A DNA stretch of 64,000 bases from NCBI RefSeq assembly GCF_014349155.1, contig NZ_JACSIT010000138.1, positions 23,926 through 87,925 of the forward strand. The letters are read 5' to 3'. Within the stretch, counting starts at the first letter, position 1, and each line of letters starts with the position of its first letter. The DNA is from Neolewinella lacunae. GTDB taxonomy: Bacteria; Bacteroidota; Bacteroidia; Chitinophagales; Saprospiraceae. The notes under the pieces were generated by a model. It made no database searches. It was given only the letters and a program-made list of their open reading frames with translations, and was not told where the DNA came from. Of this stretch, positions 1-64,000 are shown one piece after another. A program made the translations under genes and the position numbers.

Positions 1-19
1 CAAATTCGCTGCGCGAATT

Positions 20-94
20 TGGTAGCCCGTAGGGGAATCGAACCCCTCTTACCAGGATGAAAACCTGGCGTCCTAACCGATAGACGAACGGGCC
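20..94 (-). tRNA. tRNA-Glu (anticodon TTC), copy 1
   Basis: Reading the minus strand gives a full cloverleaf. The acceptor stem GGCCCGT pairs with ACGGGCT (one G-U pair at the first position). The anticodon stem CCAGG/CCTGG encloses the loop TTTTCAT, so the anticodon is TTC (Glu). The T-arm has the usual GGTTCGATTCC core, and the CCA end is encoded. The length is 75 nt including CCA. It is identical to the copy at 241-315. Confidence 0.96.
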
Positions 95-240
95 AAAGAG
101 GATTTACAATTTACCATTTAGGATTTACGATTGAAAATTGCCGTCGTTGCATCAGTTCCTTGCGGTAACAATGCCAGCCGGGCAATTCAAAATTGTACAT
201 CATCAATGGTAAATGGTACATCAAATTCGCTGCGCGAATT

Positions 241-315
241 TGGTAGCCCGTAGGGGAATCGAACCCCTCTTACCAGGATGAAAACCTGGCGTCCTAACCG
301 ATAGACGAACGGGCC
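241..315 (-). tRNA. tRNA-Glu (anticodon TTC), copy 2
   Basis: Same sequence as the tRNA at 20-94, including the encoded CCA and the hairpin abutting the 3' end. On the minus strand this copy would be transcribed first; 146 bases separate the two genes, so they could form one dicistronic precursor or be transcribed separately. Confidence 0.96.
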
Positions 316-507
316 ATTGGGCACTTTGTAATTGGGAAGATGAGCGACTTAAGAGCGACCGGAAGTACCGGGAAGCACAATTTAAGTGAGCGAATCTGCC
401 CCGTAGCCAGCGTTCTGGCCCAAAGCGAGCGCAAAGATAGTAAGTCAGGTTGCAAACTGACAACTATCCGCATAACTTTTTACGAAGGAGGAAAGTTGCT
501 GCTCCGC

Positions 508-1203
508 TTAGAGGGAGGTCCGGAGTTTTTCCAGGCGGGCGCGGAGCTCTTCGGCTTGCTCGGCTTTGTAGCTGATGGCTACGTCCCGGCTCAGTTCCGC
601 GATGGTATCCAGCTGGATGCTGTCTTGCTCCAGGTGGTAACGGGTTTCTTCCAGGCTGGCTTCGTCGTCGAAGTTGGTGCTGCGCAGTGCTTCGAGTTCT
701 TTGCGGCGGGCGGCGATGCTTTCGTGCAGGCGGTGGCGGTCGAGCAATTCCCGGAGCCGCTTGGCGCAGTCGGCAAAGAAGGCGGCTTTCGCATGGCGGA
801 GGTTGAACTCTGCTTCAAAGTCGCGGATCAATTGCTCGCCCCGGGCAATCTCGTCGGCACCGGCGTTCCCGCTCTTTTCCAGGTCTTCGCGCAGGGCCCG
901 GGTGCTCTCGCGGATGGATTCCGCCTCCGAGCGGAAGCGTTCCTCCTGGGCCAAACACTCCCGCAGGCGCTTGCTCACCCGGCCCGCAAAAGTGCGCTCC
1001 TCCTTGCGGGCCAGGCGAGCCCCCAGCCAACGCCGCCGGCCTTCCCAGGCGGCCCAGGCCACCCCACCCAGTGCGCCCAGCAGGAACATCAGAATGGCTA
1101 CGCGCGGAGCAACGCGCAACAGGAAAACCACTGCCATTAAGTAAACGGCAATGAAAATCAGCAGGGTAGGATTCCAAGGCTCCTTTTGCTCGGGAGTTTT
1201 CAT
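508..1203 (-). CDS. Membrane-anchored coiled-coil protein, unknown function
   Basis: A 231-residue protein. The chosen start is the ATG at 1201-1203 (MKTPEQKEPWNP); a longer reading begins in repeat DNA and gives a low-complexity leader. Residues about 12-45 form one or two hydrophobic segments (LLIFIAVYLMAVVFLL and VAILMFLLGALGGVAWAAW). The remaining ~180 residues are strongly charged, rich in Glu, Arg, Leu and Ala, with the heptad look of a long coiled coil. A cytoplasmic coiled coil on a membrane anchor is therefore likely. No catalytic motif is visible and I do not recognise the family. It stands alone: the tRNAs lie downstream and repeat-rich DNA upstream. Confidence 0.75.
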   Translation of the reverse strand: MKTPEQKEPWNPTLLIFIAVYLMAVVFLLRVAPRVAILMFLLGALGGVAWAAWEGRRRWLGARLARKEERTFAGRVSKRLRECLAQEERFRSEAESIRESTRALREDLEKSGNAGADEIARGEQLIRDFEAEFNLRHAKAAFFADCAKRLRELLDRHRLHESIAARRKELEALRSTNFDDEASLEETRYHLEQDSIQLDTIAELSRDVAISYKAEQAEELRARLEKLRTSL

Positions 1204-1288
1204 ACCCTCAATAACTAGCTGGCGGGGAGGATAGTTGTACCGTAAGTCCCCGGAATCGTCGCTCCCGTCGATATTCCCCGGATTTGGC

Positions 1289-1389
1289 TTGGGCCCAGCT
1301 GCGCTGCGCCGTCTTAAACCACTAAGTACACGAAGAGGCACTAAGACCAACTTTGGGCCCAGCTGCGCTGCGCCGTCTTAAACCACTAA
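1289..1389. repeat. 37-bp direct repeat, two copies (1289-1325, 1353-1389)
   Basis: Two identical 37-bp copies start 64 bp apart. Each begins TTGGGCCCAGCTGCGC and ends AAACCACTAA. The first copy continues into the dispersed repeat at 1316-1345; the second is interrupted just downstream by the MITE-like element at 1393-1663. Confidence 0.9.
1316..1345 (+). repeat. Dispersed intergenic repeat AACCACTAAG family, copy 1
   Basis: A 30-bp phrase starting AACCACTAAG and ending GGCACTAAG. Close relatives lie at 1718-1747 (opposite strand) and 53029-53058. All three are intergenic. The function is unknown. Confidence 0.75.
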
Positions 1390-1392
1390 AGC

Positions 1393-1663
1393 TAGTCTGT
1401 CTAATTAATTGGGGTGAGCCCGTACGCGCGTTAGACTGCCTAGGTTGAGACCCTCTGGGTCGTAGGAGAATACGCCAATGTACTTAGCTGGATCGACACA
1501 GAGGGTCTCAACCTAGGGGGGCACCGTGATTAGCTGGATCGACCCAGAGGGTCTCAACCTAGGGGGGCACCGTGATTAGCTGGATCGACCCAGAGGGTCT
1601 CAACCTAGGCGGTCCAGGCCCCTAAAGCGCGCACGGGTTAAACCCATTAGATTAGACAGCCTA
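1393..1663. mobile_element. MITE-like element, 271 bp, with 10-bp target duplication
   Basis: The left end reads TAGTCTGTCTAAT and the right end, on the other strand, TAGGCTGTCTAATCTAA. Imperfect inverted similarity extends about 45 bp inward (1393-1437 against 1620-1663), then a second inverted pair follows (1439-1461 against 1586-1608). CCACTAAAGC occurs directly on both sides (1383-1392 and 1664-1673), as expected for a target-site duplication. There is no coding capacity. The core holds three 46-bp tandem repeats. The ends match those of the element at 31717-31859, so both probably belong to one family moved by a transposase encoded elsewhere (inference). Confidence 0.75.
1484..1608. repeat. 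46-bp tandem repeat, about 2.7 copies
   Basis: Units start at 1484, 1530 and 1576, exactly 46 bp apart. Each carries TTAGCTGGATCGAC followed by CAGAGGGTCTCAACCTAGG. The first unit differs by one base, and the last is cut off after the CCTAGG. An inverted copy of the second half lies at 1439-1461, so the transcript could fold into alternative hairpins. It lies inside the MITE-like element at 1393-1663. Confidence 0.92.
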
Positions 1664-1717
1664 CCACTAAAGCATCAAGGGCACTGCGTTGCACTAAGGT
1701 TTGTCTATGTGCTTTTT

Positions 1718-1747
1718 CTTAGTACCTCTTCGTGTTCTTAGTGGTTC
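1718..1747 (-). repeat. Dispersed intergenic repeat AACCACTAAG family, copy 2
   Basis: On the minus strand this reads GAACCACTAAGAACACGAAG and ends with GTACTAAG. It is nearly identical to 53029-53058 and similar to 1316-1345. It lies 27 bp past the stop of the gene at 1775-2422 and points in the same direction as that gene. Confidence 0.75.
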
Positions 1748-1774
1748 AAAAGAAAGAGCGAAGCTCAAAGAAAC

Positions 1775-2422
1775 CTACTGGTCCTTCTTCTTAAAGTCCC
1801 CCCGCTTCCAGCCGTCGAAGAACTGCTTCCAAGCCACGGGGCTGAAGATGTTCATCGGCGGCCGCTGCCCGATGTAGTAAGTCTGCCGGGCCTGTTGCCG
1901 CAGGTAGTAGCTGGCGTTTTCGGCACCGGAGGCGGGGACGGTCTCCCGCAGTTTCTCCAGTTTATCCGCGCTCAGGTTGGCCGAGGCAATTTGCTGCAAC
2001 TCGGGCGTAACGTCCATGGCCAGAAACTCCAGCTTAAAGTGTTCGCGGCTGGGCCAGGGGAAGACGATGGCCGTCGGCAGGTCAATGTCGTTCTTGGTCA
2101 TCAGCTGCACGATGCTGTACTTATCGTCCTTCAGCGTATCGGGCACGACGTAAACGGCCGGGTCGTAGCCCAGGGCACTGAAGATGACGGTATCGCCCGT
2201 GTGGGTGACGATGCTGAAAAAGCCTTCCAGGTTGGCGTAGGTACCCCGGCCGTCGCTTTTAATGAGGACGGTGGCGTAGGGGATGGGCAGCAACTGGTTG
2301 TTGGAGCCATCGAGCACCATCCCGGAAAACTGCACCAGCCGGTCGCCATTTTGGTCCACCAACTGCGCACGCAGCGTGGTGACGGAGACGAAGAGGGCAC
2401 AGACGAGGACGAAGTATTTCAT
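1775..2422 (-). CDS. Secreted carboxypeptidase-regulatory-like domain protein
   Basis: A 215-residue protein with a signal peptide (MKYFVLVCALFVSVTTLRAQ), which fixes the start at 2420-2422. Residues about 30-105 have the features of the carboxypeptidase D regulatory-like β-sandwich (FSGMVLDGSNNQLLPIPYAT, then NLEGFFSIVTHTGDTVIFSALGY), common in Bacteroidota exported proteins. The C-terminal half is polar, has no recognised domain and ends in a basic tail (WKRGDFKKKDQ). It is probably periplasmic or attached to the outer membrane. It lies downstream of lon on the same strand with a 126-bp gap. The exact role is not visible. Confidence 0.85.
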   Translation of the reverse strand: MKYFVLVCALFVSVTTLRAQLVDQNGDRLVQFSGMVLDGSNNQLLPIPYATVLIKSDGRGTYANLEGFFSIVTHTGDTVIFSALGYDPAVYVVPDTLKDDKYSIVQLMTKNDIDLPTAIVFPWPSREHFKLEFLAMDVTPELQQIASANLSADKLEKLRETVPASGAENASYYLRQQARQTYYIGQRPPMNIFSPVAWKQFFDGWKRGDFKKKDQ

Positions 2423-2548
2423 AATGCGGGGTATTTCTTCCGGACAATAGACAAGGAACAGCCCCAAACGGTTGGGAAGCCAGCCCAATGTTAACGCATT
2501 CTTGGGGATTTTGGCGCCGCCACGGCAAAAGGCCAGGGTGCGGGGCCC

Positions 2549-4963
2549 TTACTGAAGCGCGATGTTGAGCACCTCTTCCATCGTTTCAACGAAGCGGATT
2601 TTGAGGCCCTTGAGGTAGCGGGCTTCAATTTCGCGGACGTTCTTCTCGTTGAGCTGGCTCAGGATGATTTCTTTCATCCCGGCCCGGCGCGCGGCCAGCA
2701 GTTTTTCCTTCACGCCACCCACGGGCAAGACCCGCCCGCGCAGGGTGATTTCCCCTGACATTGCCAGGTAGGGCTTCACGGGCCGGCCGCTGTACACGCT
2801 GGCCATGGCCGTCAGCATCGTCACCCCGGCACTGGGACCATCCTTGGGCGTAGCGCCTTCGGGGACGTGGACGTGCAGCTCTTTTTCCCGCAGCACTTCC
2901 GTATCGAGGCCCAGGCGTTCGGCGTTGGCTTTGAGGTAGGAAAGGGCCGTTACCGCACTTTCCTTCATCACGTTGCCAAGGTTGCCCGTTTGCACGAGTC
3001 CGCCCTTGCCGGGGCTGAGGCTGGCCTCCACGTAGAGGATTTCGCCGCCGACCTGCGTCCAGGCCAGGCCCACCGCAATGCCGGGTTGCTGGGCGGTGCG
3101 GTAAGCTTCGCGCTCGAAGAGGAGAGGCCCGAGAATGCTTTCCAGGTCTTCGGGTTGAATCGTCACTACGTCGGCGTCCTCCATCGCAATCTGCTTGGCA
3201 GCGTGGCGCATCAGGCCCCCGATCTGCCGGTTGAGGCTGCGTACCCCGCTCTCGCGGGTGTAGCCTTCGATGACGGCCCGTAGGGTGGGCAAGCCGATTT
3301 TCACCTGCCGGGGCTTCAGGCCGTGGTCTTCCCGCTGCCGGGGCACCAGGTGGCGTTTGGCAATTTCCAGCTTCTCCTCGGCGGAGTAACCGGAGAGGTT
3401 GATGATCTCCATCCGGTCGCGGAGCGGCGGCTGGATGTCGCCAAAGCTGTTGGCCGTGGCGATGAACATCACCTTGCTCAGGTCGAGGTCGAGGTCCAGG
3501 TAATTGTCGTGGAAGGTGTTGTTTTGCTCGGGGTCCAGCACCTCGAGCAGGGCGCTGGAGGGGTCACCACGGTGTCCCTGGGCCACTTTGTCGATCTCAT
3601 CGAGGATGAAAACGGGGTTGGAGGATTTGACTTTCGCCAGCGACTGCACGATGCGGCCGGGCATGGCACCGATGTAGGTCTTGCGGTGGCCGCGGATCTC
3701 ACTTTCGTCGTGCAGGCCACCCAGGCTCATCCGGATGTACTTGCGCCCGAGTGCGTCGGCCACGCTTTTGCCCAAGCTTGTTTTGCCGACGCCGGGAGGG
3801 CCGAGCAGGAGGAGGATGGGGGCTTTCATGTCGCCCTTGAGCTTCAAAACGGCCAGGTGGCTCAGGATGCGGTCTTTGACCTTTTCCAGTCCGTAGTGGT
3901 CGTTGTCCAGCACCTTGGCAACGGCCTTGAGGTCGAAGTTGTCTTCGGTCGTTTCGTTCCAGGGCAGGTCCAGGAGGGTTTCCAGGTAAGAGATCTGGAT
4001 GCTGTACTCGGCCACCTGGGGGTTCATGCGCCGGAGCCGTCCCAGTTCGCGCTTAAAGACGGTGGCGACCTCTTCGGGCCAGTCTTTTTCGGCCGAGCGG
4101 CTCTCCAGGCGGTCGATCTCGGCCTTGTTGGGGTTGTCGCCGAGTTCTTCCTGGATGGCCTTCATCTGCTGATTGAGGAAGTACTGGCGTTGCTGCTCTT
4201 CGATGTCTCCGCGGGTCTTGTTTTCGATCTGGTCGCGGATTTCGAGGATGTGCAGTTCGCGGTTGAGTTCTTCCAGTACGCGGCTGGCTTTGACGCCCAG
4301 GTCGGCCGTTTCCAGCAGTTCCTGCTTGACGCTGAGTTCGCCGTTGAGGTTGCTGGCGATGAAGTTGAGCAGTTGGCGGGGCTCCTCGATGTTATCGAGC
4401 ATCACTTGCGCCTCGGTGGGGATGTTGGGGTTGAGTTCAACCACCCGGCGGGCATTGTCGCGTACGCTGTCCATCGTCGCCTGAAAGGTCAGGGGGTCGG
4501 AAGGCGGGAGGTAAGAAAGCAGTTCGATTTCCCCTTCCAGGTAGGGAATATCCTGGGTGATGCGGGTACGGCGGATGCGCTGCCGGCCCCGCAATACGGC
4601 GGTAAGACTGCCGTCGGGCATCCGCAGCATTTTGAGGATTTTGGCCAGCGTGCCGATTTCGTAGAGGTCTTTGCCCTCGGGCTCTTCCACCTTCAGGTCG
4701 CGCTGGGCAAATACGGCCACCCACTTATCCGTTTCCGAGGCCTTATTAATGGCCTTGATGGAGCGGTCGCGACCGATGTTGATGGGGATGACGATGGAAG
4801 GGAAAAGGACGGAGTTCTTCAGGGCCAGCATGGAGACGCTGGTGGGAAGATCGCCGGAGAACAGGTCTTCTTCACCCTCATCGGTGCCAATGAAGGGAAA
4901 TAGATCGGCTTCTTCGTCGTATCCTTGTTTGTCCATCTTTATGGTGATCTTCGGTCGGCTCAC
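2549..4963 (-). CDS. lon: ATP-dependent Lon protease
   Basis: An 804-residue cytoplasmic AAA+ protease that degrades damaged and regulatory proteins. In order: an N-terminal substrate-recognition domain (LALKNSVLFPSIVIPI at ~48), a coiled-coil linker, an AAA+ module with Walker A GPPGVGKTS near residue 388 and Walker B FILDEIDK, and a C-terminal protease domain with catalytic Ser in DGPSAGV (~709) and Lys in KEKLLAARRAG (~752). The Ser-Lys spacing of about 43 matches the family. Length is normal. A TACCTTTA box lies 18 bp before the ATG. The opposite strand is also open for more than 500 codons, which is a codon-usage shadow. Confidence 0.98.
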   Translation of the reverse strand: MSRPKITIKMDKQGYDEEADLFPFIGTDEGEEDLFSGDLPTSVSMLALKNSVLFPSIVIPINIGRDRSIKAINKASETDKWVAVFAQRDLKVEEPEGKDLYEIGTLAKILKMLRMPDGSLTAVLRGRQRIRRTRITQDIPYLEGEIELLSYLPPSDPLTFQATMDSVRDNARRVVELNPNIPTEAQVMLDNIEEPRQLLNFIASNLNGELSVKQELLETADLGVKASRVLEELNRELHILEIRDQIENKTRGDIEEQQRQYFLNQQMKAIQEELGDNPNKAEIDRLESRSAEKDWPEEVATVFKRELGRLRRMNPQVAEYSIQISYLETLLDLPWNETTEDNFDLKAVAKVLDNDHYGLEKVKDRILSHLAVLKLKGDMKAPILLLLGPPGVGKTSLGKSVADALGRKYIRMSLGGLHDESEIRGHRKTYIGAMPGRIVQSLAKVKSSNPVFILDEIDKVAQGHRGDPSSALLEVLDPEQNNTFHDNYLDLDLDLSKVMFIATANSFGDIQPPLRDRMEIINLSGYSAEEKLEIAKRHLVPRQREDHGLKPRQVKIGLPTLRAVIEGYTRESGVRSLNRQIGGLMRHAAKQIAMEDADVVTIQPEDLESILGPLLFEREAYRTAQQPGIAVGLAWTQVGGEILYVEASLSPGKGGLVQTGNLGNVMKESAVTALSYLKANAERLGLDTEVLREKELHVHVPEGATPKDGPSAGVTMLTAMASVYSGRPVKPYLAMSGEITLRGRVLPVGGVKEKLLAARRAGMKEIILSQLNEKNVREIEARYLKGLKIRFVETMEEVLNIALQ

Positions 4964-4981
4964 GGGGTCATGTTGGGGCGG

Positions 4982-4989
4982 TAAAGGTA
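4982..4989 (-). promoter_or_regulatory. Candidate -7 box for lon (TACCTTTA)
   Basis: On the minus strand TACCTTTA fits the Bacteroidota TAnnTTTG box except for the last base and ends 18 bp before the lon ATG. No clear -33 element is seen. Confidence 0.45.
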
Positions 4990-5289
4990 GGCATACTCCC
5001 TTAGGTTAAAAGCGTGGGAATGCAGCGCAGGCTGCGCTTTGCTGCGGTCGTACGGCCAACTTGCGGTCCGCAGACTTAGCCAAACTGGCGCACGGAAAGC
5101 CTCGCCGGGCTAAAACGCTGATCAGTTTGCTAATCCCACCCACACCATCAGGGGTATAACGCGCAACAGCGCGCGGAGGTTCTTAACAAGAATCGTGCCA
5201 AAGTTAGCCAATCCGCCACCCATTTGCCTCCTTTTTCCGGATCGGCAGGCTTTTGGGGTCCAGGCCCTGCTCTTGTTTACGCAGACACC

Positions 5290-5305
5290 GCACCTGCGGC
5301 CGCGC
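5290..5305 (+). repeat. Dispersed 16-bp motif, GCACCTGCGGCCGCGC
   Basis: Exact copy, variable base G. It is intergenic, 72 bp before the chosen start of the gene at 5377. Confidence 0.9.
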
Positions 5306-5376
5306 CCGAAACGAAAAAGCCGGGCGAAACGGCGTGCCCCGACCATCTTTCTGCCCCAACAAAACGTTCATGGGAA

Positions 5377-7761
5377 ATGGAACTAGAAATTACGCTAAGT
5401 TCTTCGACGAATCTGGCCGACATCCCGGTGGTTTTTCCGGACGCGGTGGAGAGTAATGCGGGGACCGATCTGTTCGGCATTCCCTACGAAAGCGTGCTGT
5501 CGCTGGAGCTCGTTTTTCGCCACGTGGAGCAGATGACCAAGAGCAAAGACGCCGGCATCCGCTTTCTGGCCAGGGAGGTGATGCGCCGTGTGGCCAAGGT
5601 GCCCGAACTACGCCAGCCGCCGCTGGATTACGCCCTGCTGGCGGCCCATAAAGAGATTTTCGACTTCCTGATGCTGTTCATCATTCCGCCCAACGACCGG
5701 GAGAAGGAACTCTATAAATTCAGTAAGCCCTTTCAGTTCCAGCCCCTCTACGTGAGCCCCGCGATGGAGCGGCTCATGGCCGTAGACCAGGCCTGTTATT
5801 CCTTCAATAACCGCTACCAGGATGTGGTTTCGCGCCACCAGGTGGCCGTCGGCTGCGTCATCCTGAAACGCTTTTACGGCATCGACGTAGAGATGACGCC
5901 CTCGGCGATGCTGACCGTGCCCGACCGCGTCACCGGGTTGAGCCGCTACTACAAACCGACGATGAACGAAGACTTCATTGAGGTGGTAGCGAAGGGCCCG
6001 CTGCCCAAGTTAAGCCAGGAACAAATCCAGCGCCTGCTGCACAACATCTCCGATACCGACCTGTGGCTGGAGTACCTGCCCGCCGATAAATTTGCTTTCC
6101 AGGGCCTTCACATTGCCCACCTCATTGAAGTTACCGAAGAGGAAGCCCTCAGCCGCCTCAAGCATCGCCTCATCAGCCGGGACGCCATCCTGGACATTGA
6201 GCGGGTGCGGGAGCTGGCTGACCTGGTGCGCATCCACTTCAAGAACAAGGACCTCCAGTTGGGGCTCACGGCCGTCGATTACCCCATCGACCGCGACGTA
6301 GACCACGAGTACCGCATCCGCTTCAACTTCCTCTGCGACCACGTCCGGAAGCTGACCAGCGAAGCCTTCCGGGGCAGCATTTACGACCGGGCCTTCCGGA
6401 GCCGGGAGGTGATGATCATCGAAGACCTCACGGCCTTGCCCAACCCCACCAAGCTGGAAAAACTCCTGCTCAAGGAGGGCTTCCGGAGCATTCTGCTGGC
6501 CCCCTTGCTCGACCAGCGCAAGGCCGTTATCGGGCTGGTGGAACTTGGCTCACCGGAGCCCTTCGGCATCAATGCGTTTACGGAAATCAAGTTCCGGGAA
6601 ATCCGCGGCCTTTTCCGCACCGCCGTGGAGCGCAGCCGGGAATACATCGATAACCGCATCGAGGCCATCATGCGCGAGCAGTACACGAGCCTGCACGCCA
6701 GCGTGGAGTGGCGCTTTACGGAGGCAGCGTTCAACATCCTCCAGCGCCAGGACGCCGGTCTGCCGGACATGCCGGAGACCATCGTCTTCAAAGGCGTCTA
6801 TCCCCTCTACGCCCAGGCCGACATCGTGGGCAGCAGCCGCCTGCGCAACGCCGCCATTTACCAGGACCTGGTGGACAACATCCGCGCCGGCCGCTTTTTC
6901 CTGACCCAGGCCCTGGAATTGATCGACTTCCCGCTCATCCACCAGGTGTTGCTGCGCATCGATGCTTCGCTGGTGACCAAGAGTGAAGATTTCGACAACA
7001 GCCACGAGATTCGCTTCGGCGAACTCATCCAGCGCCACATTACTCCCCTGGTCAGGCAGCTGGCCAACCACGCGCCGAAACTCCGGGAGTTGGCCGATCG
7101 CTACATCGCCAAACTGGACCCCGACCTGGGCCTGTTTTACCGCGTCCGCCGCGACTACGAAAACAGCGTAGCCCAACTCAACCGGGCCCTGAGCGACTTC
7201 TTTTCCGAACGCGACCAAGCCGCCCAGGCTACCCTCCCCCACTACTACGAAAAGTACAAAACCGACGGCGTAGAATACGAGATCTACGCTGGCCAAAGCC
7301 TCCTGAAAAACCAGGAATTCAGCGACGTACACCTGCGCAACCTCCGCCTCTCCCAGCTGATCGACCTGTGCGAAGCCACCCGGCTGGTCCGCAAAATCTC
7401 GGAAGAACTGCCCATGCCGCTGCGGACGGCCCAGCTCGTCTTTGCCTACACCAATCCGCTGGACATCAAGTTCCGGATGGACGAAAAGCACTTCGACGTG
7501 GACGGCGACTACAACGTCCGCTACGAAATCCTGAAAAAGCGCATCGATAAGGCCACCATCCGCCAGGGGCAGGAGCGGCTGACGCTGGCCGACCAGGTGA
7601 GCATCGTCTACCTCCACGATAAAGACCGGCAGGAGTACATGGACTACCTCGACTACCTCCACCAGGCCGGCTACGTCGACGGCGACATCGAAGAGTGGGT
7701 GCTGGACCCCCTGCAATCGGTCAATGGCCTGCGGGCTTTGCGTTTTAGGGTGCGGGTGTAG
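5377..7761 (+). CDS. GAF-like domain protein, 794 aa, unknown function
   Basis: Start taken at ATG 5377 (MELEITLSSSTNLADIPVVF) because the open frame upstream is low-complexity and contains the 16-bp dispersed motif. There is no signal peptide or membrane segment, so it is probably cytoplasmic. Residues about 300-430 resemble a GAF domain: RIRFNFLCDHVRKLTSEA, then EVMIIEDLTALPNPTKLE, then FRSILLAPLLDQRKAVIGLV and FREIRGLFRTAVERSREYID. The N- and C-terminal thirds are helical and show no motif I know. No kinase, cyclase or EAL output domain is present, so it may bind a small molecule or a partner. It is monocistronic: lon is divergent upstream and the apbE-like gene converges downstream. Confidence 0.8.
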   Translation: MELEITLSSSTNLADIPVVFPDAVESNAGTDLFGIPYESVLSLELVFRHVEQMTKSKDAGIRFLAREVMRRVAKVPELRQPPLDYALLAAHKEIFDFLMLFIIPPNDREKELYKFSKPFQFQPLYVSPAMERLMAVDQACYSFNNRYQDVVSRHQVAVGCVILKRFYGIDVEMTPSAMLTVPDRVTGLSRYYKPTMNEDFIEVVAKGPLPKLSQEQIQRLLHNISDTDLWLEYLPADKFAFQGLHIAHLIEVTEEEALSRLKHRLISRDAILDIERVRELADLVRIHFKNKDLQLGLTAVDYPIDRDVDHEYRIRFNFLCDHVRKLTSEAFRGSIYDRAFRSREVMIIEDLTALPNPTKLEKLLLKEGFRSILLAPLLDQRKAVIGLVELGSPEPFGINAFTEIKFREIRGLFRTAVERSREYIDNRIEAIMREQYTSLHASVEWRFTEAAFNILQRQDAGLPDMPETIVFKGVYPLYAQADIVGSSRLRNAAIYQDLVDNIRAGRFFLTQALELIDFPLIHQVLLRIDASLVTKSEDFDNSHEIRFGELIQRHITPLVRQLANHAPKLRELADRYIAKLDPDLGLFYRVRRDYENSVAQLNRALSDFFSERDQAAQATLPHYYEKYKTDGVEYEIYAGQSLLKNQEFSDVHLRNLRLSQLIDLCEATRLVRKISEELPMPLRTAQLVFAYTNPLDIKFRMDEKHFDVDGDYNVRYEILKKRIDKATIRQGQERLTLADQVSIVYLHDKDRQEYMDYLDYLHQAGYVDGDIEEWVLDPLQSVNGLRALRFRVRV

Positions 7762-7782
7762 GGGTAGTTCTGTAGTTCTGTA

Positions 7783-7870
7783 GTGGACAATACCTCGCTA
7801 CCGAACTAAATACCCTTGCGATCTAACCCTCTGAAAGCAGCGAATAGCTACATTGCATACCCCCAACCTG
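7783..7870. repeat. ~90-bp convergent-gap repeat, copy A (partner 36450-36540)
   Basis: It starts GTGGACAATACC and ends ACCCCCAACCTG. It aligns along its whole length, with scattered substitutions and a few single-base gaps, to 36450-36540. Both copies fill the gap between a plus-strand gene ending at the left and a minus-strand gene ending at the right. The ends of the block coincide closely with the two flanking stop codons. Confidence 0.8.
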
Positions 7871-7873
7871 GAG

Positions 7874-8896
7874 TTAATTAAGTCCCGAAGACTTCCGAAT
7901 TTCCAGTCCCCCATCTTCGGCGCGGACCAGGAAATAGCCGTCCAATTCCGGGGTGTTCTCCACCAGTTCGAGGGCGGCTGCGGGGCCGAGGACCATGCAG
8001 GCGGTCGCGAAGGCGTCGGCCGTGGCGCAGTCGGGGGCCAAAATGCTGGCGCTGAGCAGGCGATTGCGTTCCACCAGGCCCGTTTTGGGGTTGATGGTGT
8101 GGCTAAAGGTTTCGCCGTCGACGGTGTAATAACTCAGGTAATTGCCGGAGGTGGCGATGGCGCGGCCGTTGCTCAGGGGGAGGGTGCCGGCTTGAGAGAC
8201 TTTGCTGCGGTCTTCGTCGGGCAGTCGGATGGCCACGTTCCAGGGCTTACCGTTTTTGGTGCCGCCGCCGCGCATCTCGCCACCGATGTCGATGAGGTGA
8301 TCGGGTCTTCCGGCGCTGGTGAGGAGTTGGGAGAGGAGATCGACGCCGAAGCCTTTGGCGCTGGCGTTGAGGTCGAGTTCCGTCCCCGGTTCTTTGTGGA
8401 GAAACTGTCCTTCGAGGCGGATGCGGTCCATGCCTACCAGTTGGCGCAGGCGGTCTACCTCGGCGGGGTCGAAGTTGGCGCTCTCCCGGGGTTTACCGGT
8501 GCCGAAGCCCCAGAATCTGACGAGGGGGGCAACGGTGGGGTCGTAGGCTCCGCCGGTGGCTTCGCTGGCGCGGCGGGCCAGTTCGAGGTTAGGGATAAAG
8601 TGGCGGGTGCCGGCCAGATCGATGCCCCTTTCGCTTTGGTTGAAGGCATTGAGTTTGCTGGTGGGCACCCAGGCGGAAAGTTCGGCGTTGTAGGCCGTCA
8701 GCAGGCTATCGATGCGGGCGCGGAGGCCGGGCAGGGAGTCGCCCAGGTAAGTCACGCGGTAGTAGGAACCCATCGCCTCGCCGGTCAGGAGGTGACTTTC
8801 CTGGGGGGTGGTGTCGGTGGGTTCGGCCTGCGTTGCGGGGGCGCGGTCGCAGGTGCAAAAGAAAAGGACGAGGAGCAGGGGAAGGTAGAAACGCAT
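7874..8896 (-). CDS. ApbE-family FAD:protein FMN transferase, lipoprotein
   Basis: A 340-residue protein. ApbE enzymes move FMN from FAD onto a Thr of exported flavoproteins such as NqrC or RnfG. The start at 8894-8896 gives a lipoprotein signal peptide (MRFYLPLLLVLFFC). Family features follow in order: GEAMGSYYRVTYLG, LNAFNQSERG, ATGGAYDPTVAPLVRFWGFG, LDLNASAKGFGVDLL, DIGGEMRGGG, SGNYLSYYTVDG, HTINPKTG and the metal-binding region CATADAFATACMVLG. The 16-bp dispersed motif encodes the CTCDRAP segment straight after the lipobox. No Nqr/Rnf genes are in the window, so its substrate is unknown. A TACCTTTG box lies 61 bp upstream. Confidence 0.93.
   Translation of the reverse strand: MRFYLPLLLVLFFCTCDRAPATQAEPTDTTPQESHLLTGEAMGSYYRVTYLGDSLPGLRARIDSLLTAYNAELSAWVPTSKLNAFNQSERGIDLAGTRHFIPNLELARRASEATGGAYDPTVAPLVRFWGFGTGKPRESANFDPAEVDRLRQLVGMDRIRLEGQFLHKEPGTELDLNASAKGFGVDLLSQLLTSAGRPDHLIDIGGEMRGGGTKNGKPWNVAIRLPDEDRSKVSQAGTLPLSNGRAIATSGNYLSYYTVDGETFSHTINPKTGLVERNRLLSASILAPDCATADAFATACMVLGPAAALELVENTPELDGYFLVRAEDGGLEIRKSSGLN
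8841..8856 (-). repeat. Dispersed 16-bp motif, GCACCTGCGACCGCGC
   Basis: Exact copy, variable base A, inside the apbE-like gene, where it encodes CTCDRA just after the signal peptide. Confidence 0.9.
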
Positions 8897-8957
8897 GGTC
8901 TTTTGGCTTTGGGAGGGAGATTGCCCGGGGAAAGGGAGCGGACGGGCTGCTTTGCGG

Positions 8958-8965
8958 CAAAGGTA
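8958..8965 (-). promoter_or_regulatory. Candidate -7 box for the apbE-like gene (TACCTTTG)
   Basis: A perfect TAnnTTTG box on the minus strand, ending 61 bp before the ATG at 8896. Confidence 0.5.
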
Positions 8966-9003
8966 GGGGCCGGCAGCCTCCCCTCGCTCGTCCAACTGGC
9001 CCG

Positions 9004-9019
9004 GCACCTGCGTCCGCGC
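9004..9019 (+). repeat. Dispersed 16-bp motif, GCACCTGCGTCCGCGC
   Basis: Exact copy, variable base T, in the divergent gap between the apbE-like gene and the hybrid two-component regulator. Confidence 0.9.
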
Positions 9020-9101
9020 CAAAAAAAAGCCTGAACTGCCGTATCTTCCCACTTCACCACCAATCTTCAGCTGCCGGGCCTTCCCGCGCGGTTTTGCGTT
9101 T

Positions 9102-12100
9102 ATGTTTTCAATCGGCAGGTTCATCCCTACATTATTGTTGTGTAGTGCCTTCGCTTTGGCGGTGCTGCCGGTTTGTGCGCAGCTGCCGCACACTTATTTC
9201 TGGCCCTACACCTCCGACGATGGCCTGGGCGGGCAGACCTTGAATGATGTTTTTGTCGACCGCCAGGGCTACCTCTGGAGCGGTGGCTACTCGGGGCTGC
9301 ACCGCTTTGATGGCTACGACTTTGTACCTTTTCCAGCCGACCTCACCGACTCCCTGGCCCTGAGCCACGACCTCGTCTCCCACCTCTGCGAAGACGGCAC
9401 GGGGCAGTTGTGGGTGGGCACCAAGGTGGGCCTCAACCGCTACGAGCGCCGCAGTGGCACCTTCCGGCGGTACTTCGCCAAGCCCGACGACCCGCAGCAG
9501 CTGCCCGACGATGACATCATGACGGTGGCGCCCTACGGCCCGGACGGACTGCTGGTGGCCACCCTGCGCGGCCTGCGGGAATACCGCGCGGCGACCGACG
9601 ACTTTGCGCCCGTGGAGCACCTGGCCGACTCCTTATTCTACTGCCTGCGCACCGATTTGCCCGGTTTCCGCATCCTGGGCGGCAACAATTTTACGGTGAC
9701 GGGCATTGACGCGGCGGGAGAGCCGGTGCACATCCCCTGTGCTGGCCCGAACCGCATTGCCGGCGTCCACGCCCTGGTCCATTTCGGAGGCCAGATTTAC
9801 GCGGGCACTTCGGAGGGGCTCTTCCGCCTTGACGTTGCGGCCGGCCGCGCCGAAAATGTTTTCCCCGCTGACCACCCCTTGCGCAATGCCTTCGTTAAAG
9901 ACCTCAGCGTCTACCAGGGGCGGCTCTGGGCCGCCACGCGGGGACTGGGCCTTTTCAGCTACGATCCGGCTGGCGGGGTCCGGCGCTTCCTGCCCCGCGA
10001 AGATGGCAGCAATGGCCTGCTAGACGCCCACAACCGCGCCCTGGCAACCGACCCCCAGGGTAACCTGTGGATTGGCGGATTCCGGGGCCTCAACCGCTAC
10101 CGCACCTCCGCCGGCCTGCAGTGGTACCGCTACCCCGCAGCCAACCCCGCCAGCAACCAACTCCTGATGATGGGCCTGGGCAGCGCCGGCGAATTCCTCA
10201 CCTACCGCCGCCTGGATGGGCTTACCATCAGTCCGGCCGTCGGCACCGCCAGCCAGGCCGCCCCCTTCCCCCTCAACGAATACTGGATTGATAAAGACCT
10301 CAACGACATCTACACCGACCGCAGCGGCACCACCTGGCTGCCCCGGGGCAACGATGGCCTCTACCGCTACCGCGCCGGGCGTTGGCTCCCCCCGGTAGGC
10401 ACCCCCGCGATGACCCAAACCCGCCTCTCGTGCATCGCCGAGGACCTCCGGCAGGACGGCATTTACTGGCTCGGTACGGAAGCGGGCCTGCTGCGCTACG
10501 ACCTGGCGGCCAACGCAGCCCGCTTTTTTCTGCCGGCCGACTTCGATAAGACCGTCGTGACGGCCGTTGCGCCGGCGGCCGACGGGCGGGTGTGGCTCGC
10601 CATCGGGGGCTACTACGGCGCGCGCATTGCCCACTTTGACCCCGCAGACGGCACTTTCACCTTTTTACCAACGCCGCCGGGGCTGGACGCACTGGGCTCT
10701 TCCGGACGGGTCCTGCAATTCAGCTGGGAAGACGAGACAACGCTGTGGGCCCTGAGTAGCAATGGCCTGCAACGCATCGCCACCGACGCGGGAACGTCCA
10801 CCTGGTTCGGCCAGCGCGAAGGCCTGCCGGCGGGGGTGTTGCGCTCTTTTGCCCTGGACCAGCGGGGCGACTTCTGGATCGGCACCGACCTTTTCATCCA
10901 CCGCTTCCGGCCAGGGCAAGGAGCGGGCCTTCGTCTGCCGCTGCCACCCGGAGCCCACGTCATCGACCGCACCGCGCTGGTGGCACCAGGCGGCCAGGTG
11001 TACTTCGGCACTTTCAACGGACTGGTAACCTTCCACCCCGATAGCGTGGGCCAGGACCTCCGCTTTGCCCCCTTGGTCGTACACGAAGTAAGCGCCAATG
11101 GCCACCGCGTAAACCTGCCGGAAGAGCGGGCCGACGATCACTACCTCGCCCTCAGGAAAGGGGAACGGGTACTGCGGCTGAATTTCTCGGCCCTAGCCTA
11201 CGATGCCCAGGGGGCCTACCGCTACGCCTACCGCCGGGCGGAGGAAAGCGACGCCTGGCAAGCGCTGGGTACGGGCCGTAGCCTGACGATCTCGGACCTT
11301 CCGCCGGGCGTTACGCGCCTTGAGCTCCGCTCCGACGACGGCCGGGGCAACTGGAACCCGAAGACGCTGGCGCTGGCCATCGAGGTGCCACCCTACTGGT
11401 ACGAGATCAAAAAAGTACGGATCGGGCTGGCCCTGTTTTTCTTTCTCCTGCTCTTGCTCGCTGGCCGTTCCATCCTGCGCCGCCGGCTGGAGCGCCAGCG
11501 CCACGAGCAGCTGCTGGCGCTGGACGAGTTCAAATCCCGCGTCTTTACCAACCTTACCCATGAGTTCCGCACGCCGCTGACGCTGATCCTGGGTCCCGCC
11601 AAACGCCTGCGGGCCAGGGCGACCGAGTTGGCCGACCCGACGCTGGGCCGCGAAGCCCGGCGCATTGTCCGCCAAGGCCAACGCCTGCTCGCCCTCATCA
11701 ACCAGGTGCTCGACCTCCGCAAACTCGAAGAAGGGCGGCTGGAGGTGGAGCCTGAACCTACTGACCTCGACCAGTTTCTGGCGGACTTAAGCGAAGGCTT
11801 TCGGGACGAAGCCCAGCAGCTGGGCATCACCCTGACGTACTACGGAGCCGAAGAGGGAGAAATTGGCAACTGTTGGATCGATCAACCCAAGGTAGAAAGC
11901 ATCCTGACCAACCTGCTGGGCAATGCCCTGAAATTCACCCCCGCGGGCGGGCGCGTTACCGTAAGCCTAGTTCACCACCCCGGCCGCTGGTCGGTGACCG
12001 TGGCCGATAATGGCAAGGGCATTCCGGAGGCCTACCAGGAAGCCATCTTTGAGCGCTTCGGCCGGGTGCCGGGCAAGGAAGCCAGTGGCACGGGGATCGG

Positions 12101-13055
12101 CCTGGCGGTGGTGCGGGAGCTCACCGAACTTTTACAGGGAAAAATCACGCTGGAAAGCCGCCCGGGGGAAGGCACCTCCTTCCAGCTTGATTTCCCGCTG
12201 CACCCGGCCGGGCAGCCCGCGCGCCCGCCCGCTGCACCCCCTGTGAGCGAAGTGGCCGCTGCAGTGGAAGTCCCTGCTCCCCCCCACGACCGTCCCCTGG
12301 TATTGATCGTCGAAGACCAGGCCGAGGTGGCCGCCTACCTCCGCGAGAGCCTCGCCGCCCAGTACCGTACCCTGGTAGCCAGTGACGGGGCGGCGGGCCT
12401 GGACATTGCCTTCCAGGAAATCCCCGACCTGGTGGTGAGCGACGTGATGATGCCCAGGTTGAACGGCCTGCAACTCTGCGCCCGCCTCAAGGCCGACCGC
12501 CGCACGAGCCACCTGCCCGTTTTGCTCCTCACCGCCAAATCCGCCGAAGAACACCGCCTGGAGGGATTGGAACGGGGAGCGGATGCCTACCTCACCAAGC
12601 CTTTCAACGAACGGGAACTGCACCTGCGGCTGCGCAACCTGCTCCACCTCCGCGACCGGGCCGCTGCCCACCTGCGGGAACAATTGCTGGTGCCCGCCGC
12701 CCGCCCCGGCCCCGCGCCCGCCGAAGCCGACTGGCTGGAGGAGGTCCGCCAACTCATCCTGGCCCGCCTGGACGACGCCAGCCTGGGCGGGGCCGACCTG
12801 GAACGCCACCTGGGCATGAGCCGCAGCCAGCTCCAGCGCAAATTGCAATCGACCCTGGGCCTCTCCCCCTCCCGGCTCATCAACCAGTTCCGCCTGGAAG
12901 CCGCCGCCCGCCGTTTGCGCAGCAGCAACGACCCGGTCAGCGACATAGCCTACGCCTGCGGCTTCCAGGACCCCAGCTACTTCGGCCGCAAATTCCGCGA
13001 ACACTACGGCGTATCCCCGAAGGAATACCGCGAAGGAACCGCGAAAAACAATTAG
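9102..13055 (+). CDS. Hybrid two-component system protein (HTCS), AraC-type output
   Basis: A 1317-residue one-protein signalling chain. A signal peptide (to about VCAQ, residue 26) leads into a periplasmic sensor of repeated propeller blades (GYLWSGGYSGLHRFDGYDF, GQLWVGTKVGLNRYE, GNLWIGGFRGLNRY) and a Y_Y_Y-like β-sandwich. One membrane helix lies near residue 772. The histidine kinase follows (FTNLTHEFRTPL, His ~820; NALKFTPAGG, DNGKGI, GTGIGLAV), then a receiver with Asp in VVSDVMMPRLNG (~1112) and Lys in TKPF, and a C-terminal AraC helix-turn-helix (SDIAYACGFQDPSYFGRKFR). Such proteins usually control neighbouring surface or polysaccharide operons, so the secreted-protein operon from 13279 is the natural candidate target (inference). 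Confidence 0.97.
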   Translation: MFSIGRFIPTLLLCSAFALAVLPVCAQLPHTYFWPYTSDDGLGGQTLNDVFVDRQGYLWSGGYSGLHRFDGYDFVPFPADLTDSLALSHDLVSHLCEDGTGQLWVGTKVGLNRYERRSGTFRRYFAKPDDPQQLPDDDIMTVAPYGPDGLLVATLRGLREYRAATDDFAPVEHLADSLFYCLRTDLPGFRILGGNNFTVTGIDAAGEPVHIPCAGPNRIAGVHALVHFGGQIYAGTSEGLFRLDVAAGRAENVFPADHPLRNAFVKDLSVYQGRLWAATRGLGLFSYDPAGGVRRFLPREDGSNGLLDAHNRALATDPQGNLWIGGFRGLNRYRTSAGLQWYRYPAANPASNQLLMMGLGSAGEFLTYRRLDGLTISPAVGTASQAAPFPLNEYWIDKDLNDIYTDRSGTTWLPRGNDGLYRYRAGRWLPPVGTPAMTQTRLSCIAEDLRQDGIYWLGTEAGLLRYDLAANAARFFLPADFDKTVVTAVAPAADGRVWLAIGGYYGARIAHFDPADGTFTFLPTPPGLDALGSSGRVLQFSWEDETTLWALSSNGLQRIATDAGTSTWFGQREGLPAGVLRSFALDQRGDFWIGTDLFIHRFRPGQGAGLRLPLPPGAHVIDRTALVAPGGQVYFGTFNGLVTFHPDSVGQDLRFAPLVVHEVSANGHRVNLPEERADDHYLALRKGERVLRLNFSALAYDAQGAYRYAYRRAEESDAWQALGTGRSLTISDLPPGVTRLELRSDDGRGNWNPKTLALAIEVPPYWYEIKKVRIGLALFFFLLLLLAGRSILRRRLERQRHEQLLALDEFKSRVFTNLTHEFRTPLTLILGPAKRLRARATELADPTLGREARRIVRQGQRLLALINQVLDLRKLEEGRLEVEPEPTDLDQFLADLSEGFRDEAQQLGITLTYYGAEEGEIGNCWIDQPKVESILTNLLGNALKFTPAGGRVTVSLVHHPGRWSVTVADNGKGIPEAYQEAIFERFGRVPGKEASGTGIGLAVVRELTELLQGKITLESRPGEGTSFQLDFPLHPAGQPARPPAAPPVSEVAAAVEVPAPPHDRPLVLIVEDQAEVAAYLRESLAAQYRTLVASDGAAGLDIAFQEIPDLVVSDVMMPRLNGLQLCARLKADRRTSHLPVLLLTAKSAEEHRLEGLERGADAYLTKPFNERELHLRLRNLLHLRDRAAAHLREQLLVPAARPGPAPAEADWLEEVRQLILARLDDASLGGADLERHLGMSRSQLQRKLQSTLGLSPSRLINQFRLEAAARRLRSSNDPVSDIAYACGFQDPSYFGRKFREHYGVSPKEYREGTAKNN

Positions 13056-13056
13056 G

Positions 13057-13072
13057 GCGCGGCCGCAGGTGC
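13057..13072 (-). repeat. Dispersed 16-bp motif, GCACCTGCGGCCGCGC
   Basis: Exact copy, variable base G, one base after the HTCS stop codon. Confidence 0.9.
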
Positions 13073-13278
13073 GGGAGATGGGGATAAAAAGCAAAGCCGG
13101 CAGCCAGGCTCTTGCTCCCCGGCAGCGGCCTTCCGCCAGCCATTGCTAAGCCTGCCAGCCAGCGGGCAATACGTCCGAGGATCTGGGCAATTTGTCCGAG
13201 CCTCCCCGTCGGGGTCTCCCCCACCTTTGGCTTGCTTTTTGGCTGTGGACAAGACTCACTCTTTACTTTTAGTTACCC

Positions 13279-16200
13279 ATGATTCACCAACGATTCAGGT
13301 TCCGCCTTCTGGCGCTGACCCTCCTCTTTATTGCATTTTCCCTTTCCGTCTATTCCCAGGCCGTTCGCATCAGTGTCATCGTGCCCAATCCGCCGCCGGC
13401 CTACTGGGATGCCTACCTGGAATTTAACGCCGACATCCGGGTGATCCTGACCAATGTATCGACCCAAACCCGGGAGGTAAAACTCATTCCCACCCTGACG
13501 TCTGACCGGGGCCTGGGGGCAAGGTTTTCGCCGGATTTTCAGCCCCTTTCGCCCATCGTGGTGCCGGGTGGAGGGACGGTCAACCTCACCTACCGCGATC
13601 TGCGGGCCATCTTTGGGACGCCGGCCCAGTCGGACGTCCAGCTCTCCGGCATCAGTTTTGATCGCCTTTTTGAATCGGAGACCATTCCGGAGGGCACCTA
13701 CACTTTGTGCGTGGAAGCCCGCGATTTCGTCACCAACGAGCCCCTGAGCAACAACTTCGGCTGTGATGTCTTCTTCGTGCAGCAGCACGAACCGCCGTTG
13801 ATCATTTACCCCGGCGACGGAGCGCAGGTGACGAGCACGCAACCCCAATTCATCAACTTCTTGTGGTCGACCACGGGCATTCCCGGGCGGGTCCGGTACC
13901 GCTTCGAGCTCTACGACCTGGACGACCTGGGTTTGAACAATCCCGCCGACGCCTACCTGCTGGCCGCTACCCGGCCCCTGTTTGAGACCGATGAGCTGGT
14001 GGCCAACACCCTGGCCTACGACCTGGGCTACCCCCCGCTCATTCCCGGCCGGCACTACGCCATTCAGGTGACGGCTTATGACCCGAACGAAGAACTTTTG
14101 TTTGCTCAAGGGGGCCAAAGCCAGGTCCATCAGTTCCAGTACGTCGCCCCCATCGTCTTCGGCGGAGGCAACGGCACGATCGTGATTGCTCCACCCAATG
14201 ACGGCAGTGGCGGTGGCGGCGGCGGGGTGGTTCCCGGCCCCGGCAACCTGAACAACCAGGGCAACCAGCAGGCCAATTACGTGTACAACTGTCCGCCCCT
14301 GCCCCCACCCACTACCACGCCCTACCCCAACACCATCGGCATTGGCCAGACCATTTCCGTTGGTGGTTTCCCGCTGGAGATCCTGAGTGGTGGAGGCTTT
14401 TCCCCCATTGCGGGGACGGGCCGGATCCTGGTACCCGCCTTTAATACCTACGTCAACGTTGAATTTACTGGCCTCGACGTCAATACCAACCTGGAGGCCT
14501 ACGGCAACGGCGATGTGGTACGGGCCGTGGCGGGCAGCAACCTCATCCCCAACTCCCTTTTCGAGGACCTTTCCAACGGAGCATTCAACCCCAACGACCT
14601 GGCCGAGAGCACCGCCGGGCAATTGCGGGATTACGTGGCCAATACCAACAACTGGCTCAACCCCCAAAACCCCGGAATTCACCCCGCTTTGAACCTTCCC
14701 GCCGGCGTTGCTGGTGCGGGCATGGACCTGATCCTGACGGGCATGGAATTCACCCCCGGCGGGGGCGTGATGGCTGCCTACGTACAGGTAGACCTGCCGG
14801 AGGCCCAGGGTGACCGCCGCCTGCTCTTCGTCGGCAAAGGCATCTGCCTGACCGAGGGCAACCTCGGCCAGGGGGGAGCCCTGGTGTTGGGTGGCGACCA
14901 AACCTTCGCCCTTTCCGACGGTCTGGACCTCACCTTCCTTGGCGGCGAGGACGGCACCAGCGTCGACTGGAGCGAAAACGGCGTCACCTCCCTGAACGTC
15001 AGCGGCCGGCTGACTTTCGACCAAACCCTCGTCAATACGAACGGGCAGGCCCTGACGGCATCCTTCACCGCTACGGTGGAAGACTACCAGGATTGGACGG
15101 CCACCGTCACCCTCAACCAAAACGAGTGGGCCATCCCCGGGCTGGAGGACTTTGCCCTGCAGCTGTTGCCGGGTACCATTGCCTACGACCACTCCGCCGT
15201 GGCCGCCCCTCCGGGCTTCGACCTGCCGGCCAGCCACCCCCTGGCGGGCAATGAACAGCTCTGGCAGGGCGTCTACATCCCTGGCCTCGAATTCAGCTTC
15301 CCCTCCGGGATTGACGCCGAAGTAAACATTCAGGACATCATCCTCGACCAGCAGGGCGTCTGGCTGGACGTAGACATTAATGGCAACATCCTTTCTTTCG
15401 GGGACAATGCCGACGTTGGCAACTGGCCCCTGGCCATTGACCACCTGGGGCTTGACGTGCGCGGCAGCTCTGTGGAAAGTGCCAGCTTCGGGGGGAGAAT
15501 CAAGCTGCCCATCAGCAGTACTGAACTGGCCTTCACCGCGCCGATTGGTGGCGGAGGGGACTTCAACTTCGCCGTGGAACTGGGGCAGGCCATCAACGTT
15601 GATATGTGGGTGGCGGAAATGTCGCTGGCGGGCAACTCCTCCGTCGGTGTTTCCAAGCAAGGCAATTCCTACCTCCCGCAGGCCGTCCTCCACGGCCAGC
15701 TGAGCATTGGCTGGACGAAGACCGACAACCAGGCCAACTCGGCGGTGGGCGACTTCGAGCTGCCGGGCATCGAATTCCAGGACCTGACCATCACCGGCGG
15801 CGCGGGACAACCCCAGCTCAGCGGCGAATTTGGCTTAGACCTGGAAGACGTCTTCCAGGGCGGCTTGGCGGCCTTCCCGCTGCAACTCAAGGGTGTCGAC
15901 CTCAACCTCAACGGCAGCGAAATCGGCTTGCAACTCGACCTCGGGCTCAAACTCACCGAGATGGCCAATGGCTTCGAAGGCAGCACCGCATTCACCATCA
16001 TTGGCGACTGGGACGGCGGCCAAAAACGTTTTACCTACGACCGCACCGAACTCAACCAGATTTCCATTGACGCCGATATGGGCGTTATTGACATCGAAGG
16101 CTCCATCGTCTTTTACAACGGCGACCCTACCTACGGGGATGGCTTCGACGGGGCGGTGGACATTGAGGTCATCCCCCTCGACGTGGGTCTGGAAATGCGG

Positions 16201-19200
16201 CTGATGGTGGGTAGAAAACCCAGCTACCGTTACTTCATGATTGATGCGCTGGCTAAGTTCCCGGGCATCCCGCTGGGGCCCTCCGGACTTGGGCTCTACG
16301 GGCTGGGCGGTGGCTTCTACGCCAATATGCAACGGCAGTTTCCGGAAAACCAGGTCATGACCATCAATGATGTCCCGGACGTACCCGAACTGGGCAACGC
16401 CCTGGGTGAAGGCGGCAGCGGCGCCACCTACGTACCGTTGCAAGGCAACTTTGGCTTCATGGCCCGCGCCGTCATTGGCCTCTTCCCCGTCTCTACGGCT
16501 ATGAACGCCGACCTGGAATTCGGGATGGACATTGGCCCGAACTTCAACGTCAACAGCATGTACATGTCGGGCGACGCCTACGTGATGCAAAACATGGCCG
16601 ACCGCGACGGTGGTGCCCTCATCAGTGGCGGGGCCGACCTGATTATGAACTTTCAGGACAAGGAGTACACCTTCGGCGGCAGCCTCCACGCCAACATTCT
16701 GAAGTTCCTCGAACTGGACGTCAATCTGGAAGCCTACTATTCCCCCGACGACTGGCACTTCTACCTGGGCCGTTGGACGCCCGGCCACGCCGACCCGCTG
16801 ACGGACCCCAACCGGATCAAGTTTGAAGCAGGCTTTGATTTCTCCGTGGCCAGCGTCAAGACCGGCATCAATTCCTACTTCATGATGGGTACAGACCTGC
16901 CCGCTGGCCTGCCACCCAAGCCACTGCAGATCCAGAACATCTTTGCCCAGGACAACGACAATCTTCCTACCCAGGGACTGCTCCCCGTCCTGACCACCAC
17001 CAAGGGCTTCGCCTTCGGGATGATCAATTATTTCGACCTCAGCTTCAAGGTGCTCATCTTCCGTCTGGACATCGAGTACCTCATGGGCCTCGACGTACTG
17101 ATGGAGAACAAACAGGGCCAGGAATGCAGCCTGACGGAGTTTGGCATCAACCAGTGGTACGGTAAGGGCCAGGCTTACGCCTACCTCGGCATCGAAGGGG
17201 CCGTGGAAGGACGGCTCTTCGGGAAGACCCGTAAGTTCACCTTCGTAGAGATTGAAGCGGCGGCCGCCATCGATTTTGCGGGCCCCAAACCCGTATGGTT
17301 GCGGGGGAAAGCCGCATTACGCGGGGAAGTCCTCGGTGGCCTGGTGAAGTTCGACACGAAGGTACAGTTCGAACACGGCAAGAAAGTGGTCTGTAGCCTG
17401 GACGGCAACAACGTCTTCGACGACATCCCCATCGTGGAGGAATTTGACCCCGCCGACGGGGCCACCTTGCAGTCCATCTTCACCAACCCCCAGGTATCGT
17501 TCAACTTCCCCCGCGGAGCCTTCCCCATCGAAGAAGAGTCTGACGAACCGGGTGAGACCATCACCCGCTACTACGGCTACCAGATTACTTCTTTTAAGGT
17601 CCGGACCAAAGTTCAGGGAGAAAGCTGGAAAGTTCACGCAGGTGGAACCGGTGCTCCCCAGTACGACAACGCTGGCTACAGCTGTGCCTACGACCTGCCC
17701 GAGCAATTGCCCGAGTACGCCGACGTAGAGATCGAAATCAAGGTGCGTGGCCGGCGCTACGGTTCCAACAATACCAACGACGTTGTGGAGAACTTCGATG
17801 AGCAAGTCTACAAGTCCACCTTCAAAACGGGTGAGGCACCGGATTACATCATGGCCAACAGCATTGACCATTCCGTACCCTTCCACCGCCAGCGCTACTT
17901 CCTGGAAGACCAGCACGGAAATAGTGGCTATTTCAACTTCTGGCACGAGCAATCCAACAAGCTCTTCCGTTCCGCCCCTTCTCCGCAGGATGGGCTTTCC
18001 AACCAGGGGACTTACTCCTACAAAGTTCGTTTTAAAGACCTGGCGGCGGGCACCCACCACGACGTCAACCCCACCGGCATCAGCACTGCGGCGGGCGGCG
18101 GGCTGAACTTTGCCCTGCCCAAGGCCTACCTGCAACCCGACAAGGTTTACGAAATCGACGTCGTCCGCATCTACAACCCGCCCGCCGGGAACAGCCAGGA
18201 CAACACCAACGTAGTCATGGAAAACCTGGGCATCAGCGGCCAGGGTGGTGGTGGCGGCCAACTTCAGATTCTGGCCCTGCCCCCGCCCCCCAACCCAAAC
18301 CAGGGCCTCTTCCAGGTGGCCGTGCTGAACAACAACGGCGGCAACATCCAGCAAATGGGGCTGAACAACCAGTTCCAGTCTCCCCAGAATCCGCCCGCCA
18401 ATCTCAACCCCGGCAACCTACAGGGCAATGGAGGGGGTGGTGTCCAGCCCGGCCCCGGCAACCTCCAGGGCAACGGTGGTGGTGGCGGTGGCATCCAGCC
18501 CGGACCCGGCAATTTTCTCAACCCGGGCGGTAACATGGACGGCCTGAAGTACGCCTCCCGCCGCCTCAAGCACCGTGGGCAGGTCGGCGAACAGGTCGTT
18601 AAATCCCTGATGCAGCAGAAGTTTTACTTCAAAACTTCGAAGTACAAGACCCTGGCGGCGAAGATGAACGACGTAGACATCAAGAACCTGGCCAACCCAA
18701 AGTTCCAGGAACACATCCTCGATACCGACCCCCTCCACCAGTACCCCGATGGCGCGTTGATCAAAACGCTCTACGTTTTCCTGGAAAGTGAAGAGCCCTT
18801 CGACCGCTTTGAATCGCAGTACTGGACCTGGGCGCTCAACGTCACCGACGGCGCCAACCACAGCCAGTTTAAAGTAACGAAGTACAGCCCCTACGTCACC
18901 TTCGAAGGAAAAGAAGACTGGCGGAGCCAGACTTTCATGACCGAAGGCAGCAATGGCCTGTTCCGACCGCCGTTTGACTACAGCGACAACAGCTGGTGCA
19001 ACCAGACTTTTTACGACCCGGACGTGGAGTATCTGGACTACGAAAATGCCCTTCCCAAGCCCAATGCCATCCTCCACACGGGCAATCCCAACCCCTGGAA
19101 ATGGTTTGCTTACCAGCTGGCTTCACCCAACGTATGGGATCTGGAAGATGACCGCCGTTACCGCCACGAAGCACCCTTCGGCACGCGGAGAAACCGGGAG

Positions 19201-19929
19201 CTGCCGCCCGTTTCCCGTTCCGTTAACTACGCGTTCGAGCTCCCAACCATCGAATTCCTGCAACATGCCCCGGGCAACTTGCCGAACAGCTTGAATGGCG
19301 TGGCCGTCCAGGAAATCCACACTTATCTCAGCACCGCAGAGATCAACGCTGCCCTGCCCCCGCCTCCTAATCCCGGTGGATTCAGCATCAACAACATGGT
19401 GGTCAACAACACCCCGCCCAACGGCGGTGGTGGCCTCGGAACGGTCATTCCTAACTTCCAGATCACACTGAATGGGGGCATCCAGGGCGGTCCGGGCAGC
19501 GGCGGTGGCGGCGGAAATTTCCCGAGCGGTCCGGGCATTTACCAGTCGGGGCCCAGTTACATCCCGCTGGTCGACTTCACCGAGTGGATGACCTTCCAGG
19601 ACTACATCCTCTTCCGCCGCCTGGTGGACGAAGGCGTCACGGAACTGGCCATCCTGAGCGAAACGTTTGAGTCTCCCAACAGTCCGCACTTCAACCTCAA
19701 CATTGAGTGCGACGAGCCTCCCGGCCCCCTTCCCAACGACCCTGACTACAACACCTTCGACCCGCCTTACGACTTCTACCTGCAGTACTACAAGCAGATC
19801 CGGGCCTATTTCAAGATGGGCGGGGAGAATTACTTCCCCTACCCTTACCGCTCTTCCCAGGAAGGGGTCTTCACCCTGGGCGGCAAACAATTCAATTTCC
19901 AGACGCCGCTGCTCAACCAGGGCCAGTAA
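13279..19929 (+). CDS. Giant secreted surface protein, 2216 aa (TANFOR-like N-terminus?)
   Basis: First gene of a probable operon. A signal peptide (to SVYSQ, ~28) is followed by two β-rich domains (~30-300) with FRCVEAR-type text: EGTYTLCVEARDF, NNFGCDVFF, PPLIIYPGDGAQVTSTQPQF. This arrangement recalls, from memory only, the N-terminus of large Bacteroidota proteins called TANFOR-domain. A long β-repeat region (~370-1380) follows, then a CSL-containing segment and a charged C-terminus. Three Gly/Pro/Asn-rich linkers are seen at about residues 300-325, 1700-1755 and 2040-2090, with repeated VQPGPGNLQGNGGGG. There is no T9SS sorting domain, so anchoring may depend on the downstream barrel. The function is unknown; adhesion or gliding is only a guess. 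Confidence 0.85.
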   Translation: MIHQRFRFRLLALTLLFIAFSLSVYSQAVRISVIVPNPPPAYWDAYLEFNADIRVILTNVSTQTREVKLIPTLTSDRGLGARFSPDFQPLSPIVVPGGGTVNLTYRDLRAIFGTPAQSDVQLSGISFDRLFESETIPEGTYTLCVEARDFVTNEPLSNNFGCDVFFVQQHEPPLIIYPGDGAQVTSTQPQFINFLWSTTGIPGRVRYRFELYDLDDLGLNNPADAYLLAATRPLFETDELVANTLAYDLGYPPLIPGRHYAIQVTAYDPNEELLFAQGGQSQVHQFQYVAPIVFGGGNGTIVIAPPNDGSGGGGGGVVPGPGNLNNQGNQQANYVYNCPPLPPPTTTPYPNTIGIGQTISVGGFPLEILSGGGFSPIAGTGRILVPAFNTYVNVEFTGLDVNTNLEAYGNGDVVRAVAGSNLIPNSLFEDLSNGAFNPNDLAESTAGQLRDYVANTNNWLNPQNPGIHPALNLPAGVAGAGMDLILTGMEFTPGGGVMAAYVQVDLPEAQGDRRLLFVGKGICLTEGNLGQGGALVLGGDQTFALSDGLDLTFLGGEDGTSVDWSENGVTSLNVSGRLTFDQTLVNTNGQALTASFTATVEDYQDWTATVTLNQNEWAIPGLEDFALQLLPGTIAYDHSAVAAPPGFDLPASHPLAGNEQLWQGVYIPGLEFSFPSGIDAEVNIQDIILDQQGVWLDVDINGNILSFGDNADVGNWPLAIDHLGLDVRGSSVESASFGGRIKLPISSTELAFTAPIGGGGDFNFAVELGQAINVDMWVAEMSLAGNSSVGVSKQGNSYLPQAVLHGQLSIGWTKTDNQANSAVGDFELPGIEFQDLTITGGAGQPQLSGEFGLDLEDVFQGGLAAFPLQLKGVDLNLNGSEIGLQLDLGLKLTEMANGFEGSTAFTIIGDWDGGQKRFTYDRTELNQISIDADMGVIDIEGSIVFYNGDPTYGDGFDGAVDIEVIPLDVGLEMRLMVGRKPSYRYFMIDALAKFPGIPLGPSGLGLYGLGGGFYANMQRQFPENQVMTINDVPDVPELGNALGEGGSGATYVPLQGNFGFMARAVIGLFPVSTAMNADLEFGMDIGPNFNVNSMYMSGDAYVMQNMADRDGGALISGGADLIMNFQDKEYTFGGSLHANILKFLELDVNLEAYYSPDDWHFYLGRWTPGHADPLTDPNRIKFEAGFDFSVASVKTGINSYFMMGTDLPAGLPPKPLQIQNIFAQDNDNLPTQGLLPVLTTTKGFAFGMINYFDLSFKVLIFRLDIEYLMGLDVLMENKQGQECSLTEFGINQWYGKGQAYAYLGIEGAVEGRLFGKTRKFTFVEIEAAAAIDFAGPKPVWLRGKAALRGEVLGGLVKFDTKVQFEHGKKVVCSLDGNNVFDDIPIVEEFDPADGATLQSIFTNPQVSFNFPRGAFPIEEESDEPGETITRYYGYQITSFKVRTKVQGESWKVHAGGTGAPQYDNAGYSCAYDLPEQLPEYADVEIEIKVRGRRYGSNNTNDVVENFDEQVYKSTFKTGEAPDYIMANSIDHSVPFHRQRYFLEDQHGNSGYFNFWHEQSNKLFRSAPSPQDGLSNQGTYSYKVRFKDLAAGTHHDVNPTGISTAAGGGLNFALPKAYLQPDKVYEIDVVRIYNPPAGNSQDNTNVVMENLGISGQGGGGGQLQILALPPPPNPNQGLFQVAVLNNNGGNIQQMGLNNQFQSPQNPPANLNPGNLQGNGGGGVQPGPGNLQGNGGGGGGIQPGPGNFLNPGGNMDGLKYASRRLKHRGQVGEQVVKSLMQQKFYFKTSKYKTLAAKMNDVDIKNLANPKFQEHILDTDPLHQYPDGALIKTLYVFLESEEPFDRFESQYWTWALNVTDGANHSQFKVTKYSPYVTFEGKEDWRSQTFMTEGSNGLFRPPFDYSDNSWCNQTFYDPDVEYLDYENALPKPNAILHTGNPNPWKWFAYQLASPNVWDLEDDRRYRHEAPFGTRRNRELPPVSRSVNYAFELPTIEFLQHAPGNLPNSLNGVAVQEIHTYLSTAEINAALPPPPNPGGFSINNMVVNNTPPNGGGGLGTVIPNFQITLNGGIQGGPGSGGGGGNFPSGPGIYQSGPSYIPLVDFTEWMTFQDYILFRRLVDEGVTELAILSETFESPNSPHFNLNIECDEPPGPLPNDPDYNTFDPPYDFYLQYYKQIRAYFKMGGENYFPYPYRSSQEGVFTLGGKQFNFQTPLLNQGQ
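18409..18525 (+). repeat. In-frame GPGN/GGGG-coding repeat in the giant protein
   Basis: Three imperfect units encode NPGNLQGNGGGG, GPGNLQGNGGGGGG and GPGNFLNPGG. They form a flexible linker before a basic, helical segment (ASRRLKHRGQVGEQVVKSLM). Similar glycine runs occur near 14212 and 19496. Confidence 0.85.
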
Positions 19930-20041
19930 GCCCCGCCTTTTTTACCATCACCACGACGCGGCTGGCAGCGGAGCGTGACCAGGGGAGGATCCATCTACCA
20001 ACCTGATCACGCTTCCGCCGCCGGCCCCCAACACCAACAAA

Positions 20042-22138
20042 ATGAAAAATCTGTTCACTGCTTGGCGGGGCCTGGTCCTGACCCTGCTCCTCCTTACCTG
20101 CACGGCACCTGCGACCGCGCAAACAGAAAACGCGGCCGACACGCTGCCCCCACCCCCGGGGCTGCGGCTGCTGGCCCGCCCCTACGGCGACTCGATCACC
20201 CTGCGCTGGGCCCCGACCGATTTTACCGTGTGGCGCGAAATGCGCGCCAACGGCGTGGTGCTGGAACGCCGCATCGCCGGGGCCGACGCCTGGCAATCGG
20301 TGACGACCGACCGCCTGATTGCCTACACCCTGGATGATTTTAACAATTTTACGAACACGGATAACGTCCACGTCGTGGCGGTAGCCGAGGCGCTCCACGG
20401 CGACGCCGAATACCCGGCCACGCCCCCGGCCGGACCGATGGGCGAGGTGCGGCTGAAGCTCGACGAGCAAGACCAACGCTTCTTCCTCGCCGCCGTCAAC
20501 GCCGACCTCTCCGCACAGGCCGCCACGGCCCTGGGGTGGCGCTGGACCGACCGCGGACTCCGCCCCGGCATCCCCTACGAATACCGCGTGCGTACCGTGC
20601 CCGGCAAAAACCAGGTGGGCAGCCGCTATACCTCCGAGCCCCTGCGGGTGCGCAGTTCCGATAACTTCGCCTTCGGCCCCGTCAGTGGCCTGAGCATCCG
20701 CGAGGGCGACCAAAAAGTCACCCTGGAATGGCCCGTTAACCCCAACCGCAAACGCTACGTGGCCTACCACGTGGAGGTGAGCGACGATGGCCGCAACTTC
20801 CGCCGCACCCAGGAGTTCCCCCTCTTCAAAACCCTGCCCCAGGACGGCGAGACCGACTTTAAGCACGACATCAAACTGGACGAAAATTACGTTCGCCGCC
20901 ACTACCGCCTCGTGGGCATCAACTCCTTCGGCGAGCTGGCCGAGCCTTCCATGGCTGCGGTGGGCCAGGGCATTGACCTGACGCCGCCGCCCAGCCTCAA
21001 CTCCCTCAAGGCCACCGATAACGGCAGCGGCGGCTTTCGCCTCACCTGGGAATTCCCCGAAGCAACGCCCCCGGACGTGCGCGGCTACGTGGTGGTGCGC
21101 AGCTGGGATTACAAAGGTCCCTTCTCCCCCGTCAACGACCGCGTTTTACCGCCCCTGGCCACCGAATTTACCGACCCCGAACCGACGCCCCACCGCGCCA
21201 ACTACTACGCGGTATACACCTACGACACGGCCGGCAACTACGCCATGAGCACCCCGGCCATCGCCCTCTGGCACGACGAAGAACCACCGGCCAAACCCAC
21301 GGGCCTGACCGGAAAAATCGACACCCTGGGCAACGTCTTCCTCGTGTGGGAGCCCGGAGAGGAACCCGACCTGCACGGCTACCGCGTGTACATGAGCCAC
21401 GCCAAGAAACGGGAATTTCTGCAGGTAACCTCCGATATCCTGCACCAGAATTACTACTTCGACTCCACGCGCCTGCGCGTGCTCAACGAAAAGATTTACT
21501 ACCAGGTGGTGGCCCTCGACAACAACTTCAATCCTTCGGCCTACTCCGATATTCTGGAGCTGGAACGGCCCGACGTGATGCCGCCTTCGGCTCCGGTGAT
21601 CACCGATTTTGCGGCCCGGGGCAGCAGCGTGACTTTGCGGTGGCGGCCGGGTAGCAGCCCCGATGTGGTCCAGCAGGAAATCTGGCGCAGTGGCCCCGAC
21701 GCTGCCCCCCGCCCCATCCGCGCCCTGGGCGGCAGCGATACGCTTTTTGTGGACACCAGCACGGTGGCGCGCACGCCCTACGTGTACTTCATCCGGGTGT
21801 CCGACGAGGCCAGGCTCTTCGCCGACTCCCGCAGCGTGACCATCGTTTCGGGCACCGGTACGGCGCTGGAGGGCGTCAGTGCGTGGGCGCGGACGCAGGT
21901 GCCGGGAACGGATGAGGAAGCGATGACCTGGCAGGCCCTGGGCCGGGGCATCGGCGGCTTCCAGCTGTACCGCCAGTCCCCCGGCGAAGCCCTGCGTCCC
22001 TACCGCCAGCTCCCGGCCGAACTCCGCAGCTGGTCCATCCCCGCCCAGGAGAATGACGCCAGCTTCGCCATCCAAATCATTTACCAAGACGGAGGCCGCT
22101 CGGCGCTGAGCTCCCTGGCTGGCCCCACCAAAAGATAG
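20042..22138 (+). CDS. Secreted protein with fibronectin type III-like domains
   Basis: A 698-residue protein. The signal peptide ends near CTAPATAQ (residue ~27), the last part of which is encoded by a copy of the 16-bp dispersed motif. At least four FN3-like modules follow, marked by openings such as PPPPGLRLLARPYGDSITLRW (start ~36), PVSGLSIREGDQKVTLEW, PPAKPTGLTGKIDTLGNVF and PPSAPVITDFAARGSSVTL, each followed by a Tyr-rich second half (YRVYMSHAKK, YYQVVALDNN). It lies 112 bp after the giant protein and 6 bp before the β-barrel gene, so the three are probably co-transcribed and act together at the cell surface (inference). A second motif copy encodes ARTQVPG near residue 617. Confidence 0.88.
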   Translation: MKNLFTAWRGLVLTLLLLTCTAPATAQTENAADTLPPPPGLRLLARPYGDSITLRWAPTDFTVWREMRANGVVLERRIAGADAWQSVTTDRLIAYTLDDFNNFTNTDNVHVVAVAEALHGDAEYPATPPAGPMGEVRLKLDEQDQRFFLAAVNADLSAQAATALGWRWTDRGLRPGIPYEYRVRTVPGKNQVGSRYTSEPLRVRSSDNFAFGPVSGLSIREGDQKVTLEWPVNPNRKRYVAYHVEVSDDGRNFRRTQEFPLFKTLPQDGETDFKHDIKLDENYVRRHYRLVGINSFGELAEPSMAAVGQGIDLTPPPSLNSLKATDNGSGGFRLTWEFPEATPPDVRGYVVVRSWDYKGPFSPVNDRVLPPLATEFTDPEPTPHRANYYAVYTYDTAGNYAMSTPAIALWHDEEPPAKPTGLTGKIDTLGNVFLVWEPGEEPDLHGYRVYMSHAKKREFLQVTSDILHQNYYFDSTRLRVLNEKIYYQVVALDNNFNPSAYSDILELERPDVMPPSAPVITDFAARGSSVTLRWRPGSSPDVVQQEIWRSGPDAAPRPIRALGGSDTLFVDTSTVARTPYVYFIRVSDEARLFADSRSVTIVSGTGTALEGVSAWARTQVPGTDEEAMTWQALGRGIGGFQLYRQSPGEALRPYRQLPAELRSWSIPAQENDASFAIQIIYQDGGRSALSSLAGPTKR
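20105..20120 (+). repeat. Dispersed 16-bp motif, GCACCTGCGACCGCGC
   Basis: Exact copy, variable base A. In the FN3-like gene it encodes APATA at the signal-peptide end. Confidence 0.9.
21887..21902 (-). repeat. Dispersed 16-bp motif, GCACCTGCGTCCGCGC
   Basis: Exact copy, variable base T, inside the FN3-like gene. The coding strand reads through it as ARTQVP, the same reading as the copy at 32348. Confidence 0.9.
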
Positions 22139-22144
22139 TCACCC

Positions 22145-23884
22145 ATGACCCCTACGCGCTATACCTGCCTGCTCGGGCTTTTACTGCTCTGCCTTACGGC
22201 CTCCCTGCGGGCCCAGGATCTGGAAAGCATTGCCCAAGCCAAACCGATCGTGGTGACCGGCGGCCTGCGATTTGGTACCCAGTTTTACAACGTTACGGGT
22301 ATTGAGGAGCGGGCCGCCCCTTTGCAACTCTCCGCCAGTGGCCGCATCAACATCGCTATTCTCGAAGAATTCAATATCCCGATCAGCTTCGCCATCGGTC
22401 GGCAGCGGCCCAACCTCAACTTCCCCATCTACCGGCAGTTCGGCCTCAGCCCCCGCTACAAGTGGCTGACCGTCCACGCCGGCTACCGGAACATGCGGCT
22501 GAGCAACTTCACCCTCAATAACCACACCTTCCTCGGTGGCGGCGTGGAACTCAACCCCGGCAAACTCCGCGTAGCCGGCATGTACGGCCGGCTCCGGCAA
22601 GGCCTGCGGGAGGTTACCGAAGACATCGACCTGTTCTTCGGCCAGCCCCTCTACAACCGCTACGCCTGGGGCGGGCGCGTGGGCTGGGGCGACGCGACGA
22701 GCCACTTCGACGTGATCTACTTCCGGGCCGAAGACCGCGACCAGAACGTCCTCTTCCCCGATAGCCTCGCCCGGCCCGCGCCCGCCGAAAACCTCGTATT
22801 GGGCATTGACTGGCGGCAGCGCATTGGCCAAAACTTCACCATTTACGGGGAGGCCGCCGCCAGTGGTTACAACCGCAACCAGAACTCCGAAGCCTTCCCC
22901 CTGGAAGAATACCGCGGCAGCCAGATCCTGGATTACCTCTTTACGCCCAAATTCTCTACCCAGTCTGGCCTGGCCATTAAAGGCGGGGCCAGCTACGCCA
23001 CCCGGGCCTTCAACCTCGGTCTGGATTACGAACGCATTGACCCGGGATTTGAGAGCATGGGGACTTACTTCCTCAACGGCGACTGGGAAAACATCCGGGG
23101 CAGCCTCGGCTTCGGCCTTTTTCAGCAGCGGCTCCGGCTCCAGGGCAGCCTGGGCGTGCAGCGCAACAACCTGTATGAGCAGCGGGCGGAAACCAGCCGG
23201 CGCACCATTGGCTCCCTCTTCGCTACCCTCGCGGGCCGGGAACGCTGGAGCCTGGGCGTCAACTACTCCAACTTCAACCAGGACCACCGCCCCTCCGCCC
23301 TCGTCATCTTCAACGACACGCTGCGCATCGCCTCCACCACCGAAAACTACGGAGCCAACTGGACCCTGAGCGGGAAGGGCGGCCCCAACCGCGCCCTGGG
23401 CACCTTCGTAGCCACCATCAACCTCCAGCGCACCAACAATGACAACCCTTTGAGCGAGGGCTTCGACGACCTCAGGACCCTCTTCAGCTCTCTCAACTAC
23501 AGCCTTCGCCTGGCCAACCAGACTTCAACCCTGACCACGGCCATCAACTACAGTGAAGTGGACGTGGCCGACCGCCTGACCACGGGCTACGGCGGCACTC
23601 TGGGCTGGCGCCAGCAACTGGCCAACAAAAAAATCCAGGTGGCCATCACCAATACCTACAACCGCAACAGCGTCGACGGAACACCCGACGGGTTCAGCAA
23701 TGCCCTGCGGGGGAACCTCACCTGGCAGGCCAGCAAACTCCACGCTTTCGACTTTGGCTTCTCCTGGCTGGAGCGGACCAGCTCGGCAGGCTTCTCCTTT
23801 ACCGAACAGCGGGGGACGCTGAGCTACGGACTGAGCTTCCCCGTAAAACGAAAAGACAAAGCAGCGGATGCTGCCAATCAATAA
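22145..23884 (+). CDS. Outer-membrane β-barrel protein
   Basis: A 579-residue protein with a signal peptide (to LRAQ, ~24). The rest is a succession of amphipathic strands with alternating polar and aromatic residues (LRFGTQFYNV, FDVIYFRAED, FTIYGEAAASGYN, LGVNYSNFNQ, SLNYSLRLANQ, LHAFDFGFSWLERT, GTLSYGLSFPV), typical of a large outer-membrane barrel. There is no TonB plug. It ends shortly after the last strand with a charged tail (KRKDKAADAANQ) rather than a terminal Phe. Six bases separate it from the FN3-like gene upstream. It is a candidate export channel or anchor for its two large secreted neighbours (inference). Confidence 0.87.
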   Translation: MTPTRYTCLLGLLLLCLTASLRAQDLESIAQAKPIVVTGGLRFGTQFYNVTGIEERAAPLQLSASGRINIAILEEFNIPISFAIGRQRPNLNFPIYRQFGLSPRYKWLTVHAGYRNMRLSNFTLNNHTFLGGGVELNPGKLRVAGMYGRLRQGLREVTEDIDLFFGQPLYNRYAWGGRVGWGDATSHFDVIYFRAEDRDQNVLFPDSLARPAPAENLVLGIDWRQRIGQNFTIYGEAAASGYNRNQNSEAFPLEEYRGSQILDYLFTPKFSTQSGLAIKGGASYATRAFNLGLDYERIDPGFESMGTYFLNGDWENIRGSLGFGLFQQRLRLQGSLGVQRNNLYEQRAETSRRTIGSLFATLAGRERWSLGVNYSNFNQDHRPSALVIFNDTLRIASTTENYGANWTLSGKGGPNRALGTFVATINLQRTNNDNPLSEGFDDLRTLFSSLNYSLRLANQTSTLTTAINYSEVDVADRLTTGYGGTLGWRQQLANKKIQVAITNTYNRNSVDGTPDGFSNALRGNLTWQASKLHAFDFGFSWLERTSSAGFSFTEQRGTLSYGLSFPVKRKDKAADAANQ

Positions 23885-23903
23885 TCCCATAAATCCATCC
23901 AAC

Positions 23904-24854
23904 ATGCGTACCCTCAATTTTCTCCTTTTCCTGCTTTGCGGGTCAATGCTCTACGCCCAGGGAGTTGTCGTGAACATCACCAGTGCGGGCATTGGCGTTC
24001 CGCCAGACGGAGATTGCCGGAGCGATATTGCGGAGCCCGACTGCGGGAATCTGGACGGGGTCCAGGACATCACCGTGGCCCCCGGCGCAGAAGTTGCCCT
24101 GTTCATCCAGTGGCGGAATGATGGCAGCGCAACCATCACCGAAGTTCGGGCTACTGACCAGCAGGGAAATCCGGTGTTTCCGCCGGTCAGCAACACCTTG
24201 CTTCCAGGCGGCTCCGACCTGGCCACCGTTTTTTTCAACGCTCCGGTCGTACCGGGCAACTATACCACTCTGCTCACCCTTACGGCCACGGACAGTAACG
24301 AACGCGACGACACCGACCAGTTCCGGTACTTCATCACCGTCGACCAGTCCCTGCCCGTAGTGTTTACTGACTTTACCGCCCGCGCCACGGAAAAAGACGG
24401 GGTGGTGTTGCAGTGGTTCACCCAAAACGAAGAAAACAACGACCGCTTTGAGGTGGAAAGGAGCCTTGATGGCCGGAGCTTCGTGCAGTTGGGCGCGGTC
24501 GCAGGTGCCGGGGAAAGCCAAACGGAGCAGGGCTATTCCTTCCGTGATCGTTTCCCGCTGCCCGGGGAGAACTTCTACCGGCTACGGCAGGTCGATGTGG
24601 ACGGGCGGAGTGCTTACAGCAGCGTAGTGGGGGTAAACCTTGCGGCCGGACTCGCCCTCTTCCCCAACCCCGCCCAAGACGAGTTACAACTGCCTGGCTT
24701 CGCCGGGGGAGCCGTAGAAATATTCGATGCCCTGGGCCGCCTCATCTTGCGCCAGGAATTGGCGGCGGGAACCCCGTTGGCAGTGCAACACCTCCGGCCA
24801 GGCCGCTACCTGCTGCGGGCCGGGCGGGAGTCCAGGTGGTGGATAAAGCGGTAA
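23904..24854 (+). CDS. T9SS-exported protein with C-terminal sorting domain
   Basis: A 316-residue protein. The start at 23904 gives a clean signal peptide (MRTLNFLLFLLCGSMLYAQ) and a 19-bp gap to the barrel gene; a longer start overlaps that gene. Residues ~20-150 form a β-rich domain with CARDB-like text (EVALFIQWRNDGSATITEV, GSDLATVFFNAPVVPGNY). Then comes the typical FTARATEKDGVVLQWFTQNE and ENFYRLRQVDVDGRSAYSSV module, then a type-A sorting domain (LALFPNPAQDELQLP, VEIFDALGRLI, GRYLLRAG). It is expected to cross the outer membrane by T9SS and be attached to the surface. It is the last gene of the operon. Confidence 0.92.
   Translation: MRTLNFLLFLLCGSMLYAQGVVVNITSAGIGVPPDGDCRSDIAEPDCGNLDGVQDITVAPGAEVALFIQWRNDGSATITEVRATDQQGNPVFPPVSNTLLPGGSDLATVFFNAPVVPGNYTTLLTLTATDSNERDDTDQFRYFITVDQSLPVVFTDFTARATEKDGVVLQWFTQNEENNDRFEVERSLDGRSFVQLGAVAGAGESQTEQGYSFRDRFPLPGENFYRLRQVDVDGRSAYSSVVGVNLAAGLALFPNPAQDELQLPGFAGGAVEIFDALGRLILRQELAAGTPLAVQHLRPGRYLLRAGRESRWWIKR
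24493..24508 (-). repeat. Dispersed 16-bp motif, GCACCTGCGACCGCGC
   Basis: Exact copy, variable base A, inside the T9SS cargo gene, where the coding strand reads GAVAGA in a loop between domain halves. Confidence 0.9.
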
Positions 24855-24920
24855 GGTAGTGGTCCGCGCAAAAACTTGGAGGACCAGGGGGCGGGGACCA
24901 AAGGCATAAAAATTCGTCCG

Positions 24921-25769
24921 CTACCCCAAACAGAGCAATTCAAAGTAGAGGTGGCTGGGAAGACTGGCCAACTCCGGGGGCGTAGCCGGGGGAGCGCCGT
25001 ATTCGCAAAAGCGAAGGTCTTCGATGTAGCGGTAAAACTGCCGGTAGAGCTCGCTGTGGTCCGTGATTTCTCCGCACAGGTAAAGCGGCACGCGGGCGGG
25101 AGACCAGCCGCACTGCTGGTAGGCCAGGAGCAAAAAGTAGAGCGCGTCTTGCGAACTGGCGTAGGTAAAAGTGTTGAAAAACAACAACTTCCCGTTCTGC
25201 TGGGCAGCGACGAACAGCTTATTACCCCGTAAGGCGACGGATACCGACTGGTGGCCCAGGCGCTGCGAGCGCAGGCTCCAGGCGGTGAGTAATCCTCCCG
25301 CTACGTGGTGGGTGCGCAACGGATGTAAGCGCCTTTCCACCGCTTCGATGCGGTCCTTAGGGCTCGCAAACAGGAGGTGGCCCTCCAGTTCGTTGAAGCG
25401 CTCTTCGCGCACCGCGTCGTTGAGGCCCAAAACCGTAAGGTGCTCCAGGTATTTGCTGGCCTGCCCGGGCTGGTACAGCTCGTCGGGCACCACGGTAAGG
25501 CGCTCGCTTTCCCAACCCAGGATACAGCTGCCGTAGCGGAGGGCGCGGAGCTTATCGTCGGCCTGGACGAGCCGGTTGAAACTCTCGGGCCAGGCGGCCA
25601 ACTCGGCGGGGCTCAGCGTGAGGGAGGAATAGGCCAAAAGTTCATTGCGGCTACGATCCCGGATGACATAAGCAAAACTGTCCATCCCAGTGAGGATGGA
25701 CAGTTCGTACTTATGCGCGCTTTCGGGTTTGAAAGCCGCCGCAGTCAAATGGTAATTACTTACTGCCAA
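24921..25769 (-). CDS. DUF3822 family protein
   Basis: A 282-residue cytoplasmic protein. The general shape (SNYHLTAAAFKPESAHKYELSI near the start, DSFAYVIRDRSRNELLAYSS, then LFVAAQQNGKLLFFNTFTYAS and DALYFLLLAYQQ in the second half) is that of DUF3822, a Bacteroidota family with an ASKHA/type IV pilus-ATPase-like fold and unknown role. The start codon overlaps the last 10 bases of the upstream gene (25760-26341), so the two are translationally coupled. No regulatory site is visible. Confidence 0.85.
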   Translation of the reverse strand: MAVSNYHLTAAAFKPESAHKYELSILTGMDSFAYVIRDRSRNELLAYSSLTLSPAELAAWPESFNRLVQADDKLRALRYGSCILGWESERLTVVPDELYQPGQASKYLEHLTVLGLNDAVREERFNELEGHLLFASPKDRIEAVERRLHPLRTHHVAGGLLTAWSLRSQRLGHQSVSVALRGNKLFVAAQQNGKLLFFNTFTYASSQDALYFLLLAYQQCGWSPARVPLYLCGEITDHSELYRQFYRYIEDLRFCEYGAPPATPPELASLPSHLYFELLCLG

Positions 25770-26341
25770 GAGCCACCGAGGGTTGGCTTGCTAAGATCCC
25801 CGAAGCTCATGGCGGCGTTCGGGTTGTAGTTCTGGTCGTAGCGCTGGTACTTGATGTCGCCGTATTCCCCCATGTAAGTCGCCTTCTTGACGCCAACCTG
25901 CACAACGGGCACCTGGGTAGACTGGTACTCGATCACCTTAGCGTCGATGTCAAAGTTGACCCCTTCGGTATAGGGAACCTTTTCGATGTCTTCCAGGACA
26001 ATACCCAGCCCGGCAATCGTATCGCGCGCGGGGATGCGGGTGGTATCGTAGGTGATGGTGCCGGTAAAGTTGGGATCGTCGGGGTCACCGATTACGCTGA
26101 TGGAGAGAAGTTCGCCTTCGGTAAGGACCTGCTTGAGGGTATCGAAGGTGGGCGCAAACTCACCCGTGATGTCCCGGTACAGCTCCTGGGCTTTACGGAT
26201 CATTTGCAGTTTATCGGCTACTGCCTGGTCCCGTACGCTGCGTTCGTTGTTGAAGGCGATGGGTTCCTCGATGCTTTTGTACAGGAGGAAGGCCAGGAAA
26301 AAAGCAAAAACCAGGAAGAGAAGACTGAATAGTGTGCGCAT
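25760..26341 (-). CDS. Membrane-anchored conserved protein of unknown function
   Basis: A 193-residue protein. One N-terminal hydrophobic helix (LFSLLFLVFAFFLAFLLY) is followed by a helical pairing region (AVADKLQMIRKAQELYRDITGEF) and a β-rich C-terminus (GTITYDTTRIPARDTIAG, PVVQVGVKKATYMGEYGD). The layout of a helix, a hydrophilic stalk and a β domain recalls pilin-like or periplasmic anchored proteins that are common hypothetical genes in Bacteroidota. It overlaps the DUF3822 gene by 10 bp and is divergent from tsaD. Confidence 0.8.
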   Translation of the reverse strand: MRTLFSLLFLVFAFFLAFLLYKSIEEPIAFNNERSVRDQAVADKLQMIRKAQELYRDITGEFAPTFDTLKQVLTEGELLSISVIGDPDDPNFTGTITYDTTRIPARDTIAGLGIVLEDIEKVPYTEGVNFDIDAKVIEYQSTQVPVVQVGVKKATYMGEYGDIKYQRYDQNYNPNAAMSFGDLSKPTLGGSWQ

Positions 26342-26486
26342 TGGTAGCTTTTAATTTCCGCAAGTATAAAACATTTCCGACATCTGATGGATGCAGAAAA
26401 TGCCTCGGCTGGTGTAACAGTCCGCAATTTCGTTTGTTTGTGCCATAAAACCAGGCTTTTTCTTCATCTTTTGTAAGTTCCCTCCC

Positions 26487-27491
26487 ATCAATTCCACTAC
26501 TCCTACCATTCTGGCCATTGAATCGAGCTGCGACGATACTTCGGCGGCAGTTGTGGTCTCCGGGGCTGTCCTCAGCAACGTCACGGCCAGCCAGGCCATC
26601 CACGAAGCCTACGGCGGGGTGGTGCCGGAGCACGCCAGCCGGGCCCACCAGCGCAACATTGTACCCACCGTTGCCGTGGCCCTCCAGCGGGCCGGCGTTA
26701 CGGCCGAAGACATCGACGCAGTAGCCTTTACCCGGGGCCCCGGGCTGATCGGTTCGTTGATGGTGGGGGTCAGTTTTGCCAAGGCTTTTGCCCTGGCCCG
26801 GGGCATCCCCCTGATTGAAGTGGACCACATGCAGGCCCACGTACTGGCCCACTTTGCCGAAGACCCGCAGCCTGAATTTCCCTTCCTCTGCCTGACCGTG
26901 TCCGGGGGCCATACCCAGCTCGTGCTGGTCCACTCCGCCCTCCACCAGGAAATCATCGGGCGGACACTCGACGACGCCGCCGGGGAGGCCTTTGATAAGT
27001 CGGGCAAACTCCTGGGCCTCACTTACCCCGCCGGGCCGGAGATCGACCGGCGGGCCCAACGCGGACAGCCCAGCATTGCCTTCGCGCGGCCCGATCCCGG
27101 CGGACTCGACTTCAGTTTCAGCGGCCTCAAGACCAGCATCCTTTACACCCTGCAGAAAAAGGTAAAGGAGGACCCCGACTTCGTGGCGCAGCATCTGGAC
27201 GACATTTGCGCGTCCATCCAACACAGCATCGTCTCGATTCTCCTGCAAAAGCTGCAACTGGCCGCAGAGGCGACGGGGCTGACCCGCGTGGCCCTGGCCG
27301 GCGGGGTTTCGGCCAACAGCGACCTGCGTCTCGGCCTCGAAGCCCTGGGCCAGGAGCGGGGGTGGACCACTTTCATCCCCCGCCTCGAATACTGCACCGA
27401 TAACGCCGCCATGATCGGGGTAACGGCCCGCTTCAAATACGCCGCTGGCTTGTTTGCGGAACAGGACGTGGCACCGGCGGCCAGGTTCTAG
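26487..27491 (+). CDS. tsaD: tRNA N6-adenosine threonylcarbamoyltransferase TsaD
   Basis: TsaD transfers threonylcarbamoyl from TC-AMP to A37 of ANN-decoding tRNAs, together with TsaB and TsaE. The conserved opening ILAIESSCDDTSAAVV is encoded from 26508, but there is no ATG, GTG or TTG between the in-frame stop at 26415 and a GTG at 26553, which would remove it. I use ATC at 26487 as the first codon; ATT at 26508 (LAIESS follows) is the alternative. Other family marks are EVDHMQAHVLAHF (metal-binding His pair), LTVSGGHTQLVLV, DDAAGEAFDK, LDFSFSGLKT, VALAGGVSANSDLR and CTDNAAMIG. At 334 residues the length is normal. Confidence 0.93.
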   Translation: MNSTTPTILAIESSCDDTSAAVVVSGAVLSNVTASQAIHEAYGGVVPEHASRAHQRNIVPTVAVALQRAGVTAEDIDAVAFTRGPGLIGSLMVGVSFAKAFALARGIPLIEVDHMQAHVLAHFAEDPQPEFPFLCLTVSGGHTQLVLVHSALHQEIIGRTLDDAAGEAFDKSGKLLGLTYPAGPEIDRRAQRGQPSIAFARPDPGGLDFSFSGLKTSILYTLQKKVKEDPDFVAQHLDDICASIQHSIVSILLQKLQLAAEATGLTRVALAGGVSANSDLRLGLEALGQERGWTTFIPRLEYCTDNAAMIGVTARFKYAAGLFAEQDVAPAARF

Positions 27492-27510
27492 GGTGAGCGC
27501 TCCCGGGTGA

Positions 27511-27532
27511 ACATTCGAACATGTTCGAAAGT
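27511..27532. terminator. Hairpin after tsaD, ACATTCGAA family copy 1
   Basis: Arms ACATTCGAA and TTCGAAAGT (one mismatch) around CATG, 19 bp after the tsaD stop. The same hairpin, perfect, lies after fumC at 48342-48363. No T-run follows, so a terminator role is uncertain. Confidence 0.5.
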
Positions 27533-27554
27533 ACGAGCCAGGACCGTCAACCGG

Positions 27555-27570
27555 GCGCGGCCGCAGGTGC
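27555..27570 (-). repeat. Dispersed 16-bp motif, GCACCTGCGGCCGCGC
   Basis: Exact intergenic copy, variable base G, 63 bp past the tsaD stop. Confidence 0.9.
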
Positions 27571-27603
27571 TACCGTCCGGACAAGGAGCAGGGAACAGCC
27601 TAA

Positions 27604-27638
27604 TGAACTATGAACTATGAACTATGAACTATGAACTA
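27604..27638. repeat. 7-bp tandem repeat TGAACTA x5
   Basis: Five perfect units. The same word, read as TAGTTCA, is repeated seven times at 50579-50627, and single units occur near 50648-50695 and 52893-52915. Confidence 0.95.
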
Positions 27639-27804
27639 TGAACCAGAGAATCCCCACCGTCGTCTAACAATCCTTGCTCTTCATCGAATTTCCCCTGCAC
27701 CTGCGCTCCGGCGCCCTAACTTAGAGAAGTGTAGCGACGTTAATATGAAAAGCTTCGCAGGAACCTAGCGTCCCTACCCTTTTTCCCCTCAGCCCCCAAC
27801 CGCC

Positions 27805-28551
27805 ATGCGCAAGAAAATAACCGACTTCGCCAAGAAGCAACTTAAAGAATCCATTATGAACCCCAACGGCAATACCGACCGCAACCGCCACGCTGAAACC
27901 ATCATCCGGACCCACGTCGTGTGGAGCATGGGCGCCAGCTTTTTCGTTACGCTGCCAGTAGCCGACGTCTTTGCCGTCTCCGCCCTCCAGCTCGACATGA
28001 TCCGGCAACTGACCCGGGTCTACGACATCGATTTTGCCGAGACCCAGGGCAAGGCCATCATCTCCGCCCTCACCTCCAGCACCATGGCCCGCGCCGGTGC
28101 CCGCAGCCTGATCAAACTCATCCCCGGCGTGGGTACCGTAGTGGGCGGCATCACTACTGCGGCGGTGAACGGCGCGGGAACTTATGCCCTCGGGGAAGTC
28201 TTTAAGCAACACTTTGCCAACGGCGGCACCATCCTGGACTTCGACACCGACCGCCTGAAGAAGGTCTACCAGGAGCAATTCGAGAAAGGCAAGAAGGTGG
28301 CCAAGCAGTGGAAAGAAGAAGCCGAGGCCAAAGTGGAAACCATGACCACGGAAGCACCCCAGCCCAGCGATCCCACTCCAGCCCGGCCCAGCGCCAAATC
28401 CGCCCCTGCTCCCGAGGCTACGCCCGAGCCTTCAGCACCGGTAATGGACGACGACGCCATCCGCAAAATCAAGGAACTGGCCGAGATGAAGGCCCAGAAC
28501 ATCATTTCTGAAGAGGAATTTGAACTGATGAAGAAACGCATCATCGGTTAA
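27805..28551 (+). CDS. DUF697-like protein with C-terminal SHOCT motif
   Basis: A 248-residue protein. Residues ~25-135 are hydrophobic and glycine-rich and match the general DUF697 pattern seen next to small GTPases (IIRTHVVWSMGASFFVTLPV, DVFAVSALQLDMIRQLTRVY, ARSLIKLIPGVGTVVGGIT, AGTYALGEVFKQHFANGG), probably inserting into the inner membrane. A Pro/Ala-rich linker (~185-215) leads to a 30-residue SHOCT-like end (IRKIKELAEMKAQNIISEEE). No GTPase gene is adjacent. It is followed by scpB, which has its own promoter box. Confidence 0.85.
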   Translation: MRKKITDFAKKQLKESIMNPNGNTDRNRHAETIIRTHVVWSMGASFFVTLPVADVFAVSALQLDMIRQLTRVYDIDFAETQGKAIISALTSSTMARAGARSLIKLIPGVGTVVGGITTAAVNGAGTYALGEVFKQHFANGGTILDFDTDRLKKVYQEQFEKGKKVAKQWKEEAEAKVETMTTEAPQPSDPTPARPSAKSAPAPEATPEPSAPVMDDDAIRKIKELAEMKAQNIISEEEFELMKKRIIG

Positions 28552-28612
28552 GCCTGCGGCAGCGAAAACGGGCAGGGGTAGGAAAGGCCGCCGCATTTGT
28601 CCGGCCAGTTTC

Positions 28613-28620
28613 TATCTTTG
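28613..28620 (+). promoter_or_regulatory. Candidate -7 box for scpB (TATCTTTG)
   Basis: A perfect TAnnTTTG box ending 9 bp before the scpB ATG. A transcript starting at the usual distance would have almost no leader. Confidence 0.6.
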
Positions 28621-28629
28621 CCCGCCCGT

Positions 28630-29211
28630 ATGGAATACCTGCCGCAACACATTGAGGCCCTGATCTTCGCCTCCCCTACTGCCATCTCTTTGGAGGAATT
28701 GCAGAATGTTCTCCTGGAGAATTTCGGGGTTTGCTTTGCCCAAAAGGTGATGTTGGAGGCCATTGAGGAACTCCGACAGCGCTATGACCACAACGTACAC
28801 AGTTTTGCGATTGTGGAAGTGGCTGGCGGTTACCAGTTCATGAGTAAGGGTGCCTACCACGAAACGATCGGCACCCACCTGCGCATGCAGAGCAATAAGA
28901 AGCTCAGTCGCTCCGCCCTGGAAACCCTCAGCATTATTGCCTACAAGCAGCCGGTGACCAAATCAGAGTTGGAAAAAATCCGGGGTGTTTCCTGTGATTA
29001 CGCCATTCAGAAACTCCTGGAAAAGGAGCTCATTACCATTACGGGTCGCGCAGAGACCATCGGCAAACCCCTGACTTACGGCGTCACCGACCGCTTCCTG
29101 GATTATTTTGGGATCAAGTCGCTGGACGAACTGCCCCAGCCGAAAGACTTCGCCCTGCCCGAAAACACCATCGGCGAGCCCGAAGCCCTGATGGTGAGCG
29201 AGGAGGAGTAA
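28630..29211 (+). CDS. scpB: Segregation and condensation protein ScpB
   Basis: A 193-residue cytoplasmic protein. ScpB dimers bind the ScpA kleisin and SMC to form the chromosome-organising condensin. Two winged-helix domains are recognisable: EYLPQHIEALIFASPTAISL at the start, then the family hallmark KLSRSALETLSIIAYKQPVTKSELEKIRGV (from ~96), CDYAIQKLLEKELITITGRA, GKPLTYGVTDRFLDYFGI and SLDELPQP. The start is ATG 28630; an upstream TTG would put the promoter box inside the gene. No scpA is in the window. Confidence 0.95.
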   Translation: MEYLPQHIEALIFASPTAISLEELQNVLLENFGVCFAQKVMLEAIEELRQRYDHNVHSFAIVEVAGGYQFMSKGAYHETIGTHLRMQSNKKLSRSALETLSIIAYKQPVTKSELEKIRGVSCDYAIQKLLEKELITITGRAETIGKPLTYGVTDRFLDYFGIKSLDELPQPKDFALPENTIGEPEALMVSEEE

Positions 29212-29213
29212 AT

Positions 29214-29597
29214 TCACCGAACGTACTGCCGAAAAAGTCCGCTGAGCACCCGATCCGGGTCGCTGGTGCGGCCGGGGTGGACGCAGGAGCATTGCAGGAC
29301 AGTGCTGCGGGCGGCCGTCAGCCAGCGAAAACGGCTGGGGGCATCGAGGCAGGCAATGGGTCCGCCGGCCGGGTCACCCTGGCAGATGAGTTCCCAGACG
29401 CGGAGGTAGGCGGCCAACTCGGCGGGGTCGGCGGCGGGATCGAAAGCCAACAGGCGGGGCAGGTTGAGGTGGACGGCCAGCTCCAGAAAGCCCAAGCGCT
29501 TGCAAAAAAGAATGACCCCGACGTTGATGAACTCCTCGATCTCCACGCGGGGGACGTAACGGATGACGGCGTATTCGTAGACCTGATCAACGGGCAT
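29214..29597 (-). CDS. DUF3037 family protein
   Basis: A 127-residue protein. YEYAVIRYVPRVEIEEFINVGVIL at the N-terminus is the signature of DUF3037, with FCKRLGFLELAVHLN and the closing TSDPDRVLSGLFRQYV. The gene overlaps the HipA-like kinase gene by 11 bp; the kinase is upstream. The two families are repeatedly found side by side (general knowledge), suggesting one functional unit. Whether DUF3037 is a substrate, inhibitor or scaffold is not known to me. Confidence 0.9.
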   Translation of the reverse strand: MPVDQVYEYAVIRYVPRVEIEEFINVGVILFCKRLGFLELAVHLNLPRLLAFDPAADPAELAAYLRVWELICQGDPAGGPIACLDAPSRFRWLTAARSTVLQCSCVHPGRTSDPDRVLSGLFRQYVR

Positions 29598-30366
29598 TTT
29601 CGGCTGCTTTGGTGAGGGCGTCCAGCTGGGCCAGGCGGATGGTGAGGTATTGGGTATAGACTTGGCGCTTGGCGGCGGGCAACTGGGGGTTTCCTGCGTC
29701 GACCAGCCAATCGTCGGGCAGCAACTCCACCACGGTGGCCACGAAATCGGGGGTCAGCCGACTGCGCAACTGAGCGGCAGCGGCGGGTAATTCGGTGGCT
29801 TTGGGCAGCAGGACGTGGTCTTTGATGGCGGGGAAGGGGCGGTGGGCGTGGGCTTCCCAGTCCGTCCAGGCGTGGTGAAAATAGAGGCTGGCCCCGTGGT
29901 CAATCAGCCAGAGTTCCTTTTTCCAGTTCAGCAGGTTGGGGTTGCGGACCGTCCGGTCGATGTTGGTGATGACGGCATCCAGGAGCACTACCAGCGATGC
30001 TTCCAACGGCGTAGCGACGGACACGAGCGGATCGTAGGTAATGGCACCGGCCAGGTAGTGCAGCCCGAGGTTAAGCCCCACGCTGAATTTGAGGAGGTCC
30101 TGAATTTCTTCGTCGGGCTCGGTTTTGCTGAAGGAATCGTCGAGTTCCATGAACACCAATTCCGGGACGCGCAGGCCCAGGCCCCGGGCCAGTTCTCCGC
30201 CGATGAGTTCGGCGATGAGGGCCTTACGTCCTTGGCCCGCGCCGCGAAACTTGAGGACGTAGGGGAAGTCGTCGTCGCCGTCCACAATGGCGGGCAGGGA
30301 ACCTCCCTCGCGCAAGGGGGTGACGTAGCGCGTGACGTTGACGGTGCGGAGTTCGGGCGGGATCAT
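29587..30366 (-). CDS. HipA-like kinase (HipA_2 type)
   Basis: A 259-residue protein with a shortened HipA/PI3K-like kinase fold. It keeps an ATP-binding region (FPYVLKFRGAGQGRKALIAE), a catalytic loop of the NxDR kind (ITNIDRTVRNPNLL) and a metal-binding loop (LWLIDHGASLYFH). The length is about 60% of classical HipA and it lacks the HipB-contacting N-terminal domain; no HipB gene is next to it. Its partner is DUF3037, overlapping by 11 bp. A protein-kinase role is likely, but the target is unknown, and calling it a toxin would be speculation. A TACCTTTA box lies 5 bp before the ATG. Confidence 0.88.
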   Translation of the reverse strand: MIPPELRTVNVTRYVTPLREGGSLPAIVDGDDDFPYVLKFRGAGQGRKALIAELIGGELARGLGLRVPELVFMELDDSFSKTEPDEEIQDLLKFSVGLNLGLHYLAGAITYDPLVSVATPLEASLVVLLDAVITNIDRTVRNPNLLNWKKELWLIDHGASLYFHHAWTDWEAHAHRPFPAIKDHVLLPKATELPAAAAQLRSRLTPDFVATVVELLPDDWLVDAGNPQLPAAKRQVYTQYLTIRLAQLDALTKAAENAR

Positions 30367-30371
30367 GGGGG

Positions 30372-30379
30372 TAAAGGTA
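30372..30379 (-). promoter_or_regulatory. Candidate -7 box for the HipA/DUF3037 operon (TACCTTTA)
   Basis: TAnnTTTG-like (last base A) on the minus strand, ending 5 bp before the ATG at 30366. This again implies a very short or absent leader. Confidence 0.45.
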
Positions 30380-30526
30380 CGGGCTAATTAGGGGCTTCTG
30401 CTGCGGTGGATTATCGCCCCCTCCCTCCGGCATATCCCGATTTTTAGTCCGGCCACCGCCAAAAGCCTTCACCGCGGCTGTGTAATGGGGCATTTGCCCG
30501 CATCTTCCCTATCTAAACACTCCAGT

Positions 30527-33500
30527 ATGCAGCAATGGCTACTCCCTATTCTCCTGTTGTTTTCGGCCATTGCAGTGGGCCAATCTTTTGATTTCCCAGC
30601 AACGACCACCCGGATTTACCCCATTCCGGCCAGTACGGTTGGTGGCCTGCTCAGCGGCCAAATCCTGGCCGAGAATCTTCCCGATCCGGGCGAACCCTAT
30701 CCGGCAAATACTTTGCACGTTGACCTGCCTCCCGGACACTACCTGGAGGTTCGGCTGTCCGCAGAAAATGTGGCGTACGAATACTTTAACACCTACCGCT
30801 ACACCTTCAGCGCGGAAGAACACCGGGGTAAATTCCACCTCCGGGTCCACGATGCGACAGGCTCCCCCCGGAGCGATGCAGAAGTGTTGGCCGATGGGCA
30901 CCCCGTCCGCTACGCCAAAAAACACGGTGCCTACCGCCGTCGCGACTGGAAGATTGACGAGGTGCGTATCGTTGTTGACCAAGACACCTTGTTTTACCTG
31001 GTCGAAGAAGGTTTTAAAAAGAGTCGCTTTCGCCACGATCTTTCCCACGTCACGCGCAACATCCCGGCCTACGTCATACTTACCCCTTACCGGATTACCC
31101 GCAACAGCTACCGCTACCTGAAAGGAGGCATTGCCCACGGCAACTGGAGTATGTACAATTACCCCTTCCGGCGCACCATTCAACGGACGATTAACCCGCC
31201 CCGGCCCGTAGCGGGGTACGTCACTACCAACCAGCCCAAATACCGCCCCACAGACACCCTACGCATCAGCGCCTACCTGACCAAGCCCAGCGGCAGGCCC
31301 CTGGTAGCAGACTCGATTGACCTGAGCATCTTCCTTCACCGACCTTATCAGCGGGTGCTGGAGCGCAAAATTGGTCGCACCACGCGCGGCAGATACGAAT
31401 TGACGATGCCTCTTCCTGCGGCCTGGGAGATGGACCGTAAATACAACATTGAATTCAGTCTGCCCGGCATTATGCGGCGCGAAGTGTCCCCGGACATCAG
31501 CTTCCGGCTGGAGGATTATGAGCTGGCAGAATACGAACTCGACGTCACGGCCAGTACCGATGCCCGGCTGCCGGGGACGGCGTGGCTGGACCTGGCGACC
31601 AAAGACAGCAACGGCCAGCCCCTACCCGATGGGCAGTTGACGCTGACGGTTTTGCTCGACCGGATCGCAGCGCTGGCCGACACAGTGGGCCTGACCCTGC
31701 CCGACACCTTATACACTAGGGTGTGTAATCTGATACAGAATGCCCTCACGGTAACTGTGCCGTTGGAAAAACTCATAACTACGTTTAAAACCAGTAGTTA
31801 CGTTTTTACAAGGGAGCCAAAAAACGGCGAACAGATTTCCCGTCAGATTACACACCCTACCTTATACACCTACCGGGAAGCGACCGATAACCGCGTGAAA
31901 CGTCGCATTGTCCTGCCCGACAGTCTTTTTCCCGCCGGCTATTCACTGGAGGTGAAAGTGAAGACCCAGCTCAGTGGTCCGTCCGGCGAATATGTGGAGA
32001 AGACTTCGCCGCTGGTGGTGGACCGGCGTTTCCCGCAGGTCCCTCGCCTGGAGTTGGACGGGCCCAGCCTTCATCTTTTCCTGGCACCTGCGGCCGCGCC
32101 CGCGCCGGCCACCCTCCTGACCATCAATGCCCAGGGAGATACAGTGGTCACGGCCATCACGCTCCCCCACCGGCTTAAGCTCGATCATCAGCAGCGGCAG
32201 TACACGCTCCAGTACCAAGAGCAGTCGGTGCAGCAGGTCCTGCGAAAGCTGCGCCCAACCGACGAAAAGCTGGTGCGCTGGGCGCAAGACACGCTTTTCA
32301 TTCAATTCACCAACCCGCACCAGCAGGAGGTGTTTTGGGAATTGCGGGCGCGGACGCAGGTGCTGGGCGAGGGTGACGGAGCAAAGATGGACTACGTACA
32401 AGCGGGCTTCGCGCCGGGCACCGAACTTCAACTGCGCTACCGTTACCTGGCGGGCGGAACCTGGGTTTTTGGCGAGGAAACCTTGGTTGCTCCAGATCCG
32501 ACCCTCCTGAGCCCCGATCCCCAACAACTGTCCATCGCCCTGGAGCATCCCGAAAAAGTGCGGCCTGGCCAGACCGTCCGCGTAGCCCTCACGGCCACCG
32601 ATCAACGCGGCCGCCCAGCTTCTGGAGTACGGCTGACCGCCGCCACTTACAACGCCCGTTTTGATGGTTTGCCTTCTTCCATGCCCACCTACACCACCCG
32701 GCAACGGCCCGAACGTCAGCGCCAGTCTTACCAAATCAAGGATATTCATCTAAAGGGAAACCGGGTACCACCCTACTGGGCGATTACCCGGACCGGCCTG
32801 GACACCTCCTTAGCCTACCAGTTGCGCTACCCCACCGCTGAATTCTCCCTGTTGCGGAGTTTGGATACCATTGTGCCTGCGGGTAGTCCGCAAGCCCATT
32901 TCGCCCCCTTCATTCTAAAAGACCACCGGCCAATTCCCCTCAGCCTGGTGTACGCCGACGATCGGCTGGTCTATTTTCACCACCCTAATATTACTACGCC
33001 CTACAGCATTCCGGTAGACAGCGGCTGGCACCACATCGTGCTCCGCACCCAACACCACCGCTACGAAAAAGACTTGTACTTCCCGGCCCGGCAGCAATCC
33101 ATCGTCAGCTTCGCCTCCGAGCAGTGGCTGGCGGCGGGCTGGCAACGGACAGAAATGAAAAAGCCTACCCAAGAGGAAGTCAATAGCGTTCACAACCGGG
33201 TCTTTGCCCTGACGGGGATGGATGCACCGGGCGATTTTCATTTCCGGACGGGCGGAGGGACGATGATTCAATCGGGGCGTGCGTCGCGCGGAGGCTATTG
33301 GGCACCCCTGGGCCTGGCCACGGCAAATAACAGGATAGACTTCTGGATGCCGAACGGCGATAGTGTTCAATTGACCTACGAGCCCCAAGCGCTGTACCAA
33401 ATAAAGACGGAGCGGGATCGCCTTTACCCTTTAGCGCCGGAGTTGATCTTATCCACTTTAAGAAAGCCGGGAGAAGCCCCTACCAGCCCGGGGATACCCC

Positions 33501-36364
33501 GGTACGCGTACCGCCGCCCCGAACCAGCGGTAATGGTAAAAAAAATTTTCAGCGCAAGCGAAGTTCCCCACCGTTTTCCGGAGGAAACTTCCGGGCGTTT
33601 ACAAGTCTTCGGCCTACCCAAAGAGATTTCGCGGGTGATCATTGCCGAGGTTAAACAAGACCGTTATTACCAGCTCAACCTCAAGCAGCCGAACCGCCTC
33701 ACACCGGGTTGGTACGATATACTTTATCATTTTCCCAATGATTCCGTTCGCCACCAGCGGATCGACTTACCGCCGGATAGCCTCTTGCTGCTGGTGTACC
33801 GGGAAGGACAGACCCAATTTTATAGTTACTTCTCGGAGAAGGAGGGTTACTCGGAGGCGAGGCCTAAATACGTAGCGCCGGTGGTCCATTATCCGGATTT
33901 TATTTTCACTGGCAGCGTGGTTAGTGGTCGGGTCGTGGACCAGGACGGCGAACCCTTAGCTTGGGCTACGGTGCTGTTGGAAGAAATGAATACGGGAGTG
34001 GTTACGGACGTGGACGGGCATTTTGTAATCAAAGTACCGAGTACTCCTTATACCCTTCGGTTCTTATACACTGGCTTTGTGCAACAGCAATTGGTAATGT
34101 CTTCTCCATCCCTCCAGGGCCAGTATTTGGAGGTCATTATGGAGGAAGGTGTTAACAACCTTGATGCAGTAGTCGTAAGCGCATTCAGTGTCCCATCGAT
34201 TGAGCAAGACCACACCACGGTAACCAGTTTAGCAGCTAGGGTTGCAGGAGTAGAGATAGCGGATATCAACCTCCGTAGTTCTCGCATCAACGCCAAAGAC
34301 TTATTCGTTGATGGGCTACGGGTTTCGAGCGACGAGGTACCGGACTCCGCCTCATCCCAAACGGAGGATCCGGCATTAACTGGCGCTCTGCTTTCTGTGG
34401 GTAATGTACGCAGTAATTTTGCGGATTACGCCGCCTTTGTGCCGGATTTACGGACGGATGCGCGGGGACGGGCGGAGTTTGACATCCACTTCCCGGATGA
34501 TATAACGGCTTGGAATACCTTGGCGGTGGGCCAAGACCGCCGCCGCCGGGTGGGACTTGCCCAGGCCCAAACGATGGCCTTCCTGCCCTTGCAGGCCCAG
34601 CTTTACCTGCCCCGCTTTCTGGTGGAAGGAGATGAGAGCGAGGCCTTGGCATTGGCCATTAATCGGGAGGAAGCCGAGAAACGCGTCCGGTTCAGTTTCC
34701 GGGGGGATGGCCAGGCGGTGCAGCAGCGGGATTCGCTTTTGGGGCGGTCCTTATCCTTTAGTTACCCCATCCTGGCTGCGGCGGGGCTGGATAGTATGCA
34801 CTACCAGTTTGACCTTCAGTCGCTGGCCAGCGATGGAGAAGGCGATGGAGAAACGCGAGCGGTACCGGTCTATCCTAGGGGGACGGAAATGGTCAACGGC
34901 GCGCTCTTGTTGTTCAACGATCAGGAGATGATCTTGCCGGATAGCTTCATCGACCCTGCACGAGGGCCGGTGACTTTGCGGCTGCCCGGCAACCGTTTGG
35001 CGCAGCTACTGGCGGAGGTGGATCACCTGATCGAATACCCCTACGAATGCGTGGAACAAACGGCCAGCCGCCTCATTGGGCTCCTCGCCCTGGAACGGAT
35101 CGCGAAAGCCGGGGGCAAGGTAGCCGGGCCAGACCCGAGAATAAACAGAATGATCCGTCGGCTGGAAAAACTGCGCCGGGATGACGGGGGCTTTGGATGG
35201 TGGGGTGGTTCCGCTACTGCTTCGCCCTGGATCAGCAACCACGTTTATACCGCCCTTGCTGCGGCCAATGCCCAGGGCTATGCCGTTGCTGACCAGACCG
35301 GTACGCGTCGTTATTTGTTGAGTGAGGCGGCCCAGTTGCCCGTGCGGGATCAGCTGCAGATTGCCCTCACCCTGGCTGAAAACGGCTTCCCTCCCACTGC
35401 TGCGGAGATGCAGCGCCTGGATACCTTTTCCCGGCCCAATGACTACACCCTCCTGGCCATTACCCGCTTGCAGCAATTGTGGGGAGACACGGTAGACATC
35501 CAGCGTCTTTTGGACAGTTCCCGCCAGCACGCCGCTTTGGGCCGTTACTGGGGAGAGCGTCGTTTCCAGTTTTACCGCCAGCCCTTAAACGATCGCTTGG
35601 CCTGCGGGCTAATGGCCAGGCGCATTCTCTCCGCTGCGGGGCGCAAGGCAGAGGCGGACGAAACCGTCAATTATCTCCTGGGACAAACGGCTACGGGCGC
35701 GCAACGGGGCAGTCAGCCATTGCTGGGGGCAAACACCTTGGAATCTGCCCGGCTCGTGGCCGACCTGCTGCCTTACTTACTGGCGGAAGACGAGGTGCTG
35801 GCTCCGCCCACCGTACGGATCACCAGTAAACAGGGGATGGTCGAAGCAAAGGACTTCCCTTTCCAGCTCACCCTCGCCCCGGAGGATGTAGCCGGGTTGA
35901 AGCTGCAACGCACGGGCTCCGGCCCTATGCCCCTAGCGCTTTACCAGCGTTGGTTTGAAACGACGCCGGAGGCCTCACAACGGGGTTTTCAACTCACTGC
36001 TCGTTTGACGGACCATCGCACCCGCGTCCGCGCCCAATTGACGAAAGGGAAAACGGCTTATTTGGAAGTAAGCCTGACCAGCCAGGCCGACGCCGATTAC
36101 GTGCTGCTGGAAATTCCGATTCCTGCGGGGTGTAGCTACCACGACCGGGAGGAACCCAAGGGCCCCTTCGCCGTCCACCGGGAGTACCGTCGTGACCGGG
36201 TAGCGATTTTTTGTGAACGCTTGCCGGCGGGTACCCACACCTACCGGGTAGCATTGGCACCGCGCTTTTCGGGATCTTATACCATCAATCCCCCCCGCGC
36301 CGAAATGCAGTACCTCCCCGTAGTGAATGGCAATGGGGCGCTGCGCGAAGTTTTTGTGGAATAG
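30527..36364 (+). CDS. α2-macroglobulin family protein with SusC-like N-terminal module
   Basis: A 1945-residue exported protein; start at 30527 gives the signal peptide MQQWLLPILLLFSAIAVGQ. MG-type β-sandwich domains come first (GYVTTNQPKYRPTDTLRISAYL is the MG2 mark, ~230). A carboxypeptidase-regulatory-like domain starts at ~1129 (SGRVVDQDGEPLAWATVLLE) and runs into a short plug-like piece (VVVSAF to FVDGLRV, ~1268). The A2M domain follows (DITAWNTLAVGQD), with the thioester motif CVEQTASR, Cys ~1508, and the α/α toroid (GFGWWGG). Bacterial A2Ms trap proteases. Residues ~398-448 come from an inserted MITE-like element, in frame. Two copies of the 16-bp motif lie at 32084 and 32348. No pbpC gene is adjacent. 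Confidence 0.94.
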   Translation: MQQWLLPILLLFSAIAVGQSFDFPATTTRIYPIPASTVGGLLSGQILAENLPDPGEPYPANTLHVDLPPGHYLEVRLSAENVAYEYFNTYRYTFSAEEHRGKFHLRVHDATGSPRSDAEVLADGHPVRYAKKHGAYRRRDWKIDEVRIVVDQDTLFYLVEEGFKKSRFRHDLSHVTRNIPAYVILTPYRITRNSYRYLKGGIAHGNWSMYNYPFRRTIQRTINPPRPVAGYVTTNQPKYRPTDTLRISAYLTKPSGRPLVADSIDLSIFLHRPYQRVLERKIGRTTRGRYELTMPLPAAWEMDRKYNIEFSLPGIMRREVSPDISFRLEDYELAEYELDVTASTDARLPGTAWLDLATKDSNGQPLPDGQLTLTVLLDRIAALADTVGLTLPDTLYTRVCNLIQNALTVTVPLEKLITTFKTSSYVFTREPKNGEQISRQITHPTLYTYREATDNRVKRRIVLPDSLFPAGYSLEVKVKTQLSGPSGEYVEKTSPLVVDRRFPQVPRLELDGPSLHLFLAPAAAPAPATLLTINAQGDTVVTAITLPHRLKLDHQQRQYTLQYQEQSVQQVLRKLRPTDEKLVRWAQDTLFIQFTNPHQQEVFWELRARTQVLGEGDGAKMDYVQAGFAPGTELQLRYRYLAGGTWVFGEETLVAPDPTLLSPDPQQLSIALEHPEKVRPGQTVRVALTATDQRGRPASGVRLTAATYNARFDGLPSSMPTYTTRQRPERQRQSYQIKDIHLKGNRVPPYWAITRTGLDTSLAYQLRYPTAEFSLLRSLDTIVPAGSPQAHFAPFILKDHRPIPLSLVYADDRLVYFHHPNITTPYSIPVDSGWHHIVLRTQHHRYEKDLYFPARQQSIVSFASEQWLAAGWQRTEMKKPTQEEVNSVHNRVFALTGMDAPGDFHFRTGGGTMIQSGRASRGGYWAPLGLATANNRIDFWMPNGDSVQLTYEPQALYQIKTERDRLYPLAPELILSTLRKPGEAPTSPGIPRYAYRRPEPAVMVKKIFSASEVPHRFPEETSGRLQVFGLPKEISRVIIAEVKQDRYYQLNLKQPNRLTPGWYDILYHFPNDSVRHQRIDLPPDSLLLLVYREGQTQFYSYFSEKEGYSEARPKYVAPVVHYPDFIFTGSVVSGRVVDQDGEPLAWATVLLEEMNTGVVTDVDGHFVIKVPSTPYTLRFLYTGFVQQQLVMSSPSLQGQYLEVIMEEGVNNLDAVVVSAFSVPSIEQDHTTVTSLAARVAGVEIADINLRSSRINAKDLFVDGLRVSSDEVPDSASSQTEDPALTGALLSVGNVRSNFADYAAFVPDLRTDARGRAEFDIHFPDDITAWNTLAVGQDRRRRVGLAQAQTMAFLPLQAQLYLPRFLVEGDESEALALAINREEAEKRVRFSFRGDGQAVQQRDSLLGRSLSFSYPILAAAGLDSMHYQFDLQSLASDGEGDGETRAVPVYPRGTEMVNGALLLFNDQEMILPDSFIDPARGPVTLRLPGNRLAQLLAEVDHLIEYPYECVEQTASRLIGLLALERIAKAGGKVAGPDPRINRMIRRLEKLRRDDGGFGWWGGSATASPWISNHVYTALAAANAQGYAVADQTGTRRYLLSEAAQLPVRDQLQIALTLAENGFPPTAAEMQRLDTFSRPNDYTLLAITRLQQLWGDTVDIQRLLDSSRQHAALGRYWGERRFQFYRQPLNDRLACGLMARRILSAAGRKAEADETVNYLLGQTATGAQRGSQPLLGANTLESARLVADLLPYLLAEDEVLAPPTVRITSKQGMVEAKDFPFQLTLAPEDVAGLKLQRTGSGPMPLALYQRWFETTPEASQRGFQLTARLTDHRTRVRAQLTKGKTAYLEVSLTSQADADYVLLEIPIPAGCSYHDREEPKGPFAVHREYRRDRVAIFCERLPAGTHTYRVALAPRFSGSYTINPPRAEMQYLPVVNGNGALREVFVE
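31717..31859. mobile_element. MITE-like element, 143 bp, inserted in frame in the A2M gene
   Basis: Perfect 17-bp terminal inverted repeats (TAGGGTGTGTAATCTGA at 31717-31733; its complement at 31843-31859) enclose an A/T-rich core with a second inverted pair (TAACTAC/GTAGTTA). CCTTATACAC lies directly on both sides (31707-31716, 31860-31869), or 11 bp counting the shared A. Element plus duplication is 153 bp = 51 codons with no stop, so TLYT is repeated at both edges and the host frame is kept. Removing it would restore DTLYTYREATDN. The ends resemble those of 1393-1663. Confidence 0.85.
32084..32099 (+). repeat. Dispersed 16-bp motif, GCACCTGCGGCCGCGC
   Basis: Exact copy, variable base G, in the A2M gene, encoding APAAAP in a loop. 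Confidence 0.9.
32348..32363 (-). repeat. Dispersed 16-bp motif, GCACCTGCGTCCGCGC
   Basis: Exact copy, variable base T, in the A2M gene. The coding strand reads ARTQVL. Confidence 0.9.
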
Positions 36365-36449
36365 CGGGAACCTGCTTTAACCTTAGATTGAACCCTTGTA
36401 ATAAACACAACTAATTGGTTTTCAACGGCCTTTGGAAGGTGGTTCGGTC

Positions 36450-36540
36450 GTGGACAATACCCCACTACTGAACCAAAAAACCATTGCGGTCTAAGCATCT
36501 GAAAACCAGCGCATATCTACGTTGCCTACCCCCCAACCTG
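36450..36540. repeat. ~90-bp convergent-gap repeat, copy B (partner 7783-7870)
   Basis: It starts GTGGACAATACC and ends CCCCCCAACCTG. It sits between the A2M stop and the NarL-type regulator stop, the same convergent setting as copy A. Homology is continuous with substitutions throughout, so the copies are not recent duplicates. Confidence 0.8.
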
Positions 36541-36548
36541 ACGTTACG

Positions 36549-37181
36549 TTACCCCTCCCCACCCCGCAAAAAAAGATTAACCGCCTCTACCCGGTTAGCT
36601 ACCTGAAGGGCTTTGTAGATGGCGTGAACGTGTTGCTTTACCGTCCCTTCGGTGAGGTCGAGTTCCTCGGCGACTTCGCGGTTGGATTTGCCCTCGGCGA
36701 GTTTACTCAGGATGCTGTTTTGGCGGGGGGTGAGTTGATCCAAGGGGCGGTGGCTAACGGAGACGGATTCGCGCATGCTGGCCAGTACTTTGCGGGCCAT
36801 TTCGCGGCTCATGGGGGCACCCCCGGCACCCAGTTCCCGGATGGCGCGCATGACGCCGATGATGCCTTCGTTTTTCAGGATGTAGCCATCGGCCCCGAAG
36901 CGGAGGGCGTCAAAGAGTTTGTCTTCCGTATCGAAGACGGTATGCATCAGCATACGGGTAGCGGGTAGGAGGTCTTTGGCGCGCACCATACACTCAATAC
37001 CGTTCATTTTGGGCAGGCCGATATCCATCAAAACGATGTCGGGGCGGTCCGCGGCAGCGACCTCCAGAAAGGCTTCGGCGGAGTAGTACACGCCGGTGAG
37101 TTTCATTTCGGGGTCGCGATCAACGGCCCGGCCAATGCTATCGGCAATTTCCTGACGGTCTTCTACAATGGCTACTTTCAT
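36549..37181 (-). CDS. NarL/FixJ-family response regulator
   Basis: A 210-residue protein. The receiver domain has the acidic pocket VEDRQE, phospho-acceptor Asp in IVLMDIGLPKMNG (~53), Thr/His at LMHTVFD and Lys in YILKNEG. A LuxR-type helix-turn-helix follows at ~148-205 (LTPRQNSILSKLAEGKSNRE, then LTEGTVKQHVHAIYKAL). The gene is 19 bp downstream of the sensor kinase (37201-40182), its evident partner. The target genes are not identifiable. The sequence ends just inside the convergent repeat region shared with the A2M gene. Confidence 0.95.
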   Translation of the reverse strand: MKVAIVEDRQEIADSIGRAVDRDPEMKLTGVYYSAEAFLEVAAADRPDIVLMDIGLPKMNGIECMVRAKDLLPATRMLMHTVFDTEDKLFDALRFGADGYILKNEGIIGVMRAIRELGAGGAPMSREMARKVLASMRESVSVSHRPLDQLTPRQNSILSKLAEGKSNREVAEELDLTEGTVKQHVHAIYKALQVANRVEAVNLFLRGGEG

Positions 37182-37200
37182 AATTTGGATCGGTTTTTGT

Positions 37201-40182
37201 TTAAAGTCCTTCTTGTAAGGGCCAGGAGAGGCATAATCGGGTGCCTTGCCCCGGCGTGGACGCGATGGCTACGCGGGCACCAATGGAGTCCGCTTTTTCC
37301 TGCATATTATCGACGCCGTAGCCCCCCGTCCCCCTTTTTTTCTCACCGGGCTGAAAGCCTTTGCCGTTGTCGGTAACCTCTATGTGGAGGAGTTTATCCG
37401 TTTCGTGCATGGTTACCAGGACGTGGGTTGCCCCGGCGTGTTTGGCAATGTTGTGCCAGGCCTCCTTCACCACCAGGGTGAGGTTGCGTTTGTGGCGGCT
37501 GCTCAAGACGAAGGCAGGATTTTCAAGGGTCTCCTGGAATTGATAGTCGATGTGGCGATCCGCGAAAAACGCTTCTCCGGCGGCGCGGAGTTGCTCGCCG
37601 AGGTCGCAGAGGCTGACGCGGCGGTTATCGAGGGCAAAGATGATGTCTCGGACATTTTGCAAGGAGTTCCGGGAGAGTTCGTTGATGCGGGTAAGTTCCC
37701 TTTCGGTGGTGGGGTTGGCCTCAGTGAGGAGGAGTTCTTCGCTCAGGTAGAGGATGCTGGAAATTTGTCCGCCCAAATCATCGTGGACTTCGCCGGCGAT
37801 GCGGTCCCGCTCGGCGGCAATCCGGGCCTGGGCTTCTTGCAGGCGCTGCTGCTTGAGACGCTCCCGGTGGAGTAAGGCGGCGTAAATGGCGAACAAGATC
37901 ACGGCAATGGCGAGCACGGCCGCAATTCGGAACCAAGTCGTTTGCCAATAGGGGGGATTGATGCGAATGCGCAGGGTTTGTTCTCCCGCCGGCAAGCCGT
38001 AGGCATTGATGGCAGTCAGCCGGAGGGTGTACTCATCCGGGGGCAGGTTGGGATAGCGCACGGTGGTGCCCGGCAGTACCCGGATGGGCTGCTTATCGTA
38101 TTCCACCAGCTGGTACTCCAGTCCGCTGGCGGCTGAACTGTGCTGGCTGACGGTGGAGAGGCCAAAATCGAGGGTGTTTTGTCCGTAGGGCAGCACAATC
38201 CACTCCCCTTGCCGGGCGCTACTGTCGAGGCGGTACGGCCGGTCGTTGACCCGAAACTGGGTGAGGTAGGGGGTGGCGAGCGCCTCGGAAGTAACTGCTG
38301 CGGGATCGAAAGCGAGGATGCCCTGTTCCGTTCCCAGCCAGATTTCGCCATCGGGAAAAACAATGGGAGTAGCTCGGGAGAAGCGTTCGACGGGCAAGCC
38401 CACCGCCTGGGAAAAATAGGTATGCAGGCCGGTTGAAGGATCAAAGACAAAAAGGCCAATTTGAGTAGCGTACCAGATGCGGTGGTCTTTCCCTTCGGTG
38501 ATGGCCACGATGTTGAGTTCCCGGTTGTTGCCCGCGCCGTTGTAAAGCAGCACGGCGCTGGTATCTTTTAGGAGGTACAGGCCAGCACTCGTGCCGAGGT
38601 AAGTTTGGCCGCCGGCAGTTTGGGTCAGGCAATTTATTTCTGCGGGAAGGGGGATTTTGTGATCGACCCGCAGGCCCGACGCCGTCCAGGTGACGTGCCA
38701 GAGCCGCGTCCCCTGCACCACCAGGTAGAAGGTAGTATCCGTCAGGGGGAACAAAGAGGTAAACTGTTGGCCTTCCTCCAGCGCCAGGGGGTCGGTCGAT
38801 TCAGGGTCTTGCCCTAGTTTCCAGACCCGAGAATTGAGGAGAAAAATCGCCTCGCCGTCGGGGCCTTCGAATACGCCACGACCGATGGACTCCGGCACGG
38901 GCTCGGTCCGCCAGGCACCCGTGGAGAAATTGTAGATGGTCACGGCAGCTTGTCCGTGCAGGTAAGCGTTTTGGAATGAAGTAAAGATCAGGGGCCGGAA
39001 AAATCCGGGGGGAAGGTCAGCCCGCTCACTTAGGTCTTCCCAGGCAATGGCTTGGCTGGCCTGGCGAGTAGCAGCGTAAACTGCTCCGCCCCAGGTGGTC
39101 GCCAAAATTTCACCGTTAGGCAGCTGGCGTAAATCGGAAAGCCTCCCGGCCGGAGGACCCGCCAGCAGGCGGAAACTACCGGGCTGAAGATTGATGACCT
39201 CCAGCCCTTCCGTTGGCAGCGTGGCCCAAAGCGCGTTTTGGCCGTCAAAGTAGAGGTTTTCTACGGCATTTGAGCGGAGACCCATTGTTGCATCTACCAG
39301 CAAATGCGTTTGCAGATCGGGCAGGGAAAGTTGAAAGATTCCTTGTTCCTTCTGGTTGAAGTAGACCAACCGTCCAGGCCCCTTCGCCAGGCCGGTAATG
39401 CCTGCCCCGGCGGAGGGTATTTTACGTATGCGAGGCTCCGCCGGGGCTCCCGTCAGCAGCAGCAAGCCCTCATCGGTAGCCAATAGCACCGTATCCCGTC
39501 CCTGGGCTACGGTGCTGGTTACTTTATGGGGAAAGTTCAGGCTGAGAGGGGTCGCCGGTTTTTCGTCCTCTTGGATCCGGAAATATTCGAGCCCTGGCCC
39601 TATCCAGAGGCTTCCCAGGATGATGAATTGGCGGTTTGCCGCCGGAATCACGGTGAGGTGTACCGCAGCTGTTGGGCCTGCCAGCCTCCGGTAGCTGCCC
39701 GTATTTACGGCGTATGCCCAGAGCTGATCGGCCGCCCGCAGCCACAATTCCTGCTTTTGGTCGTCAAAATAAAAAGGCCGGTACTCTTCCGTCATCAACT
39801 GCCCATCGTGGCGGAGTTGTAGTGTCGTGAAGGCTTCCTGTTGGGGGTCGTAGGTGTGGAGCGCGGAGTAAGTAGAAAACCACAGCCGTCCAGAAGCATC
39901 GGGGAACATGGGACTTTGGACGTTCTGCGTATGCAAAATATCCGCCCGGGGGTCCTTGATCAGGACTTTCGTGGCCACGCTGCCGTCAAAACGCGTCAGG
40001 CCATTCGTCCCGCCGATCCAGCAGAAGCCATCGGGGGTACGCGAAACAAAACGCTGTTCTTCGGGCGTGGGCAATTGGGAACGTCCCAGGTGCGTCACAC
40101 TGGTTTGGGCCAGCACGCTGGAAGCTGGCAGCAAAAGCCCACAAAGCAAACTTGTTTTCAGCAAGGCCAGTACCCTCCTCAT
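37201..40182 (-). CDS. Sensor histidine kinase with β-propeller sensor (HisKA_3)
   Basis: A 993-residue inner-membrane kinase. A signal peptide (to VLAQ, ~26) precedes a long periplasmic region of propeller-type repeats (GFCWIGGTNGLTRFDG, GRLWFSTYSALHTYD, NALWATLPTEGLEVI) and a Y_Y_Y-like sandwich (YQLVEYDKQPIRVLPGTTV). One membrane helix lies at ~755 (IAAVLAIAVILFAIYAALL). The cytoplasmic part has the HisKA_3 motif DRIAGEVHDDLGGQ (His ~799) and an HATPase (KEAWHNIAKHAGATH, DNGKGF, GGYGVDNM). It phosphorylates the NarL-type regulator 19 bp downstream. Its start codon overlaps the stop of the unknown gene upstream by 4 bp. Confidence 0.95.
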   Translation of the reverse strand: MRRVLALLKTSLLCGLLLPASSVLAQTSVTHLGRSQLPTPEEQRFVSRTPDGFCWIGGTNGLTRFDGSVATKVLIKDPRADILHTQNVQSPMFPDASGRLWFSTYSALHTYDPQQEAFTTLQLRHDGQLMTEEYRPFYFDDQKQELWLRAADQLWAYAVNTGSYRRLAGPTAAVHLTVIPAANRQFIILGSLWIGPGLEYFRIQEDEKPATPLSLNFPHKVTSTVAQGRDTVLLATDEGLLLLTGAPAEPRIRKIPSAGAGITGLAKGPGRLVYFNQKEQGIFQLSLPDLQTHLLVDATMGLRSNAVENLYFDGQNALWATLPTEGLEVINLQPGSFRLLAGPPAGRLSDLRQLPNGEILATTWGGAVYAATRQASQAIAWEDLSERADLPPGFFRPLIFTSFQNAYLHGQAAVTIYNFSTGAWRTEPVPESIGRGVFEGPDGEAIFLLNSRVWKLGQDPESTDPLALEEGQQFTSLFPLTDTTFYLVVQGTRLWHVTWTASGLRVDHKIPLPAEINCLTQTAGGQTYLGTSAGLYLLKDTSAVLLYNGAGNNRELNIVAITEGKDHRIWYATQIGLFVFDPSTGLHTYFSQAVGLPVERFSRATPIVFPDGEIWLGTEQGILAFDPAAVTSEALATPYLTQFRVNDRPYRLDSSARQGEWIVLPYGQNTLDFGLSTVSQHSSAASGLEYQLVEYDKQPIRVLPGTTVRYPNLPPDEYTLRLTAINAYGLPAGEQTLRIRINPPYWQTTWFRIAAVLAIAVILFAIYAALLHRERLKQQRLQEAQARIAAERDRIAGEVHDDLGGQISSILYLSEELLLTEANPTTERELTRINELSRNSLQNVRDIIFALDNRRVSLCDLGEQLRAAGEAFFADRHIDYQFQETLENPAFVLSSRHKRNLTLVVKEAWHNIAKHAGATHVLVTMHETDKLLHIEVTDNGKGFQPGEKKRGTGGYGVDNMQEKADSIGARVAIASTPGQGTRLCLSWPLQEGL

Positions 40183-41261
40183 CCCTTATTTTTTCTACCC
40201 GCTCTGCCCGTAAGCCAGTACCAGAAATCGCGCAGACGGTCAAAAAAGTCTTTGTGGACCGGCGGAAGGCGTACGTCATGAGGCAGCTCCAATAGGACGG
40301 TATCCATACCATTAAACTTTTTACTGACCAGCGCGCTCCGGAGCTTTGATACCGCTATCTCATCCAAGCCCTGCTCCTCAGCTCTGGCGGCGGTGGCCAC
40401 CGCCTGGATGTAGTACCAGTAGTTGGGGCAAGGGGCCATCAAGGTGGCTTCGGGAAGGAACTGTACCGCGCCGCCCACGCCGCCACTGCCACCGCTTGCA
40501 GCGCTCTTTGCCACTCCGCCTTCGTTGCTTACCAGCGGCTCTACCTTCAGACTGAAGCCTTTGCTTCCTTCGGGCACGGGGAGTTGGGTGTGGGTGCCAA
40601 CCAACGTTTTTTCATCAATCACCATCAGGGGGTGCTGCATCGAGAGGAAGTTGACGCTGGCACCGCTGAAGAACAGGTCATTGTAGCCCTTCCCGCTTTG
40701 TCCTAAGTAGGTCTTCATCAGGTCCAGATCGGAACGGGACATGAAGGCCAGTTCCCCGTATATTTCGTATCCATCCAATCGGGCCAGGTGCAGCAAGGTA
40801 TCATCCACCATCGTGGGTTGAAGCAGGTCGAAGGCCTGGTTATAGTCAAGCGGGCCGGTTGAGGTCGAAATCCCCGTCATCCGGTTAGCGTAAATTTTGG
40901 GGCGAACCAGGCCTTCGCCCACCAATTTTACGTCGATGGCCAGGTTGGGACCATCAGCCACGAGGTTGATTTGGTTGATCTTGATGTCCTTGATCAGTAC
41001 GCTATCCGGAGCCGTGGCGCTGTACGGGGGAAAGAGGAATACCCAGCCCAGTGGTTTAGTGGATACACCTCCTTGTTGCGTATCCACTACGGAAGCCAGG
41101 AGGTCTCCGAGCTTGTTCAGGGTAAAACCAGCGGTAAACCGCATGGCTTCTGCCTCAACCTTGGTGGCAGCCAGGGAGGCGAAGCGTTCGGCGAGGCTTT
41201 GGTTGTTGAGGGGGGCGTAGTTCCCGCCCGCAGCAATGATGTGGGGATCCGTAATGGCCAT
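40179..41261 (-). CDS. Unknown protein co-transcribed with a two-component system
   Basis: A 360-residue protein I do not recognise. There is no signal peptide or membrane helix, so it is probably cytoplasmic. The text is mixed α/β: VEAEAMRFTAGFTLNKLGDL, IKDIKINQINLVADGPNLAI, DGYEIYGELAFMSRSDLDLM, VNFLSMQHPLMVIDEKTLVG. A glycine/serine stretch (KSAASGGSGGVGGAV, ~255) divides it, and a basic Trp-rich tail closes it (RLRDFWYWLTGRAGRKNKG). Its stop overlaps the start of the sensor kinase gene (ATGA), so expression is coupled and a role in that signalling chain is likely (inference). No catalytic motif is seen. Confidence 0.8.
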   Translation of the reverse strand: MAITDPHIIAAGGNYAPLNNQSLAERFASLAATKVEAEAMRFTAGFTLNKLGDLLASVVDTQQGGVSTKPLGWVFLFPPYSATAPDSVLIKDIKINQINLVADGPNLAIDVKLVGEGLVRPKIYANRMTGISTSTGPLDYNQAFDLLQPTMVDDTLLHLARLDGYEIYGELAFMSRSDLDLMKTYLGQSGKGYNDLFFSGASVNFLSMQHPLMVIDEKTLVGTHTQLPVPEGSKGFSLKVEPLVSNEGGVAKSAASGGSGGVGGAVQFLPEATLMAPCPNYWYYIQAVATAARAEEQGLDEIAVSKLRSALVSKKFNGMDTVLLELPHDVRLPPVHKDFFDRLRDFWYWLTGRAGRKNKG

Positions 41262-41639
41262 GGCTAGTCAGTGTATGGGAGTGTTATTTGAGAGTGGGAG
41301 AGCAATAATCCGGGGTAAAGATCGGAGCCAGTGACACTCGCCCCACCTTAACTTTGGTTATATACCGGTGTTCCCTGGCGTTGGACACCAAGACCTTGAA
41401 GCACTTACTGCTCAACGGGCAAGCCCCTCCTTTGTCATTACGAAAAGTACTGGAAATCCGGGGGATTTGCAAATGCCACTGGCCGGGGACTAACAAAAGT
41501 TATAGTCCGGCCTACCTCAGTCACCCCGAACTTTGGGTCCGTAAGCAGCTCAAGCCTTCCTCATCCGTTTTGTCTTGCTACCTGATAATCCCCTGAACAG
41601 TTCCCAACCCACCTGAAATCACTTTGCTCTAGTGTTAAC

Positions 41640-41669
41640 GCCATCCGTAACCCGGGTGGCTTTTTTTTT
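41640..41669 (+). terminator. Intrinsic terminator, plus strand
   Basis: Stem GCCATCCG/CGGGTGGC (8 bp, one G-U), loop TAACC, followed by nine T. On the minus strand there is no T-run, so the direction is clear. It ends a plus-strand transcript from 41262-41639 whose product is unknown. Confidence 0.8.
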
Positions 41670-41677
41670 GAGCGAAA

Positions 41678-41707
41678 ATGCCCCAGCACGGTGAAGTACT
41701 GGGGCAT
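41678..41707 (-). terminator. Terminator of the RNase G gene
   Basis: Arms ATGCCCCAG and CTGGGGCAT around a 12-base loop, 3 bp after the rng stop codon on the minus strand; TTTTCG follows directly. Confidence 0.75.
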
Positions 41708-41710
41708 CGC

Positions 41711-43261
41711 TTAACTCATTTTGATCTCTTCGTCGTCGGCGTCGAAGAACTTGTAGGTCGTGATCGGGAAGTCGCCGTCCTGGACGATCTGCAACCAACG
41801 GTAGTACTTCAGGTACCACTTCATCTGGGTGCTCGGCATGCCGCGTTTGAGGTAGGCTGCCACGTAGGGGTGAACCTTCAGTTTGAGCTTGGCCTTGGGC
41901 CGTGCTTCCATGATGAAGTTGAGGTCGCGCTCAATATCGTCCGTCAGCAGAATGGTGGCGTTGATTTTGCCCGTTCCGTTGCAGGTCGGGCATTTCTCGG
42001 CGGTCGTGATTTTTACCTCAGGGCGAACGCGCTGCCGGGTGATCTGCATCAGGCCGAACTTGCTCAGCGGCAATACCGTATGCTGGGCCCGGTCGTTCTT
42101 CATGGCTTTGCGCATGGCCGAGGCTACTTCCTTGCGGTGTTCGGCATCGCGCATATCGATGAAGTCAATGACGATGATGCCGCCAATGTCGCGCAGCCGC
42201 AATTGGCGGGCAATCTCCTCGGCGGCCTCCATGTTGATCTTGAGCACCGCCTCCGCCTGGTTCTGGCTAGGCATCTTGTTGCCACTGTTCACATCGATGG
42301 TGTGCATCGCCTCGGTGTGCTCGATGACGATGTAAGCACCACTCGGCATGGTGGCCGTTTTACCAAAGCTGCTTTTGATCTGCTTGGTGATGGAGTAATG
42401 ATCAAAGATCGGTTTCGGGCCCTTGTGCAATTGAACGATGTTGGCTTTTTTCGGGGAGATTTCCGTGACGTACTTGCGTACCGTCTCGAAGAGGTCTTTA
42501 TCGTCTACTACGATGCGGCTGAAGTCCGGGGTAAGCAGGTCGCGCAGCAGGCCAGTGGTTTTGTCGACCTCGCTGAGCAGTTTGGCCGGAGCCTTGGCGG
42601 TCTTGGCCGCCTCGTAAATGGTTTCCCATTTGGCCGTCAGGATTTCCACTTCCTCCAGGAGCTCGCTCACCCCTTTGCCTTCGGCAGCGGTACGGACAAT
42701 GACGCCGAAGTTTTTGGGGCGGATGCTTTCGATCAATACATGGAGGCGCTTGCGCTCCTCGCTCGTGCTGATCTTTTTCGAGACCGCCACGGAATCGTTG
42801 AAGGGCGTCATCACCAAAAAACGGCCCGGAATCGTAATCTCACAACTCAGGCGGGGGCCCTTGGTGCTGATCGGTTCCTTGAGCACCTGGGTCATGATGA
42901 TGTCCTTTTTCTTGAAGACTTCGTCAATCTTGCCCGTTTTCACAATTTCCGGCTCCATCACGAAATTATCGAGCTGAGCCGTGGGGTTTTTGCCAGCGGC
43001 GGTAGTCTTGGCAAATTTTTGGAGGGACCGGACTTTCGGGCCCAGATCGGTGTAATGCAAAAACGCATCCTTCTTGTGCCCGATATCGACGAAGGCTGCG
43101 TTGAGGGGGGCAGTTACCCGGGTAACCTGCCCCACGAATACGTCGCCAACGGTAAACTGGTCGGTGGAGCGCTGGCGATGAATCTCCACCAGCGCCCCGT
43201 CTTCCAGCAGGGCGACTTCCACGGTGTTGCCCGTAGAAGAAACAATCATTTCTTTTTCCAT
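41711..43261 (-). CDS. rng: Ribonuclease G/E family endoribonuclease
   Basis: A 516-residue cytoplasmic endonuclease that processes 16S rRNA 5' ends and starts mRNA decay. The start is taken at 43261 (MEKEMIVSSTGNTVEVALLE). The S1 domain follows (VGDVFVGQVTRVTAPLNAAF, FVDIGHKKDAFLHYTDL), then the RNase H-like and DNase I-like catalytic region with the Mg-binding acids in HTIDVNSG and IIVIDFIDM, and the zinc-link CPTCNGTGK (~425), which joins subunits. At 516 residues, without a long degradosome-scaffold tail, it is RNase G-like rather than E. coli RNase E-like. The terminator hairpin follows at once. Confidence 0.95.
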   Translation of the reverse strand: MEKEMIVSSTGNTVEVALLEDGALVEIHRQRSTDQFTVGDVFVGQVTRVTAPLNAAFVDIGHKKDAFLHYTDLGPKVRSLQKFAKTTAAGKNPTAQLDNFVMEPEIVKTGKIDEVFKKKDIIMTQVLKEPISTKGPRLSCEITIPGRFLVMTPFNDSVAVSKKISTSEERKRLHVLIESIRPKNFGVIVRTAAEGKGVSELLEEVEILTAKWETIYEAAKTAKAPAKLLSEVDKTTGLLRDLLTPDFSRIVVDDKDLFETVRKYVTEISPKKANIVQLHKGPKPIFDHYSITKQIKSSFGKTATMPSGAYIVIEHTEAMHTIDVNSGNKMPSQNQAEAVLKINMEAAEEIARQLRLRDIGGIIVIDFIDMRDAEHRKEVASAMRKAMKNDRAQHTVLPLSKFGLMQITRQRVRPEVKITTAEKCPTCNGTGKINATILLTDDIERDLNFIMEARPKAKLKLKVHPYVAAYLKRGMPSTQMKWYLKYYRWLQIVQDGDFPITTYKFFDADDEEIKMS

Positions 43262-43968
43262 GCTTAAAAGCTGGGTTGGCGAATGTAGCAAAGCCCACCG
43301 CCGGAGGTTACCGGGGTGGGATGGGAAATTACTTACATTCCATACCATTAAAGCATACCACCGCAAGAAGGGAAATATCCCGGAGCAATCAGAGGCATTC
43401 GCCTGCGCGGTTGGCCATCAGCGTGGATCTTGGGCACTCACTGTGTGCATTGACGCTGCCCGGGCGGGCACCTTCCCGTCTTCCTTCCCCCACCGGAAAA
43501 CCGCTCAAGGGCAGTAATTTCCAAGGCAAAGGGAGGGCGAGAAGCCGCCGTTCAACTGGGTAACAAGACAAAAACAAACAGCAGCACCGGGTTTGCACCT
43601 CGTTTTAAATCATCGCACTAAGGCCGCTGAACCAGAAATTATTCAGTTGGGGGAAGTTGACCGTCGCACGCCCGCGTGGGGCGGCAGATGACGGTGAAGC
43701 TCTTTTTGCCACTCCCTTTGGCAGGAGATAGCGGGTTGGGTTGAATGGCCCGATTCTGGTTGATGGCAGGGCACCAAAGACAAGGGTAGGTCTTTATCGT
43801 TCAGGTGAGTGTCCTTGATGATGCTAAACTGATAAACGGAGGCGAAAGGGCTGAAAGTAAAACCGTTGCAAGGGCTGAAGCCAGCGCACCGAAACAAACC
43901 AGCAGGCCCGGCCGGAGTACCGTAGTACCCCGGCCGGCGTGGTATGTTGCAGTTCTCAAAGGAGAGAA
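43262..43968. other. 707-bp gap between rng and the COX24-like gene
   Basis: No frame here looks like a real protein; the longest minus-strand frame (43643-43897) has no known motif. The right end holds the strong hairpin at 43908-43937. A TACATTCG box just upstream of rng may be its promoter. Confidence 0.5.
43908..43937 (-). terminator. Strong hairpin after the COX24-like gene
   Basis: Arms CCGGCCGGAGTAC and GTACCCCGGCCGG (13 bp, one mismatch) around CGTA, 31 bp past the stop of the small basic protein gene. The downstream minus-strand sequence is only moderately T-rich (GGTTTGTTTC). Confidence 0.55.
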
Positions 43969-44064
43969 CTAGCGGTTTTTCTTCTTGTGGCGGTTCTTAC
44001 GCAGACGCTTTTTCCGCTTGTGCGTAGCGATCTTATGACGCTTCCGCTTTTTTCCACACGGCAT
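43969..44064 (-). CDS. AURKAIP1/COX24-domain small basic protein (31 aa)
   Basis: A 31-codon gene translated from the minus strand: it begins MPCGKKRKRHKIATHKRKKR and ends NRHKKKNR, with more than half Lys/Arg/His. This is the conserved bacterial AURKAIP1/COX24 peptide of Bacteroidota, related to mitochondrial small-subunit ribosomal protein mS38 and taken to be a ribosomal or ribosome-associated protein (established family, role inferred). Support for its being a gene: ATG and stop in place, a perfect TACCTTTG box 85 bp upstream, and a strong hairpin downstream. Confidence 0.93.
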   Translation of the reverse strand: MPCGKKRKRHKIATHKRKKRLRKNRHKKKNR

Positions 44065-44149
44065 AGGTTAGTCGTTTTGGGTTAAAAAATATGGTTTCGA
44101 TCGTTATCAGGAGTCAACTTCCCAGCGCAGAGCTGGTGGGCTGATCCGG

Positions 44150-44157
44150 CAAAGGTA
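44150..44157 (-). promoter_or_regulatory. Candidate -7 box for the COX24-like gene (TACCTTTG)
   Basis: A perfect TAnnTTTG match on the minus strand, 85 bp before the ATG at 44064. Confidence 0.55.
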
Positions 44158-44246
44158 GCGTTTCCGGGGCAAGTTTGGTGCTGCTTTACGGCGGCGAACG
44201 CCAGCGGGCTTACCAAACCACCTTAGATACTACACCTGAGAAGGTC

Positions 44247-45065
44247 TTATTGTTGGCTTCCCACCGCAGTACGGCGTGCTGCCACTAGTTCAGCACAGCG
44301 CGCACCCAGGGTGGCCGCTTCCTCGTTTTTCCCCAGATTTTCGTACACCTGGGCCAGGGGGCATACGGCATCGGGGTTGTTGGGGGCCAGTTCCAGCGCC
44401 TGCTCCAGGCGCCGGGCGGCGTTCTCGAGCTGGTTGGTTTTGATCGCCAGTTGGCCTAGGGTGATGTACACCCGAGCGTTCTCGGGGTAGCGTTCTACCA
44501 GTTCGCGCAGCAGCAGAATGCCTTTCATGGGCTCATTGGCTGGCGGGTAGTCGGTATAACTCAGCGCCAGGTTGATCCGGTGCTCGGGGTCGTCGGGGTC
44601 CAGGCTGATGGCCGCCTGGTAAGCCTGTTCGGCCTGGCTGGCGCAAAACTGCCGGGTTTTAGCGTCACTGTCCTCCCGTTGGAGGCAGATGCTGAAGGTG
44701 GTTCCCGTGATGCTCCAGGCCGCTTCGGTGTTGGCCAGTTCAGCGATTTGCCGGGCGTAAACGCCGGAGATGGCCGGGTGGCCAGCGCGGTACCATTCGC
44801 CCGCCATTTGTTCCAGCACCCGGATGCGGCTCGTATCCCCTTCTGCCAGCGGCCGGAGCTGATCCTCCAGGTTGGCCAGGGTAGCGATCTGCACCGGGCT
44901 TAGTTCCGCGCGGGCCGCCCGGATGAGCGACTCCAGGCCAGTAGCTTCCAACGGGCCTCGGTCTATGCCACTAGCCATATCCGGCGGCCTCACCGGGCAT
45001 CCCCAGTAAGTCACCAGCACCAAAAGCAGGCATACCGCAACGGCAATCCACTGGCTTTTGCCCAT
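44247..45065 (-). CDS. TPR-repeat protein with N-terminal membrane anchor
   Basis: A 272-residue protein. One hydrophobic helix (WIAVAVCLLLVLVTYWGC) at the start could be an anchor or a lipoprotein signal (Cys ~23). The rest is helical: an early helical pair, then tetratricopeptide repeats from ~145 (AYQAAISLDPDDPEHRINLA, ILLLRELVERYPENARVYI, AARRLEQALELAPNNPDAV, YENLGKNEEAATLGARCAEL). It is probably a periplasm-facing scaffold. The ATG shares one base with the stop of the HU gene upstream (TAATG), so the two are translationally coupled, a pairing common in Bacteroidota. Confidence 0.9.
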   Translation of the reverse strand: MGKSQWIAVAVCLLLVLVTYWGCPVRPPDMASGIDRGPLEATGLESLIRAARAELSPVQIATLANLEDQLRPLAEGDTSRIRVLEQMAGEWYRAGHPAISGVYARQIAELANTEAAWSITGTTFSICLQREDSDAKTRQFCASQAEQAYQAAISLDPDDPEHRINLALSYTDYPPANEPMKGILLLRELVERYPENARVYITLGQLAIKTNQLENAARRLEQALELAPNNPDAVCPLAQVYENLGKNEEAATLGARCAELVAARRTAVGSQQ

Positions 45066-45376
45066 TAGTCGTTGTCTTCTTCGTCGGGCAATTCCGTTAC
45101 CTTGTCTTTCACCTGCTCTACGAAAATCTTAGCTGGCTTGAACGAGGGAATAAAGTGCTCGGGGATCTCAATGGCTTTGTTTTCCTTGATGTGGCGGCCG
45201 ATTTTTTTCGCCCGGCGCTTCACCACAAAAGAGCCAAACCCACGAATGTAAACGTTCTCTCCCTGGGCCAAACTGATCTTCACCTCCCGGAAAAAGCTTT
45301 CCAGAGAGACCAACACATCCACCTTTGGGATGCCAGTTTTATCGGAGACGGTAGCGACGATATCAGCTTTCCTCAT
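45065..45376 (-). CDS. HU/IHF-family DNA-binding protein
   Basis: A 103-residue nucleoid protein. The family pattern is clear: MRKADIVATVSDKTGIPKVD for the dimerising helices, VYIRGFGSFVVKRRAKKIGR for the β-arm base, and KAIEIPEHFIPSFKPAKIF for the arm and last helix; the usual Pro at the arm tip lies in EIPEH. An acidic tail (VTELPDEEDND) extends the protein about 10 residues past typical HU. It bends DNA as a dimer. It overlaps the TPR gene by one base. Confidence 0.94.
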   Translation of the reverse strand: MRKADIVATVSDKTGIPKVDVLVSLESFFREVKISLAQGENVYIRGFGSFVVKRRAKKIGRHIKENKAIEIPEHFIPSFKPAKIFVEQVKDKVTELPDEEDND

Positions 45377-45567
45377 CTTATTTTTCTTGTTCGTTGGGAG
45401 TGGTTTTTCTAAAGCGACGCAAATATCGCAATTTCTTCGGGTTTAAGAACACTATCAGACATTATTTATTTAAAATCAGGCAGTTACAGTGGCCAGAGCC
45501 AGGCTGTCCAGCCCGTTTGCCCCTCTTCGGGGCCGTCTTTTTACGCCGCTTTGACGTTCGGAGGTGG

Positions 45568-45583
45568 GCGCGGCCGCAGGTGC
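45568..45583 (-). repeat. Dispersed 16-bp motif, GCACCTGCGGCCGCGC
   Basis: Exact intergenic copy, variable base G; inverted partner at 45678. Confidence 0.9.
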
Positions 45584-45677
45584 TGGCCCGCGGACGCAAT
45601 AGCTGGGGAAGTCGAACGCCAGCTTCTGACCGATCCGGCTACCTCTCGCCCTTTCGTGGCTCCTCCAACCTTCCCCG

Positions 45678-45693
45678 GCACCTGCGACCGCGC
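45678..45693 (+). repeat. Dispersed 16-bp motif, GCACCTGCGACCGCGC
   Basis: Exact intergenic copy, variable base A, just past the stop codon of the sigma-54 activator; inverted partner at 45568. Confidence 0.9.
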
Positions 45694-45699
45694 AAAAAA

Positions 45700-48255
45700 T
45701 CAACGCCCGAAATCGTTACGGCTGATGCCGAGCTTGTTCATTTTGCTCATCAGGGTGCGGCCGTTGACGTCCAGCAGTTCCGCCGCTCCGCCGGGTCCGG
45801 TGATTTTGCCCTTGCAACGGCGCAGGGCCTCGATGATGTAGCGCCGCTGCATTTCTTCGAAGGGCACGAGGGCGTCGGTACCGCTGAAGCCGATGCCCTC
45901 TTCGCTGCGGTCCGTGCGCCTGAGTGCGCGCAGGCTCGCCCCCAGGTTGAGCGTGGAGCCGTTGGCCGTAATCACCGCCCGCTCCACCAGGTTGATGAGC
46001 TCGCGGACGTTACCCGGGAAGTCGTAGGCCACCAGCTCGTTGAGGTCCCGCTGGTTGATCTGGGTGATGGTGCGGCCCATCTTTTCGGCGTACTGCCGGG
46101 TGAAGTGGTTGACCAGCACCGGGATGTCTTCGCGGCGTTCGCGCAGGGGCAGGTTGTGGATGGGGAAAACGTTGAGGCGGTAATAAAGGTCTTCCCGGAA
46201 GCGGCCCTCCTTGATCATGCGTTCGAGGTTGCGGTTGGTGGCGGCCACCACGCGGACGTCTACCGAAATGACCTCATTGGAGCCGATGCGCTGAATCTCT
46301 CCCTCCTGCAAGGCCCGCAGCAGTTTGGCCTGCATATCGAGCGGCATCTCCCCGATTTCATCCAGGAAGAGGGTACCGCCGTTGGCCAGTTCGAATTTCC
46401 CTTTCTTCTGGGCGAAAGCACCGGTGAAGGCACCCCGTTCATGGCCAAAAAGCTCGCTCTCGATCAGGTTTTCGGGCAAGGCGGCGCAGTTGACGCTGAC
46501 CATGCGCCGGCTGCCCCGACTGGAAAAATTGTGGATGGACTGGGCCAGGAGCTCTTTGCCCGTCCCCGTCTCCCCGGTGATGAGCACGGTAGCATCGGTG
46601 CCCGCCACCTGGCCGATTTGCCCCAGGATGCGCTGGTATTTTTTGGAGACGGTCAGGATGGGCCCTGCGGCGTGGACGGTCTCGATTTCGGCCTTGAGCA
46701 CTTCATTTTCGCTTTCCAGCTGGGCCCGCAACTCGTCTACCCGCTTTTTGGCCTGGGTCAGGCGGCGTTTGTTGTTGTGCTCCTGGGTGACGTCGCGACA
46801 GAGCACGCAGAGGAACAGCCGGGTTTCGGCGGCGACGGGTTCGAAGTGAACTTGCAGCGTCCGTTCGGTGCCACCGGGGTCGGTGTAAACGTAGTCGGTG
46901 GCGGCCTGAAGACGGGCCTCCAGGCGGTCCTGGCGAACTTGCCCGAGGGAAGGAACCTCGAGGTCGGGGAGTAATTCCTGAAGGGAGAGGCCCGTCAGTT
47001 CGCGGCTGGTGAGGCGGCTGAGCTTGCGGCGGGCAGCAGTGTTGAGCCACACGATTTGGCCGTCTTTATCCAGCCAGACGACCCATTCCTGAAGCATATC
47101 GAGGGTGGCGGATTGGAGCGCCCGGAATTCGGCATCTTCCTGGTTGCGGCTCACGTCGTGGGCGACTACAATGGCCAGTTCTTTGCCGTCTTCGCTGCGG
47201 TGCAGGTGAAGATTGGCCTGGATGGGGCTGGTGCCACCGTCTTTTCGCAGGGTGGAGAGCCTCAGTTCCTGATACGGCTGGGTAGGCAGGGCCCGCAGGG
47301 CGCTCTTCAGGGCGGGAAGGGCGGCTTCTTCCACCAGGGCGGCGAGGTTTTGGGATTGGAGTTCGCGGCGGCTGAAGCCGGTTTGTTCGCAGGCCCGGGC
47401 GTTGGCGAAGACGATGCTTTCGGTGGGCAGGTCCACCCAGTAGACGGCATCGAGGCTGTGGTCGAGGCTGGCCGTCCAGACGCCTGCCTCGCCGACGGGG
47501 ATGGGGTTGGCGCGGTGCTGCTGTTCGGGGCGGAGGGTGCCGTAGAGTTTGTAAACCTCCAGTTCGTTTTCTACGGAGTTGCCGCGCAGCCAGTAATTTT
47601 TGCTTTCCCCCTGGGCATCGGCCAGGGTGAGGGCTTGTTCGAAAGGCTTGGCCGAGGCCAGGGACCGTTGGTAGGTACTCTGGGCTTCGCGCAGGTGGGC
47701 GGCCGACACCTGGGGGGTGATTTTGGCCAGGAATTCTGCCGCCGGGTAAAAGTCCCTTTCGGGCGACCACCCCAGCCAGCGCCGGACATTGGCGGCCAGG
47801 TAGACCTGCCCGGTGCTGAGGTTGTATTCCCAGCCGCCCACTTCGCCGTCGCGCTGCACCGCCTCCAACAGGTCGGCTTCCCGCCGGCCCGCCTCCGTGG
47901 AAGAAAAAACGACCAGGCACAGCCGGTTGGCGTCCTGAAAATCATCGAAGCTGACCCAGCCACGGACGCTGAAGAGCTTGCCGGCAGCATTGACGAATTC
48001 CGTTTCCAGGCGTTCGCGCCCGGGGTCGGGCAGTTGGGCCCAAAACTTCTTCCAGCCCATGAGGCTGAAATGGGGGTTGATTTCGAAATAGGACAGCTCG
48101 GCCAGCCGGGCGAGGTCATAGCCAAGCAACTGGGCGGCTACGGTATTGCCCCCGCGGATCTTCCCCGCCTGGTCAATCCACACCACCCCTTCGGCCAGAA
48201 GGCTGAATGCTGCCTGGTGACGGTGCAGCGAAGTATGGGCGGGGGTTTCCGGCAT
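45700..48255 (-). CDS. PAS-domain sigma-54-dependent transcriptional activator
   Basis: An 851-residue cytoplasmic regulator; start at ATG 48255 (MPETPAHTSLHRHQAAFSLL). At least three or four PAS domains come first (LLAEGVVWIDQAGKIRGGN, DAVYWVDLPTESIVFANARA, QEWVVWLDKDGQIVWLNTAA), then a coiled coil (~500-540). The AAA+ domain has Walker A GETGTGKE (~560), the sigma-54 contact loop GAFTGA (~608) and LFLDEIGEM. A Fis-type helix-turn-helix closes the protein (GGAAELLDVNGRTLMSKMNK). The last PAS lacks an obvious cofactor residue. No receiver domain is present, so PAS ligand binding probably sets activity. The targets are unknown. Confidence 0.95.
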   Translation of the reverse strand: MPETPAHTSLHRHQAAFSLLAEGVVWIDQAGKIRGGNTVAAQLLGYDLARLAELSYFEINPHFSLMGWKKFWAQLPDPGRERLETEFVNAAGKLFSVRGWVSFDDFQDANRLCLVVFSSTEAGRREADLLEAVQRDGEVGGWEYNLSTGQVYLAANVRRWLGWSPERDFYPAAEFLAKITPQVSAAHLREAQSTYQRSLASAKPFEQALTLADAQGESKNYWLRGNSVENELEVYKLYGTLRPEQQHRANPIPVGEAGVWTASLDHSLDAVYWVDLPTESIVFANARACEQTGFSRRELQSQNLAALVEEAALPALKSALRALPTQPYQELRLSTLRKDGGTSPIQANLHLHRSEDGKELAIVVAHDVSRNQEDAEFRALQSATLDMLQEWVVWLDKDGQIVWLNTAARRKLSRLTSRELTGLSLQELLPDLEVPSLGQVRQDRLEARLQAATDYVYTDPGGTERTLQVHFEPVAAETRLFLCVLCRDVTQEHNNKRRLTQAKKRVDELRAQLESENEVLKAEIETVHAAGPILTVSKKYQRILGQIGQVAGTDATVLITGETGTGKELLAQSIHNFSSRGSRRMVSVNCAALPENLIESELFGHERGAFTGAFAQKKGKFELANGGTLFLDEIGEMPLDMQAKLLRALQEGEIQRIGSNEVISVDVRVVAATNRNLERMIKEGRFREDLYYRLNVFPIHNLPLRERREDIPVLVNHFTRQYAEKMGRTITQINQRDLNELVAYDFPGNVRELINLVERAVITANGSTLNLGASLRALRRTDRSEEGIGFSGTDALVPFEEMQRRYIIEALRRCKGKITGPGGAAELLDVNGRTLMSKMNKLGISRNDFGR

Positions 48256-48341
48256 GGGTAGCGAGTGACCCGGGCGAAGATAGCCCTTGGCGAACAATTG
48301 GGGAATTGCCTTGGGGTGTTTGGCGAGACGCCCCGGCACCA

Positions 48342-48363
48342 ACATTCGAATATGTTCGAATGT
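48342..48363. terminator. Perfect hairpin after fumC, ACATTCGAA family copy 2
   Basis: Arms ACATTCGAA and TTCGAATGT around TATG, 28 bp past the fumC stop (minus strand) and 86 bp before the sigma-54 activator start. Same word as 27511-27532. It is either a weak terminator or a palindromic protein-binding site. Confidence 0.5.
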
Positions 48364-48391
48364 CCGTCTTGGCAAATGTTAAGGAGCTGGG

Positions 48392-49786
48392 TTACAGCGT
48401 CCCGATCATGTCTTCCGGCTTCACCCAGGCGTCGAAATCTTTGGCGGTGACGTAGCCCAGTTCGATGGCGGCGGCCTTCAGGGTAGTGTCTTCGTTGTAG
48501 GCTTTCTTGGCAATGGCGGCGGCCTTATCGTAACCGATCCTGGTATTGAGGGCGGTGACGAGCATTAGGCTGTTATCGAGGTGCTGCTTGATCATCTTGC
48601 GGTTGGGCTCGATGCCGAAGGCGCAGTTTTCCTCGAAGCTGCGGGCGGCGTCGCCGATGAGGCGGGCCGACATGAGGAAGTTGAAAATCATCATCGGCTT
48701 GAAGACGTTGAGCTCGAAGTGGCCCGTTGCGCCGCCAATGTTGATGGCCACGTCGTTGCCCAACACCTGGGCCATGGCCATGGTGAGGGCTTCGCTCTGG
48801 GTGGGGTTCACCTTGCCGGGCATGATGGAGCTGCCGGGCTCGTTGGCCGGGATGATGATTTCGCCGATGCCCGAGCGGGGGCCGCTGGAAAGCATGCGGA
48901 TGTCGTTGCCAATTTTCATCAGGCTGACGGCCAGCGTTTTCAGTGCGCCGTGCGCTTCGACGATGGCGTCGTGGGCGGCCAAAGACTCAAATTTGTTCTC
49001 CGCCGTGCGGAAGGGCAGGCCCGTGAGTTTGGCAATTTCTCCGGCTACGTGGACGTCGTAGCCCTTCGGCGCGTTGAGCCCGGTTCCTACGGCGGTACCG
49101 CCCAGGGCCAGTTCGGCCAGGTGATCGAGGGTATTGCGCAGGGCCTTAAGGCCATGGTTGAGCTGGCTGACGTAGCCGCTGAACTCCTGGCCCAGCGTCA
49201 GCGGGGTAGCGTCCATGAAGTGGGTGCGGCCAATTTTGACCACCTCCATCATTTCCGTTGCTTTGGCCTGGAGGCGGTCGCGGAGCTGTTCCACACCGGG
49301 GATGGTGACGTCCACCAGCATCCGGTAGGCGGCGATGTGCATCGCGGTGGGGAAGGTATCGTTGGAAGACTGGCTCTTGTTGACGTCGTCGTTGGGGTGG
49401 AGGGCTTTTTCGGCATCGTTGAGGCTACCGCCGGCGAGGACGTGGCCGCGGTTGGCGATGACTTCATTGACGTTCATGTTGGACTGGGTACCGGAGCCCG
49501 TCTGCCACACGACGAGGGGGAATTCGTCGTCGAGCTTACCCGCCAGTATTTCGTCGGCCACTTGCCCGATGAGTTTGGCCTTGCCTTCGTCGAGCACGCC
49601 GAGGGCGACGTTGGTCTGGGCAGCGGCCTTTTTCAGGATGGCAAAAGCGCGGATGATCTCCGTCGGCATCCGCTGCCCGCCGATGTCGAAATTGGTGAAA
49701 CTCCGTTGGGTTTGCGCTCCCCAGTAGCGGTGGGCGGGTACCTCTACGTATCCGATGCTGTCTTTTTCCTGGCGGGTCTGGCTCAT
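48392..49786 (-). CDS. fumC: Fumarate hydratase, class II
   Basis: A 464-residue iron-independent fumarase that interconverts fumarate and malate in the TCA cycle, a cytoplasmic homotetramer. Family marks: [20 protein letters not shown] near the start, [55 protein letters not shown] and the signature [19 protein letters not shown], with catalytic Ser ~318. The length is normal and all regions are intact. A TACCTTCG box lies 25 bp upstream. Confidence 0.97.
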
Positions 49787-49811
49787 GCGGCTGGGCTATT
49801 TTTTTCGGGGA

Positions 49812-49819
49812 CGAAGGTA
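49812..49819 (-). promoter_or_regulatory. Candidate -7 box for fumC (TACCTTCG)
   Basis: TAnnTTTG-like with one mismatch on the minus strand, 25 bp before the ATG. Confidence 0.4.
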
Positions 49820-49977
49820 GCCATTACGGGGCGATTTCCAATGGGGCAGCACAATCTGCGACGAAGCAGCAGGGTAACGAAAAGCCCTACCACCGGGGCT
49901 GAGCCTCCAGGTTCAGTACCCACTTTGCTCCGATGGCAAATGCTCCACCGGGCCTGATCAACTAGGAGGTGCCCAGA

Positions 49978-50508
49978 CTAGCGGGCAAAAACCTGGGTCC
50001 AGTAAAAATCGCGCTCCCCCACGCCCAGAAATTGGTAATTCGCTCCCATAATGTTTTTACAATGGCCTTCGCTCTCCAGCCAGGCGCGCATGACGGCCTC
50101 GACGCTGCGGTAGTTCCAGGCGACGTTCTCGCCGACGGCCCGCCAGGTGAAGCCAGCGCGGGTGACGCGGTCGCCTACCCGGGAGCCATCGCTGCCCAGG
50201 TGCTGCATCTTGCGGTGGCGGGCCTGGTCTTCGGAATGTGCCTGGGCGGCATCACTCAACTGAGGGTGCAGGCGCAGCGCCGGCACGGCCGGCATCCGGG
50301 TCGTACCGCAAAGGCAACCACTGCCGCGTACGGCATTGACCCGTTGCAAAAATTCCTGGGCCATGGCCGTCGCTCCATCGGGCGCAGGATCGGCTACGGG
50401 TGCGGTGGGTTCATCTTCTGCCGCCGGTTCGCCGGTAACGATGTCGGTCTCGCAGCCACAGGACAAGAGGGCCAACAGCAAAAGAATGGGGAGGAAACGC
50501 AGGAACAT
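49978..50508 (-). CDS. CAP (SCP/PR-1-like) domain lipoprotein
   Basis: A 176-residue protein. A lipoprotein signal peptide (MFLRFLPILLLLALLSC) leads to a short acidic linker and a CAP domain (~48-176): AMAQEFLQRVNAVRG, LSDAAQAHSEDQARH, the two His of the CAP cavity (AHSED, GHCKN), VGENVAWNYRSVEAVMRAWL and GVGERDFYWTQVF. Bacterial CAP proteins are secreted, and their function is mostly unknown. The pair CLC in the N-terminal helix (GSGCLCGTTR) may form a disulfide. Monocistronic. Confidence 0.92.
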   Translation of the reverse strand: MFLRFLPILLLLALLSCGCETDIVTGEPAAEDEPTAPVADPAPDGATAMAQEFLQRVNAVRGSGCLCGTTRMPAVPALRLHPQLSDAAQAHSEDQARHRKMQHLGSDGSRVGDRVTRAGFTWRAVGENVAWNYRSVEAVMRAWLESEGHCKNIMGANYQFLGVGERDFYWTQVFAR

Positions 50509-50578
50509 GGGCTAAAGTCGTTCGGTGAAAGTAGCAAGGAAACGACTTTGGGGGGCGGGGATTGCATATCTAGTGCAA

Positions 50579-50627
50579 TAGTTCATAGTTCATAGTTCAT
50601 AGTTCATAGTTCATAGTTCATAGTTCA
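50579..50627. repeat. 7-bp tandem repeat TAGTTCA x7
   Basis: Seven perfect units between the CAP and DMT-transporter genes. It is the reverse complement of the TGAACTA array at 27604-27638. Scattered single TGAACTA units follow to 50695. Confidence 0.95.
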
Positions 50628-50694
50628 AAAGCAGCAAGATTCTATGTTCAAGTGAACTATCGACTACTGAACTATGAACTACAAGACTAGTGAA

Positions 50695-51633
50695 CTACCC
50701 CCCCTTCCGCTTCATCACCCCATCCAAAGGAGCCACCGTCGGCTTCACCCGCCGCGCCGTATTGATGAACCATACCCCCGTCAGCAACACCGCCCCGGCC
50801 ACCAGGGTCTGGGTACTGATGGCTTCCTTGTTCAACCAGGCACCGAGCAAAACGGCTACTACGGGATTGACGTAAGTACTCGTCGATGCCTTATCCGGAG
50901 TGACCTTCACCAGCAAATAGTTGAAGGCCGTATAGGCCACCACCGAACCAAAAACCACCAGAAAGGCCCAGGCGAAAAACGAACGCGCCGTCATCTGCCC
51001 CGGGCTCCACCCTGCCCATTCACCGAGGGAGGCACTGAAAATCAACAAGAGCGTCCCGCCCACCAGCATCTGCATGGCGGAGGTGCGAAAGCGGTTCTTG
51101 CCCATATCTAGGCGGGAGGAGATCGTCATACCCAGGCCCCAGCAGAGGAGTCCCGCCAGGATACCGAAGATGCCCTTCCCGCCCCCCCCTTCGCCCAACG
51201 ACGCTGGCTGGTTGATCAGCAGGGCCATGCCGCCAATGCTGATGGCTGCCCCGATGAAGGCGCGCGCAGGCGGACGGTTATCGAGCAATACCCACATCAT
51301 TGTCATCACCACCAGGGGCTGGAAGGAGATCAGCAGGGCCGTCGTGCTGGTGGGTACCCACTGCTGGGCCCACACCACCGCCCCTACGCCAATGGTCAGG
51401 AACAGGAAACCGATGATGCCCGCGTTCTTCCACTGCCGAAGCGTTGGCCGCTCCTTGTCCCCCACGAAAAAAGAGAGCAGGTAAAGAATCGTTCCCGCCG
51501 CCAGGAAGCGGAAGCCCGCCATGCCGAAGACCGGGATGGTCTCAATGGCCCAGTAATTAGCCAGGTAGGTAGAGCCCCAAACCACGTACGTGCAAAAGAA
51601 GGCCCCGATGATGAGCCACTGCTCTTTGTTCAT
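50695..51633 (-). CDS. EamA/DMT-family transporter
   Basis: A 312-residue inner-membrane protein with ten hydrophobic helices in two EamA halves (for example IGAFFCTYVVWGSTYLANYW, FLFLTIGVGAVVWAQQWVP, AFFAWAFLVVFGSVVAYTAF, STYVNPVVAVLLGAWLNKEA). The closing region VAGAVLLTGVWFINTARR is typical of RhaT/YdcZ-like drug and metabolite exporters. The substrate cannot be predicted. It is monocistronic, between the 7-bp repeat array and a divergent OmpH-like gene. Confidence 0.93.
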   Translation of the reverse strand: MNKEQWLIIGAFFCTYVVWGSTYLANYWAIETIPVFGMAGFRFLAAGTILYLLSFFVGDKERPTLRQWKNAGIIGFLFLTIGVGAVVWAQQWVPTSTTALLISFQPLVVMTMMWVLLDNRPPARAFIGAAISIGGMALLINQPASLGEGGGGKGIFGILAGLLCWGLGMTISSRLDMGKNRFRTSAMQMLVGGTLLLIFSASLGEWAGWSPGQMTARSFFAWAFLVVFGSVVAYTAFNYLLVKVTPDKASTSTYVNPVVAVLLGAWLNKEAISTQTLVAGAVLLTGVWFINTARRVKPTVAPLDGVMKRKGG

Positions 51634-51765
51634 GTTGATTAAGTTTGGGTAGAGCGGGCGGCGAAAGTACTTACCGCGGCCCGCATTGTCGTCCCTGGGT
51701 TTGATCCGCCAGCGCTTGAAGAATGAATTAGGGCCAGTTCATCATCCGTTCTTCCAGCGCTAGTC

Positions 51766-51773
51766 TATCTTTG
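51766..51773 (+). promoter_or_regulatory. Candidate -7 box for the OmpH-like gene (TATCTTTG)
   Basis: A perfect TAnnTTTG box 16 bp before the ATG at 51790. Confidence 0.6.
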
Positions 51774-51789
51774 CGCAAAATAACCGACA

Positions 51790-52401
51790 ATGATTCGCTT
51801 TAACAGCATACTTCCCTCCGGACTTTTAGTTGCCTGCGCCTTGATCTTTCTGGGGTGCCAGCCCCAGGATAAGGGGGGGGCCACCGCCACCCCCGCCAGT
51901 GAGAACGCCGGTTCTGGCATGAACATCGTTTTCATTCGCCTTGATAGCCTTCAGACGGGTTACACCGAGCTGGCGGGAGAACTCAAGCGCCTGGAAGACA
52001 ATGCCATGCTGGCCCAGGAAAACATCCAGAAACAAATTGCGGCGCTGGAAAAAGAAGTCCGTGGCCTCCAAAACCAGGTTCAACAGGGCCTCCTGGCCCC
52101 CAACCGCGTCCAGGCCGAACAGCAACGCATCGCCCAGCGGGAACAGCAGATCGCCCAGCAACGCGACCTGGCCCTCGGCAGCATTCAGGAAGACCAGATG
52201 CGCCTCCAGGCCCAGTTTGGCGATAAGGTGAAAGCCATCCTGGAAACCCTGCGCGAAGAGAAAGGCTACGACTATATCCTGAACCAAAGCGGCGGCTCTG
52301 CCGTCCTGGTTGCCGACGACGCCCACGACATCACCGACCTGGTACTGGAGCGCCTCAACGCCAGCCCGGCCACGCCCATGGCCACGGATACCGTACAGTA
52401 A
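51790..52401 (+). CDS. OmpH/Skp-family periplasmic chaperone-like lipoprotein
   Basis: A 203-residue protein. Signal peptide with lipobox LIFLGC (Cys ~23), a short linker, then the Skp layout: a β strand (MNIVFIRLDSLQTGYTELAG), a long charged coiled coil (~50-140; QEQIAALEKEVRGLQNQ-type heptads, LAPNRVQAEQQRIAQREQQ) and a closing strand (GYDYILNQSGGSAVLVADDA). Skp-like proteins hold outer-membrane proteins in the periplasm. Lipidation would tether this one to a membrane. Converges with the GNAT gene three bases away. Confidence 0.92.
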   Translation: MIRFNSILPSGLLVACALIFLGCQPQDKGGATATPASENAGSGMNIVFIRLDSLQTGYTELAGELKRLEDNAMLAQENIQKQIAALEKEVRGLQNQVQQGLLAPNRVQAEQQRIAQREQQIAQQRDLALGSIQEDQMRLQAQFGDKVKAILETLREEKGYDYILNQSGGSAVLVADDAHDITDLVLERLNASPATPMATDTVQ

Positions 52402-52404
52402 GCA

Positions 52405-52842
52405 TCAGAGAAAAAGCTTGCCATTGAGCCAGTTGTTCTCAATGGTCGCTTGCTGGGCAGCGTAAAATTTCAGGGCCTCCGTATTGGTGTCGATGATCTG
52501 CCACTTGAGCAATTTACAACCCTTGCGGCGGCCCTCCTCCAGCAGGGCATCCCACAGTTTCTGGCCCAGACCCTGCCGGCGGTAGCCCGGTTGCAGCACA
52601 AAATCTTCCAGGTAAAGCATGCGCCCTTTCCAGGTACTGTACATAAAAACGTACAGCGCCATGCCCACCACTTTGCCGTCCACTTCGGCCACCAGAGCGT
52701 GAAAAAAGCCTTCCCGGAAGTCGGTTTCGTAGGCCGCCAGGCTAGCCGTAAACTCGGGCAAGGCGTCTACGTAGTTGGCCAGTTCGGCCACCAGCCCGTG
52801 TAGGGCGGGCACGTCAGCGAGGGTTGCGGGGCGGATCTTCAT
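52405..52842 (-). CDS. GNAT-family N-acetyltransferase
   Basis: A 145-residue cytoplasmic enzyme. The GNAT fold is clear: IRPATLADVPALHGLVAELA, LVAEVDGKVVGMALYVFMYS, the motif A region LYLEDFVLQPGYRRQGLGQK, where RRQGLG binds the acetyl-CoA pyrophosphate, and DTNTEALKFYAAQQATIEN. Similarity of layout to spermidine/diamine acetyltransferases (SAT-like) is noted, but the substrate is not certain. It converges on the OmpH-like gene with 3 bp between stops; no terminator is seen there. Confidence 0.93.
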   Translation of the reverse strand: MKIRPATLADVPALHGLVAELANYVDALPEFTASLAAYETDFREGFFHALVAEVDGKVVGMALYVFMYSTWKGRMLYLEDFVLQPGYRRQGLGQKLWDALLEEGRRKGCKLLKWQIIDTNTEALKFYAAQQATIENNWLNGKLFL

Positions 52843-52925
52843 AGTAAAGGAATAAAGGAGTAAAGGAGTAAAAGGGAGCCGTTCGCTACTAATCTATGAA
52901 CTACTGAACTATGAACCAGATCAGG

Positions 52926-52941
52926 GCGCGGCCGCAGGTGC
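52926..52941 (-). repeat. Dispersed 16-bp motif, GCACCTGCGGCCGCGC
   Basis: Exact intergenic copy, variable base G, 10 bp past a TGAACTA unit, echoing the association at 27555-27638. Confidence 0.9.
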
Positions 52942-53028
52942 AAAGTTAGGGACTAATGAGCGGGGCATGCCCACGGTGGGGACGCAGGTTTTGCAACCAC
53001 TGCTTTTGCCTGCTGCGCAGACTTTTTT

Positions 53029-53058
53029 GAACCACTAAGAACACGAAGAGGGACTAAG
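53029..53058 (+). repeat. Dispersed intergenic repeat AACCACTAAG family, copy 3
   Basis: It starts GAACCACTAAGAACACGAAG and ends GGGACTAAG, and differs from the copy at 1718-1747 at only a couple of bases. Confidence 0.8.
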
Positions 53059-53287
53059 CGAGAAATCGACCAGGGCAAACGAGACGAGAAAGAAATCCTA
53101 CCCCAAAAACCACACCTAATGAAAGGATGATCCAACCTCCCCGACCCTGGAGGGGTCGCTTGGGCAGCGTCGGGTACAACCCGACGTTTTCGATAAAAAT
53201 CAACCAGGCGCCTATCTCTTGCGGCAGCCTATTAACTGCGCTGCTGCCTACAGCGGTCAAGCATTCCCCCGGTCTCGTGCGGTAGCT

Positions 53288-53327
53288 CATTCACACATTC
53301 ACGCATTCACGCATTCGCGCATTCACT
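53288..53327. repeat. 8-bp tandem repeat CATTCACG, five units
   Basis: Units CATTCACA, CATTCACG, CATTCACG, CATTCGCG, CATTCACT. The last base overlaps a TACCTTAG box (53327-53334) upstream of the DUF5691 gene, so unit number could alter promoter spacing (inference). Confidence 0.85.
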
Positions 53328-53357
53328 ACCTTAGCCCCTGTTCCACCACCCCCTCCC

Positions 53358-54833
53358 ATCCACCAGCAACTGCTCGCACAACTGACCCTCGGCACCGCCC
53401 GCCAGCCCCTCAGCGCCGAAGTGCGGGAGTGGCTCAGTCTGCGCGATGCGGTAGACCCCGCGGCTGACGACGCAGAGCAGCTCCTGGCCGCCTGGTGCAT
53501 CGTGGAGCGGCTGGCCCGCCTGGAAGCCCGGCCAGGAAGCCTCTCCGCGCTGGGTTCTCCTGGCCCGGAAGAGCGCAATCCTCCCCCACCCCGGGTGGCG
53601 CGCGGACTGCAACTCATTCTGGAGGGTACTTATCCGGAAGTGTTGCCCGAAGCGATGCAGTGGCTGGAAGAAAAGCAGTGGTACGTCCCCCCGGCCCTCT
53701 TGCCGGCGTTGCTGGCCCGGGCGGCGGCGCTGGCGGAAAGTCAACCAGATTTTGCCGATGCCCTTCTGCGGGCGGGCGGGGCGCGGGCGGCTTGGCTCTG
53801 TGGGATCAACCCGGCCTGGGAGCAATTGTCGGTTGACTTTCCCTACTCCACCGCCTGGGAGCGCGCCGTCACTCCCGCCCAACGCGCGAGTGTACTACTA
53901 AGCTGGCGGCGACGCGACCCGGTTGCCGCCCGCACCGCCCTGACAGCCATGTGGGCGGGGCAGTCCCCAAAAAACCAGGAAAGCCTGGTTCGCACGCTGG
54001 CCGTAGGACTTTCGGCTGCCGATCACCCTTGGCTCCGGACCCAACTCGCTGCCCCGCGTAAGGGCGTCCGCCGGGAAATTCTCCAGCTCCTGGCGCAGTC
54101 CGAAGAAGCCCAGGCCATTGATGACTTACTGACCCTCGCTAGTTTTGCGGTGGCGGAGGATGGTCGGCTGCGCGAGGTAGCTACGGACCCGGCCGCCCAG
54201 GAAGTATTGGCGCGCTACGGAGGTTTGCGCGACCGCGAGAGCCTGGCTGCTTTCCTCCTGTCCACCCTACCGCCCCGGCTGTTGCCCGATCTGGTGGGGA
54301 AATCACCCCCGGCCTTCTGGGGCACCCTCAACCCGGCCCAGTTGAAACTCGTCGCCAGCACTTTACTGCGCAGCGGGACGGACGAAAAGCGCGAAGACTT
54401 CCTGCGCTTTGCCGTCGGCATCGACACGGCCCGCCTGCCCCTGGAACAAACCGTAAGTTTGGCGCAGGTCCTGTCCGCCGGGCACTTCGAGAAGCTGGTG
54501 CACGACTGGCTGGACCAGGAAAAGAACGTCCTGGCATTCGGGGGGTTGCCTCGCTTGCTGTTGCTGGCGCGCACAACGCCGTGGTCGGAACGCATCAGCA
54601 AGGCTTTTGTCCTGCAACTCGTCAGTGCCCTGCGCGACGCGCGCGACTTGCCACCGCAGTTGCAAAAAGACCTGCTGGCCCACTGGAATTTGGCTGCGCC
54701 GCTGCTTCACCCCCGCTTATTTCCCTGGCTGCGCACCCAGCTCAACACCATTACGGAGCGGGCCGATGGTTTTGGGAAGGCGGCTACGCGCACCCTCCAG
54801 TTGGTCGGTTTTCGGGCGGCTTTGCGGGAGTGA
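53358..54833 (+). CDS. DUF5691 family protein
   Basis: A 491-residue, Leu/Ala/Arg-rich all-helical protein, HEAT-like in look, matching from memory the DUF5691 family; it is probably cytoplasmic. The family-like opening LTLGTARQPLSAEVREWLSL lies upstream of the first GTG (53421). No ATG, GTG or TTG is found between the in-frame stop at 53283 and that GTG, so I place the start at ATC 53358; CTG 53370 is the alternative. Helical repeats run through the protein (LQLILEGTYPEVLPEAMQWL, RREILQLLAQSEEAQAIDDL). DUF5691 genes commonly neighbour SWIM-zinc-finger and MoxR genes; none is here. Confidence 0.85.
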   Translation: MHQQLLAQLTLGTARQPLSAEVREWLSLRDAVDPAADDAEQLLAAWCIVERLARLEARPGSLSALGSPGPEERNPPPPRVARGLQLILEGTYPEVLPEAMQWLEEKQWYVPPALLPALLARAAALAESQPDFADALLRAGGARAAWLCGINPAWEQLSVDFPYSTAWERAVTPAQRASVLLSWRRRDPVAARTALTAMWAGQSPKNQESLVRTLAVGLSAADHPWLRTQLAAPRKGVRREILQLLAQSEEAQAIDDLLTLASFAVAEDGRLREVATDPAAQEVLARYGGLRDRESLAAFLLSTLPPRLLPDLVGKSPPAFWGTLNPAQLKLVASTLLRSGTDEKREDFLRFAVGIDTARLPLEQTVSLAQVLSAGHFEKLVHDWLDQEKNVLAFGGLPRLLLLARTTPWSERISKAFVLQLVSALRDARDLPPQLQKDLLAHWNLAAPLLHPRLFPWLRTQLNTITERADGFGKAATRTLQLVGFRAALRE

Positions 54834-55047
54834 TGAGCTTTACGGGGACTGGGGGAGTCTTATCTCAATGTACTACACTCTGCTATTGACTTTTTGCCGG
54901 AGAACACCTACCTTTGCGTGAGGAAGAGTTAAAAACCCTAGCAAGGTGGGACGGTTTACGATCATCTGTAAGCTATCCTAAACGTGCTGTGTGTTCGTCG
55001 CCCCTAGGTTGCTTCCTTTTCCTAATTGATGGGGTGATTTAGGTAAG

Positions 55048-55074
55048 TTTCCGGGCAGCTTTGCGGGAGTGATG
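55048..55074 (+). repeat. 27-bp near-copy of the DUF5691 gene's 3' end
   Basis: It matches 54809-54835 at 25 of 27 bases, including the stop codon TGA and GGCTTTGCGGGAG-type core, 239 bp downstream. Confidence 0.8.
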
Positions 55075-55131
55075 GGGTTCGTTGACTCACCCTGCTCTCC
55101 CCCGTTGGGGGTTGGGGGGCGTCCTTACCCT

Positions 55132-55147
55132 GCACCTGCGACCGCGC
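55132..55147 (+). repeat. Dispersed 16-bp motif, GCACCTGCGACCGCGC
   Basis: Exact intergenic copy, variable base A, upstream of trhO. Confidence 0.9.
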
Positions 55148-55222
55148 CCAAGTACGCCTCCTGCGCCTGATAGTACCCAAACCCTGGCACCGAAAATGCC
55201 TTCAGAGCTCCCTCGTTTGCCG

Positions 55223-55230
55223 TATCTTTG
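55223..55230 (+). promoter_or_regulatory. Candidate -7 box for trhO (TATCTTTG)
   Basis: A perfect TAnnTTTG box, 40 bp before the ATG at 55271. Confidence 0.6.
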
Positions 55231-55270
55231 CGGGAAATTTCCACTTATCCTTACTTACGTCGTCCGTCTT

Positions 55271-56326
55271 ATGGCCCGTCGCCGTCAACTCCGCAACCTA
55301 CTAAACGAAGAACAGCTACGCGCCCGCCTCAGCGCCGAGATGGAACCCCGCGTAACCTTCTCTTTCTACCGCTATGCGCAAATTGCCGATCCGCAGGCTT
55401 TCCGCGACGACTGCTACGCCGCCTGGGAATCCCTCGGCGTGCTGGGCCGTGTTTACATTGCCCACGAAGGGATCAACGGGCAGGTGTCCGTGCCGAGCTC
55501 CAACTTTCCGGCCTATCGCGATGCCCTTTACGCAGTGGATTTTATGGACGGGATGCGGCTCAACATTGCCATTGAGGCCGATGCGCCCTCTTTCCTGAAG
55601 CTGAAAATCAAGGTCCGGCCCAAGATTGTGGCCGATGGCCTCAACGACGCCACTTTCGACGTGACCAAGCGCGGCCGCCACCTGAGTGCACCGGAAGTGA
55701 ACGCCTTGCTGGAACAGGAAGGCACCATTGTGGTCGATATGCGCAACCACTACGAGAGCGAGGTGGGCTATTTTGAAGGCGCGATCCGGCCCGACATCGA
55801 CAATTTCCGCGACCTGTTGCCCGCCGTCGAAGAAATGCTGACCGACCACCGGGAGGCCAACATCGTGATGTACTGCACGGGCGGCATCCGCTGCGAAAAG
55901 GCCAGTGCGTACTACCTCCACCGGGGTTTCCCGAACGTAGCGATGGTCGATGGAGGCATCATCGATTACGCCCGGCAGTGCGCCGCCCTGGGCATCGAAT
56001 CAAAATACCTGGGCAAAAATTTTGTCTTTGACGAGCGCCGGGGCGAACGCATCACGGAGCACATCGTCAGCCACTGCCACCAGTGTGGTACGCCTACCGA
56101 CCGGCAGATCGACTGCGCCAACGTGGCTTGCCACCTGCTTTTTGTCCAGTGCCCCACTTGCGCGGCGGAATACAATGATTGCTGCTCCACGGAATGCCGC
56201 GATTTCCACGCCCTACCCACCGAGGAAAAGGCCCAGCAGCGGACCGAGCGGGTGTTCAACGGACAGAAGTACGGCAAGGCTATGCGGGCGTCTTTGTTGG
56301 AGAAGGGGGTGGCCAGGTTGGAATAA
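55271..56326 (+). CDS. trhO: tRNA uridine(34) hydroxylase TrhO (rhodanese-like)
   Basis: A 351-residue enzyme that hydroxylates U34 of tRNAs in the first step of prephenate-independent ho5U formation. Start at 55271 (MARRRQLRNLLNEEQLRARL). The N-terminal acylphosphatase-like domain (FYRYAQIADPQAFRDDCYA, HEGINGQVSVP) is followed by a rhodanese domain (VVDMRNHYESEVGYFEGAI) with the catalytic Cys in MYCTGGIRCEKA (~201). A C-terminal zinc-finger-like region has several Cys/His (SHCHQCGTP, CANVACHLLFVQCPTC, CCSTECRDFH), as in the longer TrhO forms. The upstream frame is open but low-complexity. Confidence 0.95.
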   Translation: MARRRQLRNLLNEEQLRARLSAEMEPRVTFSFYRYAQIADPQAFRDDCYAAWESLGVLGRVYIAHEGINGQVSVPSSNFPAYRDALYAVDFMDGMRLNIAIEADAPSFLKLKIKVRPKIVADGLNDATFDVTKRGRHLSAPEVNALLEQEGTIVVDMRNHYESEVGYFEGAIRPDIDNFRDLLPAVEEMLTDHREANIVMYCTGGIRCEKASAYYLHRGFPNVAMVDGGIIDYARQCAALGIESKYLGKNFVFDERRGERITEHIVSHCHQCGTPTDRQIDCANVACHLLFVQCPTCAAEYNDCCSTECRDFHALPTEEKAQQRTERVFNGQKYGKAMRASLLEKGVARLE

Positions 56327-56467
56327 AAGGGGGAAGGGAGTGACGTGTCTCCCATTGCTGGGCCAAAGACATCTCCAAAGCGAAATCCGGCTGCGGCATG
56401 AGCCGGGAAAAGCGTACCCACGCAGAAAAAGCCCTTTGCCGGTGTACGCTGGTTGCGTGGATTGTTC

Positions 56468-56475
56468 TATCTTTC
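56468..56475 (+). promoter_or_regulatory. Candidate -7 box for the subtilisin gene (TATCTTTC)
   Basis: TAnnTTTG with a changed last base, ending 7 bp before the ATG at 56483. Confidence 0.45.
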
Positions 56476-56482
56476 CCGTCGT

Positions 56483-58462
56483 ATGAGCCAAATCAAGATC
56501 CCCTCCGAGAACGGTAACCTTTTGCTGACCAAATCGACCAAGCTGGTCGGGATAAAAAAGCACGTAGAAGGCGCGGAGCTGGACGCCGTAGAAAGCAACG
56601 TGATGCCCAACCTGGGGGGCTTTGAAGTGGTGACGCTCAACCCCGCCGAAGACGTTGATGAAGCCTTGGATCAGGTGCGGGCCCGCGAAGATGTGGCCAT
56701 CGGTACCCACGTGTACTTCGCGGAAGGCGACAACCGCCCGGTCATTGCCACGGGCATCATCTACTGTGAGATGGCCGAAGGGGTGGGCAAGGAAGAGCGG
56801 CAGGTCGTTTTAGACGCTTTTGCGCTGGAAATCCTGGAAGACCGCGAAGACGGCACCATTGTCTGCAAGGTGACCGAGCGCAGTCCCAACCCGCTTAAGG
56901 TCGCCGCTGCCCTCACGAAACTCAGCATGGTACAAAAAGCCTACCCGGATTTGGACGTACCGTTGGACCAGTACTTCATGGAGCCGCGGGACGGGCTGCT
57001 GCCCAACGCCTGGCACCTGGAGAACACGGGGCGGGTGAGTGACGTGCCCAATTTCCCCCTCAAGCCCGGCGCGGATGCCAAGGTGCGGGCCGCCTGGCGC
57101 CGCATGGGCAACCTCGGTTCCAGCAACGTGGTGGTGGCCGTTATTGACAACGGCTTTGACTTAAACCACCCCGACCTGCGGGGCAAGGTGGTTGCCCCGC
57201 TCAACATTGCCAGCGGGGGCAATGACATCCCGGCCGGCAGTGGCCACGGCGACCACGCCACCCCTTGCGCCAGCGTAGCCGTGGCTTCCGCGAATGGCAG
57301 TGGCCTGGTGGGGGCCGCCCCGATGGCCCGTCTGATGCCTTTGCACGGACTGACCTATTCCAAATTCCTGACCGAGCGCATGTTTACCCACTGCATCCGC
57401 AACGGCGCCGACGTTATATCCTGCAGCTGGGGGACGATCGACCCGCGCTACCGACCGGGCTCGGAACACGAACGCGCCATCCGGCAGGCCCTCACCTCGG
57501 GCCGCAACGGGAAGGGCTGTGTGGTCGTCTTCGCCTCTGGCAACGAAGGGCGGGAATACATCAATTACTACGCTGCCATCCCCGGTGTCATTGGGGTGGG
57601 GGCCAGCACGAGTTCCGACACCCACGCCAGCTATTCCAACCGGGGCCAGGGGCTTAGTGTGGTAGCTCCTTCCGACGGGGGCTGGCCCATCATCGCCGCC
57701 CGCGCCAGCTGGGACCAGGGCAACCCCGGCATGCCCGTCAATAAGCGCTACTACGTCGATGGGGTCGACCGCGGCCCATTCTACAAGCATTTCGGGGGAA
57801 CCAGCTCAGCTACCCCGCTGGTGGCTGGCGTATGCGCCCTGATCCTTTCCGCCAACCCCGACCTGACCAGCGCGCAGGTGAAGTCCATCCTGGAAAGTAC
57901 GGCCGATAAGATTGGCAATGCCTGGGATTACGACAGCCGCGGCTATTCTACCAAATATGGCTTTGGGCGGGTGAATGCCGACCGCGCCGTAGCCGAAGCA
58001 CTTCGACTCCGCAGTATAGGCACCACGCAACCCACGCAGCCCACTGCGCCTACCCCACCGGTGGTTACCGTACCGACCCAGCCTACCCGGCCACCAGTCA
58101 ACACGACGCCCACGACACCCACTGCTCCTACAACCCCCACGGCACCTGCGACCGCGCCCAGTACCCCACCCGTCTCGGGCACGAACCTCTACCGCTTCAG
58201 CGTGCAAGGCATCGGCACGGCGGGCTTTGGCCTGCAGGTCTCCGTCAATAACGAATTTGCCCTGGTGCTGCGCGAAGTCGAGGAGCTGGAACGCAAATAC
58301 CGCCTGCCGGTGATCGTGCACATCAGTACGCTGAACGGGCGCACCGCCTTCCGCATCATGATGGGCCCCTTCGCTACGCAAGCCGAAGCCAATACCGCCA
58401 AAAGCAAGATGGTGTCTATGGGCGCGGCAGAGCCGTGGTTGCGGGCTTTAAGTGGAGTGTAG
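56483..58462 (+). CDS. Subtilisin-like (S8) serine protease without signal peptide
   Basis: A 659-residue protein. Start at 56483 (MSQIKIPSENGNLLLTKSTK), giving no signal peptide or membrane helix. Residues 1-175 form an α/β N-terminal domain, perhaps a propeptide. The S8 domain follows with Asp in VIDNGFDLNHPDL (~221), His in SGHGDHATPC (~254) and Ser in GTSSATPLVAG (~441); FASGNEG carries the oxyanion Asn. A Thr/Pro-rich linker (~515-570) includes APATAP from a 16-bp motif copy, then a SPOR-like end (YRFSVQGIGTAGFGLQV, FRIMMGPFATQAEANTAKSK). Where it acts is unclear, because a SPOR domain suggests peptidoglycan but no export signal is seen. Confidence 0.92.
   Translation: MSQIKIPSENGNLLLTKSTKLVGIKKHVEGAELDAVESNVMPNLGGFEVVTLNPAEDVDEALDQVRAREDVAIGTHVYFAEGDNRPVIATGIIYCEMAEGVGKEERQVVLDAFALEILEDREDGTIVCKVTERSPNPLKVAAALTKLSMVQKAYPDLDVPLDQYFMEPRDGLLPNAWHLENTGRVSDVPNFPLKPGADAKVRAAWRRMGNLGSSNVVVAVIDNGFDLNHPDLRGKVVAPLNIASGGNDIPAGSGHGDHATPCASVAVASANGSGLVGAAPMARLMPLHGLTYSKFLTERMFTHCIRNGADVISCSWGTIDPRYRPGSEHERAIRQALTSGRNGKGCVVVFASGNEGREYINYYAAIPGVIGVGASTSSDTHASYSNRGQGLSVVAPSDGGWPIIAARASWDQGNPGMPVNKRYYVDGVDRGPFYKHFGGTSSATPLVAGVCALILSANPDLTSAQVKSILESTADKIGNAWDYDSRGYSTKYGFGRVNADRAVAEALRLRSIGTTQPTQPTAPTPPVVTVPTQPTRPPVNTTPTTPTAPTTPTAPATAPSTPPVSGTNLYRFSVQGIGTAGFGLQVSVNNEFALVLREVEELERKYRLPVIVHISTLNGRTAFRIMMGPFATQAEANTAKSKMVSMGAAEPWLRALSGV
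58142..58157 (+). repeat. Dispersed 16-bp motif, GCACCTGCGACCGCGC
   Basis: Exact copy, variable base A, in the protease linker, encoding APATAP among Thr-Pro repeats. Confidence 0.9.
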
Positions 58463-58529
58463 GGCTATTTTGCCTTTGGGGCATATCGGGCAATATGCGT
58501 TTGAATATCTAGCGTGGTTTAAAATCCAC

Positions 58530-58901
58530 CTATTTAACCCACGCCGCCCAGGGGATAACGAAAGGCAAAACCAATACCCATACCAAGAAAAATACCGCCA
58601 TCCCCGAGGGATAAACTTGATTATTTTTGATGGCCGGTAAGGCAACCACCAAAAGCCAAATGCCTTTATAAATGAGTTGCAGTAACAGGACGGGGGAAAA
58701 CGACAGGGGCCTCCAAAGCCCCAGCACCGAAATAAGCGCAATGGCTAACCATAAGCAACCGATCAGGCGGATGAATTCGGCTGAAGGATAGGCATTTTGA
58801 AACACCGTTGCTGCGGATATCCTGGGGAAAAACAAAGACGTAATTCCGATGTATCCGGCTACTACGATATTGGCCAGATAAATAATCTTTATTCCAGTCA
58901 T
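58530..58901 (-). CDS. Small four-helix membrane protein, unknown
   Basis: About 123 residues (start 58901, MTGIKIIYLANIVVAG; an ATG at 58925 would add eight residues but overlap the upstream gene). Four hydrophobic helices are visible: IIYLANIVVAGYIGITSLFF, EFIRLIGCLWLAIALISVLG, SPVLLLQLIYKGIWLLVVAL and VFFLVWVLVLPFVIPWAAWV. The pattern is that of small DoxX-like or DUF4345-like proteins, but no motif decides it. It follows the GNAT gene by 4 bp and is probably co-transcribed. Its base composition is visibly A/T-richer than the genes to the left. Confidence 0.8.
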   Translation of the reverse strand: MTGIKIIYLANIVVAGYIGITSLFFPRISAATVFQNAYPSAEFIRLIGCLWLAIALISVLGLWRPLSFSPVLLLQLIYKGIWLLVVALPAIKNNQVYPSGMAVFFLVWVLVLPFVIPWAAWVK

Positions 58902-58905
58902 AGTT

Positions 58906-59460
58906 TTATACACTCTTATGTCCATTATTTTCCACAACGTAGCAAAGACATCGTTGGAAAGCAGGGTAATCCATTAACTTGGGGTGATTAAATTCCCCGG
59001 CTTTGGTCATGCCTATTTTCTTCATCACATTCTCGGATTTGGCGTTATCGGCCGTACAGGTTGCGATGACTTTTCGGAGGCCCAACTGCCCAAAAGCAAA
59101 ATCGAGGCATCTTTTGGCTCCTTCCGTTGCGTATCCCTTTCCCCAGGCGCTTTTTTTCAGCCGCCATCCGATATCGACTGCCGGAGTAAAGTCTGAGGCG
59201 TAATCCTGGTAAGCCAGGCCAATAAAGCCAATAAAGGTTCCTGAACTTAAAATTTCGGTGGCAAAATAGGTATAGCCGTTTTGCTGGTATTGTGCTTGCA
59301 GCCGCTGGATGAATTGGTCGGTTTCGTTTTTATTCAGGCGTTTGGGAAAGTGCCGCATCACTTCTTCGTCCGCGTTGATGGCGGCGAAGGCGTCCAGGTC
59401 GCCCGGGATCCAGTCCCGAAAGCCGAGTCGTTCGGACGTAAAAAGGTAGGCTTTCTCCAT
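58906..59460 (-). CDS. GNAT-family acetyltransferase (RimJ/RimL-like)
   Basis: A 184-residue enzyme; start at 59460 (MEKAYLFTSERLGFRDWIPG). RimJ-type marks: TSERLGFRDWIPGDLDAFAA, EEVMRHFPKRLNKNE, FIGFIGLAYQDY, DIGWRLKKSAWGKGYATEGA (the acetyl-CoA loop WGKGYATEG), CLDFAFGQLGLRKVIATCTA and NAKSENVMKKIGMTKAGEF. Probably acetylates a protein N-terminus, amino acid or small amine. It heads a two-gene unit with the membrane protein downstream. Confidence 0.93.
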   Translation of the reverse strand: MEKAYLFTSERLGFRDWIPGDLDAFAAINADEEVMRHFPKRLNKNETDQFIQRLQAQYQQNGYTYFATEILSSGTFIGFIGLAYQDYASDFTPAVDIGWRLKKSAWGKGYATEGAKRCLDFAFGQLGLRKVIATCTADNAKSENVMKKIGMTKAGEFNHPKLMDYPAFQRCLCYVVENNGHKSV

Positions 59461-59544
59461 CTGGGTTAGATTGTGGGGCACGCTGCCTCTCCGGGTGGTT
59501 TGCCCGGGGGGCTAAAATAGGCTTCTTGCTTCCCTTCTACCAAA

Positions 59545-59587
59545 GAAAAAAGTGCGTCAGGGAAAGCACAGTGCCGCCCCTGACGCA
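59545..59587 (-). terminator. Intrinsic terminator of the operon at 59611-60396
   Basis: A perfect 10-bp stem TGCGTCAGGG/CCCTGACGCA (59553-59562 and 59578-59587). On the minus strand it is followed by a six-T run within ACTTTTTTC. It lies 23 bp past the stop at 59611. Confidence 0.85.
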
Positions 59588-59610
59588 GTAGTCAATACTT
59601 TCCAGGATGA

Positions 59611-60030
59611 TCAGCCGATCACCCGCTTATCTTTCGCCACAAATTTTGCGAAGCCGAGGAGCGCACCCGTTACCATCAGGTTACGGAAGAAATTGACCAT
59701 TTCCAACTCTTGCTCACGCGCGAGGTCTGGGGACATCATTCCCTCGGTGCCCAGTTCGTGACCCATCGCCCGGGGGAGGTGGACGAGCAGCGCCATCAGC
59801 ACGACATACAGGGCCATCATGGCGTAGGCCAGCTTATCGAACTTCCCGATCACGGCGCTTACGATGAAAGCCAGTATACAAACCAGGGTGAAGTAATTCC
59901 AGAAATAAGGGAATGGCAAGTAGTCGGGGACGAACGACGCGCCCACTTCCGGTTTCCCCAGGTGCAACCCTACGTACAGCAAGAAAGACAGCGGAAACAG
60001 GTACTTTCCGATGTGGAGTATTTTATCCAT
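59611..60030 (-). CDS. Four-helix membrane protein, DoxX-like
   Basis: A 139-residue inner-membrane protein. Four helices: YLFPLSFLLYVGLHLG, YFWNYFTLVCILAFIVSAVI, LAYAMMALYVVLMALLVHLP and FFRNLMVTGALLGFAKFVA. The last with its preceding polar loop (GMMSPDLAREQELEMVNFFR) recalls DoxX/DUF4267-like proteins, which bind quinone-oxidoreductase partners or have no assigned role. The YCII-like gene lies 9 bp upstream, so the pair is an operon, ending at the terminator at 59545-59587. Confidence 0.85.
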   Translation of the reverse strand: MDKILHIGKYLFPLSFLLYVGLHLGKPEVGASFVPDYLPFPYFWNYFTLVCILAFIVSAVIGKFDKLAYAMMALYVVLMALLVHLPRAMGHELGTEGMMSPDLAREQELEMVNFFRNLMVTGALLGFAKFVAKDKRVIG

Positions 60031-60039
60031 TGTTTCTGC

Positions 60040-60396
60040 TTAATTGCCTGGGAAGGGGATGAGCGGCCGAATTTCTACTGAGCTGCCTGGGTACTTTAAT
60101 ATCGGGCAGGTTTTGCTCCATTCCTGGACCTCTTCCAGGCTGTCTGCTTTACACAGCAAGAAGCCCGAAACCAGTACGCTATCGGCCTCCTTGTGGGGGT
60201 GACCCTGGGCTACGCCACTATGGTTGACGATGGACGCGTCGTAGCGCATGGGGGCGGTGTGGAGCAATTTACCCTGCATTGCGATGTGGCCTATCCAAGC
60301 CTGCCACCTGGGCATATCTTCGGCCATGTCCTGGGAAGTGGACAGGTATCCGTCTGCGGCACTGGCATTACGGAATAATAAAAGAAACTCTGTCAT
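60040..60396 (-). CDS. YCII-related domain protein
   Basis: A 118-residue cytoplasmic protein with the dimeric ferredoxin-like YCII fold: EFLLLFRNASAADGYLSTSQ, MPRWQAWIGHIAMQGKLLHT, VLVSGFLLCKADSLEEVQEW and SSVEIRPLIPF. YCII proteins are small enzymes or binding proteins, often near ECF sigma factors; none is here. It is followed by the DoxX-like gene. A Crp/Fnr regulator on the same strand lies 72 bp upstream. Confidence 0.9.
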   Translation of the reverse strand: MTEFLLLFRNASAADGYLSTSQDMAEDMPRWQAWIGHIAMQGKLLHTAPMRYDASIVNHSGVAQGHPHKEADSVLVSGFLLCKADSLEEVQEWSKTCPILKYPGSSVEIRPLIPFPGN

Positions 60397-60468
60397 TGCT
60401 GGAGAGATTAAACGGTGAACGATACCGCAAAGATCCCGGCCAGTATTTTCCCCGACGATGACAAAAGT

Positions 60469-61035
60469 CTACAATTTCGCTTTTAGCCGGCTGAATACAT
60501 CTTTATTGATGCCGAGGTAAGAGGCAAGGAGTTTGCTGGACAGCCTGGTCAGCAATGCCGGGCGGTTTTCCATCAACCACTTGATGCGGTCGAGGGCAGA
60601 AAGGGAGACGAAGGTATTGATGCGATAGACTGAATTGGCATAGGAAGCCTCCAGAATTTGCTTGTAAACCTTATCAAACTGCGGAACGGTTTCCATCATT
60701 TCCTGAAATCCATGGCGATCAATCGCAAAGAGTTCGCAAGGCTCCACCGTTTTAATGTTTTCGCTGGCGGGCTGGCCGCTGCCAAAGCTGATGAGCTCGC
60801 TGCACCAGTTATCTTCGATTACGATGTCTCTGGTGGTTTCGTTCATGTCGTTGTCGTAAACGTAAACTTGTAAGCACCCTTTGGCCACGAAATAGACGTA
60901 CTTGCATACTTCGCCTTGGGTGAGCAATTGTTGCTTTCTTTTGGTTTCCACCCGTTGGAATTTGGCCAAGACCAAGTCGAGGTTGTCGAGATCATTACCC
61001 AGCCTTTTGCTGAGGTGGTGCCTTAGTGTCTCCAT
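60469..61035 (-). CDS. Crp/Fnr-family transcriptional regulator
   Basis: A 188-residue protein. A cyclic-nucleotide-binding-like domain comes first (KRKQQLLTQGEVCKYVYFVA, GCLQVYVYDNDMNETTRDIV, ELISFGSGQPASENIKTVEP), then a dimerisation helix and a C-terminal winged helix (RPALLTRLSSKLLASYLGIN, KDVFSRLKAKL). The cAMP-contact arginine of true CRP is not obvious and no Fe-S cysteine cluster is present, so the signal is unknown. It may control the YCII/DoxX-like pair downstream (inference). Confidence 0.93.
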   Translation of the reverse strand: METLRHHLSKRLGNDLDNLDLVLAKFQRVETKRKQQLLTQGEVCKYVYFVAKGCLQVYVYDNDMNETTRDIVIEDNWCSELISFGSGQPASENIKTVEPCELFAIDRHGFQEMMETVPQFDKVYKQILEASYANSVYRINTFVSLSALDRIKWLMENRPALLTRLSSKLLASYLGINKDVFSRLKAKL

Positions 61036-61304
61036 TTTTTTGCACTTGTGGTATTCTTCGGTGGCTCACTGCACTCTTCCCTGCGGGCCGCGCGCCAGCG
61101 TTTTTCAGGTCCTGAGGCGTAAAAATAGGGCTGTGGGGATGATTTTTCCTAGACTGTAACTCTTTTCACGGCACTTGGCAGGCCCTCGGGTCTTTTCCTT
61201 ACTGGTACAGCGCCTACTTGATGCTGAAGGTGCAATAGGATCATGAAAAAAATTAGTTATTGCGGATGTCCGGGCCAACTGCTTTTTACTTACATCTTTA
61301 TTCG

Positions 61305-62324
61305 TCAGTTGGTGAACTTAATCAGAACATAAGTAAGGACGTAAGCAAAAACGGGAGCGATTGCCCAAATGGTAAAGAATCTTTGCACGGTATTCTTTCC
61401 AAAGGTTCTCTTAAATCCGACTTTGCTGACACTCAATGCAATGAATGCTACTCCATTTAACTGCACCAGTGAAGTAGGAATGCCTTTCGTCACGGAGGCG
61501 ACTAAAAGGAGAGTGGCAGTAATGACCGCAATTATGGTCGCGTAGAAAGGAGAAACTTCCACGATATCTTTTCCAGTTGTCTCTGTCACCTTATGCCCCA
61601 ACAAGGAACTTCCGATGGCAAAACAAGGAGCGACAATCAAAACGGATAAGATGATAATGGGCAGAAAGTTTTTGATCGATCCCTGCCCAATTTCATTGGC
61701 GGTTAACGAAGCGATGGGTGCCGCAGCGTTGGCTACGTTGTTGGCTCCGATGGAGAAGGCGACGTATAACGAGGATAGAATCAAAATTGCCTTCAAGCCT
61801 TTGTGCCGACTCAAGTGCGCATAATCATCGGTAAAAAATTTGGCTTTGAGCAAAGGAAAAACCCATTTTGATAGGCTCAGCATCATTAAAAAGGCAATAA
61901 TCGGGAGAATGACCCAGGTAGGGATGACTTCGTAAAACAGTTTGCGGGTATTGAGGCCGTCCAAAGCTGTTGCAGCACCAGCAATTGAAAGTACGGTAGC
62001 TTGACTGGTAGACTGTGGCACTCCCATCAAGTTCGCTACCAGTATGGACACACCAATGGTAAATAAAATAATAGAAGTATTCAAAGGGGTAAAGTAGGAA
62101 TGATCCAGCAATCCATCACCCAGCGTTAAGGAAACTTCTTTACCAGCAATCAAGGCCCCGGCCAGTACCATGATGCCAAATAGCCCAGGTATCAGCGTTC
62201 GCTTTAACACATTCGCTCCGTAGGCCGCAGAAAACGCAGGGGCCGTTCCACTGCCACCCATATTCATGGCCAAAAACATGGCCAACAGAAATGGGACTGT
62301 TAAATTGGTGAATAATTCCGACAT
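61305..62324 (-). CDS. PiT-family inorganic phosphate (or sulfate) permease
   Basis: A 339-residue inner-membrane transporter with about ten helices. Both halves of the PiT inverted repeat are present: MFLAMNMGGSGTAPAFSAAY near the start, and AFSIGANNVANAAAPIASLT in the second half, the latter matching the GANDxANA signature with Asn for Asp. Also NLMGVPQSTSQATVLSIAG and VTKGIPTSLVQLNGVAFIAL. PiT proteins carry phosphate with H+ or Na+; some relatives (CysP) carry sulfate, and the altered signature makes the substrate open. A G-rich hairpin sits in its leader. Confidence 0.9.
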   Translation of the reverse strand: MSELFTNLTVPFLLAMFLAMNMGGSGTAPAFSAAYGANVLKRTLIPGLFGIMVLAGALIAGKEVSLTLGDGLLDHSYFTPLNTSIILFTIGVSILVANLMGVPQSTSQATVLSIAGAATALDGLNTRKLFYEVIPTWVILPIIAFLMMLSLSKWVFPLLKAKFFTDDYAHLSRHKGLKAILILSSLYVAFSIGANNVANAAAPIASLTANEIGQGSIKNFLPIIILSVLIVAPCFAIGSSLLGHKVTETTGKDIVEVSPFYATIIAVITATLLLVASVTKGIPTSLVQLNGVAFIALSVSKVGFKRTFGKNTVQRFFTIWAIAPVFAYVLTYVLIKFTN

Positions 62325-62336
62325 GGATCAAAATTT

Positions 62337-62368
62337 CCCCCTCCCAGCTTTTGAAGACTGGAAGGGGG
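62337..62368 (-). promoter_or_regulatory. Hairpin in the leader of the PiT-type permease gene
   Basis: Arms CCCCCTCCCAG and CTGGAAGGGGG (one C-A/A-C mismatch region) 13 bp upstream of the permease ATG and 73 bp past the TonB-receptor stop. It could terminate the receptor transcript or control access to the permease start. Confidence 0.5.
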
Positions 62369-62440
62369 ACAGCTAGTAGTAGAAAAAAAAGTGCACTGGG
62401 CGCGTAGCAAACCAAACTCTGCCCAAAATCTCGAAAAAAG

Positions 62441-64000
62441 CTAAAACAAATTATAGCGCAGGGTGATGCCGTAGGTACGGGGGTCACCAAGCACGCCTGC
62501 ATAATGCCCGGCGTTTCCTCCCGCTGCCAGGAGCTGCTCGAAGTAGTCCGTATTGGTGAGGTTTCGGCTCCAGACGTACACCGTGATGCCTTCCTGGGTT
62601 CTGAAACCGAAGCGGGCGTTGACCAGCGCGTAGCCATCGATGTTCAGGAAGAGGGACGGGGTTGGATTAGAGGAAAAAGAGGAGCGGTAGAATACGTCAG
62701 TGCCGAAAAAGAGTTCTCCTTTTTGCCCGATCAGTTTTCCTCCCGTAAATAATTCAATACCCGAAGCAACCGACCATTTAGAGATGCCAGGGAGTACTTC
62801 GCCGGAGATGTCTTTCACTTCATTGCCACCGCTGCCCGTTTCTTCCAGGGGCACGGGGGCATTGGTGAACTTTACGTATTTCCCGTCCGTGTAGCTTACC
62901 GAAGTAGTAAACCTTAGGTGTTTCGGCAGGTTATAAGCGCCTTCAATTTCAATTCCGGTCGTTCGTACTTGCTCGGCATTAGCCAGGTACCCCCTGATCA
63001 CGCCAATTTCAGCGGAACGTACCGTGGTTTGGTAGTTAAAAATATCCGTGTTGAAGAAGGTAAGGTTAAGGGTACTATTTTTCACGGGCCGCGTTTTAAC
63101 CCCTACTTCATAATGACTTACGCGCTCTGGTTGAACAACTGCCAAGTCTAAGACGGGAACTCCTTCTTCAGTCGGGATTCCCCCAAGGTTCAACCCAACT
63201 GGTTTGAATCCATTAGAGTAAGTCGCGTAGCCCATTACCGCTTCACTAAACACATAACGCAGGCTCAACTGTCCGGAAATATTCCAATCGTCTACCTCCG
63301 CCTGGAAGGTAAGGGGCGTAAAAACCCTGCGCTGCAAAGCGAGTAGATCCGGATCGGTAGTGACTAAACCACCCGAAACCTTTCGCGAAAAGTCTACTTC
63401 CTTCTCATCGTAATTGAACCTAATACCAGGCGTGGCAATCAACTTTTCGGTAATCTTCCAGTCTACCTGGGCAAACAAGGCACCACTAAAGTTTCTGAAA
63501 CTGGGCCGGTCCTCTTGGGTAAGCCCGTCCAGCAATCCCGGGGTTTCCCAGAGTGGATTCTGGTTGTTTTGGACAAAGCGCCACTGCTCACTTCCCGCTA
63601 TCTGAGTGTGCGCCCCAATGGGGTCCAATGTTTGGTAGAAAGCAAATAAGCCCACCGTTCCATTTACTTGTTCGTTAATCTCCCCCGAATAGCGTAACTC
63701 CTGCGACCATTGGTGGTGAATAGAAGGAGCCTGGGACTTGTTAATGGCATCTAAGCCCGTAAAGTCCCGGTCACTGGAAGGACCCCACTCCCAAGTCCTC
63801 CAAGCTGTAGTGGACGTCAATACTCCATTGCCCAATGCAAAGTCTGCATTCAGTGCTACCCCACCCATGTCCTGATCGGAACGCCAGGGGGTATTGGTAT
63901 CAATGACTCGGTCAAAAGGATTCCGACTGGGCAATTCATAGTTCAAGTCAGCAATAATTTGCTCAAACTGCCGGAATGCAGGTCGCTGCGTAGGTGCGGT
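62441..64000 (-). CDS. TonB-dependent receptor, C-terminal part (5' end outside window)
   Basis: The frame is open to the right edge, so 520 codons of a longer gene are seen. The barrel is typical: alternating strands (GVLTSTTAWRTWEWGPSSD, FSGALFAQVDWKITEKLIA, LSLRYVFSEAVMGYATYSNG), the TonB-receptor phrase YSNGFKPVGLN, then VSHYEVGVKTRPVKNSTLNL, and the closing NLTNTDYFEQ and YGITLRYNLF with terminal Phe. FKPVG and VRTTGIEIEGAYNLPKHLRF fit siderophore-type receptors; the plug and ligand region are missing, so the substrate cannot be read. Confidence 0.94.
   Translation of the reverse strand, partial: TAPTQRPAFRQFEQIIADLNYELPSRNPFDRVIDTNTPWRSDQDMGGVALNADFALGNGVLTSTTAWRTWEWGPSSDRDFTGLDAINKSQAPSIHHQWSQELRYSGEINEQVNGTVGLFAFYQTLDPIGAHTQIAGSEQWRFVQNNQNPLWETPGLLDGLTQEDRPSFRNFSGALFAQVDWKITEKLIATPGIRFNYDEKEVDFSRKVSGGLVTTDPDLLALQRRVFTPLTFQAEVDDWNISGQLSLRYVFSEAVMGYATYSNGFKPVGLNLGGIPTEEGVPVLDLAVVQPERVSHYEVGVKTRPVKNSTLNLTFFNTDIFNYQTTVRSAEIGVIRGYLANAEQVRTTGIEIEGAYNLPKHLRFTTSVSYTDGKYVKFTNAPVPLEETGSGGNEVKDISGEVLPGISKWSVASGIELFTGGKLIGQKGELFFGTDVFYRSSFSSNPTPSLFLNIDGYALVNARFGFRTQEGITVYVWSRNLTNTDYFEQLLAAGGNAGHYAGVLGDPRTYGITLRYNLF

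Follow-up and report, generated by a model that had tools for sequence, protein, structure and literature searches.

The window, the whole 64,000-nucleotide stretch that was analysed, contains 15 exact copies of the 16-letter word GCACCTGCGNCCGCGC, in which 15 bases are fixed and position 10 (N) is free. All 15 lie at the places and on the strands given in an earlier note on this DNA, and 100 dinucleotide shuffles of the window yield no exact copy. Simple home-made gene calls reproduce the previously reported division into eight intergenic and seven genic copies. The intergenic copies are located at 5290–5305 (plus strand, N = G), 9004–9019 (plus, T; home-made gene call), 13057–13072 (minus, G; directly past the stop codon of the hybrid two-component sensor gene 9102–13055), 27555–27570 (minus, G), 45568–45583 (minus, G) and 45678–45693 (plus, A), which form a divergent pair, 52926–52941 (minus, G), and 55132–55147 (plus, A; home-made gene call). 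Among the genic copies, 8841–8856 (minus, A) lies some 48 nt from the start of an ApbE-family gene, on its sense strand and in codons that resemble those of a signal peptide (read by eye). Gene 20042–22138 contains two copies: 20105–20120 (plus, A) in signal-peptide-like codons, where both orthologues have variant copies, and 21887–21902 (minus, T), which is exact in species G002 as well and a near-copy in G015, without alignment gaps. Gene 30485–36364 also contains two (32084–32099, plus, G; 32348–32363, minus, T), and single copies are present in gene 23868–24854 (24493–24508, minus, A) and in the subtilase/SPOR gene 56453–58462 (58142–58157, plus, A).

Tolerating up to two mismatches adds just two matches in the window, which indicates that the word is sharp. 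The three near-copies reported earlier differ in standing. That at 27698 belongs to a second dialect (ACCTGCGCTCCGGCGC, 27699–27714, plus strand; 372 copies of this dialect are found in G001). That at 36018 (GCACCCGCGTCCGCGC, 36018–36033, plus strand) has one mismatch, and its core, CACCCGCG, is the one enriched in species G019 and G016. The one-mismatch match at 12620 falls in a conserved stretch of a response-regulator gene and is probably due to chance, because the orthologues encode nearly identical residues. A further second-dialect copy, absent from the earlier note, is located at 13814–13829 (minus strand) within gene 13279–19929; at this site the alignment to two orthologues, which have no copy, is free of gaps. 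The claim that position 10 is never C holds within the window but not in a 464-kb sample of the genome, where C occupies this position in 4 of 90 exact copies.

The draft genome of the window's species (G000; 5.82 Mb, 154 contigs) contains 1,050 exact copies, 516 on one strand and 534 on the other, at a mean density of about one copy per 5.5 kb; the reversed control word is absent from the whole draft genome. In the 464-kb sample, which comprises 400 kb of stretches plus the window (8% of the genome), 90 exact copies are observed where a 5th-order Markov model predicts 0.012, in line with the earlier estimate that chance would supply far less than one copy. Counts near the compositional expectation had been named as an outcome that would speak against an iterated word, and the genome-wide total of 1,050 is far from it. 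Descent from one recent multi-copy element was the other such outcome, and 45 distinct copies have no mutually homologous flanks, short shared runs aside. The sample holds 26 copies with one mismatch and 13 with two, compared with 0, 1, and 12 matches at zero, one, and two mismatches for the reversed word. Twenty-one of the 26 one-mismatch copies deviate at core positions 11 or 12, which suggests that the middle of the word is its loose part.

The core is embedded in a recognizable context. CC (or AA) and then an A-rich stretch follow its 3′ end, and a pyrimidine-rich stretch in which A is scarce precedes it. A weaker second element, GCTCC, starts 18–21 bases before the core in 23 of the 90 copies and 41–42 bases before it in 17, and occurs within 40 bases after the core in five; for example, copy 27555 has a TGCTCC that starts 20 bases ahead of its core (27571–27592, minus strand). 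Beyond these elements, the outer flanks of the inspected copies are unrelated and often consist of low-complexity DNA, tandem repeats, or C-run/G-run hairpins.

Nineteen of 20 congeners carry the first word, GCACCTGCGNCCGCGC, each in 2 to 683 copies and with roughly balanced strands, and four dialects are found among the congeners: GCACCTGCGNCCGCGC, TACCTGCGCTCCGNCGC, GCWCCTGCGNNCCCGCCC, and GCACCCGCGNCCGCGC. In G001, the sole congener without the first word, ACCTGCGCTCCGNCGC occurs 372 times, usually with a T ahead of it and with CC and an A-rich sequence behind it. Copies of the third dialect, GCWCCTGCGNNCCCGCCC, number 353 in G011, 258 in G017, 250 in G005, 153 in G008, and three in G000. 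CACCCGCG, which occupies the same frame of the word, is more frequent than expected in 100 kb each of G019 and of G016 (26 copies vs. 8.5 expected and 32 vs. 10.7, respectively). G010 has two, zero, and zero copies of the three counted dialects. In an rpoB tree of 20 species (G009 left out), for which rpoB was chosen independently of the word, the sister species G001 and G006 show the highest counts of dialect B, and G004, G008, G011, and G017, mostly dialect C, cluster together. Exceptions are G005, which is mixed (683 A, 250 C), and several species low in every counted dialect. By their counts, the dialects broadly follow the clades of this tree.

Within the genomes searched, the word is limited to one genus, which the carriers that bear names suggest is probably Neolewinella. 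Of 59 relatives scanned, 39 lie outside the genus, and one of these has the word, as a single copy. A broad pattern that covers the first two dialects, and is blind to words unlike them, finds nothing near the 1,023 matches of G000 in 147 family genomes outside the genus, the richest of which have 20 (control 8), 15 (control 5), and 10 (control 3). In a genome collection, at least 119 stretches match; Neolewinella, Lewinella, and a few Saprospiraceae/Bacteroidia recur amid single matches from unrelated organisms, and the recurring carriers among the matches listed include Neolewinella persica, N. agarilytica, N. aurantiaca, and uncultured Lewinella. Viral contigs contain at least 120 matching stretches, mostly with one match each among the matches listed.

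Placement relative to genes was analysed for relaxed copies in the 464 kb of G000 with a simple hexamer-based, home-made gene caller rather than curated annotation. Between genes, in 18% of the DNA, lie 77 of 112 copies, and 35 lie within genes, which corresponds to 0.93 copies per kb between genes vs. 0.09 in coding DNA, an approximately 10-fold avoidance of coding sequence that upholds the intergenic excess first seen in the window. Seven other species (samples of 90–336 kb each, scored with each species' own dialect patterns) likewise have genes poorer in copies, with spacer-to-genic density ratios of 3.0–13.5, and use both strands. The number of copies per kb is 0.87 in tandem, 1.30 in convergent, and 0.94 in divergent spacers, and the copies of tandem spacers are oriented along transcription in 17 cases and against it in 19; the similar densities and the even orientation indicate that the element is not bound to one type of transcript end. 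As many as 53 of 75 spacer copies are the sole copy of their spacer. Pairs within 250 bp are as frequent as chance predicts (12 observed, 12.1 expected), and all 12 are in opposite orientation. The longest word-free gap, of six exceeding 9 kb, spans 20 kb with a GC content of 0.53 vs. 0.58 and contains a Schlafen-type helicase gene and a large Ig/PKD-domain gene; it may be a genomic island.

Copies in G000 are also strongly polarized. In its spacers, the CCGCGCCC end points toward the nearer gene in a ratio of 56:19 (n = 75), and the ratio is mixed elsewhere (G001 13:5, G019 7:1, G005 7:4, G002 3:3, G016 3:1, G011 1:1, G017 0:4). In the first 90 nt of genes, nine of nine copies are on the sense strand in G000, as are seven of 10 across the seven other sampled species, and three genic copies lie in signal-peptide-like codons (read by eye). 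Among 33 genic copies, 14 are antisense.

Copies recur at conserved loci while the word itself changes. Under an earlier, looser pattern, copies lie near 14 of 21 rpoB loci. With a pattern uniting the dialects, which was composed after the spacers had been inspected (G009 left out), the rpoB–rpoC spacer contains at least one copy in 17 of 20 species and a divergent (inverted) pair in 16 of 20, and the reversed control has no match. The arms of these pairs are separated by 3 to 116 bases, and the interiors are unrelated. The pattern overlooks an exact third-dialect copy in the G008 spacer; by eye, the G020 spacer has a degenerate copy, and that of G010 has none. Species rich in A mostly have A words at this locus, G001 and G006 have B words, and G004, G011, and G017 have C on one arm and a variant on the other; the match to the dialects is imperfect, as G016 holds a B word.

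The second locus, gyrB, was not selected for the word, and both of its sides were searched with the rpoB–rpoC pattern unchanged (G009 and G018 left out). On the upstream side of gyrB, the pattern matches in 10 of 19 species, in nine of them at positions 470–547 of the 701-base stretch, each with a copy oriented toward gyrB; on the 3′ side, a copy is found in three of 19. The reversed control has no match in the 38 stretches. Some of the upstream copies are variant forms that depart from the exact dialect of their species, and G000 itself has no copy there. A looser pattern, composed after inspection, adds four more species, but also gives six control matches in the 38 stretches. Many upstream copies precede a promoter-like box, by roughly 45–115 bases where both are found. 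At both loci, "the same place" means similar distance and direction. Downstream of gyrB, several species have ordinary hairpin/T-run terminators, as read by eye.

The earlier note placed the word among iterated words of the HIP1 or DNA-uptake type, possibly bound by a protein, and this class assignment is supported by the count, the strand balance, the intergenic excess, the dialects, the recurrence at shared loci, and the lack of insertion signatures. A fixed 15-base word that occurs on both strands at tolerated sites, changes in concert into dialects, and recurs at the same places points to a trans-acting reader, and we infer that such a reader exists, that it is an uptake receptor, and that biased uptake is the driving force. 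Accorded a probability of about 0.5, the favored reading is that the word may serve as a "self" tag for natural transformation, comparable to the DNA uptake sequence (DUS) or uptake signal sequence (USS), and kept by a trans-acting receptor. In its favor are the count, strand symmetry, and sharpness of the word, its dialects, its recurrence at the rpoB–rpoC and gyrB loci, the lack of core insertion in aligned genic copies, the even spacing in G000, the opposite orientation of all 12 close pairs, and the presence of comEC in all 21 genomes. A genus-specific receptor in the cell envelope would prefer word-bearing DNA during transformation; biased uptake and recombination would then spread copies and retain them where they are tolerated, namely in spacers, at gene edges, in signal-peptide codons, and in loose parts of proteins; and a shift of receptor specificity in one lineage would cause its copies to drift in place to a new dialect. 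The fuller proposal, that Neolewinella might have an uptake code of its own with at least four dialects and a receptor outside the type IV pilus, and would thus represent a third independent origin of DUS in a different phylum, is put forward tentatively, with somewhat less than even odds.

Searches for competence genes bear on the nature of such a receptor. The comEC gene is present in 21 of 21 genomes, but this is a weak test, as 10 of 14 control genomes also have it, and its presence in the word-poor G010 shows that ComEC does not track the word. A PF00437 search did not find a type IV pilus/type II secretion assembly ATPase among the 21 genomes; partial matches (24–84 of 370 positions) occur in 20 of 21, 11 of them marginally at or over the cut-off, and the two matches that were examined are Clp-type ATPases. 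The DUS receptor is a minor pilin of the type IV pilus. With no pilus ATPase found, the receptor would have to differ from the Neisseria type, and the outer-membrane step, if uptake occurs, would need something else. Several further observations weigh against the uptake reading. The word is longer and sparser (one per 5.5 kb) than known DUS or USS; its polarity toward the nearer gene (56:19) is not predicted by uptake alone; close pairs are no commoner than chance (12 vs. 12.1); the rpoB–rpoC pairs could act in the operon RNA, and the gyrB copies before a promoter-like box would also fit a regulator; and the window's species has no copy upstream of gyrB.

The main rival, itself rather unlikely, is a genus-specific chromosome-organizing or nucleoid protein, comparable to the site-binding proteins MatP, Noc, and ParB, that would bind a site every few kb and co-evolve with this site into dialects. 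Such a protein would account for the larger part of these observations, regular spacing among them, and in G000 the copies are indeed spaced more evenly than by chance (CV 0.68 vs. 0.92 ± 0.08, P = 0.002, for gaps over 400 bp and 500 random placements with the same genic share); this null was run in G000 only, and CVs in other species are 0.46–0.96. The use of both strands, the preference for spacers, and the independence of gene orientation are equally in its favor, as is the negative PF00437 search in the 21 genomes, and dialects that recur at the same places suit any trans-acting binder. The location of 35 of 112 copies within genes is less readily explained by such a protein, and we know of no precedent among proteins of this kind for 15-base specificity at 1,050 places.

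An improbable alternative is that the word is an element of transcription or RNA, in which inverted pairs would fold in mRNA, as in the rpoB–rpoC spacer, or single copies would regulate their neighbors. The inverted pairs in 16 of 20 species, the gyrB-upstream copies that face the gene about 45–115 bases before a promoter-like box, the polarity toward the nearer gene (56:19), and the sense orientation of early-gene copies (nine of nine in G000, seven of 10 elsewhere) are all consistent with such a role, and at some loci copies may be regulatory. As an explanation of the word in general, it conflicts with the similar densities in tandem, convergent, and divergent spacers, the 17 copies with and 19 against transcription, the 53 of 75 spacer copies that stand alone and can form no stem, and the 14 of 33 genic copies that are antisense. 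A general terminator or promoter function is disfavored by the spacer classes and the orientation, and an intrinsic terminator in particular by the occupation of divergent and tandem spacers as well as convergent ones, rather than only of sites after genes.

Spread of a mobile repeat by a transposase, as with REP/REPIN sequences or MITE ends, is considered quite improbable in view of codon alignments with orthologues. Of 11 genic matches aligned in this way, nine are gapless at the site, although chance could account for three of the nine (12620 and two relaxed matches); the gaps in the other two, at 20105 (18 nt, upstream of the word) and 24493 (9 nt), do not correspond to insertion of the core. 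At 21887, the word is shared with G002 and, as a near-copy, with G015 despite 45–63% protein identity. In a screen of 300 G000 proteins against the available stretches of 12 other species, 44 matches passed, and five of the genes concerned had sites. Among the aligned matches, C19 gene 71348 (81% identity to G001) has the exact word without a gap where G001 has other codons; in C19 gene 82515, the exact dialect word of G001 lies four bases from the relaxed G000 copy, in a different reading frame; and in C12 gene 11202, a signal-peptide copy is common to G000 (relaxed) and G002 (exact). In the aligned cases, genic copies thus appear to arise by point mutation, not insertion, and for them a mobile element is disfavored. 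Recurrence at the same places across much of the genus while the word changes is likewise difficult to reconcile with transposition. What transposition would explain is the short, GC-rich, mainly intergenic character of the repeat and the occurrence of some inverted pairs with unrelated interiors; the genome has two Y1_Tnp genes, candidates for a cognate (RAYT) transposase, and at one spacer pair (C22 33001/33099) the G000 spacer is about 120 bp longer than the pair-less one of G004, where insertion may have occurred.

Retention of the word by a methylation, repair, or restriction system, as for a HIP1-like word, is very unlikely: it would fit an iterated word that has no insertion signature, but not one that is 16 bp long, non-palindromic, and 10-fold depleted in genes. 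HIP1, a denser word of cyanobacteria, is an 8-bp palindrome that occurs frequently within genes, and the uptake type is the better fit. A replication- or recombination-polar word of the Chi/KOPS type has hardly any probability. Its non-palindromic form and its abundance would fit, but replication polarity is disfavored by the genome-wide strand balance (516:534) and by the mixture of strands on a 1.3-Mb contig of G019, as read by eye from the first places listed.

To our knowledge, DNA-uptake self tags have been reported so far from two other bacterial families only. A partial literature search found no paper on uptake sequences, competence, or repeats in the group of Neolewinella. Within Flavobacteriaceae, a preference for its own DNA, in which no word is proven, is reported for Riemerella columbina (PMC7965970). 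If the uptake-code reading is true, Bacteroidota would be the third case, dialect changes would still be legible at shared genomic places, and dialect differences at the same locus would permit a direct test of how such a code originates, how it switches, and whether it needs type IV pili. If the reader is a chromosome protein, its specificity for 15 bases at a thousand sites would be just as surprising. Under either reading, the word is a marker of the genus and could be of use in detecting recently acquired DNA.

Four known systems invite comparison. REP/REPIN and other small dispersed repeats occur as many short GC-rich intergenic copies, some in inverted pairs; the present word shares short GC-rich copies between genes and some inverted pairs with them, but differs in its genic copies without insertion signature and in its change of dialect in place. 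Like HIP1, it is an iterated, genome-wide, lineage-limited word; unlike HIP1, it is long, directional, and gene-avoiding. The USS of Pasteurellaceae consists of a core and a longer flanking motif, has 1,465 copies of its 9-bp core in H. influenzae at about one copy per 1 kb, and is scarce in a genomic island (PMC7811141). A core with a flanking motif is common to both, but the flanking element of the present word lies 5′ of the core at a variable distance, and the density is about one per 5.5 kb vs. about 1 kb in that account. The DUS of Neisseriaceae has dialects that are a few bases apart and track phylogeny; it occupies permissive sites, forms inverted pairs, and has comparatively few one-mismatch copies in DUS-rich genomes (PMC3630211). 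The present word belongs to another phylum, is unrelated in sequence and 16 bp long, and occurs in genomes in which the pilus ATPase was not found by the PF00437 search; it resembles the DUS in its many copies, its dialects, its permissive sites, its inverted pairs, and its few one-mismatch copies.

Directly 5′ of many copies of the 16-bp word lie hairpins formed by C-runs and G-runs (for example CTCCCCCCTTCGGGGGGTTGGGGGGGA), as at 55090–55131 of the window and in the fetched stretches L151–L170 of the same species (G000). In a count within G000, CGGGGGG occurs in 26 of the 90 45-base stretches upstream of word copies. Upstream of gyrB (L491–L509), the copies are oriented towards the gene in many species and are followed shortly by a promoter-like box (TTTTTGTACTTTTG). 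In the rpoB–rpoC spacers (L431–L450), the arms of the inverted pair persist, while the interior varies among species from 3 to 116 bases; this interior looks like a fast-turnover spacer flanked by two fixed points.

A 20 kb stretch of G000 (contig C22, 125951–145999; L167 and L168) lacks the word, has a GC content of 0.53 vs 0.58, and contains a Schlafen group 3 helicase/S24 fusion gene and a large gene with Ig/PKD domains; it is possibly an island. In G010, another member of the genus, whose sampled stretch partly reads N, the counted dialects (species-specific versions of the word) are almost absent, yet ComEC is present. G010 represents a natural negative control.

The window also encodes two two-component sensors with Reg_prop propellers (9102–13055 and 37201–40182), and the C-terminal part of the former has 42 matches within G000. 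Tandem heptamer-like repeats (TAGTTCA...) are located in spacers at about 27600–27631 and 52860–52925 of the window, as well as in fetched G000 stretches. G001, a further genus member, has a second repeated word, GGAGCTGGAGCTC (L290–L309), which is unrelated to the 16-bp word and whose 12-mers are present at 37–40 copies in the 342 kb sampled, about 320–460 times expectation. Different repeated words are present in other species and genera.
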